Part shown: positions 1 through 64,000 of the stretch, in pieces
Layout of the letters: each line of letters opens with the position of its first letter
Position numbering within the stretch: the stretch's first letter is position 1
NCBI GenBank assembly: GCA_026874595.1
Contig: CM049318.1
Coordinates: forward strand, 7,790,741 to 7,854,740
Source: Sipunculus nudus
Lineage: Eukaryota; Annelida; Sipuncula; Golfingiida; Sipunculidae
DNA: 64,000 nt
Direction of reading: 5' to 3'
The notes under the pieces: model-generated
What the model was told of the DNA's origin: nothing
The model's database searches: none
Seen by the model: the letters and a program-made list of their open reading frames with translations, nothing else
Program-made: the position numbers and the translations under genes

Positions 1-3000
1 TTACTGTCAACTAGCAGAACAAGTGTAAGCACTGAAGGCATGAGCAGTGGTTTAGAAGATGATGTGTTTGAGCCAGTGCTAGACAGTACAATGACAGATA
101 CTCAAACAGAAATGTTAGTTGCTTGGCAACAGAAATGTGAGGAGCTTATGGCTAGAGTTCATGAACTGGAGCAGCAGTTACATGACACTCACATCCACAC
201 AGACAGAGAACTCGCAGCTCATGATCTGAACAAGAGTGGTGAGAGTGGTGGTTCAGATGACACTGCAGTCCAAGGTAGCAGTTTGTTTGACAGGGACATG
301 AATCATGAATCAAGTGAAGTAGAGAACAGTAGTGAAGTCTTCATCTCACAGTTAAATCAGATGATGAAAGAGGATGATGAAGATGATGATGACATAGAAG
401 ATGAGGATAATGATGCTCTCTTGGATATGATCAAGGATTTGAAAAGATCTAACAAGGATAAATCTGAGTTGCTTAGAAAAATACAGGCTGAACTGGAAAG
501 CAGAGACAGAAAAATAGATGAATTAGAAGAAGAAATTGAAACGTTGACAGTAGATAATCATGAACTTGAAACAGAATTACACTTATTCAAACAGCTTGGA
601 GCTGAGACCAATGATGGGTCCCCAAGTGCAATAGATTGGGAGGCTCAGTGTAAAAAGGCTTTAGGTGATCTACAGTCTCTTCAGTGGAAGGTTGGGCCTA
701 AAGGAGAGTTTTTGGAAGAAACACAGAATAAACTAGAAGAGGCAGAAGGAAAATTAAAAGATATCACAGTCCAAGAGGAAGCAAGAGAAAAAGCAGTGAA
801 GGAAGTTCAAGAATTGTATGGCTTGTGTGATGGCATGACTTCCGAGCTCAATAGCTTAAGGGATCAGCTAAATGAAACCCTGGGAATGAAGCGCCACCTG
901 CAGTCAAGACTGGATGAAATGGAGAACACATTTAATGAGAGATCAAATGAGTTGGTGACTACAATGGAAGCAACAGTCCAAGAGAGGGACAAGCAAAAGC
1001 ATAAGGTGACTGAGCTTGAAGAAATGCTTGCACAAATGGAAGATGGTTATCAAGATCGATTGGCACAGCTTCAGCAACTACAGACAAACCATGGACATTT
1101 CCAGGCTGATGTTGAAACAAGGTTAGAGGGTATGCAAAAGAAAATCATGCAGGCAGAGGAAGAAGCAAATATGTACAGGACCAGGGCCAAAATCATTGAA
1201 GAAGAGAAGGAAGCCATAAAGCAAGAACTTGAAGATACACAGTCTGAAGCAGGGCAAAGGGAAAAAGAATATAAAAGAAAATGCTCTAATATGGCAGATG
1301 AAATTGTTGTGCAGCAAACAACCATGGAAGAGTACATAGCTAAAATTGATGAAATAAACCAGCTATTAGAAAACGAGAAGCATTTGCACAATGAGTGCAA
1401 GCAACAGTTAAATCTGATAAAATCAAACTCTGACAAAGAGAGGAACAAGTTAAATATGGCAGTGGAAGACCTTCACAAAGAAATTGAGAAAATAAGGAAC
1501 CAATCTGCTTTAAGAGAAGAAGAATTACAATCTGCAAAGGGAAGCTTACAAGCACAATTGATAGAGACCTTGAGAGAGAAAAGCCAGTTAAAAAAAGCTG
1601 CTGACCATGATATTCTGGAAATGGAGAAACTGGAAGAAGACTTTTATGGAATGAAGGCTGAATTTGCTGCTGCCATGAATGAGAAAGAAACACTTAAGCA
1701 GGAGAACAAGGTCTTGACAGAAAATTCTGAACAGATGTCAAAGGATATCCAGTCTCTCAGTGAACAGGTTGACACCTTGACCAACAATATGCATGAGCTC
1801 AATGATGAATTGAGAATGAAGGAGTCTCATATTGAACATTTAACAACTGAAGTGCAAACTGCCAAGGAAACAGTTGCTTCAGTATATCAGGTGACCATAT
1901 CAAATGTTTCTGAAAGTAAGAGAAGCTCTGATGCAGAGTGCATGACAGATGATATATTACAATTTGAAGAAGGTAGTATATCAGTGTTGAAGCAAGAAAG
2001 GGATGAATTTGAGGGTAAAGTTGGTCATCTGTCACAAGAGGTTGTTACATTAAGTTCTCAGGTGGAAAATCTTAAAGTGAATAGAGCAAAGAAATATGAA
2101 AATCTTAAAACTCTGTATGAAAAATCACTCAATCAAATTGCTGAAGCTGTAGAAGAAAATAAAACACTGAGGATGCATATTGTTGAACTGGAAACTGCTA
2201 ATGAAGAAAATGAGCAGAAATTACAAGCAATCAAGGAACAAATGGAAACATCAGAACACAGGACAGAAAGAATGCAGTCCAAACATGATGACGTGTCATG
2301 TCAGACAAGCATGTCTGAGGAGCAGACTGATACAGTTGAACAAGAAGCCAAAGATCCAACCCAAGAAAATACTAGCAAATTACAGGAAATTTCATGTAAA
2401 ATGAATATGCACACACTTGAAAATGCCAATAAAAAGCTACAGATTGAAAATGAAGAACTTCAGGAAAGGGTTGTAGGTCTAACAAGGCAGTTGGAAGAAA
2501 GCAATAGAGATTTACAAGAAAAGTTATCCACCATCCAAGATGATTATTCAAACCTTGAAACCCGTCATGATGATTTACAGGTGGAAAAGTTAGAAATAGA
2601 AAGCAGACTGGCAACACAAGAATTACAAGAAGTCTCAAATCTGGAATCTGAAAAGGTAACCTTGCAGACAAAAGTATTAGAATTGCAAAAGATTGCAGAT
2701 GCAGCTAAAGAGAATGAATTGCACTTTTCAGAGCAGTTGACAAGGGTTTCCCAGCAGTTGGTAACAACACAACATGAGAAGGATGAACATGAAAAGCACA
2801 TACAAGTTTTATCAGAGCAATGCAAAAGTTTACAAGCTCAGGCTGTTTCTTTAGGAAAGCCAGAATCAAACAGTCTGGATGTTGGTAATTATGAGAGGGA
2901 AGCTACTCTGAAACAGATGAAAGCTGTAATGGCTCGTCTGGAGTTCACCCAGGAGAGAGCAAGTGCAGAATATAAAGAAAGTTGTGAGCGATTAGAACAG

Positions 3001-6000
3001 GCAAATAAGGAGTTTGAAGCAGCTGGTAATTTGGTAGATTCAGTAGAGGAGGAACCTGTTTTACTGCTGCAGGAGTGTAGCATGGAATTGCTGAAAGACA
3101 GATACAATACATTGCTTGCTGAAGTAACCAGCCTGAATGTTACTCATAAGAAAGATATGGCTTCAAAAAATACTGACATTATAGAAAAAGAAAAAATAAT
3201 TACAGAATTGAGGCATGAAATACAACAGGCTGAGGCAGAAAATGAGGCTGTTAAAGACAAACTAGTGGAGATGGAGAGATTAGTCAACTCATTGACTGAA
3301 GAAAATAGAATTATTGGCCAAACATCTAGTGAAGTATCTAAAATGACAGATAATGTTGCCAAAGATCTTGAAATGAATGAGGTTGTTGAACGAAAAGAGG
3401 CAGATGTACCAAATGAGAACATTAGAGAACAATATCATCCTGTCAGTATGGTATGCAAAAGTATGAATGAGACTATGGTTGATATGTCTGTGCAGACTGT
3501 TGAACAGCAGGTAAATGCAGGCACCAATACACCAATAAATGTATTGCCTCAAACCTCGATGAAAGGAGAGAGTGGTGTAAGCATATCATTGAACCATGAA
3601 TCATTGGTAAGAGTAGTTAGAAAAATGCACCTCATCTCAGAACAAAATGTCACTTTTGAAACATTATACACTATCAGAAGTGAAATTGAAACCTTGACAG
3701 GAAAACAGGACTTTTCTGATGAAGAAAGCCAGTCACAGAAAGATTTGATGGATACACGTGAGAGTGTAACTGTGTCAGCAGATTCTAATAAAAATGATAA
3801 AATGGGGATGACAGATGAAATGACTGATATTAATATGACCCATGAACAGGAGAATCTAAAACTCAAGAAAGAAATAAATTCCCTGTTACTAGAAAATCAG
3901 TGTCTTGCTCAGGAAATTCAGAGTCGTAGGCAGTACATAGATTCAGGTCAGAATGTACAGCTGGGAGTATGTCTTTCTAACACAAACAAATCTTTTACTG
4001 GCACAGGAGAAGATTCAGTGCTAAATGCCACAGAGGGTGAACTGTATACCAGTGCAAGAGAGTATTTAGATACATCTGTTACTTCTGGAGAGGAAGATAC
4101 TGAAACTGAGCATGTTGAGCAAAAGTTAAAAATGAAAAAAGCTTTCCATATTGCAAAATGTACTGATGTTCCGATAAAACTTGAATTTATGCAGACAATC
4201 ACAACTGAGGAATTTAGAAATAAGCACACATCAAGGACTAGTGAAAAGTTGAACCAGGAGGGGCCACAGAGATTAATTCACAGTGACTGTACAGTTGGTG
4301 AAGATAGTGATGTGTTCTTTTCATTCACTAGATGCAGCACAAGTACAGATGTTACAGATGGTGTTAAACAGGGAACTTCAGACAGTGGCTCATGTGTAGT
4401 GATTCATCAAGGATCAGACCAGCCTGACAACATAGGCCAGACAGACCAAGATATTGTCAAGTGTCATGAGACCAGTACCAAATATGACAGTCGGGTCACA
4501 GCTAAGGCAGAACATACAGAAGATTTATCAAAACTACCAACAGAATATTATGAAATGGTAAATGAAAATCAAAAGCTCAAAGAATCTATAATTGAATTAG
4601 AACATAAACTTTCCCAGTACCTGTTACAGGAAGTTTGCACTGAACAGTCAAACAGTATTTTAGATGGCACCAGACCTGTCTGTGGCAGACCTGATAAGGA
4701 ACCACAAGAGGCTGAACAAGTATCTCAACCAGCACAAACTACACCTACTGATGACATACCGAAACCAGATGAAGGGGCTTGGGATGCTTCAGTAAAGACT
4801 AGTTTGCACAAAGAAATAGATGATCTCCAGGGAAAGGTAAGACAGGGATCTGTTGAGAGGGGGAAACTGCTCAGAAAGATTGCTAAACTGAATGATGAAA
4901 TTAAGAAATTAAAGGCACAGCTGCCCTCAGGTAAAAAAGGGTCTAGTCAAAGAAACATTGGTGAAACTGCAGAACCAAGTGATTCAAATCCTCCTGTTAG
5001 AGATGTTGACATTGCTAAAAGTTCAGCTGAAATGGAGAATGCTATTGAGGCTTATGATCAAGCCCATGCTCCTACACAAAGTACCCAAGTCATGGCAGAA
5101 CAATACCAGAAACATCCCAAATTGGGTGAAGAGTTGGCTGAACCATCAGGTGTTACCCCCAGTGGTGAGACAGAATTGTTAGACAAAGTGATTTCTCAGT
5201 TGCAAGAGGATTTACAAAGCAAGTGCCAAGAAGTCATAGACCTCAGACTTAAATGTGATCAGTTACAGCAAACTGTGCTAACAAGTAAGGCAACGATTGT
5301 TGAGGAACAAACGAGAATTCTTCAGCTGGAACAGGAAAATAAATGTCTCAGGGATATGCAAGATGCAAATTCTACTTCACAGGTTTCAGAGCTGCAAGCA
5401 AAATTAACAGCTATTATGCAAGAGCTTAATGAGAGTAATTCTATGTATTCAACACAGGTTGTGTCAATGAAAAATTATATAACTGAGTTGCAAGGAGAAA
5501 AAGACAAACTTCTTGCAGAGCAGGTGAAATACAAAGAACTTGAGGAGCTTAATACATCACTTATAAAGGAAATCCAGGCTTTGAAGTTTATGGTGTCAGA
5601 ATTGCAAACAAACACTGATAGAACAATGTCTCAAACAGAAGTTGCATCTCAACTACAAGACCAGAATATAATTTCTGTCAGTAATAAAGCATTTGTGCAC
5701 AATGAAACTCAAACATCTCAGCTGTCATCTGAATGTAACATGGTTGTTTGTGATTCTTCTCACCAGATGGCACCACAGGTTGATGTTCAACCTGATATTG
5801 ACCATAATGAAAGGAATTGGAAACAGAAATACGAATCCCTGTTGTGCAAAACAGAAAATTTGAAGACTCATTTATCTGAACAGAAACAGTTAGCAGAACA
5901 ATTGGACAAAGATAACCAGACCAGAGTGATGGAGCTAGAAAGTGAAATTTCATATTTGGTTCGACAGAGGGGTGAACTGGAGGATGTGGTGAAAAAACTT

Positions 6001-7725
6001 GAGGAAAAGACTAAAAAAATAGAAATTCTTGAGCAGAACTATGATAAGCTAGAAAATGAGAAGGGTTTGTTGGAAGCAGAAATTTCAAACATGTACATTG
6101 TCATGGAACATGAAAAGCAAAGATTGCATCAGAAATTAACAGAGACGGAGGAAATAGTTGAAGCTCATAAAAGTGCTAAATTTATGGTAGAGCAGGAACT
6201 CAGAGACCGACAGTTTGATTACGAAGAAACTATAGCTAAATTAAGAGAAGAGAACACAAAAAATGAATCAGAAAACTCAAGAATCAAACAGCTTCTGTTA
6301 CAGGTTGATGATATTGAGAAAAATCTTTTTGATTGGAAGGAGAAATTGAGAAAAGAGGTGGAGGAGAATGAAATGCTTAATTTGAAAATCCAGCATTTAG
6401 AAAGAGACAAAGATCTGTATGAGACATACACCAAAAACTTAGAGGCTGAATTGGCAGTTCAGAGACAGTTAATAGATGATACTGTCAGAGAACATAAAGG
6501 TGCTGTGCGGGAACTGGCAGATGTGAAGCAGGAACTGGAGTTTCTTCAGGCAGAAAGGACTATTGAAACAAGCCCAGAAATGGAGCAACAGACTGATGCC
6601 AGGAGCTCTTGGCTTGGCTTTGGTGATGATAGTCGTATTTTGTTAGATCTTGGGCCAGACCAAGATGGCCACAAAGCTTATGAAATGAAACATTTTCAAC
6701 TAATTGAGGATCTTGGGAAACTACAAAGTCAGCTTGCACAAACAAAAGAAATGTATGAAAAACAGCTCAGTCACCTCAGAGATGAGCTCGAAATGGAACG
6801 TGCCAAACATTCAGCGCCACCAGGTGAGAACACTATTGCGACATCAGTGGCATTTATTGAGTTAAAGGATGAGTGCAGTGCCCTGAAAGATAAGTTAGGC
6901 AGCTTACAGGAAACTAATAAAATGTTGATGGAAGAGAAAAGATCCCTGCAAGAACATATGCATGACCAAGGACGTTTCTTGCAGGAGCTCAAACAGCAGC
7001 TTGACCAGTCATCTGCATCCGTCGAAATACGAGATGTTGTGAAACGAGAATTTGTTGTAATGCAGACGCAACAAAGTGACCTTATGCAGCGGCTGACTCA
7101 GGTGGATGCCTGTGAGCAGAAAATTGCCAAACTTGATATGGAAAACACAGCCTTACAAGAGGCTCTGAAACATCAAAAAGGTCTGACAGGAGAGGTAGTA
7201 AGAGAAAAAGAACATTTACAAGTAGAACTAAGACAGAAGGATTTGGAGCTGGGTCGTTTGAGGCTTGACTTAGAGTCGGCTGGTGATCAGCTTGAGCAGA
7301 AAGGTCGCAGGATCGATGAGCTGCTGAAAGAACTGAAACATTTCAAAGCTAAGTTGCGAGAAGCCAAAGATAATGAAATTAAACGGTCACGCCAGGTAAA
7401 ACAAGAACATTCTAGTCTGCAAGAGCAGGTCAAGCAGAAAGACTCGCAGCTGCTAATGTATAAGGAACAGAATGCCGAGCTCCGTCGAAAGGAGGCTATG
7501 TTAAGAAGTAAGCATCTCAAAGAAATGGCAGAAATACGTTCTCGCATTGACCAGAGTAGCTCTTCTCAGTTTGAGTTACTGAAATCAGAAGCCGTCCGTA
7601 AACACAGAGAAGCTGTCGAGCAGCTGAGGCAGGATTTGGATCATGAATACAAGCGGCGAGAGATGAGGCTAAAAGAGCGACATACTTCAGACATGGCATC
7701 ACTCCAAAGGAGACACCACCAACAG
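1..7725 (+). CDS. giant exon of a large coiled-coil scaffold protein (5' end outside window)
   Basis: The frame is open from base 1; the first Met is at base 40, but no stop precedes it, so the exon or protein probably starts upstream. About 2,562 residues follow to a donor at 7726 (CAG|GTTAGT, phase 0); the 12 codons and TAA beyond it are intron read-through. The protein is almost wholly heptad-type coiled coil rich in E, K, Q and L, with an acidic cluster (about residues 111-126 from that Met) and low-complexity linkers near 1120-1500. No signal peptide or membrane segment is visible. TQT/SQT/VQT motifs (near residues 22, 755, 1152, 1865, 1891) resemble LC8 dynein light chain sites. Composition and size fit AKAP9/pericentrin-like centrosomal scaffolds or golgins, but I see no diagnostic domain (PACT or GRIP) in this part, so the family is inferred. 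A single 7.7 kb coding exon is unusual for such proteins. Confidence 0.9.
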
Positions 7726-10180
7726 GTTAGTTGCAGTTTATCTTATCTCTTTAAGTCAGAATAATCTGATATATGTATCATGCTGCATGTATGTGATGCT
7801 CGAATATAACCCTGCTGTGAAATGTGCGAAAGTTACTATGCATAGCACCAGACCAAATGATTTGTTGTAATGGCTGTTCATGTTTGTGTCCTCCAAAGAG
7901 CAATTTGTACATTTCCATTAAAATAGGTAAACATGGAACAGCTGGTGGAGAGGTTCTTTGGCGAATGTTAAAGAAGTTGGTATATCATAACTTCATATTA
8001 TGACTATTTTATGAAGCATCAGTTTATAATGACAAGTAAATACAAAAAGGTAATTTTAACCACTTTGGTTAAATTATATAGATCATGATTTGCCCCTGCA
8101 ACAAGAGGTTTTCTGTCTGGTTGTCAGGTTTTGATGGTTAATTATGGCCAACATATTATGGCCACAGTGGATTATTAATGGAACCCTTAAAGAGTATATT
8201 CTGAAACAATATTTATCATTGGTGCTGGGAATGTTCAGTTTAAAATTTGAAACAACCTGTCATGACGCACTTCCCACCAGAAACTGGGTTGGTCAGCTCA
8301 GACCTGAGGAAAGTTCTTGCTTCTAAACTGGTGGTTGTTTTTCATAGGTGAACAAATTCACCATTCCTGTCCCCATGTGTGCATGACTGTGATTTACTAA
8401 AACACAGTTTCAATTTTTCAGCAGTACTTATGGTTAAGAAAATGTAATTGCTCTTATTAAGCAATTAGCCTGTAAGTAGATGCAAATCCTAGCCGTCAGA
8501 TTGTGAAAGGAACGTTCACTCATCATTCTATTAAAAAATAAAAGTTAGATCCGCTGCATCATATAAAACCTCAGTTTTATGGTAACCAAGATAGATGCAC
8601 CTGTAGTACTGACAATTGCCCCAGTAACAATTACAGATCATTTGGTCTTGTGTCTTTTGTGTGTTTGTCTGTTGGTGTGTTTGCTGCACTTGCTGTATTT
8701 TAACCAAAGCTGTAAACTGACTTTACATAATGGGGTTGGTCTTATTTCATTAATCAGCTCCAAACATGGAAAATAACAGGAGACTAAACCTAATGTTATG
8801 TTTCATATGATGAGAATTATTGTATGTACATGTTGGGTCAGATGTGGTCTCTCTGCTGTGTTATCTTGGGTTCCAGTAATGAGCTGTTGTCAGTCTAATG
8901 TGACTAGGCGTTAAGTCATTTGTATTGATTTAATTATGTGATAAATGCTTCTATAACAATAAATAAATCATCAGAATTGAATCACATTTTTACTGTCATT
9001 TCATTTTATCAGAGTGGACAACTAAAAGCATTATATACATGAATGCATATAGAATACATATTTTGACTTAAGTTGAAGACAGATATATTAGGAAATTCAT
9101 ATTTAGCTATTGTTTTAGCTAAAAAAGTGGTCTTAAATGTCTTTACTTTTGAAGGAGGCTGTGCTAATTACTTATAATAATTAATGTGTCATCTCTAAGC
9201 AGCAGAGAGGCCATTTTGTCTGTAACATTGATTGTAAATTGCATGGGCATGTTTCCTGGGTGTGTATGGGTTATTGTGTGTATTTTCTTTTGCTGACTGC
9301 ATGCGTCTGTTGTTACTTTGCATCACCTGGCGGCTTCTTCTGCAGCTTCCCCCTCTGTCAAGTTTGCCAGTTTATTCCTGGTCAAAGTTCACATGCACAT
9401 TTAATAAGGCAGTCATGATTAAAATGTTTATTGATTTTCTGTTCATATTATTCTTGGGTATACAGCCTTAATTGGTTACTAACCATAAGCAAAATACATC
9501 TTTTGCAATTTAAAGAGTTTAATTTTAGTCATAAATCTCAAATTGAGTTACTGATAAGGACCAGCGTAGCACCAATAAATACATTTTCTGTTTCACTAGT
9601 CTTTCATGTATTATACTGTCCTACAAACATATCCAGAAAATATCCATATTCCAGAAAATTTACCCTAACTTATGTTTAATTCTTGAATTTAATTCTAGGA
9701 GTATTATTTTTATTTGAAATTTTGTGTCAAATTTAAAAAAAAAAAGACTTTCACAAGGTATATGTTACTGCAGTTTGCAAAACTCATAAACTCCTCTATA
9801 TTCTATCTGAATATGAATAAATAATAAATCTATGTAATAATAAACAAAAAAAAAACAAAACTTTAATTATTATCAAAAGTTCCCATCTTCACCTGATGCA
9901 CTGAAGATCTGTAGAAATGCATCTGAACTTTTTTTTTAAAGTTGTAAAACATCTTTTAAAATTGTTAATACAGATCAATTACATTGCACCAGCCTTGAAA
10001 GAACAATGAAAGAATTGATATCACATTTAAAAAGTCAGACCCGTCTAAAGTAAGGTGTCAGTATTGTTGGCTTCAGTGGATGTTGTGTGTATATGTGTTT
10101 GTGTTGTATTGATGTCAATAAGTTATAAGGTTAAATGGTCATGAGTCAGGAGTATAGGGGCTTATATACATCCTTGGCAG
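7726..10180 (+). other. intron between giant exon and GAR-motif exon
   Basis: AT-rich non-coding sequence bounded by the GTTAGT donor and a TCCTTGGCAG acceptor. Short open frames (8144-8326, 8579-8776, 9262-9471, 9431-9679) lack convincing codon structure or splice-compatible phases. Poly-A runs lie near 9737 and 9847. I see no repeat family here. Confidence 0.6.
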
Positions 10181-10630
10181 GTGGACAAATTCCAGAACTT
10201 GATGGTGCGAGTGGGTGGAGGCTGGGACACGCTGGATCACTACCTCGTAACCCACGACATCAGCAAAATTGTTGAAATCAAAAGAAGTGCAGCGGAGAGT
10301 CCAGGACAAGACCAGGACAAATCATACTTGTACGTCCAAGGGAAATACAAATCTCCCGGTGAGGGGGTAAAACGAACTGCATCGTACAGTAACGTGTACC
10401 CAAGAACTCCAGGTGAATCTCCACGATTATGCCGGTCCACATACTCCAGGGGAAACACTCCTACAATGTCAAGATCAGCTTCCAGGATTGTGTCCCCCAC
10501 TTGTCAAACTCCCGTCACATCAAGACCGTCATCCAGAGCCACCTCCCCATCACCGGTAAATCGTGACTTGTGTCCCATGTGCGGAGCTAGGCGTTCAAAT
10601 TTGCGTTCCGGGATTACATCACCAAGATGA
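10181..10630 (+). CDS. alternative terminal exon with GAS2/GAR-like motif and S/R/P-rich tail
   Basis: A clean acceptor (TTGGCAG|GTGGAC) opens a phase-0 exon of 149 codons ending in TGA at 10628-10630, so it can follow the phase-0 donor at 7725. Exon residues 8-26 read MVRVGGGWDTLDHYLVTHD, a close match to the C-terminal half of the GAR domain of GAS2, GAS2-like proteins and spectraplakins (VRVGGGW followed by a L..YL..HD pattern), which binds microtubules. The N-terminal cysteine-containing half of a standard GAR domain is not in this exon, and coiled coil precedes it in the giant exon. The rest is a basic S/R/P/T-rich tail with repeated SR, TP and SP dipeptides, typical of microtubule-associated tails, and a CPMCG pair 16 residues from the end. 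If spliced as proposed, this isoform would tether the scaffold to microtubules. It could instead belong to a separate small transcript. The coding nature is well supported; the linkage is inferred from phase and order. Confidence 0.72.
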   Translation: MDKFQNLMVRVGGGWDTLDHYLVTHDISKIVEIKRSAAESPGQDQDKSYLYVQGKYKSPGEGVKRTASYSNVYPRTPGESPRLCRSTYSRGNTPTMSRSASRIVSPTCQTPVTSRPSSRATSPSPVNRDLCPMCGARRSNLRSGITSPR

Positions 10631-11512
10631 CCTGTATTATAATTGTACATGTAAATATATCACTGTGGATTCCAACAACAGATTGTTAGTTTAGTGATGT
10701 ACATTCAGCTCTAGTTAAATTATTGCCACATATAAGTCTGCTTCAGGTGCTCTCCATTTGCTTTACATGTCTCCATGGAGATGCATATAACCATGGTGAT
10801 ATTCAATTATGGTCAAGTAAATATGATATTTGTCATGTATTTTCTTTAGAAATCTCTAAGATGCATAAATATAGCTGCAGTAGACTGGACGTGTGATTCT
10901 GAAGATTTCCCTTCCTCATATAATGCTTTATTATATAATGTATGTTAAAGGTATTCATAAGAGAAATATTTTACTTGGCTTTTGTCAAACATAAAATTAG
11001 CTATTTAACATGGTTATATGGTGGTCTAATCACAATACAAATAAGGAAACTTGCTGGAAATCAAATCAGTGCTTCAAGCAATAATGTCAAATTTATGAGG
11101 TGTAGCTAATTAAGGTAGAGTTAGAAACATCTAAAACAACTAAAAAACCTACTGATGAGCAGTAAATAATCATTATGTATGGGAAATGGTTTGATACTAT
11201 GTCAGCATATTTCAAATATAAAAGATCTCATTCTTAAAAATTTACTTTTAAAAGATACAAAAGACAAAAACCAAATTAAAGAGTAATGGGAATTTTTACT
11301 TTATGTTTTAATCAGATCTCTTGAAGTATGTTTTTAGCTTGATCTTGGAGGAACTTTCATTCTCATTTAAGTTTCCTCCATGTCAACCTCCTGGGCAGTA
11401 AAAGTCAAAATGATTAAACATCAGCGGTGATAATAATTTCCCCTTAATTGAAAAGGAGAGAAGATTCTGAGAAAAATTTGTATCAGTATCAGTAATCTTC
11501 ATTATAAATAAA
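10631..11512 (+). other. probable 3' UTR of the GAR-motif isoform
   Basis: AT-rich sequence after the TGA. Candidate polyadenylation signals on the plus strand are ATTAAA at 11275-11280 and AATAAA at 11507-11512. No other coding signal is visible on this strand. Confidence 0.45.
11367..11390 (-). CDS. possible tiny terminal coding exon (seven residues and stop)
   Basis: On the minus strand a pyrimidine-rich acceptor (GACTTTTACTGCCCAG) precedes GAG GTT GAC ATG GAG GAA ACT TAA, giving EVDMEET and a stop in phase 0. ATTAAA lies about 55-60 bp further along the minus strand. It would fit the phase-0 exit of the candidate exon at 15385-15502. Very short, so easily chance. Confidence 0.18.
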   Translation of the reverse strand, partial: EVDMEET

Positions 11513-14500
11513 GAATGGTAAAAAAAATATTGATCATTATCAATGTTTTTAAGTATGTTTCAGATTATTTACGTAAAAAATAGAATATTTTAACATCCTT
11601 AACTGCATATTTGCTTGTACGTCCTTCCAGGATGCATATAAGCATGTTTATATGGGGAAACCATTGTAAAATAAGACTAACTTGGGTCTTTTTTTACGTT
11701 GAGATTTGGTCTTGTTTAGTTTGATATTCTTGATAGTATTATTTTATTTTGCATTTCCTTTTTTGGTGCTTGACATTTAATGTTATGAAAAAATAGATGC
11801 ATAATAATTATTGACATATGGTTATACTAATAAGGAATTCAGAAGATCTATAGGTAAAATGATAAGCATTAAAAAGTATTAATACTGCACAAGTTTTACA
11901 TGGAAGAGTAAATACAGTACTTAAGTTTTTAAATGCTTCAAAGCATATACTGTTCAAGGATCTTTAAAGGATCGCAACCTTATTATTAAACAGCTTTATG
12001 GTTTGATTGCAAGTTTAAATAACAGACAGAATAATAATTATAATAATAATTCAGAATAGATATATATTGATCTCAGTGTCCAGTTTTATTATGGATCAGA
12101 AAGTGTAGGAACTTGGTTTTGGGGAACACTAACCTGAAACTGTAATGTTTCAGATCTTTTTGCTAACAGTCATTAATTAAAGTTATTCAATGGTCAGAAA
12201 GTCAGCATTTTAAGTTGGATACTTAAAAAGTAGGAAACCCTACAGTTCAATTCAGGTATAATGTGCCACAAATAAACAGATCTCAAAGAGGAACATGTAA
12301 TTTTTTATTGTTCAGTGATTGTCACTAGTGCTATGTGATAGTGTTTATTATTTGATACTTATAATGCAAGTTTCATAAGATTTCATTGATTGTCAACCAT
12401 AGACGTAACATAAGTCAGTGTCATTTGGTGTAAAACATATAACACCCCAGTACAGAGTGAGTTTGTAAAGTCTGTGTAAATGATAGGAATATCATCACCA
12501 CTGAGTCGCTTTGAAGTCAGATTGGGTGCTCTTATAAATACTTCTGTCTTCTCTGTGACATTTTAGTCAGGAATTTGTTGGTACTTCACTTATCAGTTGT
12601 TTATATTTTGAAATGGGATGTGCTTAACCTGAATGGTGCATGTATGTTTGTATGTCTGTGTATGTAGCATTCTCTAAATCAAATGGAATGAAACACTACA
12701 AAATTTGCCATTAACATAAAAATCATTCAGAAGTATTCATAGGAATGTTATGCTCTAACAGAAGATGACTGAGGACTATGGTCTTCAGCCATGGGGTGGT
12801 CTGTAAGGGAACATGCCCTTTGTTGTAAGTTCCACTGCATTCATAGTAAATGTTGTGTTCAGTTACATGTATACTAGGATATTTACTAGGATGATATTTA
12901 CAATATTTAATAGAGTCTTTTAGATAGAGTGTATATACTTAAGTCAAGCACCATTCCAGAATTGTTGATATGTACAAGATGTGATAATACTGTGATGGTA
13001 AAGTAGTTAAAATGTTCTTCGGGTATAGATATATAATATACAGTAGGTATACAGTTATGGTACACTTTGATATGATCTTCCTTAAGAACCATGTTGTTAT
13101 TCCAGGAAATAGCTTAGATTTACATGTGTAGCATTTTCACCATCATTATTTTTCAGGATGTATATTATACACAGAATTAGAACTGCAGGTTTAATTTGTA
13201 ATTCAGAGGCTTGTTAAAACATATTCTGTATTTTATTATTAAAAATGCCAGGTGGCGAGTTATAATATTTCCTTTATTAATATATTTTTTTTTCAGCTCT
13301 CCTATGCTGTGCAAAATATGCTTTTCCTTCGTAGCATCTGCAGTGTTTTCCATTATCCTTTGCATCTGCACATATTTACCTTAGTTTGTAAAATATGTTA
13401 AATGTTATCACCATTTCTTCAGTATAGCCTTCACATGCTTATGGAAAAATGCTCTAGCAGGACTTACTCATCTAGGCTATACATTTCATTGTCTTAATCT
13501 TTCACATATAGATTTCACATAGCCCTATCCCCAGGCATTAACTGCTTTTGCCTGTATTGCTTTGTAATAGGTTTATTTTGTAATTTAAGGTCAGACCAGT
13601 ATATGATTTTCATATGGCTTGGCAGCAGTTCATTCTTTTAATGATATGATCCAGATTGAAACTTAGGTTACTGCAGGACTTGCATTTCGGTATATAATGT
13701 TTTTTATTCAATTAAGCAGAAAATCATAATATTGAAGATCTACATGTGTTGCTTGAATATATTGTAACAGGATCACAACATCAAGTATACCACAAATACT
13801 CATACCTGATAAAGAATTTCAATCTTTGCACTCTCGCATGAACTCATTATGATACCTTTTCCTGAAATGGAATTGTGCTGCTTCTTTGCAAAGATTTTGA
13901 ATATTTTGACTTAGCTGTTAATATATACACATAAACAAACATTTACATAAACATGATCATGAAATTATTTAAGGCTATGAATATGTACAGTTTACTTTGG
14001 CTTCACAAGAACGTTAAGCATTTGAATCATAAATACATCACCGTGTATGCACATGTCCAGAGGGATATTCAGTTAAGATGACATATAACCAAATTTGCCA
14101 GTAGTCATGAGTGTTAATATAGCTGGCATTACATCTTTAGGGTTTGCCATGGTGCTTTGTACTGTGGTCTGTTCCTCTGTGCTTTGTATAAATAAGGTCG
14201 GAAGATATTAATGAAACAGACTTGGTCAGATTTGGTTTATGTAAATATATGGTATCTTTTCATATGTATCATTATTGCAGTTATGCCAGTAGATCTGTGA
14301 TGTAAACATAACTTTGCAGAATGTTTTATCTTATAAGTGCTCAAAGAATGATTAAAAAGTGCTTTCAAAGGTAGTTAAATTAAAAGGGCACACAAGTTTG
14401 TGTATTAAGACTTGATTATGTGAACTCTTAGTGTGGCCAAACAAAATTATATTGTGTTTAATTACTGTACGTTTGATGGTTTGTCAGAGCACAAACACTT

Positions 14501-15384
14501 AACTTTGCCATGTATGTACTTCATCCAAACACGTCATGTATCAAAATTATATTTATAAATCAGTTATCCTATTAAAAAATTGTATAATGCTTTGTGTATG
14601 ATTATTTTTGACATCAATAAATGTGTTTCAAAATGTGTCAGAATTGCTTGTATTGTGAGCATGGGGAGAGAAAGCAGTTTTTCTGTCTTTTATATAATTA
14701 TGTTCATATTGTTCATGGTTCAAGATATTTCTTTACACCTGGTGCCTAGTTATATTTTGACATATCCAACTGCAGCTTATGATCTTTGGACTTAAGAATT
14801 TCAAGCATGAAATGAGGGGAAAAATTTGAAACATAAAAAGCACAGGATCAACCTAGAGCAATGAGACTGAGTGTTCTTCAGTAATTTTTGCAGAGAAACA
14901 TGTACAAACACAGAAAATTGACATAGATAACAGTTACACTAAAAAAAAAAAAAAACTCCCAGAAACAAAGTGCCAGCTCCTAAGAATATATAAACTATTT
15001 TTAGTTTGGTGTTTTAGTTCTTTGTCAAGAAGAAAGTATAAAAAGAGGTTTCTCTGAACAAATGTTCATTAGAAATAGCAGATCATTAATTTGTATATCC
15101 CATTTCCGTCTTCACTTTTGACCGTTGACAATTTCACTTGTGTGGTTTTGACCTCTGCTTTAACACAAACCTGATGAGTTGATGGGATATTGATGGGTTG
15201 TGACAGAGTGATATCATCTGAATATCCTACATTCTATCCACTGTGATATTAAAGCCACTTGATGTCACAATTTATTGTATGAATTTAAACCTAGAAGAGA
15301 TAGGAAAGTTATCTCAGTCATGGTTTGGTTCAGGACATTAAAAAAATGCTGCATATAATAAAAAAAACAAAGCGACATACATAC
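11513..15384. other. intronic AT-rich sequence, no gene seen
   Basis: Low-GC sequence with scattered AT-rich simple stretches (for example near 12030) and a poly-A run at 14941-14955. Open frames here are short and AT-driven. I see nothing else. Confidence 0.5.
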
Positions 15385-15502
15385 CACAAGGCCACTCCAT
15401 AAATCATCATCACTGGCTCCCCCCCTGGCTGCCCTGCTCCTACTAGATGCTTGTTTCTGAATGATGTACGTTTCTTTAGCTGTGCTGAGCTGTCTGCAGT
15501 GG
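15385..15502 (-). CDS. exon-like island, possible alternative 3' exon of the nested gene
   Basis: On the minus strand a good acceptor (GCACCTTGTTCAG) and donor (TTGTG|GTATGT) flank 118 nt of GC-richer sequence, unlike its surroundings. Two frames are open. One ends SRAARGGASDDDLWSGLV, enters in phase 2 and leaves in phase 0; it could be joined from the exon ending at 38512 (phase 2) and then to the EVDMEET mini-exon at 11390. The other contains NKHLVGAGQPGGEPVMMIYG. It lies beyond the polyadenylation signal of the main nested transcript, so it would need an alternative 3' end or another gene. Strand and frame are uncertain. Confidence 0.33.
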
Positions 15503-15873
15503 CTGAACAAGGTGCACTAACAAAACATAACAAATGTTCATTTAACTTGTTACATAAAGACAAACATTACTTATTCCTTCTTTATCCGTGTGTAGTAAGT
15601 CCAGCAATTATCATTGACTTAATGAATTTTTAATGACAACTGGTTGGCCATATGAGCAGGAATCTGTATGATTTTGTCACTAATTGAATTTATCAAAATT
15701 CATAGAATATTGTGATGTTTCTTTTCTTTTGGTTTTCATTTGGTCAGGAAGAACATTTAAAAGTGTAAAAGAGAGAACATTTTCATTTATCTTTGACTTT
15801 ATTTAAAGTTCTATAAATCTCAGTCTTTTTATATCAAAATAGAGCATCATTTCTTTTGCATTTCTTGTGATTA

Positions 15874-15883
15874 TTTATTTATT
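15874..15883 (-). terminator. polyadenylation signals for the nested minus-strand gene
   Basis: Overlapping AATAAA hexamers on the minus strand (TTTATTTATT on plus), about 190 bp downstream of the TGA at 16065-16067, a normal 3' UTR distance. Confidence 0.45.
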
Positions 15884-16064
15884 TAGCATTTTCCTCTTCC
15901 TCAAATGTCACACCCAAACTGCAATGGACAACCTTTTTCTGTTTAAAATTATGTACCATGGCACACTTATCAAATAAAGAATATCTTGAAATGACTATGT
16001 ATTCTTGGAATGAGCAAGGCCCATTCTGAGACTGAGATGCTGATTCTTGTTAAGGCAGCTTCCT

Positions 16065-16193
16065 TCAGTTTCCAGTGTCCTCCACTGCTGCATGGTTAAG
16101 GTACCGGTAGACTTCAGCATGTAGTCTGACCAGCTGTCCACAGATGTCTATGCATGTCATGGTTAAGTCTGGATTCTGCAGCTCGATCTTTTC
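16065..16193 (-). CDS. terminal exon of nested antisense gene
   Basis: On the minus strand, AAAAATAGCAG precedes GAAAAGATC..., a phase-0 exon of 42 codons and TGA. It encodes an amphipathic helical segment including ICGQLVRLHAEVYRYL and ends ...AAVEDTGN. The plus-strand frames over the same bases are broken by stops, so the minus strand is the coding one. The preceding exon (16405-16459) leaves in phase 0 after a 211 bp intron with a strong GTAAGT donor. I do not recognise the family; the C-terminal helix suggests a soluble helical-repeat or complex-subunit protein. Confidence 0.62.
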   Translation of the reverse strand, partial: EKIELQNPDLTMTCIDICGQLVRLHAEVYRYLNHAAVEDTGN

Positions 16194-16404
16194 CTGCTAT
16201 TTTTCAAAAGTTTAAACATTTTCTGATACCAGCGTTATTTCCAGGTATGTTCTCAAGATGCATGTCATCAGAATAAAAGTGTCAATTTGAACAGAACAGT
16301 ATCATGATATTATTCTGTACATGCCATCATAAGCAACCATATCTGGCATCCTTGAGTATGGTTAACCAGAATGAGTAATTGTTTCACAGGATATTGATAC
16401 TTAC

Positions 16405-16459
16405 CAAAGCTGATAATTTAAAAGTCCTTGACCATTGATATAGTTCAGTCCAGGTAAAA
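16405..16459 (-). CDS. penultimate exon of nested antisense gene
   Basis: A 55 nt minus-strand exon with acceptor TATTGCCTAG and donor GCTTTG|GTAAGT. It enters in phase 2 and leaves in phase 0, reading FTWTELYQWSRTFKLSAL. The phase matches both neighbours: the 38512 exon ends with two bases (GG) that complete GGT with the first T here, and the 16193 exon begins in phase 0. The acceptor has a weak pyrimidine tract. An unseen exon in the 22 kb intron upstream is possible. Confidence 0.5.
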
Positions 16460-18599
16460 CTAGGCAATATTTACTTATCCCTGTTATATTTGTCCCACCT
16501 TTTTCGGTTTGTTGAAGCATTTTGGTTTGTGTTATATTGTATTTCTGTGAAATATTCTGTAGATTTCTTTTTATGTTGATGTAGCTGAAATACCCAGTAA
16601 TATAAATAAAAAAGAACACCACCACTTGGAATCGGGCAGTTTTTCGACAAAAAAGACCAAGATATATGTGCAGTTTCCAGTGCTTTACACCTAGGTTTAG
16701 AAGTACGTAATTTAATAGAAATATTTAACGGTAAAACTTGAATGCTACAAAGGATTTAATGGATTCCATATACAGCAAATATCTCTTCCCTCACATAGCT
16801 TAAAGTTTATGATGGTGCAGAGATCTATAATGTTTGTGGTTCAGTATAACTACAGGAAAGAAGAACATGGTACATTGTTTATAAATATTCTTAAGGTACA
16901 TCAGTAATGATTAGGTACATCGTTAATATTCGCAAGGTACATAACTTCCTGTTGGTCCAGCCCTCACCTGTCACAGAGAGACCTTATCAGAGACCTACAC
17001 AGTTCTTCATACACCAACAAAAATAACAAACCATCTTATATCATCAGAGACATAATCATATTTTTAAAATAACCAACAATTACCATCAGTCTACAAAGAC
17101 ATCAATAAAAATACTAATTTTCTGCTTTGGTTGGGTTTAGGTTTCTCTTTACAGCAACATAACCCAAGTCTGCAAGCTGAATCATGTCCACTGTAATCTG
17201 TTAATGGTGTGATAAACCTTGTAACAGCAAACTGAGGTTTTGGCTCTGATGACTGTGGTGGTATTAGGGTGACGATGTAATTTTACTGTACTTGACTTTC
17301 AAGCTTCATGACAATATCATTGATAACACATGGTGGAATGTGTGTGTGTGTGTGTGTCTGTGTGTGATATTGCTCAGTGGAACCTGTCAAGATTATTTCT
17401 GGTGTTTTAGATGTGGGTATACGTATTGTCCATTGGGGGCACAGGGGGGAATTAACTGATAATGATATTTGTATCATTACTTAATAAATTTTTTTTACAT
17501 AACATATTAAGAATATTTAAATTTTATTTATAAATTCAGGAGGTCAGTTTATGAATAAGGATCATACTTTCAGTAGACTTGTCTGTGGAACCATTACTGT
17601 TATTATGTGTAACTTAATATCATACAGACTTTTCATAATATTAACACTCTTTTGATAACAATGGTGTATGGTATAGAGGATCACCATTCTTTAACACAGA
17701 CAGTAAGGTAACTTGTCTATAATACAAGCTTGAGACTTGGGTGTGTTTCCTACTGTGACATCCCTTACTGTTTGTGTATATATATGTGTACCAGCTTGTA
17801 CTGACAGTTAATGCCCTGTTGTAGTGTTGCAGGTTTTGTCAGTATGTTACCCCAGGAAAGCGAGAGAAGGTACGGTAACATTACAAAGTAACAGGGGGCG
17901 GGGTAGATGTGAGGAGTTCCCTAGCACCTTAATCTTTTCCCTTTCACGGTGGAGAGGTGGCACTTAAAGAAATCTAGTTCCAAGTGTTTGTGGAGTCTTA
18001 CTTTCACAGGAGTTCAAGTTTGCATTGTTAATATCTTTGGTGTTAAAAGTCCACTACACTGAACTTATTAATTATTCACATATGTTTGAAGCACTGCAGT
18101 ATTTAACTGTTCTCTTTCCTGATCTCATATTTATATGGGTACTGGTAAGCCACAGAACACTGGTGTGGATGTGTGGTTTTGTTTTCAATAAGATGAATAA
18201 GGCGATTGATATATAGATATTAGTTAAGTGCTGTTAAACTTACAGCAGTATACTTTATAAATAAAAGTAAAGTTCCTCTTTTTAAGTTTAGAGCTATGTG
18301 TAAAGGCTCAGCCACATCCAATGCTGCCATGTGCTGTGATATAAGCTGAGCACCTGAAGGTGCATTTATGACAACCTTTGCCAAATGGTCAGCTGGTCAT
18401 GTGGCAATGCAAAGCAAAACAGAAGAGTCATGCTTGTTCTGCTTTGCAGTGAGGCAAAATTAACGACAGTCATTTCCACAAATTTTGGAACCATTGCAGC
18501 AATGCTGCACAGCACTAGAGAGAGCCTGATGCAGTGCAACCCACTGTGTTCAGTACGTCTGTACTGTAACATGGTTTCATGTTCCAGAAATATATTTCA
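16460..18599. other. intronic sequence, a TG microsatellite and a GC-richer stretch
   Basis: Holds a (TG)n run at 17341-17357 and a GC-richer block at about 18300-18570 open on both strands (63-76 codons) without clean splice signals; it abuts the ~320 bp repeat and may be part of a decayed element. Nothing else supported. Confidence 0.4.
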
Positions 18600-19318
18600 A
18601 AAGAGAGACTTCTAGCTATATTTTGGGCTGTAGTCAGAAATCCTGTGTGGAAAATCTGTTTCAGGATCCAGTTAGTATTATTTTAGTATTTATGCCTTCA
18701 TAATTCAAGTAAAAACTAGATATTTGCATTCAGAGAACGCTGCAAGACCTCTGCCAAGGTAGCTCATTACCCCCATTTGGCATTGTCAGAAATGCAGCAT
18801 TTTTCCTTTAAAAAAATTCCTGGATCCACATTGTGTTCCAGATCACCCCAAAAAATTAATCAGTAGTTCCTTGTATTATTGCCGAGCTATCCTGAAAATT
18901 TGATAAAAAATCATTCAACAGAGTGACTTCTAGCTATAATTTGGGCTGAAGCCAGAAACACTGCTTGAAAAATCTGTTTCAGGATCTAGTTAGTATTATT
19001 TTAGTATTTATGCCTTCATAATTCAAGTAAAAACTAGAAATTTGCACTCAGAAAATGCAGCTGGACCCCCGCCAAGACAGCTCATTACCCCTATTTGGCT
19101 TTGTCAGAAATGCAGCATTTTCCCTTTAAAAATTCCTGAATTCAGATGGTGATCCAAATCACCCCAAAAATTTTAATCAGTTGTTCCTTGTATCATTGCC
19201 AAGCTATCCTGAAAATTTCATCAAAATCTGTTAATAACATGTGATGTTGCTAACAGACATGCCAACAAACAAACCAGCACCAGCAAAAACATAACCCCAG
19301 CTTGGTGGAGGTGATAAA
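18600..19318. repeat. two-copy ~320 bp tandem duplication of a dispersed repeat
   Basis: The sequence starting GAGAGACTTCTAGCTATA near 18603 recurs near 18922 (GAGTGACTTCTAGCTATA) and both copies then run in parallel for about 300 bp. The second copy ends with CAACAAACAAACCAGC and CTTGGTGGAGGTGATAAA, which resembles a repeat tail common in aquatic animals ending in a ...TTGGCGGAGGT... block. Non-coding. Confidence 0.8.
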
Positions 19319-20610
19319 GTTATTGGACCTGGCTGATGGTGATTCTCTGTTCCTTCTATGCATACTCACCTGTAGTTATTATTTGATACCTTAGGTTGCA
19401 TCTCCTGTGGTTTAATGCACTCCCTGGATATAGAACAGGTTATTTATATAAATAAAAAAATTGTTGTAAATGGAAATTTATAACTTATTAGATACTCTAT
19501 TTTGTGTATAATAGGCTCTAGCTTTCCTGTAAATTTCTTCACCATCTGACATTGATGTTAGTGTAGATCTCATCTGTTCACAATTCCTTTCTCAACAATT
19601 GTTCGTTCTCTGTCTTTTCACCATGTAACATTAAGATGTTGCAATGTGAAGCCTTAATAAATCAAATGAATTTTGTAATAGCTATTACACTGCAACTTGT
19701 TGAAAACAATATGGGGTAAGAAACAAAACCATTCCATAAACCCCATTAGACAAAACACTTTTGAAAAAACAAGGAATTTTTTATCATCATTATAGTTTGG
19801 CAATGTCCATTCATACCAAGATAAGGAAAGTTAATGGTTGGAAAGAAGCATTTTTACAATCTATATTGCTGTTTTAATGTATTTTGTCCTTATTTATTGT
19901 TTTCCTACAGTTCAGGAAAAACATATTTACCATTTATGTACATACATTCAAACATTTCTTAAAGCTTTTGTTGATATTATTACTAAGGTTTTCTGTCGTA
20001 TCTGAAAGAATTTTATGGTTTAAATGTGTTTCATTAACCAATTGCTAATGTTGCTGGTGCTTAAGGGATTTTCAGTGTTTTTATAAATTTAGATAATCCT
20101 TAATAATAAACACTAATGAAACAGTTATACAATAAATATATTGTCTTGGTGATGGTCCGTTCGTTCTGCTCATAATTAAAAATTTCATGAGTATAACATC
20201 AAATGGACTGCTCTCATTAAAAAAGTACTGTTCATGTTTAAGTTTGTTTTGGTGACATGCAATTACCTTAATGATAATTTGGTACAGTGTTTGAACTGGC
20301 ACAAACCATTGTTTTGTAAGTCAGCCTGTCCTTCCATCCATTAACATGCAATAACTAGGTGTAGCTGCAATAACTTAACAGGAGTTCCATGGATTTTCAT
20401 GAAACTCATTGTGAACCTTTGCCAGTGATATGACTCATCAGAGTTTTATTCTGTGCAAAATCTGGCCATATTGAATGAGATAAAATATCATCAGACTTTG
20501 ATATTTTAGAAAGGTCATATTAGAAAGGCAATATTAGAAACACATGCTGCATTATCAAATACCTTCATCATAACCTGCTGCCATTGCAATTACAGTGTGT
20601 GGGGACCTGC
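19319..20610. other. intronic AT-rich sequence, nothing recognised
   Basis: No open frame with coding character, no repeat family and no RNA gene seen between the ~320 bp duplication and the 40 bp satellite. Confidence 0.5.
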
Positions 20611-21722
20611 CAACAGTCACATTGTGTGTCATGCTTGGTTTATTACCTACAGCCAGTCACATTGTGTGTCATGCTTGGTTTATTACCTACAGCCAGTCAC
20701 ATTGTGTTTCATGCTGGGTGTATTACCTACAGCCAGTCACATTGTGTGTCATGCTGGGTGTATTACCTACAGCCAGTCACATTGTGTGCCATGCTCAGTG
20801 TATTACCTACAGCCAGTCACATTGTGTGCCATGCTCAGTGTATTACCTACAGCCAGTCACATTGTGTGGCATGCTGGGTGTATTACCTACTGTCAGTGAC
20901 ATTGTGTGTCATGCTCAGTGTATTACCTACAGCCAGTCACATTGTGTGTCATGCTGGGTGTATTACCTACAGCCAGTCACATTGTGTGTCATGCTGGGTG
21001 TATTACCTACAGCCAGTCACATTGTGTGTCATGCTGGGTGTATTACCTACAGCCAGTCACATTGTGTGTCATGCTGGGTGTATTACCTACAGCCAGTCAC
21101 ATTGTGTGTCATGCTGGGTGTATTACCTACAGCCAGTCACATTGTGTGTCATGCTGGGTGTATTACCTACAGCCAGTCACATTGTGTGTCATGCTGGGTG
21201 TATTACCTACAGCCAGTCACAGTGTGTATCATGCTGGGTGTATTACCTACAACCAGTCATACTGTGTGTCATGCTCAGTGTATTACCTACAGCCAGTCAC
21301 ATTGTGTGTCATGATGGGTGTATTACCTACAGCCAGTCACATTGTGTGCCATGCTGGGTGTATTACCTACAGCAAGTCACATTGTGTGCCATGCTCAGTG
21401 TATTACCTACAGCCAGTCACATTGTGTGCCATGCTGAGTGTATTACCTACAGCCACTCACATTGTGTGACATGCTGGGTCTGCATTTACCTACAGCCAGT
21501 CACATTGTGTGCCATGCTCAATGTATTACCTACAGCCAGTCACATTGTGTGCCATGCTGGGTCTGTTACCTACAGCCAGTCACATTGTGTGCCATGCTCA
21601 ATGTATTACCTACAGCCAGTCACATTGTGTGCCATGCTGGGTCTGTTACCTACAGCCAGTGACATTGTGTGCTATGCTCGATGTATTACCTACAGCCAGT
21701 CAGATTGTGTGCCATGCTGGGT
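20611..21722. repeat. 40 bp satellite, about 28 copies
   Basis: A 40 bp unit made of TATTACCTACAGCCAGTCAC followed by ATTGTGTGTCATGCTGGGTG repeats almost without gaps. Variants replace the last block with ATGCTCAGTG and TGTGTC with TGTGCC. A 2 bp insertion occurs near 21481, after which the array alternates two monomer types (ATGCTCAATG and ATGCTGGGTC), an 80 bp higher-order unit. Because 40 is not a multiple of 3 and the unit lacks stops, all three plus frames are open for long stretches; these are not genes. Confidence 0.95.
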
Positions 21723-24122
21723 GCAATGCTTTTTTCTCACTGCTTGAAGAGACAGCTAAACTGATGTCCACCCTGATCAATCAAGAGTCAGCTTACCTAC
21801 CATTTCAACTGCATGATAAAAACCCAGTCAGGTTATCTGTTAACAACATCAGCAGCCTTTCAGATTTTAAGCTGATCCAGAAGTTTTTCCCATTTTGTGG
21901 CTATACTGACTGCTTCGTCTTAACTGTGGCCTGGGTTTTGCAATAGATTTGCTTAGTCCTATTTTGTTTTTAAATGTGGAATACATAAATCTATAGGATC
22001 ATAAGGGTACTGAGTGTTATATAAAAAATTTGCATCAGTTCACAGAATTTCTTTCAGTCCATCCTGTCCAATTGTTCTAGCTTCAGTACATAATATAAGG
22101 CAATAACAGACCAAGTATCAGTCATTTGTTTTGTGAAAGAGTCAAAGTTTCCAGAATAGCATTAAGGGAAAAGACCCAGTGTATGCATGAAATACATTCT
22201 GTAAGAAAGTAAAATTATGTTGTCGAAAGTGTTTGTTGAAATACTCATTGGAAATAAAAAAACAGTGAATGAATATGATTTATAAAATGAATATTCTATT
22301 TATTTATATTCATTGGAGTATGTTAAAATAAGCAAACTTGCTTCAGTTGTAATGGTGGCAAATCATTCCAAAATGGCAGCTATTTAACATCCCCAGACCA
22401 CATAAATCATTGATTTGAATTTTAATCTGTAAGTCTTGTATTATTAACCAGTTAATCAACAAGGAAAACAACTTTTCTTATTCATTATTAAAATAGACAC
22501 AACACCCAGGGACCAATCATGAAATTCCTATGCTGTCATGTGTTATCTTTATTTTGTATTGGTATCACTCCTTAAAAATTAATTAGCATTATGCTAGTGT
22601 ATCATTAATGACTGTATATATATTTTAAAAAGATATATAAGAAAGAGAAAAAAATAATAAAAAATCCAGAATGACACAAAGTCATTAGGTAGAGATCATT
22701 ACAGGAATTAGATGATAACCTGTGGCTGTGAGTAACCAGTTTGGTCACTAAGTGCCACAGCAAATGACCAGGTCATATTAATAATGTGGCAGCGAGTGAC
22801 AACAATACCACAGAATGCCTGCCTGTTGCCAAAAGATGCTCATAGTGCTTTAATGTTGCAATAAAACTTCACTTTTTGGAGATTTTGTGCTTACTCAGCT
22901 TAATTGCTTTGACAGACTAAAATCATGATGAAGTAATTTAAGTAATATTAATTGACCTGTATAAATAAGTTTTGTATAAATAATTGCTTTGCGCTGATGT
23001 TACAATCATTCCCATGCTACCTGTCTGAAGCATTGTTCTTACAGAGAGAGCGATTTTATGATTTATTAAAATAAAAGTGTCAGTTGAAAAGAGAAAGGGA
23101 CAAATAGTGACAAACATGCAGACAGAATGACAAACTTTAATACTACTGAGACAGTTCAGTACTCAATGGTACTCCTTTGAACAAATTAAACTTTGTGGAT
23201 CTTCATTTTCCCCTGTCACATTGATGTAAATTTAGTTCATGCACACATTACATTTAATAAAGTTATTTTTAGTTCTGATCAGCTCAGCTGATAAAAAGAA
23301 AAGAAAAATAGAAAACAATTGTGATGACGAAACAATGATGCAGGAAGCATTTTAGTATAGGACTGTCACTTTTGCCCTGTAGTGATATTTACTGCTACTA
23401 GGTGAAGCAGATCTGCTGTAAAATTGTTGTCATGCTTCCATCACTTTGCTTGCCTTGGGAGTATTCATGAGCCTTGTATATTTCATCCTCTGACTAATTT
23501 GTTTGTGGTGTGGCTTGCAATAACAAATAGTTCAGTTTGTTTGTGTGCCTACTAAACAAATCAATACCTGTGATAGTGCTTTTGTTTTGCAGCCGTTATT
23601 CATTCTGTATGATCCATTATTCAAAGGTTCTAAATATTCCTGAATATTAGTTCCAAGTGACCTTACCTTGGGTAGATTCTGAAGTTTCCCATTATGTTGT
23701 AAATTGTTTTGTTTATTATTAATAATTATGATTTTACAATATGGATTTTCAAAGATTAACTACCTTATTAAATTAATTATTAAAATGGATTTTTTTTTAT
23801 CTGCACAGCTAGTGATTGTCAAAATAGCATATAGGTTTATGTATATTAGGGAAGAGAACCACAGATTTACTTGGAAGGGAAACTGAACATTCAATATAAC
23901 TCGTCTGTTTATAATTTGAAAAATTTTTCTATTTTTGGAATCAGAGAAGATGGGAGAAAAAAGTACTCTTTATCATTTTACTTAACCATTCCAAACAGGA
24001 TGTAATAAATAAGTAATTATGCCTAATTTGCCAGTCAATACCTACAGTATTAGGTAACTGATCCACAGGCACAGGTGTTATAAAAGTTAAACAATGGCGC
24101 ATGTGCATGTTATTGTTTCCAG
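21723..24122. other. intronic AT-rich sequence, nothing recognised
   Basis: After the satellite there is ordinary low-GC sequence. The short open frame at 23704-23886 is AT-driven. No repeats, tRNA or splice-flanked islands seen. Confidence 0.5.
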
Positions 24123-24212
24123 ATGGTACGTTTCCTTCGCATGTGTATGCACGGCGTCGTCATCGCAGGCTCTGTGTGGTATGCAACCAGTCGCAAAGAC
24201 CCACTACAGTGA
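24123..24212. other. CpG-containing coding-like island, strand ambiguous
   Basis: On the plus strand TTATTGTTTCCAG is followed in phase 0 by 29 codons and TGA (including HGVVIAGSVWYATSRKDPLQ), compatible with the phase-0 donor at 7725. On the minus strand, after a CACTGTAG acceptor near 24211, an equally open frame contains CDDDAVHTHAKETYHLETI and CTC near its end. Both cannot be real, and neither may be. Base composition differs sharply from the surroundings (several CG dinucleotides). Confidence 0.22.
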
Positions 24213-24225
24213 CCAGCATCAGTCT

Positions 24226-24665
24226 GCTTCAGCATACGTGTTTATTCATCAGGAATGTAATTAATATTCCTGCATATTCATATCCTTATTGAAACCTTAT
24301 GGATTGATATGATAAATGGTTGTGTACCTGTTGGTGAAGGACCAATAAAAGTGAATCTCAGTTTTAATAAAAAATATTCAATCAGCATACATGTTTATTC
24401 ATTAGGACTTTATGCATATTCATAGTGAATCATACTCTCATTAAAACCTTACAGATTGATATAATAATTTGTTGTGTACCAGTAGGTGAAGGACCAATAA
24501 AAGTGAATCTCAGTTTTAATAAAAAAACATTCAATCTGCATACATGTTTATTCATTAGGACTTTATGCACATTCATACCCTAATTAGAATCTTAATGGTA
24601 GATATGATAATTTTTTGTGTACCAGTTGATGAGGGACCAATAAAATTTAATCTCAGTTTCACAAA
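24226..24665. repeat. three tandem copies of a ~154 bp unit
   Basis: CATACRTGTTTATTCAT recurs near 24232, 24386 and 24539, and GGACCAATAAAA recurs near 24338, 24491 and 24636. The unit also contains a TTGTGTACC block. Decay is greatest in the first and third copies. Confidence 0.8.
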
Positions 24666-24963
24666 ACAAAAACATATACACTCCTGGCACCTTTGTTAGA
24701 TGACGTCAAAATATATCATGACAGTTGTCTGCTTGAGATAATAGTTACACCCAAACATCTTTAAATCTCTGTGTTATTTAGTTTCACAAAAATTTATTCA
24801 TATTTTTTATCTTTTGTTTAATGAAATTTCATGTTGGAACTTGTTTGGCTTTTGAGGCAATACCTGGTGATACTCCTGAGAGGAAAACTACATTGGTTTT
24901 ACCATTTATCTTCAGTGCTGAAGTATCAAAGTCCTTACATGATTTATTAACACTTCTGAACAT

Positions 24964-24965
<2 letters not shown>

Positions 24966-24999
<34 letters not shown>
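24966..24999. repeat. (AT)n microsatellite
   Basis: Uninterrupted AT dinucleotide run of roughly 32 bp. Confidence 0.95.
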
Positions 25000-25005
<6 letters not shown>

Positions 25006-25349
25006 AAATTCATTTAAGTACTACTTTCTTGTGAGCATACCCTGGTGGTTTGTCCTGTCATATATGGCACTGATGTGATTGCATCTTAAAAAAAAACCAC
25101 TTATTTATTACTGTAAAAGGGATGTCAGGGTTTATATGAAGAGGACAGCATTAATTAATCATATGATGTGGATTCTGCTGGATTTTATAGGATTATAAGC
25201 AACCAGTCCAATATTTTGCTGTATCAGGTATGTCCTGAAGCTAAAAAACTCATTTGCACATATATATATTATATGCATATATGCATGAACAGTTGCTTTA
25301 AAACCCATGTGTGTGTGCCTCTGGAATGCCTCTGTTCACACAGACCATG

Positions 25350-25547
25350 CAGGGGCGGATCCAGGATTTAGGAAAAGAAGGGGTCTTAAACCCAGAAGGA
25401 CTAATGAAAAAACTAAACAAGTCCTCAGGTCTGGAAAAGGTGGGGTCAAGGCCGCAAAATTGGTCTGGAACCCTTTAAAAAAAAAGATTGCGGCGGCTAA
25501 AAAGGGGGGAACCCCTGGCCCCCTCCTCTAGATCTGCTTCTGCCGTG
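25350..25547. mobile_element. decayed MITE-like element with imperfect terminal inverted repeats
   Basis: The left end CAGGGGCGGATCCAG and right end (reverse complement CACGGCAGAAGCAGATCTAG) are imperfect inverted repeats around a G/C-rich body with AAAAAGGGGGGAACCCCTGG. This resembles the widespread invertebrate non-autonomous elements beginning GGGGCGGATCCAG. No transposase is encoded; open frames across it are incidental. Confidence 0.5.
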
Positions 25548-28500
25548 TATGTGACTGACGGACACATTGGTCTTACACAGTTGCAAAATCATATGAATGG
25601 TTTTTCATATGTATACAAACACACACACATAGGTTTTAGCTGTATAAGGCCTTCCAGGACTGAACATCCCTGATCTAGCTTCTTACATGTCGAGGAAGCA
25701 TACCAGTGTGGTAATCAGTGCTGGTCTGGAGCCTCAGGGGCAAGTGGTCTAATTCCACCACGCACTAGATAAGCTTAGCTTTACTGAAGATACAGTCTCT
25801 TCTTTTTTTAATGTTAACATTGAAAAGAAGAATGTAATTTCAGTTGCGTCATTGCTGAAACAAGCACTATAAGTATGTTTGTTTTGTTTTAAAAGTCTTT
25901 CCTGCAAGTCCAGAAAATAATGACCTCAGATGTGTGCCTCAGAGCTAGCAAAGTATGAAAACCAATGATTAAATATGTTAATTAATAGGTAAGATTTAAC
26001 CAAGCCTGGTTGCACTTGATGTACAGATCTCAGGTACAGCATGGTTGAGTGACTGTCAAGTCCTTCAGCTCGGTTGTCATTTTCAAGAAAGCTGTAATGA
26101 TCATTAAATTAGATTTCTTATAACCATTAATACATACTTAAAATGCTTTTAATGACTAACAGTTACTGCTAAGTTACAGAAAAATCATCAGTTTGCAAAA
26201 CTTGGAATCCCCCGAAAAATTGTCTTTGTAAACTGAAGACAATGCAAATTGTATAGAGAATAAGTTTGAGAAACCATTAGTAACCATCAAGCAAAATGGT
26301 TCTTGTTGTGGTCTGCTGTTTTCTTAATTATCGCATCTTTAGGAGGGATCATCAAATGATCATTATTGTCTCCCCCGTTCTGGGGATGCCATGTTGTTAT
26401 CAGTGCTATACTCTGTTGTCTGTAGGGTTTCTATTGAACGTGATAATTACTGAAATGCTGCAAGTTTTTTTTTTCATGAAATTTTAAATTCAAATAGTTT
26501 CTACCAAAATCTTGGACACTTGAAACTGGTGAAGACGTTGTCCTTGATCTTCAAGGTCAAATAAGCTGAAACGTAAATTTTTTGTGAACCTCATAACTTA
26601 TGAAATATAACATATATTTCTCTCAAATTGACACACCTGTTGTTTTCTACCACATTCACAAAGGAGTGCAAAAACCTTGATTATCAAGTACAATTCTTAG
26701 AAGTATATGATTCCTATAAACTCCATATATTTTGAGATTGTGCAGATGTTTTCCCCTTAGACTTTTGGATAGGGGCCCATAAGGGAGGTAGATAAACATT
26801 TCTGGTTTTGCAACTGCAAAAACAAAGCTTTTCTTGTTACCTCTGCTAAAAGGGTTGTACATCTCATTGTTTATTTTTACTAGTAGGATTACACAGAGAC
26901 TGCAGAATCAATCCCCATTTAACTTTGTTGAGGGGTATAACATGGCCCATCTTTTCAGTGGCTAAACAGGTGGATCATGAAAGACTGGTTAATTGCATAC
27001 CTTGACAGAGATATGTACTCTGTAGGTATAGGTTTATTTCATGTTTGATGGGTGCCACTTCTTAATCATTAATTTAAATAAAAAAAAAGAGAAAAAGAAA
27101 ATATGTTTGACATTCATTATAAAAAAGGTTGAGCACAGTCAGTTATTAAATACCCACACTATTTGTTTCTTTTTAGAGTGAAATGCATCTTCACTGTTTG
27201 TAAATTGAGGTAAATATTTAAATTTGAACATAACATACATGTTAGTATCATTCAGAGTGTATATTTATGTTTATTTATGAGACATACCTTAAATATCTTA
27301 AATTTCATGAATATATTTGAATGATATTTACAATTTGTTATGCAAAAGAGATAATGGCTTGATGGCTGATGTTCATAAAAACAGGAGGAAAGCCAACTGA
27401 ATCTTGGAAACAAAAAAAATATGTGTATCTGCAGAATTAGAAGTTACTATTGAGAGTGTTTTATAATAATTATAAAATCATATGGCTGTGAATGTATGTA
27501 GAATATTGGGTTAAGTATCTATATGATTATGTATGGTAATGATGCTTGAATTAAGGCATTTATCAATTGAAGTGCATTTAATAAAAGTGGAGAATGGAGT
27601 TCTTTTTTGCTACTGGTTGTTCTCTTTATTTGCTGCATTATGATTGGTTGATATAATAATGGTATGCAAGATTTGTATAATAATTGCTATATGAGTTGAT
27701 GAATGTGTGCCTTTGATTTGCAAGAACAACAAGGTAACCTGGTAAGCAAACCATGGGTAGATATATACTAGTATTTGATTTCCTATTGTCTGAATATGTC
27801 ATGAAGATAATTGTGAAAGGCCTGAAATTTTATTCTTTTATCACTCTTTGGTGATTTAATTAATTCCTCTAACTTCAAACTGATGATGGTTCGTTTGGTA
27901 CATTGAAAAAAAATCTGTCAATCAGGATAGTATTTAGTCTTTGACCACTGCATCATATATGAATTTTTGTTAATAAATTGTCAGATCTGTTTATAAAGTT
28001 AACCTGTAATCATGTAGGCATATGCCTGAGTTGAATTGAATAAGACCAAAAGCCATACCTGTGAAACATACTTGTCTTGTAGAATTTATTTGATTTCTGA
28101 CTTACTCTTGGTACATATTCATGAACTACTGGTAAATTCCTGTGAAGAAAAGATCTTATTACTCCAGTGTGATGGATGTTTGAACAGCAACAAGCTGTTA
28201 GTAAACAGTACACTTGCCCATGTTGATAAACAAAAAACAAACGTGTGACCTGATTGCACTTATGCATAAGTTAATTGAGAGGTCACTGTTCACTGTTGGA
28301 GAGAGCATGGCAACAACGCATTTCTTGTCATAATAACAACTTGCCTGATTTGCCACCAGATGTCTCTGTTGGTCATGTATTGATAATTAATGGTCACAGT
28401 AGCCATAAAATTTTTGGGGCCCCCCTCGTGTTTTAAACATGTGGATATAAACCAAATGGACAGCTTGTGGCACAGTGCACTGTGGGATCAGGGACTTTTG

Positions 28501-28559
28501 GCCAATTGTAATAAAAAGTTAGAGATCAGCTTTTAAATATTTATTTTACCTCAGATATC
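25548..28559. other. intronic sequence, nothing recognised
   Basis: AT-rich with short incidental open frames (26296-26487 plus, 26656-26862 minus, 28010-28267 minus). No repeats or RNA genes supported. Confidence 0.45.
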
Positions 28560-28885
28560 AGGATAGACCCCTTAAAGAACTAGAAATCTGCTTTCCAAGG
28601 AATACCAGCATCCCCCATGTGGGCATTCACTTATTTGGCCGATATTCCCAGGTTCATTCGTGCATAAGTGACTGACCTTTTGTGAATATTCCTTGATGTT
28701 GCTGAATCCAGACCATGTTCCAGATCCACACGAAATTCTAATTGATTCATTCTTGGTCCATTCTGAAATGCCTTGAAAATTTCAAATGATTCCATTCATA
28801 ATTGTGCGAGTTATTTTGTGAGCAAACACACATGCAAACACACAAAAAGGAATGTACACACCCTTCTGGCAGAGGCAAACATATA
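28560..28885. repeat. dispersed repeat copy related to the 18.6-19.3 kb element
   Basis: Contains the same ordered blocks: TTCCAGATCCACAC, a CTGAAATGCCTTGAAAATTTC block, a string of AAACACACA-type A/C motifs, then CCTTCTGGCAGAGGCAAA. Diverged from the earlier copies. Confidence 0.5.
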
Positions 28886-29859
28886 AGGAAACATTCACAT
28901 CATTCAGTCCCACTGACAAAAGATGGCAGTCATAGTTGCTTATCTCAATGATTGATCATATCTTCCATGACTCTTTATAGTATCATGAATATTCTAAAAT
29001 TACCATAAAAGACACCATGTTGTTTCTGTTCTTCTTATAAAAGCCTTGTTGTTCCTTGTTATTTTAGTGCCAAACATATGATATTAATTAAGAAAAAAAT
29101 CACCAAATTTAGGGGATGGATTTTGATTGATGTAGAACTTGAAGACTTGTTTTAGAAGTCTGTTAGTCTTATCAAAGATGATCTTTACAGTCAAGTTTCT
29201 TATTTGACAGGTGTTTCAAGTATCACCTTGCTGGAGAAAAAGTTTGTAGTTCCTTTATTTACCAGTAGGAGTCTCTGTGTACGTACCTTTCACCATACCT
29301 CATACCCTATCATTTTCTGTTCCTGACATGTTTGGTTGGTTATATTTTCAGAAAACAGGTACTTCTAGTCCTGAACTCCAGATTAATCCAGCAACCTCCT
29401 TCCAAGTCCCCATAGACAACAAAAGCATTTTTTCATTAAATAAGTGACCACCACATGTACATAGGGTTTGATGAAGCATATTTTACAATGATTAGAAGAT
29501 CTAAAGAAATATGGGTATAACCAGTTATAATCAGAATGATAAGTGCTAAATTTATAAAATGAAAACCTTGCTGAAGAAAAGACCACATTAGCACAGGTGC
29601 ATGAGCAGTCACTTCTGCAATGGCCACATTAGATATCTGACATGTCTTTTCTTGACAGGTGAGTTAATTGTATCCACCAAAACAGAGTTTTGCGGATATT
29701 ATGTTTTCAGTCGGACGCCCACGTCGCCACCGCCGCCACCACGTAGGTGTCCGGAGAACTCCTCCGTGACCGCTGGGCGGAATTTTACGAAACCTGGGAG
29801 TATGTTTGGGTCACATGTGAACTGCTGAGCCCCGATTTTGTTTTGACCTCTGACCTTTC

Positions 29860-30720
29860 CTCTCTGTAGTGCGTCAATCTGTGCATCTGTTTTGACTCAT
29901 TAACCCACATATCTCGGGAACCATTTGACCAACCGGAATAAAAATTTGCACAAATGTAGCCCTTGGATAGCTTTATAATATACATAAAAATGGTGGCGCC
30001 ACCTGCAACCATTTTTTCACAGCATCCATCTGTACATCTGCCTTGGGATAAAATCAGTCATATCTCTGCATTGGTTGGCCTTATCCACCTGAAATTTTGC
30101 ATGTGTATACATCCTGGACAGCTTTCTTGATTTTATGACAGGTGGCGCCACCTACATTCATGTTTACACTGCAGACATCCAAGCTAATATCTTGGGAACC
30201 ATTTGACAGATTTGGCCAAAATTTTGCATGTGTATAGATCTCACATAGCTCTTTATCATACGCAAAACTGGTGGTGCCACCTGCAACCATTTTTGCACAG
30301 TATCCATCTCTTTGTGTGCCGTGGGATAAAAACACTCATATCTCTGCACTGGTTTGACTTATCTGCCTAAAATTTTGCAGGTTTATACATCTTTGATAGC
30401 TTGCTGGATTTTGTGGCAGGTGGCACCACCTACATTAATGTTTACGTTGCAGACATCCAGGCTTATATCTCGGGAACTGTTAGACTGAATGGGCCAAAAT
30501 TTTGCACGTGTATAGATCTCCCATAGCTCTTTATCATATGCAAAACTGGTGGCGCCACCTACAACCATTTTTGCACAGTGTCCGTCTGTTTGTCTGCTGT
30601 GGGATTAAATCACTCATATCTTGGCAGTGGTTTGACTTTTTGCATTTGTATACAACTTTGAAAGCTTTCTGGATTGATGGTAGGTGACACAATCTACATA
30701 CACATTTCAGCTGTAGACAT
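29860..30720. repeat. ~277 bp tandem repeat with GGTGGCGCCACC palindromes
   Basis: GGTGGCGCCACC or one-base variants occur near 29993, 30143, 30271, 30420 and 30548. Two alternating contexts (followed by TGCAACCATTTTT or TACATTCATGTTTAC) each recur at about 277 bp. ATATCTSGGGAAC and AAAATTTTGCA blocks repeat in register. About 2.5-3 copies. Confidence 0.8.
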
Positions 30721-30868
30721 CCATGCTAATATGCAACACACCTCACTCTATTTCCCCTTGTTACTCAATCCATGCCTCACTTCACCCATCCCACTCTGAT
30801 TTCAGCAGATACATGTAGTCTTTTGTCGACTACCCGTATTCTAGTTAAACATTCTGTTCATCAGCAGA

Positions 30869-31042
30869 TACAGTGAAACCTGTTATAGGACCACAGATGG
30901 GACTCACCAAAAATGGTATTAATTCACACGTGGTCTTATAAGACAGGTCAGTTATAGCCAGTGTGAATGGTTCACTCAAGGGTGGTCTTAATAGACAGGT
31001 GGTCTTATTGGATAGGTAGTTTTTAAGATAGGATTCACTGTA
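30869..31042. mobile_element. MITE with TACAGTGAAACC termini (copy 1)
   Basis: 174 bp bounded by TACAGTGAAACCTGTTATAG and the imperfect inverse AGGATTCACTGTA, flanked by TA, the target preference of Tc1/mariner/pogo elements. The interior has inverted GGTCTTATAAGACAGG-type blocks. No transposase. Confidence 0.65.
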
Positions 31043-32160
31043 ACTGTGCATGGAAATAGGACCATCCAGGAAACCATGGATTAATATTGTACTGTACAAA
31101 TGTGAATTAATTGCTAGAGTGAGTAGACTTGGGTCAGAACTGCATGCATCTCTAGAGGTAAGTTAATGAGGAAAACATGAGATTATATTCATATTTATGA
31201 ATACATTTAATAAAATCTAATGCTATCAGTATAGGTTTGTGATGAGATCACAATAAAGTAACCATAAAACAAAAAATAAAAAGAAATTGCAAATTTCACA
31301 TTTACAGTATGCAGTGAAGCCATGACCACAGTATGTTTTGTATTTGTAACTATTTGCATGCTGGTAATGAAGACCTGAATCTGCATTTAATCCTACACAT
31401 TCATTCATAGAACCATGAAAAATCAGTTCATCTCACAACACACATAACTGTTTTGAAATAATTGGCACAGAGTAAACAGTTACAATGTAAACTGGATCTG
31501 TTGTAGTTAGTGTATTGTGTGTGAGAAATTGGCAGTGTACTACGCCGTGTGTGTACCATAAAGTTCCTACCATATGAAAATACATACAATAGAAAAAAAA
31601 ATAATACTACCTGTGTACTATTAAACCTGAACAGGTAAATATTATCTCTAGCCCAGGTGTGGGTTAAATATATATTTGCCTTAAAGCTGTGTGCACAAGG
31701 TCTGTAAATAAACCATAAAGCAGTTTCTTGGCATAAGCATGCCTGAATAATTACGACCGGTATACCTGTTCACAAATACTTCTAAGGTAAAATATTTGTT
31801 GATGTGCAAGAAATTTTATCTTAACACTTGAAATGCATAATATCCATATAAATATGTACTTCTAGGTGCCACTGTACCTTATAGTACCTTTCTTTCTGAC
31901 ATTTATAATTATATGTTCATACGATTGTCATGAATGAACTTGTATTAATAGAATTATCTATTATTATGAGGAATAATTGAATTAAATTGTAACTGCATGT
32001 TTTATATCAATTGAGCTTATTGATTGTTATGATGAGAATGATTAAAAATTATAGTATTAATATAAACTTTATGATTGTTGAGTCATTAATCTTAAACAAT
32101 ATATTTTTTATATTATCACAGTGAACATATATGTCAAAAACAGGGTGAACATATATATAC
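31043..32160. other. intronic AT-rich sequence, nothing recognised
   Basis: Includes an isolated GAG|GTAAGTTAA donor-like site near 31158 with no matching exon. No other feature supported. Confidence 0.45.
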
Positions 32161-32164
32161 ATTT

Positions 32165-32592
32165 GTGGTAGGAATTGGTTTATAAATTATAATCAGTGAT
32201 TGAAATATAAAAACGACTGATGATCAATTATTATTCAATTATTTTATGCCATTTCTATATTAACTTGAAATCGGTCGTATACTAGTACCTAAAATATTGA
32301 CCCCAGTAAATAGTCTGACATGTACATTGGTTTTCACAATGAAACCATCAATGCACCCGCATCCAAGGTAGACTTGCTGTCATACGATTGATGCCTGCAC
32401 AAGGTTCTGTTTTGTTCTGATGCTGTTCCTTGCTTACATGTGATGGTATATCTCTAACAGGATAAGATTCTTTGCATGTGTTTACATAATTGTTTTAAAT
32501 TGATTATGCAAAAATGCAATTGATTTAATCAGTTTTGAAAGATAAAAAATAATCATCAATTTAATCAATTAATCGGCACACATACCACTAAT
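32165..32592. mobile_element. dispersed ~420 bp element, copy A (inverse of 57.4-57.8 kb)
   Basis: Aligns along its length, in reverse complement, with 57379-57787. Shared blocks include TGACATGTACATTGGT, GAAACCATCAATGCACCC, GATGCTGTTCCTTGCT, ACATGTGATGGTATATCTCT and TATGCAAAAATGCAATTGAT. The outer ends carry GTGGTAGGAATTGG and the inverse of TTAGTGGTATGTGTGCCGAT, resembling hAT-type non-autonomous elements. No transposase. Confidence 0.8.
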
Positions 32593-34510
32593 AAGTACAT
32601 AAATATATATTAAACAATATGGTAACCCTTCAGCAGATCACTTTAACTAGAAAATGGAGAGCAATGTACTCGTCATTATTTAAAAATTTTTCTTTTACAT
32701 TATTCTCTTTGGATCAGCCTTGGTCATTTTTTGTGTTTTACATAAATTGGATCTTTGCATGGCAAAACACTGTAAACTTTGAGAGCTTAATTTCCAGCAC
32801 TGACACTCGCAGCCTTGTCTGCTCCACATCAAAGGAAGACAACACAGTCATCCAGTCACCTCATAAAAAATGTATACCAGATCACATGATCATAAATCTG
32901 GTCACACGACATTAAACGAGATCTCATGACTATGTATGGGAAAATTACCATTACATGAAAAAAAAGAATCAAGTTAATTCAGACATCTCATATAAAATTT
33001 AAACCAAATCACATGATAAGGAATAAAGTCACAAGACCTTAAATGAAATCTTTATGACCATTTATGCAAAAATTACCATAACAGGATAAAAAAAATGGTA
33101 TTAAAAATCCATTGTTCCAACAGTTAATAAAATGTAGTTTTACTCTGTAAATTCTTTTAACTGTTCATGTAATGCTTTGATATAATTTAAAAGTCTTTTT
33201 CCAAAATTGCATAGTCATAGTTCCTTTAAATTATGTTTCATGAACTAGTATGCCCCTTTTCCATGCTTGAGAATCCCCCCACCATGTGACGTGTTTTCAC
33301 AATGGATTCCCCTTCCACTACTGATCAAATGCAACAGTGGTGTAGCTATATGTTTTGTACAGTTCATGCATGCAATTATGGTTTTTGTTCCATTTACAGG
33401 GATGTATTATGTAGTGTGGTATTGAAAGTTTGGGGGGGGGGGGGGGGCTCATATATACCAACCCACCCAAATAAACCAGAAGATTCCTGCATGACTACCA
33501 CAGCTAGTGATCAGATATTTCACACACATGTATATATATATAATAATCATTAAGTAGACAAGAATTGCTGCAATTAAATGTGATTTGTCACCAAGATATG
33601 GCAACAAGCAGACTGCATTCATGTACTTGACCTCTACAAGAAGATTCACCTGTGTTCGTTTCTGAATTAATGCATGGAAAAGCTAAACATGATTTACACT
33701 TGTGTGATTTTTCGTGTAGAAATGCATGCTGAAAAATAAAATTGCCCAGTATTCAATATACTGATGAAGTGATAAAATTTTCAAACATGCACATATTACA
33801 GTATTTATAGTGATATACCAGATGTGGAAGTAGAATCAGTTTTATTGAGTAGGGGACAGTCAGAATTTACCAGATTAAAAAGGGGTCATTAAAAAAAATA
33901 ACAGATTAAATTGGGGGGGGGGGGGGGGCAGTCACAAAATTCCAGAAAAAAATACTTTTCACTATTCTAATTTATTTTAAGATAGAAATATACATATGAT
34001 TGTGCATATATAATTCAGAGGTACGGCAAATTCTCTAAATTCCTCTTGGACATAATATGACACAGCAACTGTGCATTCCAGCAAGGAACAAAAATAGCTG
34101 TTGTCAAGAATGAATACAATCAAAACTGGATTGTGCACTATTATTGTACACATGTATAGTAAAACCCTGTAGGCCAGACATAGGTCTGCCTTATTTGTGA
34201 ACCACAATCCTGTAATTAATACTTAAATATATCAACAGTGCCAGTGTTATTACTCAGAGCCAGCCATAGCATGCACTGGACTGAGCCAATTGCTTGCATG
34301 TTGGCCACAAATTGGTACTCATGGGTATTACAGGATCACAGGCCTACATGTTTTAGTTCTTATGGAATCAGTTACAGGTATGCCATTACTAATCCCCCCC
34401 CCCCCCCCTTTGTTATTTCTTCTCCTTTATATTCTGAATGAGACTCTACTTAGGTAAAGGTGTTATTTTATGATTTAATGTATAAATAAAACATTTTTTT
34501 TATTTGAGAA

Positions 34511-34512
<2 letters not shown>
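32593..34512. other. intronic sequence with poly-G and poly-C tracts
   Basis: Poly-G at 33432-33447 and 33913-33928, poly-C at 34394-34408, each next to a GTGGTGTAGC or GGGGACAGTC-like block that may be ends of decayed non-autonomous elements. No coding exon seen. Confidence 0.5.

Positions 34513-34513
<1 letters not shown>

Positions 34514-34570
<57 letters not shown>
34514..34570. repeat. (AT)n microsatellite
   Basis: Interrupted AT dinucleotide run. Confidence 0.95.
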
Positions 34571-34579
<9 letters not shown>

Positions 34580-34926
34580 TTATATATGTACATATATATA
34601 TTTATGTCTAATAGGCCAAAACCAATTTTTTTAGTGCGGTGGGTGTGTAAATTTTTTTTATATTTTTTATTTTCAATTTAATATGATCAGGGGATAAAAT
34701 GATAATAACAGAATTCTTTAGCTATGGTAAACAGTTTAAAAGCTCAATATAATAAAACAAACATTTTTTTTATATTAAAATTTTTTTTGTTTTCATGAAA
34801 AGAAAATCTGAGCAGCTGTAACTGAAAATCTTAAAAAATCAACTGAAAATAAAAATAAACATTTTTTTATGGAGGATGTGTCAAAATAGATAAGCACAGT
34901 ACCTGAGCAACAATCCTTTTTGGATG

Positions 34927-34928
<2 letters not shown>

Positions 34929-35011
<83 letters not shown>
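34929..35011. repeat. long (AT)n microsatellite followed by (AC)n
   Basis: About 80 bp of AT repeat, then ACACACACACACAT to about 35042. Self-complementary, so strongly hairpin-forming. Confidence 0.95.
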
Positions 35012-35024
<13 letters not shown>

Positions 35025-35634
35025 TACAATACACACATACATATGTACATATATATATTAAGTCACATAGAAATTTGCAACAGTGTGAACATAATAAAAA
35101 CAAAAATTAAATGTTTTTACTGACACTTTGCAATGATAAAAGTGACAGAAGACAACTGAGGAGCTCTAGAACATGATGGATCCTTAGAATAATCAAAGAA
35201 ACCACTAATTAATGCAGGAGATAATCCAGTCAACCAATATGAACTGAGGAGTGTGTAGGCCAGCTAAGTAATGTGAAAGGCATAGGTTAAAATACAGCGG
35301 TACCTGTAGTATCCAATTACCAGGTAATACCTACAGGTATGGCTACTGAAAGGGCTATGTGCTCAACTAACAAAGTCTACCCTATGACCTGGAAACTCGA
35401 GTCACAATAAGTACAGCCTTGCTGTTTAAGCCTTACCTATCGAATCAGCCAGGGGACCCACTAACACATGAAAAACTAGTCAGAGATGTCTCAGTCATAA
35501 TAGAAGAGACGTGATTGAACAGTAATTCAGGTAGGGTAGTAGTTCTAGGTGTATATTAGTCATGATATTATTAAGGTATTTTAGACTTAATTAACAGGTA
35601 AATGTATTGGTGTGATTCACTGGGGGTAAATGTG

Positions 35635-35946
35635 TATAAAGTGCTGGTATAGAGCCAGCTCTGTATAGAGTACGTGCCTATACCTGTAGTGATCAATAGT
35701 TACCGAGCATTGGTACCTGGCCTACAGGAATGTTTGTGTACATGTGCCATGAATCCCGCCACGTTTGAGTGTGACAGCAGGACAGGTCTGGTGAGGCTAC
35801 ATGTACAGGAAAGTAAACATCTGACAGATTGTGTGTTTTGATATGTGCTCAAACCAGGAATACAATGACACTTTGTATTATTGACCACCAAGTGTATATA
35901 ACAGTGTTGGATTCATATATATCAGGACATGGAGACAAGTGACAAT
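35635..35946 (+). promoter_or_regulatory. possible internal promoter and short coding start
   Basis: A TATAAAG box at 35635-35641 lies about 290 bp upstream of GGACATGG at 35926-35932. From that ATG six codons (METSDN) lead to AAT|GTGAGT at 35947, a good donor in phase 0, matching the phase-0 acceptor at 63374. A second TATATAA at 35895 is too close to the ATG. Speculative: TATA-like strings are common in AT-rich introns. Confidence 0.2.
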
Positions 35947-37639
35947 GTGAGTAGCTTGTCCTTAGTGTTTTCGTATTTCTTCATTACCCTTCTGTGACTA
36001 TACACACTTATATTTATCAAAACCTGGCAGTTGTTGAACGCCTATAACAGAAGCACCACTTTCATGTTGATTAATAAGTTAACATCCCTGAGCAGTTTAT
36101 CTATATCTATAACAAGTTAAACCCTATTTAGTTGATCCTTTGATGTGTCTCAATTATAGCTTTTGCTCGGATCCACATCAACTTGATCAGGTTAATAGTT
36201 TTATAGATTTGATTTATTTTGCATAAATGTGTTTGAATAGTATACAGATTAAGACATGGTCCTAACTTACTTTTTATTTTGCATTTATTCAGACATATGA
36301 CTGAATACTTGTTATATGCCATATAGAGTCATTCATGAAAACAATTTGAATATTCATGAAAACAATTTAAACATTTTTCAGCTCTAACATTCAGTTCCTA
36401 CACAACAAATATACAATTCCCTTTACCCTTGACTTCTTTAGTTAGGAACTATCAGTACCTTGGGGCCTTAGGTAATATTTAATCCATCACTGAAGTCTAA
36501 AATATGTTTATAGATAGAGAATGCAAACCAGTATGTTACAGTATGTTATATATAGTAGTTTATAGGGCACAGTGCAGGGCAACATGGTGTTAGTTTAATC
36601 TCCCTGAAATTGGTACTTGCAGTAAGACAAGTACAGGTAATACGGTACATGCTTGTGTGTCTCTAGTGGAATTCAATACAGCAGTACAGACGTTAAGACA
36701 CACCTGTAATTGATTTGTGACCATGTTTGTACAAGTCCTTATGTAAACAAAGCCTCTGGTCCCTTGAACTCAAGTATTTGTCTGTTGTACATTTTTCATC
36801 TGCCGGCAGGACTTGATATGTTCACCGTTACAGATAACCTTTGAAGTGTGTGCATCTTTGTGGACAAAAATCAAGTATGCTTAATTTTGATCCAGATCTC
36901 ATTGTGCTCATACATTGTTACAGGTAGTTTGTAAAATTATTTCACCTTTTATACTGCAGTTGTCTCTCTGTTCATGAGGGATTAAAATCGCAATATTTGC
37001 ACCAAATGGAAATTATCACAAAAATGAAATCTCCATGAATAAAACCCCCCATCTAAATACGTGAATGTTCATTTATGGTGTAGCCTTATTTACATCTCAT
37101 GTGCGGTGTCCATTCCTGTAGGTCAAGTTAGAAACTGGCAAAAGATTGATGTTATAAATAGTAAGTGATCTTACATTTTACCCTCCTGCAAACATTTATG
37201 TTATAAATATAGTATAAGATATTTAAATTATCTGTCAATAAAACACAAGATCAAACTTCCACTTGTTTGCTGTTCCCTTTTGTATTTATCAAAATTTTAA
37301 GATTATATGAATTAAATATTTCATATAAGTTATAACAAAAGAAAATTATTTGTTTCTTAAGTATGAAGAGATAAAAAATGGAACCCTCGTGAAAAATTGA
37401 AAAAGTGAAAATCACAAAAATTTAAGCCTGAAAATATCAAGCCAACCACAGCTAGTGTATGTTTGTGTATAAAGCATACCTTGCTGACACCAGAGATCAA
37501 AAGTGTCAGCTTTATCATTCTCATATCATTATTACCTGTAGCCTGGGCTAGTACATTTGTACAACAAGATAAAGTCCTCAGGTATCAGTTACCTTGTGTT
37601 CTAAATCTCATCTATATATGTAATCTCTCTACCTGCAAG

Positions 37640-37672
37640 TCAATGCTGATAACAGGAGAGCTTGTTAAAGAG
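37640..37672 (+). CDS. possible 33 nt phase-0 micro-exon
   Basis: TAATCTCTCTACCTGCAAG precedes TCA ATG CTG ATA ACA GGA GAG CTT GTT AAA GAG, followed by GTAAGA. It would add SMLITGELVKE between the phase-0 sites at 7725 and 63374. The AAG acceptor is suboptimal. Confidence 0.2.
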
Positions 37673-38511
37673 GTAAGAGTCATAGTTACCTGAGAGAGTA
37701 CATGCATCATATCGTCATGAAGGTTTGATTGTATTAAAAATGAACTCTAGGCAAACTGATCATGGGTATCATATTTGTTTTTTCTGTACAGAAGAAACTC
37801 TAAATGGACCAATATTAGTTGAAAAAAGTGTATGGCATACAAAGTGTCCACCCACTCATATGTTCAACTTATATTTATCATACTTGACACCTTGTAAGGT
37901 CTGAATGTTTTTGAATGAATATAGCTGTACTGTCAAGTAAATCACCTTGCCACTTCACCCTGAAAACATAAAGAAATCATTATTAAGCTCTCACTTTTAC
38001 AAAAAAAGAGATAGAAAAATTAATTTGACTCTAAAATAAAGGTAAAGGTATCTGAGATGTTACCCAGGTTCATAAAGTTTTTCATTTTTAGTTTTCATAT
38101 ATCTGTTTATCTAAAAATGATTTTTATTGGAGCAATAAGTTAAAACAGTAAGAAATATAATTGTAAAAGAGGAGTTATAGTCATAAGTTGATTAATGTGC
38201 ATTACTTGCTGGAATTAAAGTACTGGTTAAAAAATTTTCTTTTAAATTTGCTGTGTTGTGCAAATTAAAAGTGGCATTTGCACAAATTAATTTTGGTATT
38301 TGCAGGGTGAGTATTGTGACAAAGCGTGACATTTTAAAAATCTGAACCCTATATTTACATGGAATAAATACACTTTTTTTGTGAAAGGTGTATTCTCCAT
38401 CAGGACAGGTACATTCACATTTATTTGCAATATATGAAACTGGTTTAATGCACACCCTGATATATAATCAGTCAGTAATTGATTCAGATTGATGGTTGAT
38501 CAGTGACTTAC

Positions 38512-38716
38512 CCATCAGGTAAAGGATCCATCGGGGCATCCAGTGACGGGTCAACAAACGAGACTTCTTGGTTATGTGCCAGGAATTCCAAACAGAGAAA
38601 AACAGATCTCCCCATTATAATGGAGTCGGTCTTCATCTGTATAAGAGCATTATAGCTTCTTTCCACATTCACAACACCAGTTTTCCCATAAAACTTACAT
38701 GTAATATTGAGGATGG
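38512..38716 (-). CDS. main recognised exon of nested antisense gene
   Basis: On the minus strand an excellent acceptor (TATCTTCTTTTTTCTGTAACAG) and donor (GATGG|GTAAGT) flank 205 nt with 67 uninterrupted codons (phase 1 in, phase 2 out). The product includes ILNITCKFYGKTGVVNVERS and CLEFLAHNQEVSFVDP and ends DAPMDPLPD. It is GC-rich against an AT-rich background. Phase agrees with 40123-40183 upstream (one base left over) and 16405-16459 downstream. Residue pattern suggests alternating helices; I cannot name the family. The gene runs antisense inside the intron of the coiled-coil gene. Confidence 0.72.
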
Positions 38717-39283
38717 CTGTTACAGAAAAAAGAAGATATACCTAATGAATTCATACACATGGCTTCTAACATAGTCATATTTGTTTGTTCAAATAATAAG
38801 AACTGTGTGTGTGTTCATGTTTTGTGTTGTTGTACATTCTTTCTTGTGATCATATGATTTTCTAGGTGTTTTAGGTTGTTACTGTTGTATAGATGATACC
38901 TGGACCTGCTAGCTATACACACTGATCAGAGCTGTGTATTAACTGGCTTTGGCTACTGGGTGTGGACTGTCCATGTTAGTAAACAGCACTGAGTGGACCT
39001 GCTACCAGCTCAATTACACACTCAATGTACACAATCTGACAGATATTAAACACTTCTATTACCATGGTAACAACTAATCAACATACCCTCTTGTACTTTT
39101 TGTGATGCAAGACTTGAGGAGAATATACTAAAAGCAAAGAGAACTAATTAAGTTTTTGCTATTTAAACTTAGATTACCTCACTGACTCCAAGGCTCATGA
39201 CATGGAGTGCATTTTACATCTTTGTAGGTATATTATCAGGAATCCTTGAATTGTAAAATTAAAATGAGAATTTTAATACATTT

Positions 39284-39640
39284 TTAGCTCAACTGACTAT
39301 AAGTCAATTGAGCTATAGTGAAGATTCTTTATCTGTTGGCTGTCTGTCTGTCTGGCTGTCCATCACCAATCTGTTAAACTGTTAAAGCGTTTGGCCTACA
39401 AATCTGAAATTCAATATACAGTCAGATGTCACCGTAGTGTGACTTTGTTCCTTTGAGAAATTAAGGAAAACCTCAATTTTTTATCAATACATTAAATTGA
39501 AAGTAAAGGTAACTTGTATCCTGTCCAATTTTAGACATTTTCAATGGCTTGTCTGTGTGTTTTCATTTACTTCATGTGACCGGTTAGTTCATAAATACCA
39601 ATGTATATAAACATGTACATGAATATGTAAATGAAGGACT
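39284..39640. repeat. dispersed TTTTAGCTCAACTGACT repeat (copy 1)
   Basis: Begins TTTTTAGCTCAACTGACT with the nearby inverse AGTCAATTGAGCTATAG, then GTCTGTCTGTCTGGCTGTC, AAATCTGAAATTCA and ATTAAGGAAAACCTCAATTTT. The same block order occurs at 51.75 kb. This family is typical of mollusc genomes. Confidence 0.75.
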
Positions 39641-40122
39641 TGTATTTGCTGGCATATGGTGCTGTAAGTCAGCATGAAAATCAATCTTGTTGGCCATCAA
39701 GTACCCAAGTACAGCTTTTATGAGGCCACTTCAATGCACTAATTGTATAGATATGTTGTAATTAGACGAGCTGTTTGGATTTTAATATAAACTTTAATAA
39801 AAAATGATATATTGAAAATAATTTGACAAAAGAATTAAACCACTTGTGAATGTAGTTGGAAAATTTCAAGCATATGTTGTGCTATCAAGACAAAACTTCA
39901 ACCTTAACAGCTTTATGTAATTATTAAGAATACTTAAAGGCAGGCAGATATGATTAGTCAGCTTAATTACATTAGTCACTGTAGAAAAAAACTCGTAAAA
40001 AGTTATCAGAACTGCAAAGCTCTCCTGGTCTGCCAGTAAGTTTATAGCAGTCAATTGATCCTCAGATGCATGATTTAGTCATAATTGGCGCCCCAGGTAA
40101 CAGCCTGCAGGTCCTCGTTTAC

Positions 40123-40183
40123 CTTGCCATCCAGCAATCCTGTGACTAAGGTTAGCGTCATCGATCAATACTTCAGACAGGAA
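40123..40183 (-). CDS. exon of nested antisense gene
   Basis: Minus-strand 61 nt exon with acceptor GGACTTTGGCAG and donor CAAG|GTAAAC, entering in phase 0 and leaving in phase 1. It reads FLSEVLIDDANLSHRIAGWQ plus one base, which completes a codon with the CC starting the 38716 exon. The plus strand over the same bases is also open (to about 40260), but the minus frame alone joins its neighbours in phase. A TGA just upstream of the acceptor sets the 5' limit. Confidence 0.55.
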
Positions 40184-40601
40184 CTGCCAAAGTCCATCTC
40201 AGTACCAGGCTACTGCAAGGCTGGATTGGACAAATGTTGTTGGCACTCTGAGAGTCATGAAGGTACACTGATTTACTTAAATATAAAATTACACTGTTTG
40301 ATCCAAGTATTGATTATGTAATATAAAAATAATATCAGTGTTTATAAGTGATAGATTTTCTAATTCCAAACTGGTGATATTATCAAGATATTTGTATTGT
40401 TAATGTCATTGTATTGCAGTGTTACTGTGATGTGTCTGATTAAGAATTTAATACAGTATTTATATCAAATCGTCCATAGGGATATTATTTGCAACAACCT
40501 GACATGTTTGAAGCATACTGGCACCCATTCTTTTTCATGGTTGTCATTGGTTATAAAATGATCCCAATCTAGGTAAACTAGTATCCTTAATTTCTCCCAA
40601 C

Positions 40602-40607
<6 letters not shown>

Positions 40608-40635
<28 letters not shown>
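40608..40635. repeat. (AT)n microsatellite
   Basis: Uninterrupted AT dinucleotide run. Confidence 0.95.
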
Positions 40636-40638
<3 letters not shown>

Positions 40639-41073
40639 GATTTCTTACCCAGGTATTTAGCTATTTCATTCACAAATTTTATGTCTACTTAGAGGTGTAC
40701 CATTATACATAATTAAGATTCTTCAGCTATCACTTATAATGTTACCTGTTTGGTAATCACAGTTGGATTTTTCTCACTGGTGTTTTACAATCAGTGCTCA
40801 GTGAGAGGGTTCCTGTCAATTCACTTGAATTTGAATATGGGGAGATACTAAAAGAACATAAAAATAGGGGAAAAATTGATATACCAAGAGAGTAATGTGT
40901 TAAAACTGAACAACTTTCAACGGACAGTGGGATTTAAATGGAACAACCCTTTAATACTGGAGGGGAACTGTCAGCAAATTTATATTGCTCATGTAACAGC
41001 CTCTCTGCAGACTGCATGGGCTGTGTTTAATAGTCTGACAATATCTGATTAAATGGCCCTAGGGACCAGTTAC

Positions 41074-41157
41074 CTGTAAGGGCTGCATTGACTGAAATCT
41101 GTGGCTGCCACACATACCACTCCTTGTATATTTCAGGGTATTGATCCTAACAGCTGA
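41074..41157 (-). CDS. exon of nested antisense gene
   Basis: Minus-strand 84 nt, 28 codons, phase 0 to phase 0. The acceptor is AAGGCCCTCTCAG and the donor TTACAG|GTAACT. It includes SAVRINTLKYTRSGMCGS and ends FQSMQPLQ, leading directly into FLSEVL of the next exon, about 0.9 kb away. An alternative acceptor 12-13 bp upstream (TACACAG) would enter in phase 2. The upstream exon is not certain. Confidence 0.52.
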
Positions 41158-41847
41158 CTGAGAGGGCCTTACTCTGTGTACATTTCATGTACATTTCATC
41201 ACTTATGTAGATTTCATCGATTAGCTTAGCCAGACCACTCGAACAAGTAAACAGCAGGTCAGTTAAGATTTGGTAATGGTATTGGGTTAGAAAACAGAAC
41301 ATCTGTGTCACAGGAGGTAAATAAGGTATATATAACTATTTAAATATGTAAATAAATACATACAGGCCTTATTTATTTACTTGTTAAAATAGAATTTACA
41401 TGAACTGCATTTTGGTCACAACAGAAATGTTTAAGACCATTGATTTGTCTTATTGACTGTTGATAGGAATTTTACTGGGTGTATTTACCTTCAAATTCTA
41501 TTTACACTATACATGAACACTAGTATACTGCACTTATCACCTATCAGTATATTAATCTGCTATCACTCTGGTAATCAGAATCTACTAAAGTACTTTATCA
41601 TTAGAGGAAAAGAAATGTAAAATTTAGTTCTGAAATGTTAGTGATAAACCAAACATAAAACACCATGACCACTAAATTTCACTAAACTGTTCCAGGTATG
41701 AATTTTAAAAATTGAATTATAAAACCTTTGGCAGGAGGTAATTTGTTTTCACCACTGTTCATATGTTGGTTACATGGTAGTTTGGTTTGTCTGTGTAACA
41801 TATTTAACTAAAATATGTTATGACCAAATTTTTATGAAATTTTGAGG

Positions 41848-42034
41848 TACAGTGAAACCTTGTTGTGTTTAAGTCGAAGGGACCCTCAGAAAAATTCGAC
41901 ACATCTGAGGTTCGACACATGCTGGTTTTATTTGGTAATTATTCAACTAGAGTTGTCCGGAATATTGAGTCTATAACTTCGACATGAGTGGGGTATTCGA
42001 CTTAAGGGAGTTTGACACAATAGGTTTCACTGTA
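41848..42034. mobile_element. MITE with TACAGTGAAACC termini (copy 2)
   Basis: 187 bp with terminal inverted repeats TACAGTGAAACCT / AGGTTTCACTGTA extended inward by TTAAGTCGAA on both sides, flanked by TA. A Tc1/mariner/pogo-type non-autonomous element; no open frame. Better preserved than the copy at 30.9 kb. Confidence 0.8.
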
Positions 42035-42307
42035 TTTGGTACCGCCTTTATTTTGGCCCACAGAGCTGACTTTTAATGCTACCATGGAGTTGGTAAACCA
42101 TATGACTATAGACACACATACTTCTGGGCTTGATTCATATATTTACTGGGCTTGCAAAGCTCAGGTCAAAGTTTGATAAGGATTCTGACAGAGGTATATA
42201 TATTTGTGGTCTCTGACCACTTTCTAGTGAACACTGATTTAAGTGAAACAACAAACAGTTTTAATAAAAGTTGAAGTGCACATAGAGATTCATATACAGG
42301 TCGTAGT

Positions 42308-42309
<2 letters not shown>

Positions 42310-42346
<37 letters not shown>
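42310..42346. repeat. (CA)n microsatellite
   Basis: Uninterrupted CA run of about 37 bp. Confidence 0.95.
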
Positions 42347-42349
<3 letters not shown>

Positions 42350-44090
42350 CAGAATTCACCAGCAGTTCTCATGGAGGGCCTGTCAATTTGTGTTAATTGT
42401 ACTGGCCATCCTTGGCTGTTTAAAGTTCAGTTATATGCAGTTCTGTAGAAACTTCAGTGGGTACATTTGGAAATTATTCTTATAATCTTTTTACAATCTG
42501 ATTTGTGTGTTTGAGTCAGCAGGTGTCTCAGAAAAAGCACATCAGTGGTAATACTGGTTTAACTAAAAATACTGGTGAATGGCTGAAAGTGTCAATCTTA
42601 GAATGCAACCCACATCACATTATTAGTTTAACTAGATTCTTATCTTGTCTGATGTAGTCAATATGAAGAATATGACTAAATAAAAATGTCTTAAAAATGA
42701 CATGGATGATGCTGATTAGAGTGATGATTAAGGTATCCATAGATGCTAAGCAGAATTGTAGGAACACAGAAATTACATGAAGAATCTGAAAGTGAGGAAG
42801 TTACAATAAGAATTAATATAATTAAAGTAATAGTAGTAAAAGCAGAAAAAAATATTGTTCACATTCTCATAGGCGAGATAGCAAGATAAATAAATAAATA
42901 AAATAATAAATTACATTCTGTGCCAAAGGAATTTTTTAGCTGGCAACTTCATAATCCATCATCAGTTTCTGATCACCAATCCTGCCCTCCCCTCGCACCA
43001 ACACCCCCAATGTCAAAATGGACCCATCCACCCCTGATGAAAAAGTGCTCTATGGTACACCTGACCCTGTGATGTCACAGGTCACCTGGTGATCATGGAT
43101 TAAATTAGCAGTCCTTCTGGGCCAGAGCAGCAATGTTCAGTTTTGCTGCCTTTTTCTTCTCCCCATTAAAGGTAAAATGTTTGACAGCAAATAAATCAAA
43201 TTTATGCAATTTGCCATTTAATTATACAACAGCCATAGTTATACAACATATTTACATGCACATCAATGTAAGATTAAATTATTTGTTTTTTTCAGAATTT
43301 TGCTAATGATCATGGTCTTGGTCACTATTCTGTATAAATGAGGCTGCAAACCTAAAGTTAATATTCAGAATTTTGCTTATGCACAACTGCTATTCATAGT
43401 AAGTTTTTATGTGGTACATGTTGTAATGGAAAAAAGCATATGTTCCGTTTATTTGAGACATTGTTTACATACCCACCCAATATAATATTAATACATATGA
43501 ACATATTATATATATTTTTCTAAAATGCATATAGATATTTTATGATGTTTGTTTATATTATGTATGGCAGCTTTCACCCCTCCCCACCCCCTTCTCCATA
43601 AAAGTAAAAATCATTTTGTATTGAACTGGTCTGTCAGATCATGGCTGAAAGTGAGCACCAAAACTATAAGCCTGTTTGGACTTCACTGTTCACCAACAAC
43701 AAGCTTGCTTGAGCCTGTGGACAATGAACACCTGAAGAAGGTCCCTTCATTACATGACTATAATCCAGGATCAAACCCATGTGTGACTAGAACCTTACTC
43801 ACAGGTGACCACATTACAACAAATCCTCTTACAAAGTCAGGGACTTAAACATACTGTACAATCAGTGAAGGGGAATTATCTAGCTTAAGTTGTTATATTG
43901 ACAGGCTCCTACTGTGACAAGTCTGTTTCACCTGTGCATTCCACAATAAGCAGGCTCTACTTTGAGGGGTTGGTTATTTGTTTTATTTAATTTGTCAGTT
44001 ACCTTAATTTCCTTCAAATTGAAGCATACACATAAATTCCTGTGTTCTCAACTTTCCTGTGTTCTAGTGTTCCTGTGTACCCAGTGTCAC
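42350..44090. other. intronic sequence with possible SINE remnant
   Basis: At 43755-43830 the minus strand holds GGGTTTGATCC, close to a tRNA B box, downstream of a TAAGGTTCTAGTC stretch; it may be a tRNA-derived SINE fragment. The 99-codon plus frame at 43549-43848 crosses it and is incidental. A C-rich block at 42980-43080 is open on plus without clean splice sites. Confidence 0.35.
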
Positions 44091-44094
44091 AATT

Positions 44095-46731
44095 CACCTA
44101 CCCAGATCACCTACCTGGATCACAGTTGATACCTACCTGGATCACAGGTGACACCTACCTGGTTCACAGGTGACACCTACCTGGTTCACAGGTGACATCT
44201 ACCTGGTTCAAAGGTGACACCTACCTGGATCACAGGTGATGCCTACCTGGTAAACAGGTGACACCTGCCTGGTTCACAGGTGACACTTACCTGGTTCACA
44301 GGTGACACCTACCTGGTTTACTGGTGATACCTTTCTTGTTCACAGGTGAAACCTACTTGGTTAACAGATGACACCTACCTGGATCACAGGTGATACCTAC
44401 CTGGTTCACAGGTGACACCTACTTGGTTAACAGATGACACCTACCTGGATCACAGGTGATACCTACCTGGTTCACAGGTGACACCTACCTGGTTCACAGG
44501 TTACACCTGCCTGGATCACAGGTGATACCTACCTAGTATACAGGTGACACCTTTCTGGTTCACAGGTGACACTTACCTGGTTCACAGGTGACACCACCTG
44601 GTTCACCGGTGATACCTATCTGGTTCACTGGTGAAACTTACCTGGTTAACAGGTGACATGTACCTGGTTCACTGATGACACCTACCTGGATCACAGGTGA
44701 TACCTACCTGGTTTACTGGGGATACCTTTCTTGTTCACAGGTGAAACCTACCTGGTTAACAGATGACACCTACCTGGATCACAGGTGAAACCTACCTGGT
44801 TCACAGGTGACACCTCCCTGGTTCACAGGTGACACCTCCCTGGTTCACAGGTGACACCTACCTGGTTCACAGGTGACACCTACCTGGTTCACAGATGATA
44901 CCTTCCTGGATCACAGGTGACACCTACAGAGTTCACTGGTTACACCTCCCTGGTTCACAGGTGACACCTACCTGGTTCACAGGTGACACCTCCCTGGTTC
45001 ACAGGTGACACCTGCCTGGTTCACAGGTGACACCTCCCTGGTTCACAGGTGACACCTGCCTGGTTCACAGGTGACACCTGCCTGGTTCACAGGTGACACC
45101 TCCCTGGTTCACAGGTGACACCTCCCTGGTTCACAGGTGACACCTACCTGGTTCACAGGTGACACCTGCCTGGTTCACAGGTGACACCTGCCTGGTTCAC
45201 AGGTGACATCTACCTGGTTCACAGGTGACACCTCCCTGGTTCACAGGTGACACCTGCCTGGTTCACAGGTGACACCTGCCTGGTTCACAGGTGACACCTG
45301 CCTGGTTCACAGGTGACACCTGCCTGGTTCACAGGTGACACCTGCCTGGTTCACAGGTGACACCTGCCTGGTTCACAGGTGACATCTACCTGGTTCACAG
45401 GTGACACCTGCCTGGTTCACAGGTGACACCTACCTGGTTCACAGGTGACACCTACCTGGTTCACAGGTGACACCTCCCTGGTTCACAGGTGACACCTGCC
45501 TGGTTCACAGGTGACACCTGCCTGGTTCACAGGTGACACCTGCCTGGTTCACAGGTGACATCTACCTGATTCACAGGTGACACCTGCCTGGTTCACAGGT
45601 GACACCTGCCTGGTTCACAGGTGACACCTACCTGGTTCACAGGTGACATCTACCTGGTTCACAGGGGACACCTCCCTGGTTCACAGGTGACATCTACCTG
45701 GTTCACAGGTGACACCTCCCTGGTTCACAGGTGACACCTGCCTGGTTCACAGGTGACACCTGCCTGGTTCACAGGTGACACCTACCTGGTTCACAGGTGA
45801 CACCTCCCTGGTTCACAGGTGACATCTACCTGGTTCACAGGTGACACCTCCCTGGTTCACAGGTGACACCTGCCTGGTTCACAGGTGACACCTGCCTGGT
45901 TCACAGGTGACATCTACCTGGTTCACAGGGGACACCTACCTGGTTCACAGGTGACACCTACCTGGTTCACAGGTGACACCTACCTGGTTCACAGGTGACA
46001 TCTACCTGGTTCACAGGGGACACCTACCTGGTTCACAGGTGAGACCTACCTGGTTGACAGGTGACACCTACCTGGATCACAGGTGATACCTACCTGGTTC
46101 ACAGGTGACACCTACCTGGTTCACAGGTGAGACCTACCTGGTTCACAGGTGACACCTACCTGGATCACAGGTGACACCTACCTGGTTCACAGGTGACACC
46201 TACCTGGTTCACAGGTGACATCTACCTGGTTCACAGGTGACACCTACCTGGTTCACAGGTGACACCTGCCTGTTTCACAGGTGACACCTGCCTGGTTCAC
46301 AGGTGACACCTACCTGGATCACAGGTGATACCTACCTGGTTCACAGGTGACACCTACCTGGTTTACTGGTGATACCTTTCTTGTTCACAGGTGACACCTA
46401 CCTGGTTAACAGATGACACCTACCTGGTGTACAGGTGACACCTGCCTGGTTCACAGGTGACACCTACCTGGTTCACAGGTGAGACCTACCTGGTTCACAG
46501 GTGACACCTACCTGGTTCACAGGTGACACCTACCTGGTTCACAGGTGACACCTACCTGGTTCATAGGTGACACCTACCTGGATCACAGGTGAGACCTACC
46601 TGGTTCACAGGTGAGACCTACCTGGTTCACAGGTGAGACCTACCTGGTTCACAGGTGACACCTACCTGGATCACAGGTGATACCTACCTGGTTCACAGGT
46701 GACACCTACCTGGTTTACTGGTGATACCTTT
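44095..46731. repeat. 22 bp satellite, about 120 copies
   Basis: The unit is CACCTACCTGG followed by TTCACAGGTGA. The centre (about 44990-46000) is most homogeneous, with CACCTGCC and CACCTCCC variants. A longer higher-order block containing GGTTTACTGGTGATACC, TTTCTTGTTCACAGGTG and GGTTAACAGATGACACC recurs near 44315, 44710 and 46365, and its start closes the array at 46710. Every unit has AGGTGACACCT, a near-perfect palindrome. Confidence 0.97.
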
Positions 46732-47689
46732 CCATGTCCTTATCCAATTTTGACCTTGTAATGATTTCAAAACAGCTCGGGGGGGGGGCAGCTACTTTTG
46801 GCACAGACTAAATCTCTGATGCTGTCAGTCACAATTTAGGGTACACTGCTAATTGCACTCAGTTAATGCAGAAAAAAATTACGTCCATGCCTGTTTGTTA
46901 GCATTTCCTTGTCATTCCTGGACCTTGTATGCAGTTGCCATGGTGTCATGACAATTGTGAATGAACTGATAAGTGATATATATACCTGTTGTGAATCTGC
47001 TGTGAGTCAGCAGAGACATTGTATGTCAGCTATTCGAGAGTTGATTACATTGTAATTAGCCAAGCTCTCTGGAGGGACAGCACCCCAGGTACAAAGCTAT
47101 GATATCCAGCATTGATATCTGAACCGGTTTGGTTTCGGTAAGCACTCATTTAGCTGTCATATTTGGTATTGATCTGAAAAATTATCCACATGCAGTAACA
47201 GATTTCCTCTTGTCTTTTTGTTATCAGCCTTTTTGGCTTTCTCTCCCTTCTTGTGTTTCTGTCATAGTTTTTGTTGTCTCCTGCTTCCTTGGAATGGGGG
47301 ACATTTATTTGGGTTTGTCTGTCTGTCAGTCTGTCTGTCAGTCCATCAGGTTTTCATTTCCATGCAATAACTTTCCTAAATATTATCCGGTTTCATTCAA
47401 ATTTTGGTCAGTGATTGCTCTCATGCATCCCTTGGTAAGGATTGGTTTTGGAGGGTCTTAAGATTTATTCCCACCAGCGCAAAAAATAAAATTTTGTTCC
47501 AAATTGACAACCAAAAATTATTACATGTGGAGACATCTTCAGGGGCAATGAAAACTAAAACACAGCGACTATGACATGTGGAGACATCTTAAGTGCCAAT
47601 CAAAACTAAAACATTGATAGGGCAAGCATGAAGGACAACAAGAGGTGGAAGCGGAGGACATAAATTCCATGAATTTGCTTGTTCATGGT
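46732..47689. other. intronic sequence with a Rep-like SINE fragment and a short duplication
   Basis: GTCTGTCTGTCAGTCTGTCTGTC near 47320 heads a block (TTTCATTCAAATTTTGGTCAG) typical of dispersed invertebrate repeats. ACATGTGGAGACATCTT and AAAACTAAAACA recur at 47524 and 47575 (two copies, ~51 bp). Confidence 0.5.
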
Positions 47690-47830
47690 GTATTTATGTT
47701 TGATCATGCAACTCAGAAACTACTCAGCATATTTCGACCCTGAAGTTTACACAGGGTAGGTTTCTACAAAGTCTCAGTCAGCCTTGTGAATGATAAGGAC
47801 CCTGAGCACAGATCCTAGAATTCAAAAGAT
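47690..47830. repeat. dispersed repeat fragment
   Basis: ATTTCGACCCTGAAGTTTAC and GTTTCTACAAAGTCTCAGTC form an ordered block characteristic of dispersed invertebrate repeats. No coding content. Confidence 0.35.
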
Positions 47831-48151
47831 AAACAATATGAAATCATAGTTCTCTCTTTAGCTCTTCACTCCCCAGATGGCAGCAAGGTGAGAGTCTGCA
47901 TTTTCTGATTGTTGTGTTGTAATTATTTATATAATTACCAACTAGATGTGCATATATATTTCAGATGAGCAACATCACATCATGTTTGAAGACACTAAAT
48001 CATTCATGATTATCATATAATAATTATTTTTATAATTTTCCGGTTAGTTTTTTTTTCAACAAATTAAAGGACAAGACTGAACTATTGTAGTAGCAGACCC
48101 AGGTATAAGCTGAATACGTCTAGTTTCACTTGAATGTTGGTGTGTGTGTGT

Positions 48152-48176
48152 GGGGAGGGGGATGGGGGAAGGGGAG
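48152..48176 (+). other. G-quadruplex candidate
   Basis: Four runs of four to five G separated by one or two bases (GGGGAGGGGG, AT, GGGGG, AA, GGGG), right after a (TG)n stretch. Confidence 0.6.
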
Positions 48177-48979
48177 GTTGTGGAGGGTTCCAGGTACATA
48201 GCAGATACCTGACACCTGTGTCATCACTCTTGCTCATAATGTTCTATTTATTACTATTTCTAAATATTGGACCTGTTAAATGATTTATTAATTGATCAAT
48301 AGATTCTTTACCTTTGCTTTGATTCTTGTTTCAAGCATTCCTTTAGTAGCAAATTTAAGACTTTCTTTTAAATAAAAACACATATTTGACCACAATGGAT
48401 ATTAGTTGGTTTTAGCAAGTAATGGAATTGCAGCTTGCTCTCTGTTTATTGCTACCACTTTTGTTTCTATGGAAGTGGAAGGTTTAACCGGCAAATGTTG
48501 AAACTTAGGTCTTGAGCATACACATAATAAATAGTCTTGATATCAAAGCATGCTCAAGCAATATCACAGGCATCAATACAGGGGAGTGGGAGGTGGGTAT
48601 ATACCCCCTCCCCCACTTTTTTAGCAAGGGGGGGGGATGGTCAATCTAATGTTTCCCCTCGTTAGAGAATATTAATATATAAATATATTGGAAATGAAAT
48701 ATATTGATAATTAGAATCATAGACTTAGGATCCATATCAGAGTTTACTTTGCAATAATATATGTCTAAACCTGGTTTAAACTTAACCTTTACTGGAAACA
48801 TATAATACCTTATTTTATAAAACCTTATACTTCATGGTAATGTATTTTAAATGAGTCACACAGGGAATAAAAGGTATTTACATACATTCATGTATATATA
48901 TTTATACATATATATGTGTGTGTGTGTGTGAGGTTTAGTGTTTGTGTGAGTGTTTATAAAAAAAAAGTTGCCCCAGTTA

Positions 48980-48995
48980 CCCCCCCCCCCCCCCC
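48980..48995. repeat. poly-C tract
   Basis: Sixteen consecutive C on the plus strand. Confidence 0.95.
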
Positions 48996-49202
48996 ATGGA
49001 GATAAATTGACACCACTGATCAATATTGAGGGCTCATAGAGGGATTCAGAATGGTACATTCAAAAATACAATAATCATAACGATTCATTTTAGAGGTTAA
49101 GAATTTATTACAATTTAATCAAGGGGTTGCAGTTTAATGCATTGAATTTTTGGGCATTAATTGTTACACCCCTACCAAGTACCAGTGAATTTGTTTGGTT
49201 TA

Positions 49203-49463
49203 TGAAATACAAAAATGCCATGATAAATTGAAATTTAAATGGAGTGATGATTGGATTATTTCCTGGTCACAAGTTCTTGCCACAGATGCAAGATATGTTT
49301 CATTGCTTTGATCATTACAGCGTGGGACTGCAATTTCTGCTCGTTCACTGCATGAACTTTGACCCCTGGAACCTCTTAGCAGGAGATCTTGCATGAGAAT
49401 GGGATATTCATCAGGATTTCCCGATAAATTATTAAGACTGAATTCAAGATGGTCGGTCAGCAT
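49203..49463 (-). other. coding-like island, frame and strand unresolved
   Basis: An 87-codon minus frame (Met at 49463) includes NNLSGNPDEYPILMQDLLLR. A second minus frame, after a TCTCCTGCTAAG acceptor-like site, reads NEQKLQSHAVMIKAMKHILH and ends in TAA. A plus frame after TTCTTGCCACAG is also open for 40 codons. At most one is real. GC is above background, so it may be a lost or alternative exon of the nested gene or a single-exon remnant. Confidence 0.25.
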
Positions 49464-49639
49464 TTATTGCTGGAGCCCCACATCACCATAGCAATGGCTT
49501 CACACGCCTTGTGTTATAGTCATTTGAGATCAACACTTCTTGGGACCCAGGATGTTACAATGTTTGTCTGGTTTACAGCAAACTGGAATACATGTACCAG
49601 AACAACTGGTCTCTGGATCACTTGTAAATAATGAAGGAT

Positions 49640-51745
49640 TTTATAAAATTGAGGAATACTTTAATATCTGTGATATATGACATATCTACAGCAGGAGATC
49701 AGTGAAAGATTTCTATAACTCCCTGAAACAACAAAGACAGTAGTGTTGTGAAATAGCTGCAGCATGGAAATACCGTTTTCTTCTTGTAATAGTTGGATAT
49801 GCTGTTTTCTGCTGGCTTTTTGACAGTCCACACAATGGCTTGGCTCTTGTTTTTTGCCACACCTGACAGCTTGCAGTTACAGGCTGTGCACAGAACTGAC
49901 ATGGATGGATTCATTGGATACCTGAGATAAAACTGACTCTGGGAGGCTGTTACTGGTTATAAATGCGTCAGGTGAAATGCTGTTGGCATACATTCACTAA
50001 TTAAATAGTTCAAAGATCTAAATGGCAATACAGCTTAACATTTGCCCTATATGCCCTGTGTTAGGGATGTAACATCCATGCGGCTTTTAGACTACTAATA
50101 ATTTGTAGTTTGTGATTTTATTTAAAGGCTTTATAGCCCAGTGACATTTAAACCTTAGGATGAATTAGATTTAAAGTCCATTTATAATTCTGTAATAACT
50201 GTGTCACTGTCAGTCAAAATGCTGAATTCCTCATGTTGGACTGTAAGGTGACTAAAATATTTTTAAACATATAAAATATAGATCTCAGATAATCTTTATC
50301 ATGTCAGTAGACTAGTTTTCTTAACAAAAAAAGTTTTATTGATTTATTTTTGCGTAAAACAAATCTTCCTATGATTTGATGCTTTAATATGGTACAGATA
50401 TTTTATATAAATACTTACATTTGTAATAGTAAGACTGAGAGTCTTTCATTTAAACATTTGCAATCATTGGAATTTATTTTTTGTCCTACCATTTTATAAA
50501 TAGACACTAAGGACAGCCATTTACATTCATGGTTTTGTATAACAATGGCTGGCATTGGGTAAATATTTCTTACAATGCAAAAATTCCAGTTTCTTACCAA
50601 TCATTCCATTCATTCCACAAATTAACTTTAAGATAAACATGAATGTTTTTCCCTGAGGTCTCAGTCATGGTCATTTCCAGAAAAAAATCCTGGCTCAGAA
50701 TTTCTCATCTGGTTCATCACACAAAGAAGCATACCTGGTTAGTTTAAAGAACTATGCACTTTGTGAATATCAAAACAGTACCAGTTGGTTTCTTCAGTAG
50801 AGGGGAAAAGCACAGTTCTAACTCAATGCTGGGATTTCATTAGTTAAAATCTTGGCCAAGGAGCAGTGGGATTTTCAGGTCAGCCCCTTAGAGTGAGTGC
50901 CTTGCTGGCTTAATGGGAGGGCTGTGCCCCACAGCCATGTATCACTCACATACAAATGCATCTTTTGAGGTTCCTAGGTGTTGTGACCAAACAGTAGGGT
51001 TAATTGCACATGTAGGACCTTTAGGTGCAATAGGCTCCAAGCCTTGGTGACACCAGCTGACACAAAATAATTAATGTGATAGGAAGCGAGTGTTACTGCC
51101 CTATCATGTAGTCCCAAACTGAAATGATTTGAACTCTGCAGATGTACATACTTAGATTAAGAATTAGACAAGACAGAGTAACAAAATTTGAGGTAGTTAA
51201 CATTCTTAAGGTTCCAAACCAAATTTTTCATCAAACTCTAGCAAGCTACTGAGCAAGCCAACTTGGTTCGATAATGCTACTAGTTGGCCAATTATGGATC
51301 TTAGAATTTAGCTTGGAACCAATGTTAACACTATTAATGAAATACCCTTCCATCATGGATACCACAAATAGAACTGCCAATCACTTCATCAAACAGTGAC
51401 GTAAAGCGGTTCACTCAACATGAACTAATCTGCTCATACATCCGGTGAAGTCTGGCAGACCGTGTGGTTATGTTGATGAGTTATTGAGGGCCGTATCATG
51501 CTTACATTCAGAGCTCACACATATTTTTCATCATTTGGATATATTTTAACTCCAGATAAACTTGTGTCAGTAGTTCATATTCTCAGCTTTGCCTCCAGTT
51601 TTAAATTTCAATAAATTAGGGAGATAATAAAAACAGATTTATTTAATAGCATCCTTTGACATTCCTGAAATTGTTAAATAAGTTATTAAAATAAAATAAA
51701 GGTTGCTTACACAGGCATTTTTCAGAAATCAATGAAGGGGAGGAT
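49640..51745. other. intronic sequence, nothing firmly recognised
   Basis: Short open frames at 49699-49914 and 50415-50600 (minus) are AT-driven. A GGTTCCAAACC / GGAACC inverted pair spans 51213-51320. The GC-richer patch at 51370-51500 gave no phase-consistent exon. Confidence 0.4.
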
Positions 51746-51747
51746 TT

Positions 51748-53110
51748 TTTTTAGCTCAGCTGACTAAAAGTCATCTGAGCTATAGTCATGGTCCATTGTC
51801 CGTCGTCCGTCCGTCTGTCGTGCCGTCCGTCCGTCTGGATGTCAGTCCGTAAGACTGGCACGTTTCGACACCGTTGGACCTACGAATCTGAATTTCGGCA
51901 TACAGTTAGATGTGCCTATAATCTCCTACCATGCCAAAAATTGGGTCAATAGGACTCCGTTCCCCTGAGATATTAAGGAAAAACCTCAATTTTTTATTAA
52001 AAATCTATTTTCACACTTCAGGACTGCCTAAAATCAAAACCACTCATCTGGTTTTCTTCATATTTACCATAAATATTCCTCTATATAGTTCCTATGTACA
52101 TGCCAGATATTAAGTCAGTATTATATAATTTAAAAAAGTTATGGGCCCAAACATAATGGACTTTGTAAAAAAATCAGGAAGATATTTGGTCACTTAAGAC
52201 CAAAAGTGTTAAAGGTAGGGACTTTTTTCCAGTAATACAACTTATATTAATCAAAATTTAATTGTATACCAAAAATTAGATCAAAATTTGTTAAATTTTT
52301 TTAAATATTGGCAAAAATATAAAATTGGTACCTTAAATTTTGCCCAACTTTGGCCATGGCACGTTTTTTTCCTGTAAGTACTGTGGATTTAATTTTCACA
52401 CCATGTATACATAAGGATTTAATCTGTTTAAATCTGAAATTTGAAAATAAAAGCTGCAAAATTAGGCTAGTTATTGAATTTTTTTGGAGGCTCTTGTTGT
52501 ATTCCCTTACATTGTCAAGCAGTCCACTTTGATGACTGTAGGTCATTCAGTGCACATCTCTATGCTCCCCAGGCTGTTGACATAATTTTAGATGTCCCCA
52601 AAATCTCCTACCATACCGAAAATTGGGTCAATAGGACTTTGTTCAGGACTTCGAGATATTAAGGAAAAAAAAAACTCTGTTTTCCATAAAAAAAGCCATT
52701 GTTACACTTTAGGGCTGCCTAATATCAAAACCACTGATCTGTTTTTGATCGTATTTAGGATTCACATTCTTTTATACATTTTCTATGAACATACCAAAAA
52801 TTAGGTTAGTATTGGGTATTATTTTGAAGTTATGGGCCAAAACATAATGCAATTTGTTAAAAAATCAGGAAATATATTTACTCACATGAGAATTGCTGAA
52901 CCTAGAGACTTTTTTTCAGGAATATAACTTTATTTAATCAAGATTCAATTGTTTACCCAAAATTAGATCTGAATTTTGCAAATTTTTCAAGTTATTAGCA
53001 TAAATAAAAAATCAATACCTTAAATTTTGTCCAACTTTGGCACTGTTGATTTAATTTTCACAGCATATATACATAAGGATTTAATCTTTTAAAATCTGAA
53101 ATTTCAAAGA
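51748..53110. repeat. TTTTAGCTCAGCTGACT repeat (copy 2) with a ~680 bp internal tandem duplication
   Basis: Starts TTTTAGCTCAGCTGACTAAA with inverse CATCTGAGCTATAG, then repeated CCGTCCGTCCGTC. The segment from AATCTCCTACCATGCC (51920) recurs from AATCTCCTACCATACC (52601), sharing AATTGGGTCAATAGGACT, AATATCAAAACCACT-like and TTAAATTTTGYCCAACTTTG blocks. Confidence 0.8.
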
Positions 53111-53282
53111 AATTGATTGGAAAGAATAGCTGTTATTCATGTTTTCATACATCATGTCAAGTGTTGTTTACATCTAGCCCACCTAGTAGTACAGCCTTCA
53201 CTTGCATTATGTAACCCACCCCAGGCAGCTTGCCTTGGGTCAGCTTGGCCACTACCAGCAGGCTTCCCCTCTGCTCTGCACT

Positions 53283-53304
53283 CCCCCCCCCCCCCCCCCC
53301 CCCC
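53283..53304. repeat. poly-C tract
   Basis: Twenty-two consecutive C on the plus strand. Confidence 0.95.
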
Positions 53305-53865
53305 AGATGGTGCATAAACTAGATGAATGTTATTATTTTCTGTATGTGATTCATTCTTATTCTAGGCTATGCTACATTTTAGATTTTGTATTGTACCACC
53401 AGGGTTACAATGATTAAAGTGTACATTTAATTGTGTCCACAAAGTGGTGTATTGCTATGAAAGTGTGGATGTTCATGAGATAAGTAATTCCTTACTTCAG
53501 AGGAGTAAAAACTTCACCAGGTGTGAAATTGACTATTAATTTCAGTAATTAATTAAAACTTGGATAGTAATTAGCACAATGATATTGTTTGTTTCTCATT
53601 CAACCAACAGTGTGTATACTTTATTTGAAAAGATGTTTTATTTTATCAAATTTACTGAATCTTTTATTTTATTTTGGTGAATAAAATTAAGCAGGTACTA
53701 AAAACTCCAATGTGCAAAACTTTTTAATAGTGATTCAAGGAATATTCTTGTAGATGCCATGTTGTGGCATTATTTTCTTTTAAATTCAGTTTAAACATTG
53801 ATGATTTAAAAATAATAAAATATATGTGTATGCATAATATGACCCAATATGAGCTACACTCTGGA

Positions 53866-53992
53866 TATATGATGATTGCAACTTTTGCAACAATTCTAAT
53901 ATTTTAACTTATAGTTTCAGTTTTTTACTCTGTATATATAATGATTGCAACTTTTGCAACAATTCTAATATTTTAACTTATATTTTCAGGTT
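53866..53992. repeat. 69 bp direct duplication
   Basis: ATGATTGCAACTTTTGCAAC followed by AATTCTAATATTTTAACTTA occurs at 53872 and again at 53941 with few changes. Confidence 0.9.
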
Positions 53993-54449
53993 TTTTCATT
54001 TAAAATTTATAAAACCTGTAAATAAAAAAAATGATTCAGATAAAAACTTCTTAATGGAAAAAGTGGATATGCTTAAAAAAAAAATAGGCTTATATATAAA
54101 CTTAAATGCATTATTCCCTTGAAAGTGAAATAAAGGTATTAGTCCATTCTGTCCACTTGCCTGTCCATCTGTAAATTTTCCATCTGTAAATTTTCATTCA
54201 TAACAGTATCTCAAAACTTTTACTGATTTTCTTCATGACAGTCTTGTCAGAGTATTAGTTTGCAATCATATATTTAGAACTTTACTATAACCAAGTAGGA
54301 GGGCCCCTTTCCTCCTAGCTTTTCATATTTTTATATAAATGAAAAACATTACAATAGAATATTTCTACATCCACCTTCGTGCTGCCCTCACTTTTCCCTT
54401 CTCCGAACCCCATCCCAAAGTCAGCCTCAGTAAGCAAGAACAAGATGAA

Positions 54450-55020
54450 TCAGATATATTCATACTTTAATATTTTGTATAACTATTCATCCATAGGTAC
54501 CTATGTACATGCCAGAAATTATGTCAATATTGTGTAATATGTAGACATAGTGGGCATCACAATAATGTACCTTGTCAAGACTAAAGAGATATTGTGTCAT
54601 ACAGTCACAAATTCATAAATCACTTCATCAGCATAGTTAATCATAACATCATATCTGTCAAATTGAAAGCTTGCAGACTACCATACACTTTAGATCCTTC
54701 AACAAATAGCCTTATCATCATTCTACTACTGCTTATTACTGCTGTCATTGCATTCATATTTGCTCAAATATATCACAATTTTCTACACCCCTTTAATAAA
54801 TAAAAAATAAACCACTATATATGACTCTATTAATCCATCAGTCAGGTTATTTCATTTATCATTTACTCACATATTACATTACATTCCTTTATAATAGCCC
54901 AACATGTCCATGATATTCATAAGCTTTATCGACTCGATATAGTATCACAGTGGAGAAACATTTATGGTCCAATCACGATCAGCTTAGTGCCATGACCCAT
55001 GGGTCCCTTGTTAGAATTTT
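54450..55020. repeat. partial copy of the TTTTAGCTCA repeat family
   Basis: CCTATGTACATGCCAGAAAT and GTCAATATTGTGTAATAT match blocks at 52090-52120, and CATGGGTCCCTTGTTAG resembles the usual right end. Diverged. Confidence 0.45.
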
Positions 55021-55701
55021 GCATAGATTTTCAAAAAAATTTAATATATAAGTTTAGTAGGCTGAGCTGATGATGTTAATAACAATTGTAATGCCTAACA
55101 GGTAAAACAAAACAAAAGGAAATTTTATCAATGTTTTACTGTGTTAGTTTCTTGAAATTAATGTCTTAGTGCTCAAAGTTTCTATGGAAAATCAAGGTAA
55201 ACATTAAAAATTCTTAATGCATGCTGTGCCTGCTAAACTAGCCTTTTTAAAATTTTTTTTTGCCTAATCAGAATTCTAACCAGAATTCTAGTGTTCTTGC
55301 ATGATCATAAACACTGGAAGTGACTATTCTACAGTAAGATATATATATAAATTTATTTATTTATGTGTAGTGGATAAAGATGCCAACCACACAGAAGAAG
55401 TTCATAAATATGGTGGAAGCAATGACTGACTGATGCAGTGTCTATACCTACCTTATGTTGGAATAAAGAGTAATGGTTATGGAATAACAATATCAGTTGA
55501 GAAGAGACATTATATATGTTTACATAGTCATTCATGTGTAAGAATATGCTGTGTAAAATAAAATCCTACAGATCCATGAACCATGCAGTCACATGCTGGA
55601 AGACTGTTACATGAGAAATACAAAATAATACACTTCATCAGGATGGTTATCATGTGACACAGGTAATATTGGGATAATCATGTATTCTGCCTGGAGATTA
55701 C

Positions 55702-55808
55702 ATAGTGATTCTGTGGAATATTTTCGGCCATTAAGTGATCACCCTCCAGCCATGGCCTTTTTGCCATGGGAACGCGTGTGCCTCCGATGGCAACGAGAAG
55801 GAATACTC
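55702..55808 (-). CDS. candidate upstream exon of nested antisense gene
   Basis: On the minus strand a strong acceptor (ACCCTGCCTTGTATGACCTC-CAG) opens 35 codons in phase 1 (VFLLVAIGGTRVPMAKRPWL... then EGDHLMAENIPQNHY) to TAT|GTAATC, phase 0, which matches the phase-0 entry at 41157. The plus strand is also open and carries a good AGG|GTAAGA donor, so strand is not settled. The GTAATC donor is only fair. CpG and GC content stand out from the surroundings. Confidence 0.38.
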
Positions 55809-56029
55809 CTGGAGGTCATACAAGGCAGGGTAAGAACGAGTCGTATATATCAGAAACTGCATTGTACACTGGCTTCAGCTTCATTGTGGATGATTTCAGT
55901 AAATGTTTCTTTAAAAAACATCCTTATATTTCACCAATCCCATCTTTTCCCTATTTAAAGAACACCTTCACTTTATTTTTGTATGCCTTATATCTCTGTG
56001 TGTGTGAGATACAACTGAGTTGGGCAAAA

Positions 56030-56600
56030 TGTATTGACCCATTAAAGTGTAGGGTAGGACAAAAGCCTATAGTCATAAACCCACCTGTGAAAATGCAGGA
56101 AAGAACAAAAACAAAACCACCTGTAAAGTATAACGTAGGACAAAACCCTACCTAGAAAAAAATGAAAAAGCAAAAACTACCAATAAAAAATGCATTGAAG
56201 GACGACACACCCCTAAAACTGTCCTCAGAGCAGCAGAGTTGAACAAAAAACAGTCCTCAAAGGTGCAGAGCAGGACAAAACCACATCCTCAAAGTATAGA
56301 CTAGAACAAAACACTTTACTCTGAGGTGCAAAAATGAACAAAACCCTGTCCTCAAATGTGCAGAGTAGGATAAAATATTGTACTCAAAGGTGCAGAGTAG
56401 GACATAACATTTTCATCAAAGGTGCATGATAGGACAAAATATTGTCCTAAAAGGTGTGTAGTAGGACAAAATATGGTCCTCAAAGTACAATGTAAGACAA
56501 AACATTGTCTTCAAAGTTGCATAAGTAGGACAAAACATTTTCCTCAAAGGTGCAGGGTAGGACAAAACACTAGCCTTGAAGGGTGCAGAATAGGACACAT
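56030..56600. repeat. 32 bp tandem repeat, about 17 degenerate copies
   Basis: Unit: GTAGGACAAAACATTGTCCT followed by CAAAGGTGCAGA, phased at 32 bp (for example GGTGCA at 56389 and 56421, GGTGTG at 56453). Each unit contains the inverted pair AGGAC...GTCCT, so each can form a short hairpin. The first third is most diverged. Confidence 0.9.
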
Positions 56601-57378
56601 CCTCCTCACATATGATGACTTTTATTGGGTCATTGTGGCACATAGTGGATTACCATATTTGCCTTTATGAATATTTCTGTATATATTTGTGCATATTTGC
56701 TTATAAAGCCTGTTTGTTAGTTTATATAACCAAAGTATCTGAAGGTTTGGATGGATACTCCATGTCAATTGGACAAATATTTCAGTCAGGATAACTTAAA
56801 AAGTAGTTTACAAATTTCTTTGAGCATTTGAGATTTTGTAAACTTAGACTTGGTTCAGAGGGTGAAAGCTTAATTTGTAAATCAGGGTCATGATCTTGAC
56901 CAATATACTGACCTTGACCTTGAAAAAGGTCCATAGATTCTTCATAAACGTTTTGTTTTCTTTGATCTTAAGTTGCTTTGCATTATCCATGCACTGCATG
57001 CACAAGACTTTTGGCATCATCTAGCTTTACTATATTTCTATTAACATATAATAATTCATTGTTCAGATATCTTATAAATGGGTTTATGGATTGTTCTGAA
57101 ATTTGATATGCATGTTGATCTTGGAGTGTTTTATCCTTTACCTCAATTAATTAGGACTTGTGGGTCTGCCACACTATGATATCAATGATACCAGTCTTTT
57201 TAAATAAGATTATTTATATTCATATAAAATGTGAACAGGGATGAATCCACTCTTATTGTTGTGAGAAAACTATATGTACATATGTGTACATTTATTAGTG
57301 TGTACGTTCTTTTAACAATACTATAAACTGTACTAGTGTAGTTCTGAGTTCATTATATAGCTGTACAACATTGTTATT

Positions 57379-57787
57379 AGTGGTGTGCTGATAAATCAAT
57401 TGAATAAATGATTGGTCATTTTTTTTTAATTTATAAAATCAATTGCATTTTTGCATAATTAATTAAAAACGATCAGGTATGCACATGCAAAGAATCTAAT
57501 CCTGTCAGAGATATACCATCACATGTTAGCAAGGAACAGCATCAAAACAGAATCTTGCACAACTGTCTGACGGCAAGTCGACCTGTGATATGGGTGCATT
57601 GATGGTTTCATTATGAATACCAATGTACATGTCACACTGTATATTGGGGTCAGTATTTTAGGTTCTAGTATATAGCAGATTTTAAGCAAGGATTCAGGTA
57701 CATCAGATAATTGATAAATAATTGATCATCAGTTGTTTTTATTTTTCAGTCATTGATTAAGATTTTAAAACCAATTCCTACCACTAA
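57379..57787. mobile_element. dispersed ~420 bp element, copy B (inverse of 32.2-32.6 kb)
   Basis: Reverse complement of copy A over its length, with small indels; ends TTAGTGGTGTGCTGATAAAT and CCAATTCCTACCACTAAT. No target duplication could be confirmed by eye. Confidence 0.8.
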
Positions 57788-57789
57788 TC

Positions 57790-58600
57790 ATAATGTGTAT
57801 ATATCATCAGGGCAGTTAGAACCAACCACTAATTGTATAGGAAATATCCAGACTAGTCATATGTGAGCGTCCTTATCTATAAGTATCTTGTAACGGTTAA
57901 TTAGTACCTCCAGATGTGTATGTTTTCAGTTTTAGGTGAGATTTATTGGAGAGATTTTTACATTTTTTCATGCCTTAGCTATAAATAACCAGCTACATCG
58001 TTTAACTCACACTGACATTTTTTGCATTCTTCCACTTACTCGCCTTTTATCAGGTAGTTGTTGTTTTCTGATCACCATGACAGCCAGGTGACAGAACACA
58101 GCTCATTAGATTAGAAAAAGTGGTTGCACCTGTTGAACGGTTGAAAGATATATATACCTGTGCATTATGACAATGACAAATTCTGACAGCTTAAAGTGTT
58201 CTTGATAGCATCGACAATCACTTGCCAAATTGTTAAAGTACACAGAATATAAGTAATGTTAGTGTTTTAGTTCTGCTATGTAGCAGGTGAAGTTCATTAC
58301 TGATGCCATGAATACCATAATTGAAAATTCATTATAGTGACATATACTGAAATATTGAAAATGTAAACAGAAAAGTGCATAATTATAAGGCATGTTAAGT
58401 CTCACAGATTTCAGAGTTAATGCATTTCCCCTGTGCAGTTTTGATCAAGAATGGTCTCTGACTTCACTAATCTTGTGACCTGACATTGAATAATATACAC
58501 TAACATTATACCTTAAATCTGACTTGCAATATCCATTTTTAGTCTGTACACAAAATTGAAGCTCCTGATTGGATGGTTTTAAATTTTTTTGTGAGGTCAG
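57790..58600. other. intronic sequence, nothing recognised
   Basis: Low-GC sequence between the inverted element and the 58.6 kb island, without repeats, coding frames or RNA genes. Confidence 0.45.
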
Positions 58601-58602
58601 GA

Positions 58603-58749
58603 CTAGATCAGGGCGTAGAAATATGACAGGAAGGTTCTCTGAAGAAAGTCTCTTAGTAGGAGATAATCTGCAGAGAGTTTGGTGGCGAATGGACTGTTAT
58701 CTTCTAAGGAGAAGCCGGAGGAACACTCTTGGGATGACCTCACCCTCAC
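58603..58749 (-). CDS. candidate stop-containing exon on the minus strand
   Basis: After a TTATGTTCTGCAG acceptor the minus strand is open in phase 0 for 48 codons to TAG. It includes GFSLEDNSPFATKLSADYLL and LRDFLQRTFLSYFYALI, a convincing helical pattern. Its stop prevents it being internal to the nested gene as chained, so it could be an alternative terminal exon. The plus strand over the same bases is open too (57 codons, basic), less protein-like. Confidence 0.35.
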   Translation of the reverse strand: MRVRSSQECSSGFSLEDNSPFATKLSADYLLLRDFLQRTFLSYFYALI

Positions 58750-59781
58750 CTGCAGAACATAATTAATAGGATTACTTCAGTGGTTGTTGGAACAAGGATA
58801 TCACTAAAGAATTACTACTGCTGTTTAAGTCTCCATGACACCCTCCATCCATGGGCTGGTCCTTCCTGTAATCTTTCAAAGCATGCAGAATTTTACCATA
58901 TGGAAATAAACCTGAACATAGTTGGCTGCTTGCTCTGGACTATATAAAGTACCCCATGGTTCATTTTATACATTCACAGGTTCTGACAATGTAAAATACA
59001 TTCAATACATGGTAGTATTTATTTATATAGTGAGCAGCATTAAGAACTCAGATATTGGCTTTACAGATTACACTTAGCACCAGGCCACTATATTGATCTC
59101 TGCTGTGTTTGTTATAGGTTCACAAATACCAGGGGGTACCTATTGTAGCTGTCTGTGAAGGCTGTTTTATGCTTCAGCTTCTTCAAAGGGTTTTACACAT
59201 GGTTTATTATATGCCTCGAACCTAAATTGTAGCATGTAGGTACCTGCACCATTTAATAATGGATATAATTGGCTTTGGTAACAATGTAGAATATAAGCTG
59301 ACGGTATAGACTGTCACAAACAGTTTTTACTTTATCTACTGGTAGGGTTCAAAATTAAGGACTGCCCGACTGCCCAGAGCAGGTGATTGAGGCTGTCAGA
59401 GAGGCAAAAAGCCTGATCAATCCTTCCTCATTAAATAGTCGTGGAATATTAGCCCTTTTCTCACACAGTTAATAATAATATCTTCTTCAAATCTTCCATA
59501 GGGCATGGAACAGGTTTCTCCAACATTACTTAATGAATTTTCAGCCTGTGGAAAATGCATCTGGGCATTCAAATTTTATTAACTAGTTGTCAGAAAAGTT
59601 TGGAAAAAGTTAATTTCTAACCCTGCATGACTACGGTAATGTATTAATAGCATATCTTACAAATTATTGAGCCGGTGCATGGTTATAGGATATTTTTTTA
59701 CATGAAGGGTTTGACCAAGGACATCTAGGACTAGAATTTTTCAGCCACATGGAATTTTACGCTACTTGCAGCTGTGAATAC

Positions 59782-59859
59782 TGTAGTCATTCCAGATCTC
59801 CTTTGCTATAACCGCTGCGTTGTATAGCAAGATTCTCCAGGTTTCACCACCAGAGTTGG
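59782..59859 (-). CDS. candidate upstream exon of nested antisense gene
   Basis: Minus strand, 25 codons including ETWRILLYNAAVIAKEIWND, ending TAC A|GTATTC (phase 1), which would complete a codon with the GA that starts the exon at 55808. Entry is phase 1 after ...GAACTGAG, a weak acceptor; an in-frame TGA sits just upstream. Splice sites are weak, so linkage is tentative. Confidence 0.28.
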
Positions 59860-60279
59860 CTCAGTTCCAAGAGTTGCAACCAGATGGATGAGAGCATGGT
59901 TTAATCACAATTAAATTTGTGAGGACTGTAATGGAATAACAGTTACATATGTTTTTGGTGATGCCGGCAGTTTGATAGAGGTGACATATTGGTCATATAA
60001 AATTTTTTTTTCATCCTCTTTCATTAATGAAAAAATTGTAAAATTGTATAACCTTTCAAAATCTGGAAAAATAATTTAAATAAAAATGGCTTAAAACACA
60101 TATATTTTTTTTCAGTTTCCTAATAAAACCATCACATAGCAATAATAATGAATATATGCATACAAACAATAAAGTTGAAATATTTTAATATGAGAAAAAT
60201 GTTTTTGTGGATCATTCACCTATTCTAAATCTTTTGCACACAGCTTCTGCATACATGCAAACAATTGAAATTTCAAAAG

Positions 60280-60350
60280 ATGTGGCTAGTCTGGGGTTGA
60301 AGGACTGCTTAAGCCTCCATAGGTTCAAACCCTCAGCCTGAGGCAAGAAT
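60280..60350 (+). other. possible tRNA-derived SINE remnant
   Basis: TGGCTAGTCTGG resembles an A box, and 41 bp further GGTTCAAACCC matches the B-box consensus GGTTCGANTCC well. It does not fold as a full tRNA by eye. Confidence 0.22.
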
Positions 60351-61179
60351 TAATGGATCCCTTAAATCCAGTTGATAATAAATGCAATGTGTGTATATGA
60401 ATAAATCTGTTGTATCACCAAGATTACAATCACCTTACAATACTAATTAAGTAAAAACACTTTTCCAGGCTGCAGTTAAGTACTGTTAACCATTAATTGA
60501 TATCTATTATCTGATGTTTCACTAAGAATCTGAAGGACATGCAGCTAAAATTGATGCATCTTTGAAGGAGGGTTAGAAAAGCAGAAGGGATTTCTCCTAG
60601 AGGTGGTAGAAGATGTAGTCACCTCAAAATCAATAGGCCAATGCTTAAATCTGTAGGGTTTCATGTTTGCTACTGGCCTGATGTTTCAATCTAGTCATAG
60701 AGGTAACTTCACCAATCTCTGAATGTTAAACGTACCTTATATATCATATAACACTATTGTGAGTTGTAATTTGTTGCTGCAATGTCTTCACATTTTGCCA
60801 TTTTATCATCAGCATGTTAGATGTATTAACATTCATTTTATGTGGTCTTGTGTTGTGAATGTACACATTTTAGTCAGACACTATGTGGTGATATTTGATG
60901 GTCGGCTATCTGTTCCTAATTAGTCTGTCTGTGTCATGATTTATTCTGAGTCAGCTGAACCAGCCTTGCCTAGGGAAGAGTAAATGTTTTTAAGCTTTGT
61001 AAGATTTCTCTATCAGAGGTCAGCTTTAGTCATTTTACTTTTTACCATGTAATGGTTGTCAAATGAACAATGAATAATACATGATATAGGCAAAAACTTA
61101 TGGGCTAATATTAGTTGTTTAAATATTTCGTTGAGAATACATTTTTAGTTTTCCCTTTGTACTTTTACCACTTTAAGTT

Positions 61180-61782
61180 ACAAACCACTCTGGCTTTATA
61201 AATCAGCCTGGCATTATAACCAGCCTGGCATTATAAATCAGCCTAGCATTATGAACAAGCCTGGCATTTTAAACCAGCCTGGCTCTTTAAACCAGCCTGA
61301 CATTATAAACCACTTTTGCATTATAAACCAAGCAGCCTGGCATAATAAACCAAGCAGTCTGGCAATATAAACCACTCTTGCATTATAAACCAAGCAGCCT
61401 GGCATTATAAACTACTAGCCTAGCATATGAAAAACACTCTGGCATTATAAACCAGTCTGGCATTATAAACCACTCTGACATTATAAACCAAGCAGTTTTC
61501 TATTTTAAATAACTGTGGCATTATAAACCAAGCAGCCTGGCATTAATAAATTATAAACCAAGCAGCCTGGCATTATAAACCAAGCAGCCTGGCATTAATA
61601 AATTATAAACCAAGCAGCCTGGCATTTTAAACCAAGCAGCCTGGCATTATAAACCAGGCTTGGGCATTTATTAACCACTCTTGCAAATACAATTTCAGTT
61701 TCCCCTTTGTACTTTACCACTTTAACTTATAAGCCAATATGGCATTATAAACCATTGTGGCATTATAAACCAGCCTGGCATA
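61180..61782. repeat. ~22 bp CATTATAAACCA repeat with duplicated flanks
   Basis: Irregular array of CATTATAAACCAAGCAGCCTGG-type units of 16-32 bp (shown here in part: CATTATAAACCA plus CAGCCTGG). The leading flank TTTTCCCTTTGTACTTTTAC (61150) recurs as TTTCCCCTTTGTACTTTACC (61699), implying a larger ~550 bp duplicated unit. Confidence 0.85.
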
Positions 61783-61789
61783 TGTATGT

Positions 61790-63373
61790 ACAGCATTTCA
61801 TTTTCAAGGTCTGACATGAATTGATTGATGATATCTTGTTGTCAGCTTTGTATCTGTAAGGTTTATTATACCTTTTAATACAAATGAGAAATGTATGAAA
61901 TATTTACGATATTTGTTGTTCATTTAAGCCTAATTGAAATACAAGGTGTATTAGTTTTTTTATTTTTATCATTTTTGCAGGTCAGGGAAATTTATTGATT
62001 ATATATAAGAAAAATTGTCTTTTGTTGAAATGATTCTCTTTATTTTTAAAATCCATACTTCAACTAATGTTTTCCAGCTGTAGTCCTCTAACCAAAAAAA
62101 GGAGAAAAACTTACATGTTTACAGCTGCACACCTGAATTAATAAATGTTTCATGTTTGGTCTGTTATATATTCTTCCAGAATATACAAATTTAAAAATTG
62201 TGACAGCTAGTAAACTGGGAAAAACAGATTAAAATCCTGTAGGATTGCTGTTAACTTATTTACTTAATTTTTATCTGTTTTATAATATATATATATATAA
62301 ACTAATATATATATATATATTAGATGACAGAACCAAAATTGTAATAAATATATATAAATATTAATCCAAGAAGAGCTTGATCACTCAGGAAGACACTGTG
62401 GTGATCTAAACTCGTAAATTATTAAGCCTGAACATTTCTATAAATATAAGGTACCAGACTTAAATTCATTGTCTGTAGAGGCAGTACCTAACATAGGGGT
62501 AATTAAACATCACACACTGTCCTGCACTAATTAACCAATGGTCTGATGTCCCTGAAGTGGTGTACACAGCAGTTATTACATAAGAAGTACTGTGGCTTAC
62601 TTGGGTCATAAATAGGAATCCAGGTATACAGTATACATGTATGTATATTGCCTCATACATGCACATGTTCTGCAGCCTCTGAGGATTGATGGTATGTACA
62701 GAATATAACATAGAGTGCCAGGTAGAACACCAGAATTTTTTGTTTTTAAAAAGGTATACAGGCATGAAGGTGTCACAAATCTGAGTGTACTTCATTGCTG
62801 CACTTTGGGGATTTGTGGCCATTTTGGTCGCTATACTTGTTAGACAGGTGTAGATTTAGACTTTTGATTTGTATGTGTTGTATAATAAAATTTAAATGAT
62901 ATCCCTAGGTGAATGTAAGAATGAAACTTGCATGGAAAACATTTCAGAGAGTAATCTATGGCAGAGGAACCTGGTACAAAAATAAGTATCCATGCAATTA
63001 ATCCATGCAGTTAAGTTGTAGAATTAGCCATCTCCTTTGGCTTTGTCAGTGAAACAGATTGAGTAGAGGTATAGGTTTGTAGTTGGTCCATGTATTTTAA
63101 GTGACATAGAAAAAAGTGGTGATAATATAGTAGGTCTGGGTGTTCAAGTACTTTTGATTTGAACTGTTATGTGTATGTTGTGTAGTAGATGCTTTTACAG
63201 GTACAGTTGGAACTACCTGTAATTTAGGTAAAGCCGGGATTTGCTTTTGTCCATTTGATATGTTTTTAGTACACTTTCTTAATCATATTTTATCTTTGTC
63301 CAGTATTTATTGCTGAAGAATATAAAAATTGTCTCTGCTTGCGCTAATTCAGTGTCTGTTTTACTGGTTTCAG
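61790..63373 (+). other. 3' part of the long intron
   Basis: AT-rich. A 118-codon minus frame (62466-62822) has no recognisable domain and no splice context. The intron ends in GTTTTACTGGTTTCAG. Confidence 0.5.
62283..62318. repeat. AT microsatellite with an inverted centre
   Basis: TATATATATATATAAAC / TATATATATATATATTAG forms a near-palindrome. Confidence 0.85.
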
Positions 63374-63481
63374 GAGCTGGACAGCGGTGACCAGCAGGGA
63401 GAGGAAGCAGCCACGCCAGCAGCATTAGGCCTGACAGATGGGCTGACAGCACACAGCATGGCTGATCAAGACCTGATGCAG
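63374..63481 (+). CDS. downstream exon of the coiled-coil gene (phase 0 to phase 0)
   Basis: A strong acceptor (CTGTTTTACTGGTTTCAG) and donor (ATGCAG|GTACTG) flank 108 nt, 36 codons, starting ELDSGDQQGEEAATPAALGL and ending AHSMADQDLMQ. GC is well above the intron. Entry phase 0 matches the donor at 7725, so skipping the 10181 exon would give a longer isoform continuing beyond the right edge. The short acidic, Ala/Gly-containing sequence looks like a linker between coiled coils. A minus frame over the same bases is open but lacks matching splice sites. Confidence 0.65.
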
Positions 63482-64000
63482 GTACTGCACTATAGTTTTT
63501 TGCAATAGCAGTATGTTTTTGATGACTACCAGTTCCCCTGGTCCAGCAGTCCACATGTCTGACAACTCATTTTGTATGCTGGGAGGTACATGTGTGTTTC
63601 AAATTGACATTGGCAGGTTTCAGTCTGTGCCAGACCTTCAATCAAAATTTAAAGGTAAATGGGGATTTTTTTAACAGTGAGGTTTTCTTATATCAGGCAC
63701 CCAAGTTTGCTACATGGGTGGTTATGCTACCAGAGGGTAGGGGATGACAAGTTTTGTGGCAAGCACAGCTAGTCTCTTCAGGTTGAATCAGTGGCGTAGC
63801 AATGTGTTTAAACTAAAGTTGGCCCTGGTTGAAATCTTGGATACAGCAATGGCCAAATTTGTGACACTAGCACACCCAAAATTGAGCTGATAGTGACCCA
63901 CTTGGTCAGGTGATCACCATCCCGCCTCCCTCCCCCCCCCCCCACTAAAAAATTATCTTTAACAAATTGTTTCTTTTGTCCTTTTGCACCAGTTTTGTTA
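63482..64000. other. intron start with MITE-like fragment
   Basis: TCAGTGGCGTAGCAATG at 63788 is like the terminus of widespread non-autonomous elements (compare CAGTGGTGTAGC at 33333), followed by CCTCCCTCCCCCCCCCCCC near 63925. Confidence 0.35.

Follow-up and report, generated by a model that had tools for sequence, protein, structure and literature searches.

A pair of exon candidates on the minus strand, 41146-41074 and 38716-38512, would form the core of an ordinary spliced protein-coding gene lying tail to tail with a plus-strand GAS2 coiled-coil gene. Both lie in the window of Sipunculus nudus DNA analysed here, the whole stretch of 64,000 nucleotides. We put the probability of this convergent minus-strand gene, with these two exons as its core, at about 0.55. 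Spliced together, the two exons would encode 92 residues, and 5' exons would lie above 41146, perhaps beyond the window. In a literature search, none of the listed titles concerned this locus.

The two candidates derive from a set of five minus-strand islands, which an earlier note had joined into an antisense gene nested in an intron of the plus-strand gene. Extraction and translation placed all five at the coordinates claimed, each bordered by AG and GT: island 1 at 41157-41074 (GC 0.45), island 2 at 40183-40123 (GC 0.46), island 3 at 38716-38512 (GC 0.42), island 4 at 16459-16405 (GC 0.33), and island 5 at 16193-16065 (GC 0.48), which reads EKIELQ...EDTGN and ends in TGA. Their phases also chain as described, the joined frame of 534 bases giving 177 residues and then TGA. 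That the islands are rich in GC holds for islands 1, 2, 3, and 5, which exceed the value for the window (0.359), but not for island 4. No other copies of the islands were found in the window (no match at E 0.01), although two short matches fell in the 100-base flanks that had been added.

Splice sites and coding scores of the islands

The matrices used to score splice sites were generic metazoan ones; they and the amino-acid frequencies were approximations, not trained on Sipunculus nudus. Percentiles refer to the 4451 AGs and 4782 GTs counted on the two strands between 17 and 61 kb; this reference left out a 22-base tandem array and kept other repeats and the islands themselves. The array (44108-46729) has 119 copies with 90% matches and coincides with the GC peak of the window (0.53). 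The donors of the four internal junctions named in the earlier note were at the 97th-99th percentile of the GTs, but four of the five acceptors were average: 41157, 40183 (score 1.3), 16459 (score -3.0), and 16193 were at the 53rd, 61st, 24th, and 53rd percentile of the AGs, respectively. Only the acceptor at 38716 was exceptional (99.9th percentile). Among length-matched open null frames, the fraction with at least as high a codon score was 28% for island 1 in the frame of the earlier note, 7.6% for island 2, 8.4% for island 3, 51% for island 4 (a coding score equal to the null median), and 5% for island 5.

The best-supported exon candidate is 38716-38512 on the minus strand (205 bp), which reads ILNITCKFYGKTGVV...PLPD, with one base carried in and two carried out. 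Its acceptor scored 11.0 and its donor 8.8 (98.9th percentile), and it is open over 67 codons, a length that is open at 1.07% of null positions. With the plus gene and the 22-base array set aside, no internal exon on the minus strand scored higher than its total of 29.7. This stretch looks like an exon and is fairly well supported as one.

Island 1 has a better alternative in a different frame. An acceptor that lies eleven bases into the island, at 41146, scored 7.4 (97th percentile), versus 0.4 for the acceptor at 41157, and the coding score rose from 1.6 to 4.7 in the frame that it opens, a value reached by 8.7% of null frames. With its donor (8.8, 99th percentile), 41146-41074 on the minus strand (DQYPEIYKEWYVWQPQISVNAALT; one base carried out) is a possible upstream exon, in a frame other than the one first proposed. 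It joins 38716-38512 directly, phase-compatible and stop-free over 92 complete codons, without island 2. The latter is superfluous if 41074 joins 38716, and we consider 40183-40123 doubtful as an exon. Among the islands and their variants, 38716-38512 and 41146-41074 were the ones with good minus-sense splice sites on both sides.

The core pair and the case for chance

The open frames, the splice-site quality, and the phase fit of the core are direct observations. They make a moderate case for the pair, carried chiefly by 38716-38512 and by how well the two exons fit together. We infer transcription, the long introns, and any function of the gene, and only the look of the peptide leads us to guess that the product would be a soluble protein. 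A minus-strand coding gene of some kind seems to us somewhat more probable than its absence, because 38716-38512 and the re-framed 41146-41074 resemble exons, but not in the five-exon form.

The opposite reading, that all the islands are chance open frames in noncoding DNA and that no minus-strand gene exists here, is on balance unlikely, though a serious competitor. Random strands reached a total of at least 29.7 in 3 of 60 cases, and the 20.9 obtained for 41146-41074 was equalled or exceeded in 50 of 60. The plus strand also showed a similar surplus of exon candidates: those scoring at least 20 numbered 8 on the plus strand and 10 on the minus strand, versus a mean of 2.4 and a maximum of 6 in 30 random sequences, and each strand had one scoring at least 28 (0.03 in random sequence). 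As good candidates are in surplus on both strands, this surplus does not point to a minus-strand gene in particular.

Chance is also consistent with the database searches, in which the minus-strand peptides had no significant match in Pfam, PDB sequences, IMG/VR, or GTDB contigs. Versions of the peptide gave weak PDB matches (E 0.96 and 0.64) and a Pfam match to Prok_Ub at E 0.18 (12 bits versus a cut-off of 25). The IMG/VR scan yielded no pattern match, and of 50 pattern matches in GTDB, none was confirmed. Because these databases include no general eukaryotic protein collection, the lack of a homologue says little. The scans of the window for tRNAs and for Rfam families (gathering threshold) were empty.

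What argues against chance is the coincidence of the two exons. Two joint cuts were applied, both chosen after the exons had been seen. Under the first, 38716-38512 was the sole minus-strand exon to pass outside the plus gene, and under the second only 38716-38512 and 41146-41074 passed there. In the random control (60 strands, each of 53 kb), the first cut was passed by 10 exons and the second by 9. The two passing exons, each flanked by splice sites, are moreover neighbours, in order, and phase-compatible.

Possible continuations of the candidate gene toward its 3' end

Two continuations of the convergent gene past 38512 can be envisaged. At least one missing exon may lead to 16193-16065 and its stop, or 38512 may be spliced to 15493-15385, with the gene continuing further. 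The second, in which islands 4 and 5 are skipped and the 3' end is another, is a variant of the preferred reading and compatible with it; we hold it as tentative and rather improbable. The stretch 15493-15385 on the minus strand (QLSTAKETYIIQKQASSRSRAARGGASDDDLWSGLV), absent from the original set, is phase-compatible with 38512, and the frame stays open across the junction. It scored 27.3 in total (acceptor 7.6, donor 7.1), and 0.66% of open frames of its length had as high a coding score, the best percentile of the seven versions tested. However, this junction requires an intron of 23 kb, and no convincing terminal exon was seen between 15385 and 10640. The stretch may also be due to chance or belong to another gene, a total of at least 27.3 being found in 4 of 60 random strands.

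Both 38716-38512 and 15493-15385 were present in all five optimal chains computed for the minus strand, at exon costs of 10 to 18, although these chains insert other, weak pieces between 38512 and 15493. None contained 16193-16065 or 16459-16405, but the latter fell below the acceptor limit and hence was not selectable. At costs of 14 and 16, 41146-41074 was joined directly to 38716-38512. At a cost of 10, a shortened 41146-41118, 40183-40123, and other pieces were used; at 12, 40170-40123, a shortened form of island 2, appeared, and at 18, 41146-41074 was dropped. The scores over 53 kb were 484, 312, 178, 91, and 47 for costs of 10 to 18, versus 159-227, 75-116, 39-83, 14-42, and 5-19 in the random control, which consisted of eight sequences of 30 kb per cost. 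The optimal chains were dropped as gene models, since the real ones pass through numerous weak pieces and across the 22-base array.

The window also contains a 40-base tandem array (20614-21723; 27.7 copies, 92% matches). Three plus-strand frames are open in it, over up to 407 codons, probably because the repeat unit rarely holds a stop. The 407-codon frame had no Pfam match.

The five-exon gene exactly as first joined, with its stop at 16065, would need a bridge, because the two bases left over at 38512 rule out a direct junction with 16193. This bridge is island 4, the weakest of the five, which is probably not an exon. Island 5 itself is a possible terminal exon. Its GC content and its coding score (9.2, the one reached by 5% of null frames) favour the five-exon gene, but with an acceptor of 0.4 its sum as a terminal exon is only about 9.6, and such candidates are common in random sequence: a random 50 kb strand contained, on average (n = 20), 102 terminal candidates scoring at least 8 and 48 scoring at least 10. 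The polyadenylation signal offered as further support does exist, an AATAAA starting 181 bases downstream of the stop, but this hexamer is found within 190 bases at 21.7% of minus-strand positions.

The open frame of 177 residues, with its consistent phases and its four good donors, is the remaining argument for the five-exon gene. Phase consistency turned out to prove little when compatible chains were counted. Between 16.0 and 41.2 kb, under limits roughly as loose as the five islands require, with a donor above 6.9, an acceptor above -3.1, a length of 50-210 bases, an open frame, a coding score above -1, and no GC filter, 68 candidates on the minus strand (61 distinct stretches) and 55 on the plus strand (44 distinct) gave 15,857 and 10,246 phase-compatible four-exon chains, respectively. 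A consistent chain is therefore expected, and compatible phases hardly discriminate at all. With four ordinary acceptors out of five, island 4 at the null level, and a better alternative for the first exon, we regard the five-exon gene as improbable.

Position relative to the plus-strand gene

The plus-strand neighbour is represented by a coiled-coil coding exon at 1-7725, open from the window edge over 2575 codons and ending in phase 0 with a donor of 8.0, and by a probable terminal exon at 10181-10630, which holds the end of a GAS2 domain, a Ser/Pro/Arg-rich tail, and an in-frame TGA at 10628-10630. The junction from 7725 to 10181 fits in phase 0. The Pfam match to GAS2 (PF02187) in 10181-10630 was significant (E 1.8e-9, 37.8 bits versus a cut-off of 21.3) and covers only positions 44-66 of the 69 in the model. 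The first part of the domain was not seen by eye among open pieces of at least 25 residues in the intron 7726-10180.

The exon has an inner donor at 10555, which scored 7.3. Beyond this donor, GC is still 0.486 over bases 10556-10627, whose coding score 3.9% of null frames reach, and it falls to 0.31 in the 100 bases after the stop. Because the GC and coding signals persist past 10555 and GC then falls, the exon most likely extends as far as the stop. The plus gene thus appears to end 5.4 kb short of the islands, at 10628-10630, and the arrangement appears convergent. The nesting in an intron of the plus gene, as put forward in the earlier note, is disfavoured by this in-frame stop in a GC-rich exon and by the coding signal past 10555.

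A plus-strand exon candidate at 63374-63481 (score 34.5, phase 0 at both ends), encoding an acidic peptide (ELDSGDQQGEEAATPAALGLTDGLTAHSMADQDLMQ), was the highest-scoring in the listed part of the window. The peptide had no match in PDB or Pfam. The candidate could follow 7725 or 10555 in phase 0, and it may be part of a set of plus-strand exons that continues past the window edge. That a long GAS2 isoform runs from donor 7725 or 10555 to 63374, with a possibly lineage-specific antisense gene inside the resulting intron of about 53 kb and a short isoform ending at 10630, is in our opinion very improbable.

Convergent (tail-to-tail) gene pairs are a known arrangement. The present locus resembles them in that the minus-strand candidate exons lie downstream of the plus stop at 10630 and point toward the plus gene, but differs in that the minus-strand gene has only candidate 3' ends. 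Antisense nested intronic genes are exemplified by Drosophila 2mit, which is reported to lie inside an intron of tim2 (PMC3786989). The likeness to these is that minus-strand candidate exons occur near a large plus-strand gene; the difference is that the plus gene here appears to stop short of these exons.

The five-exon product and its nesting should not be carried forward in the form in which they were stated. Consistent splice phases over long introns are, by themselves, weak evidence, since the same 25 kb holds thousands of such chains per strand. The two-exon core, if real, would represent one more ordinary gene.
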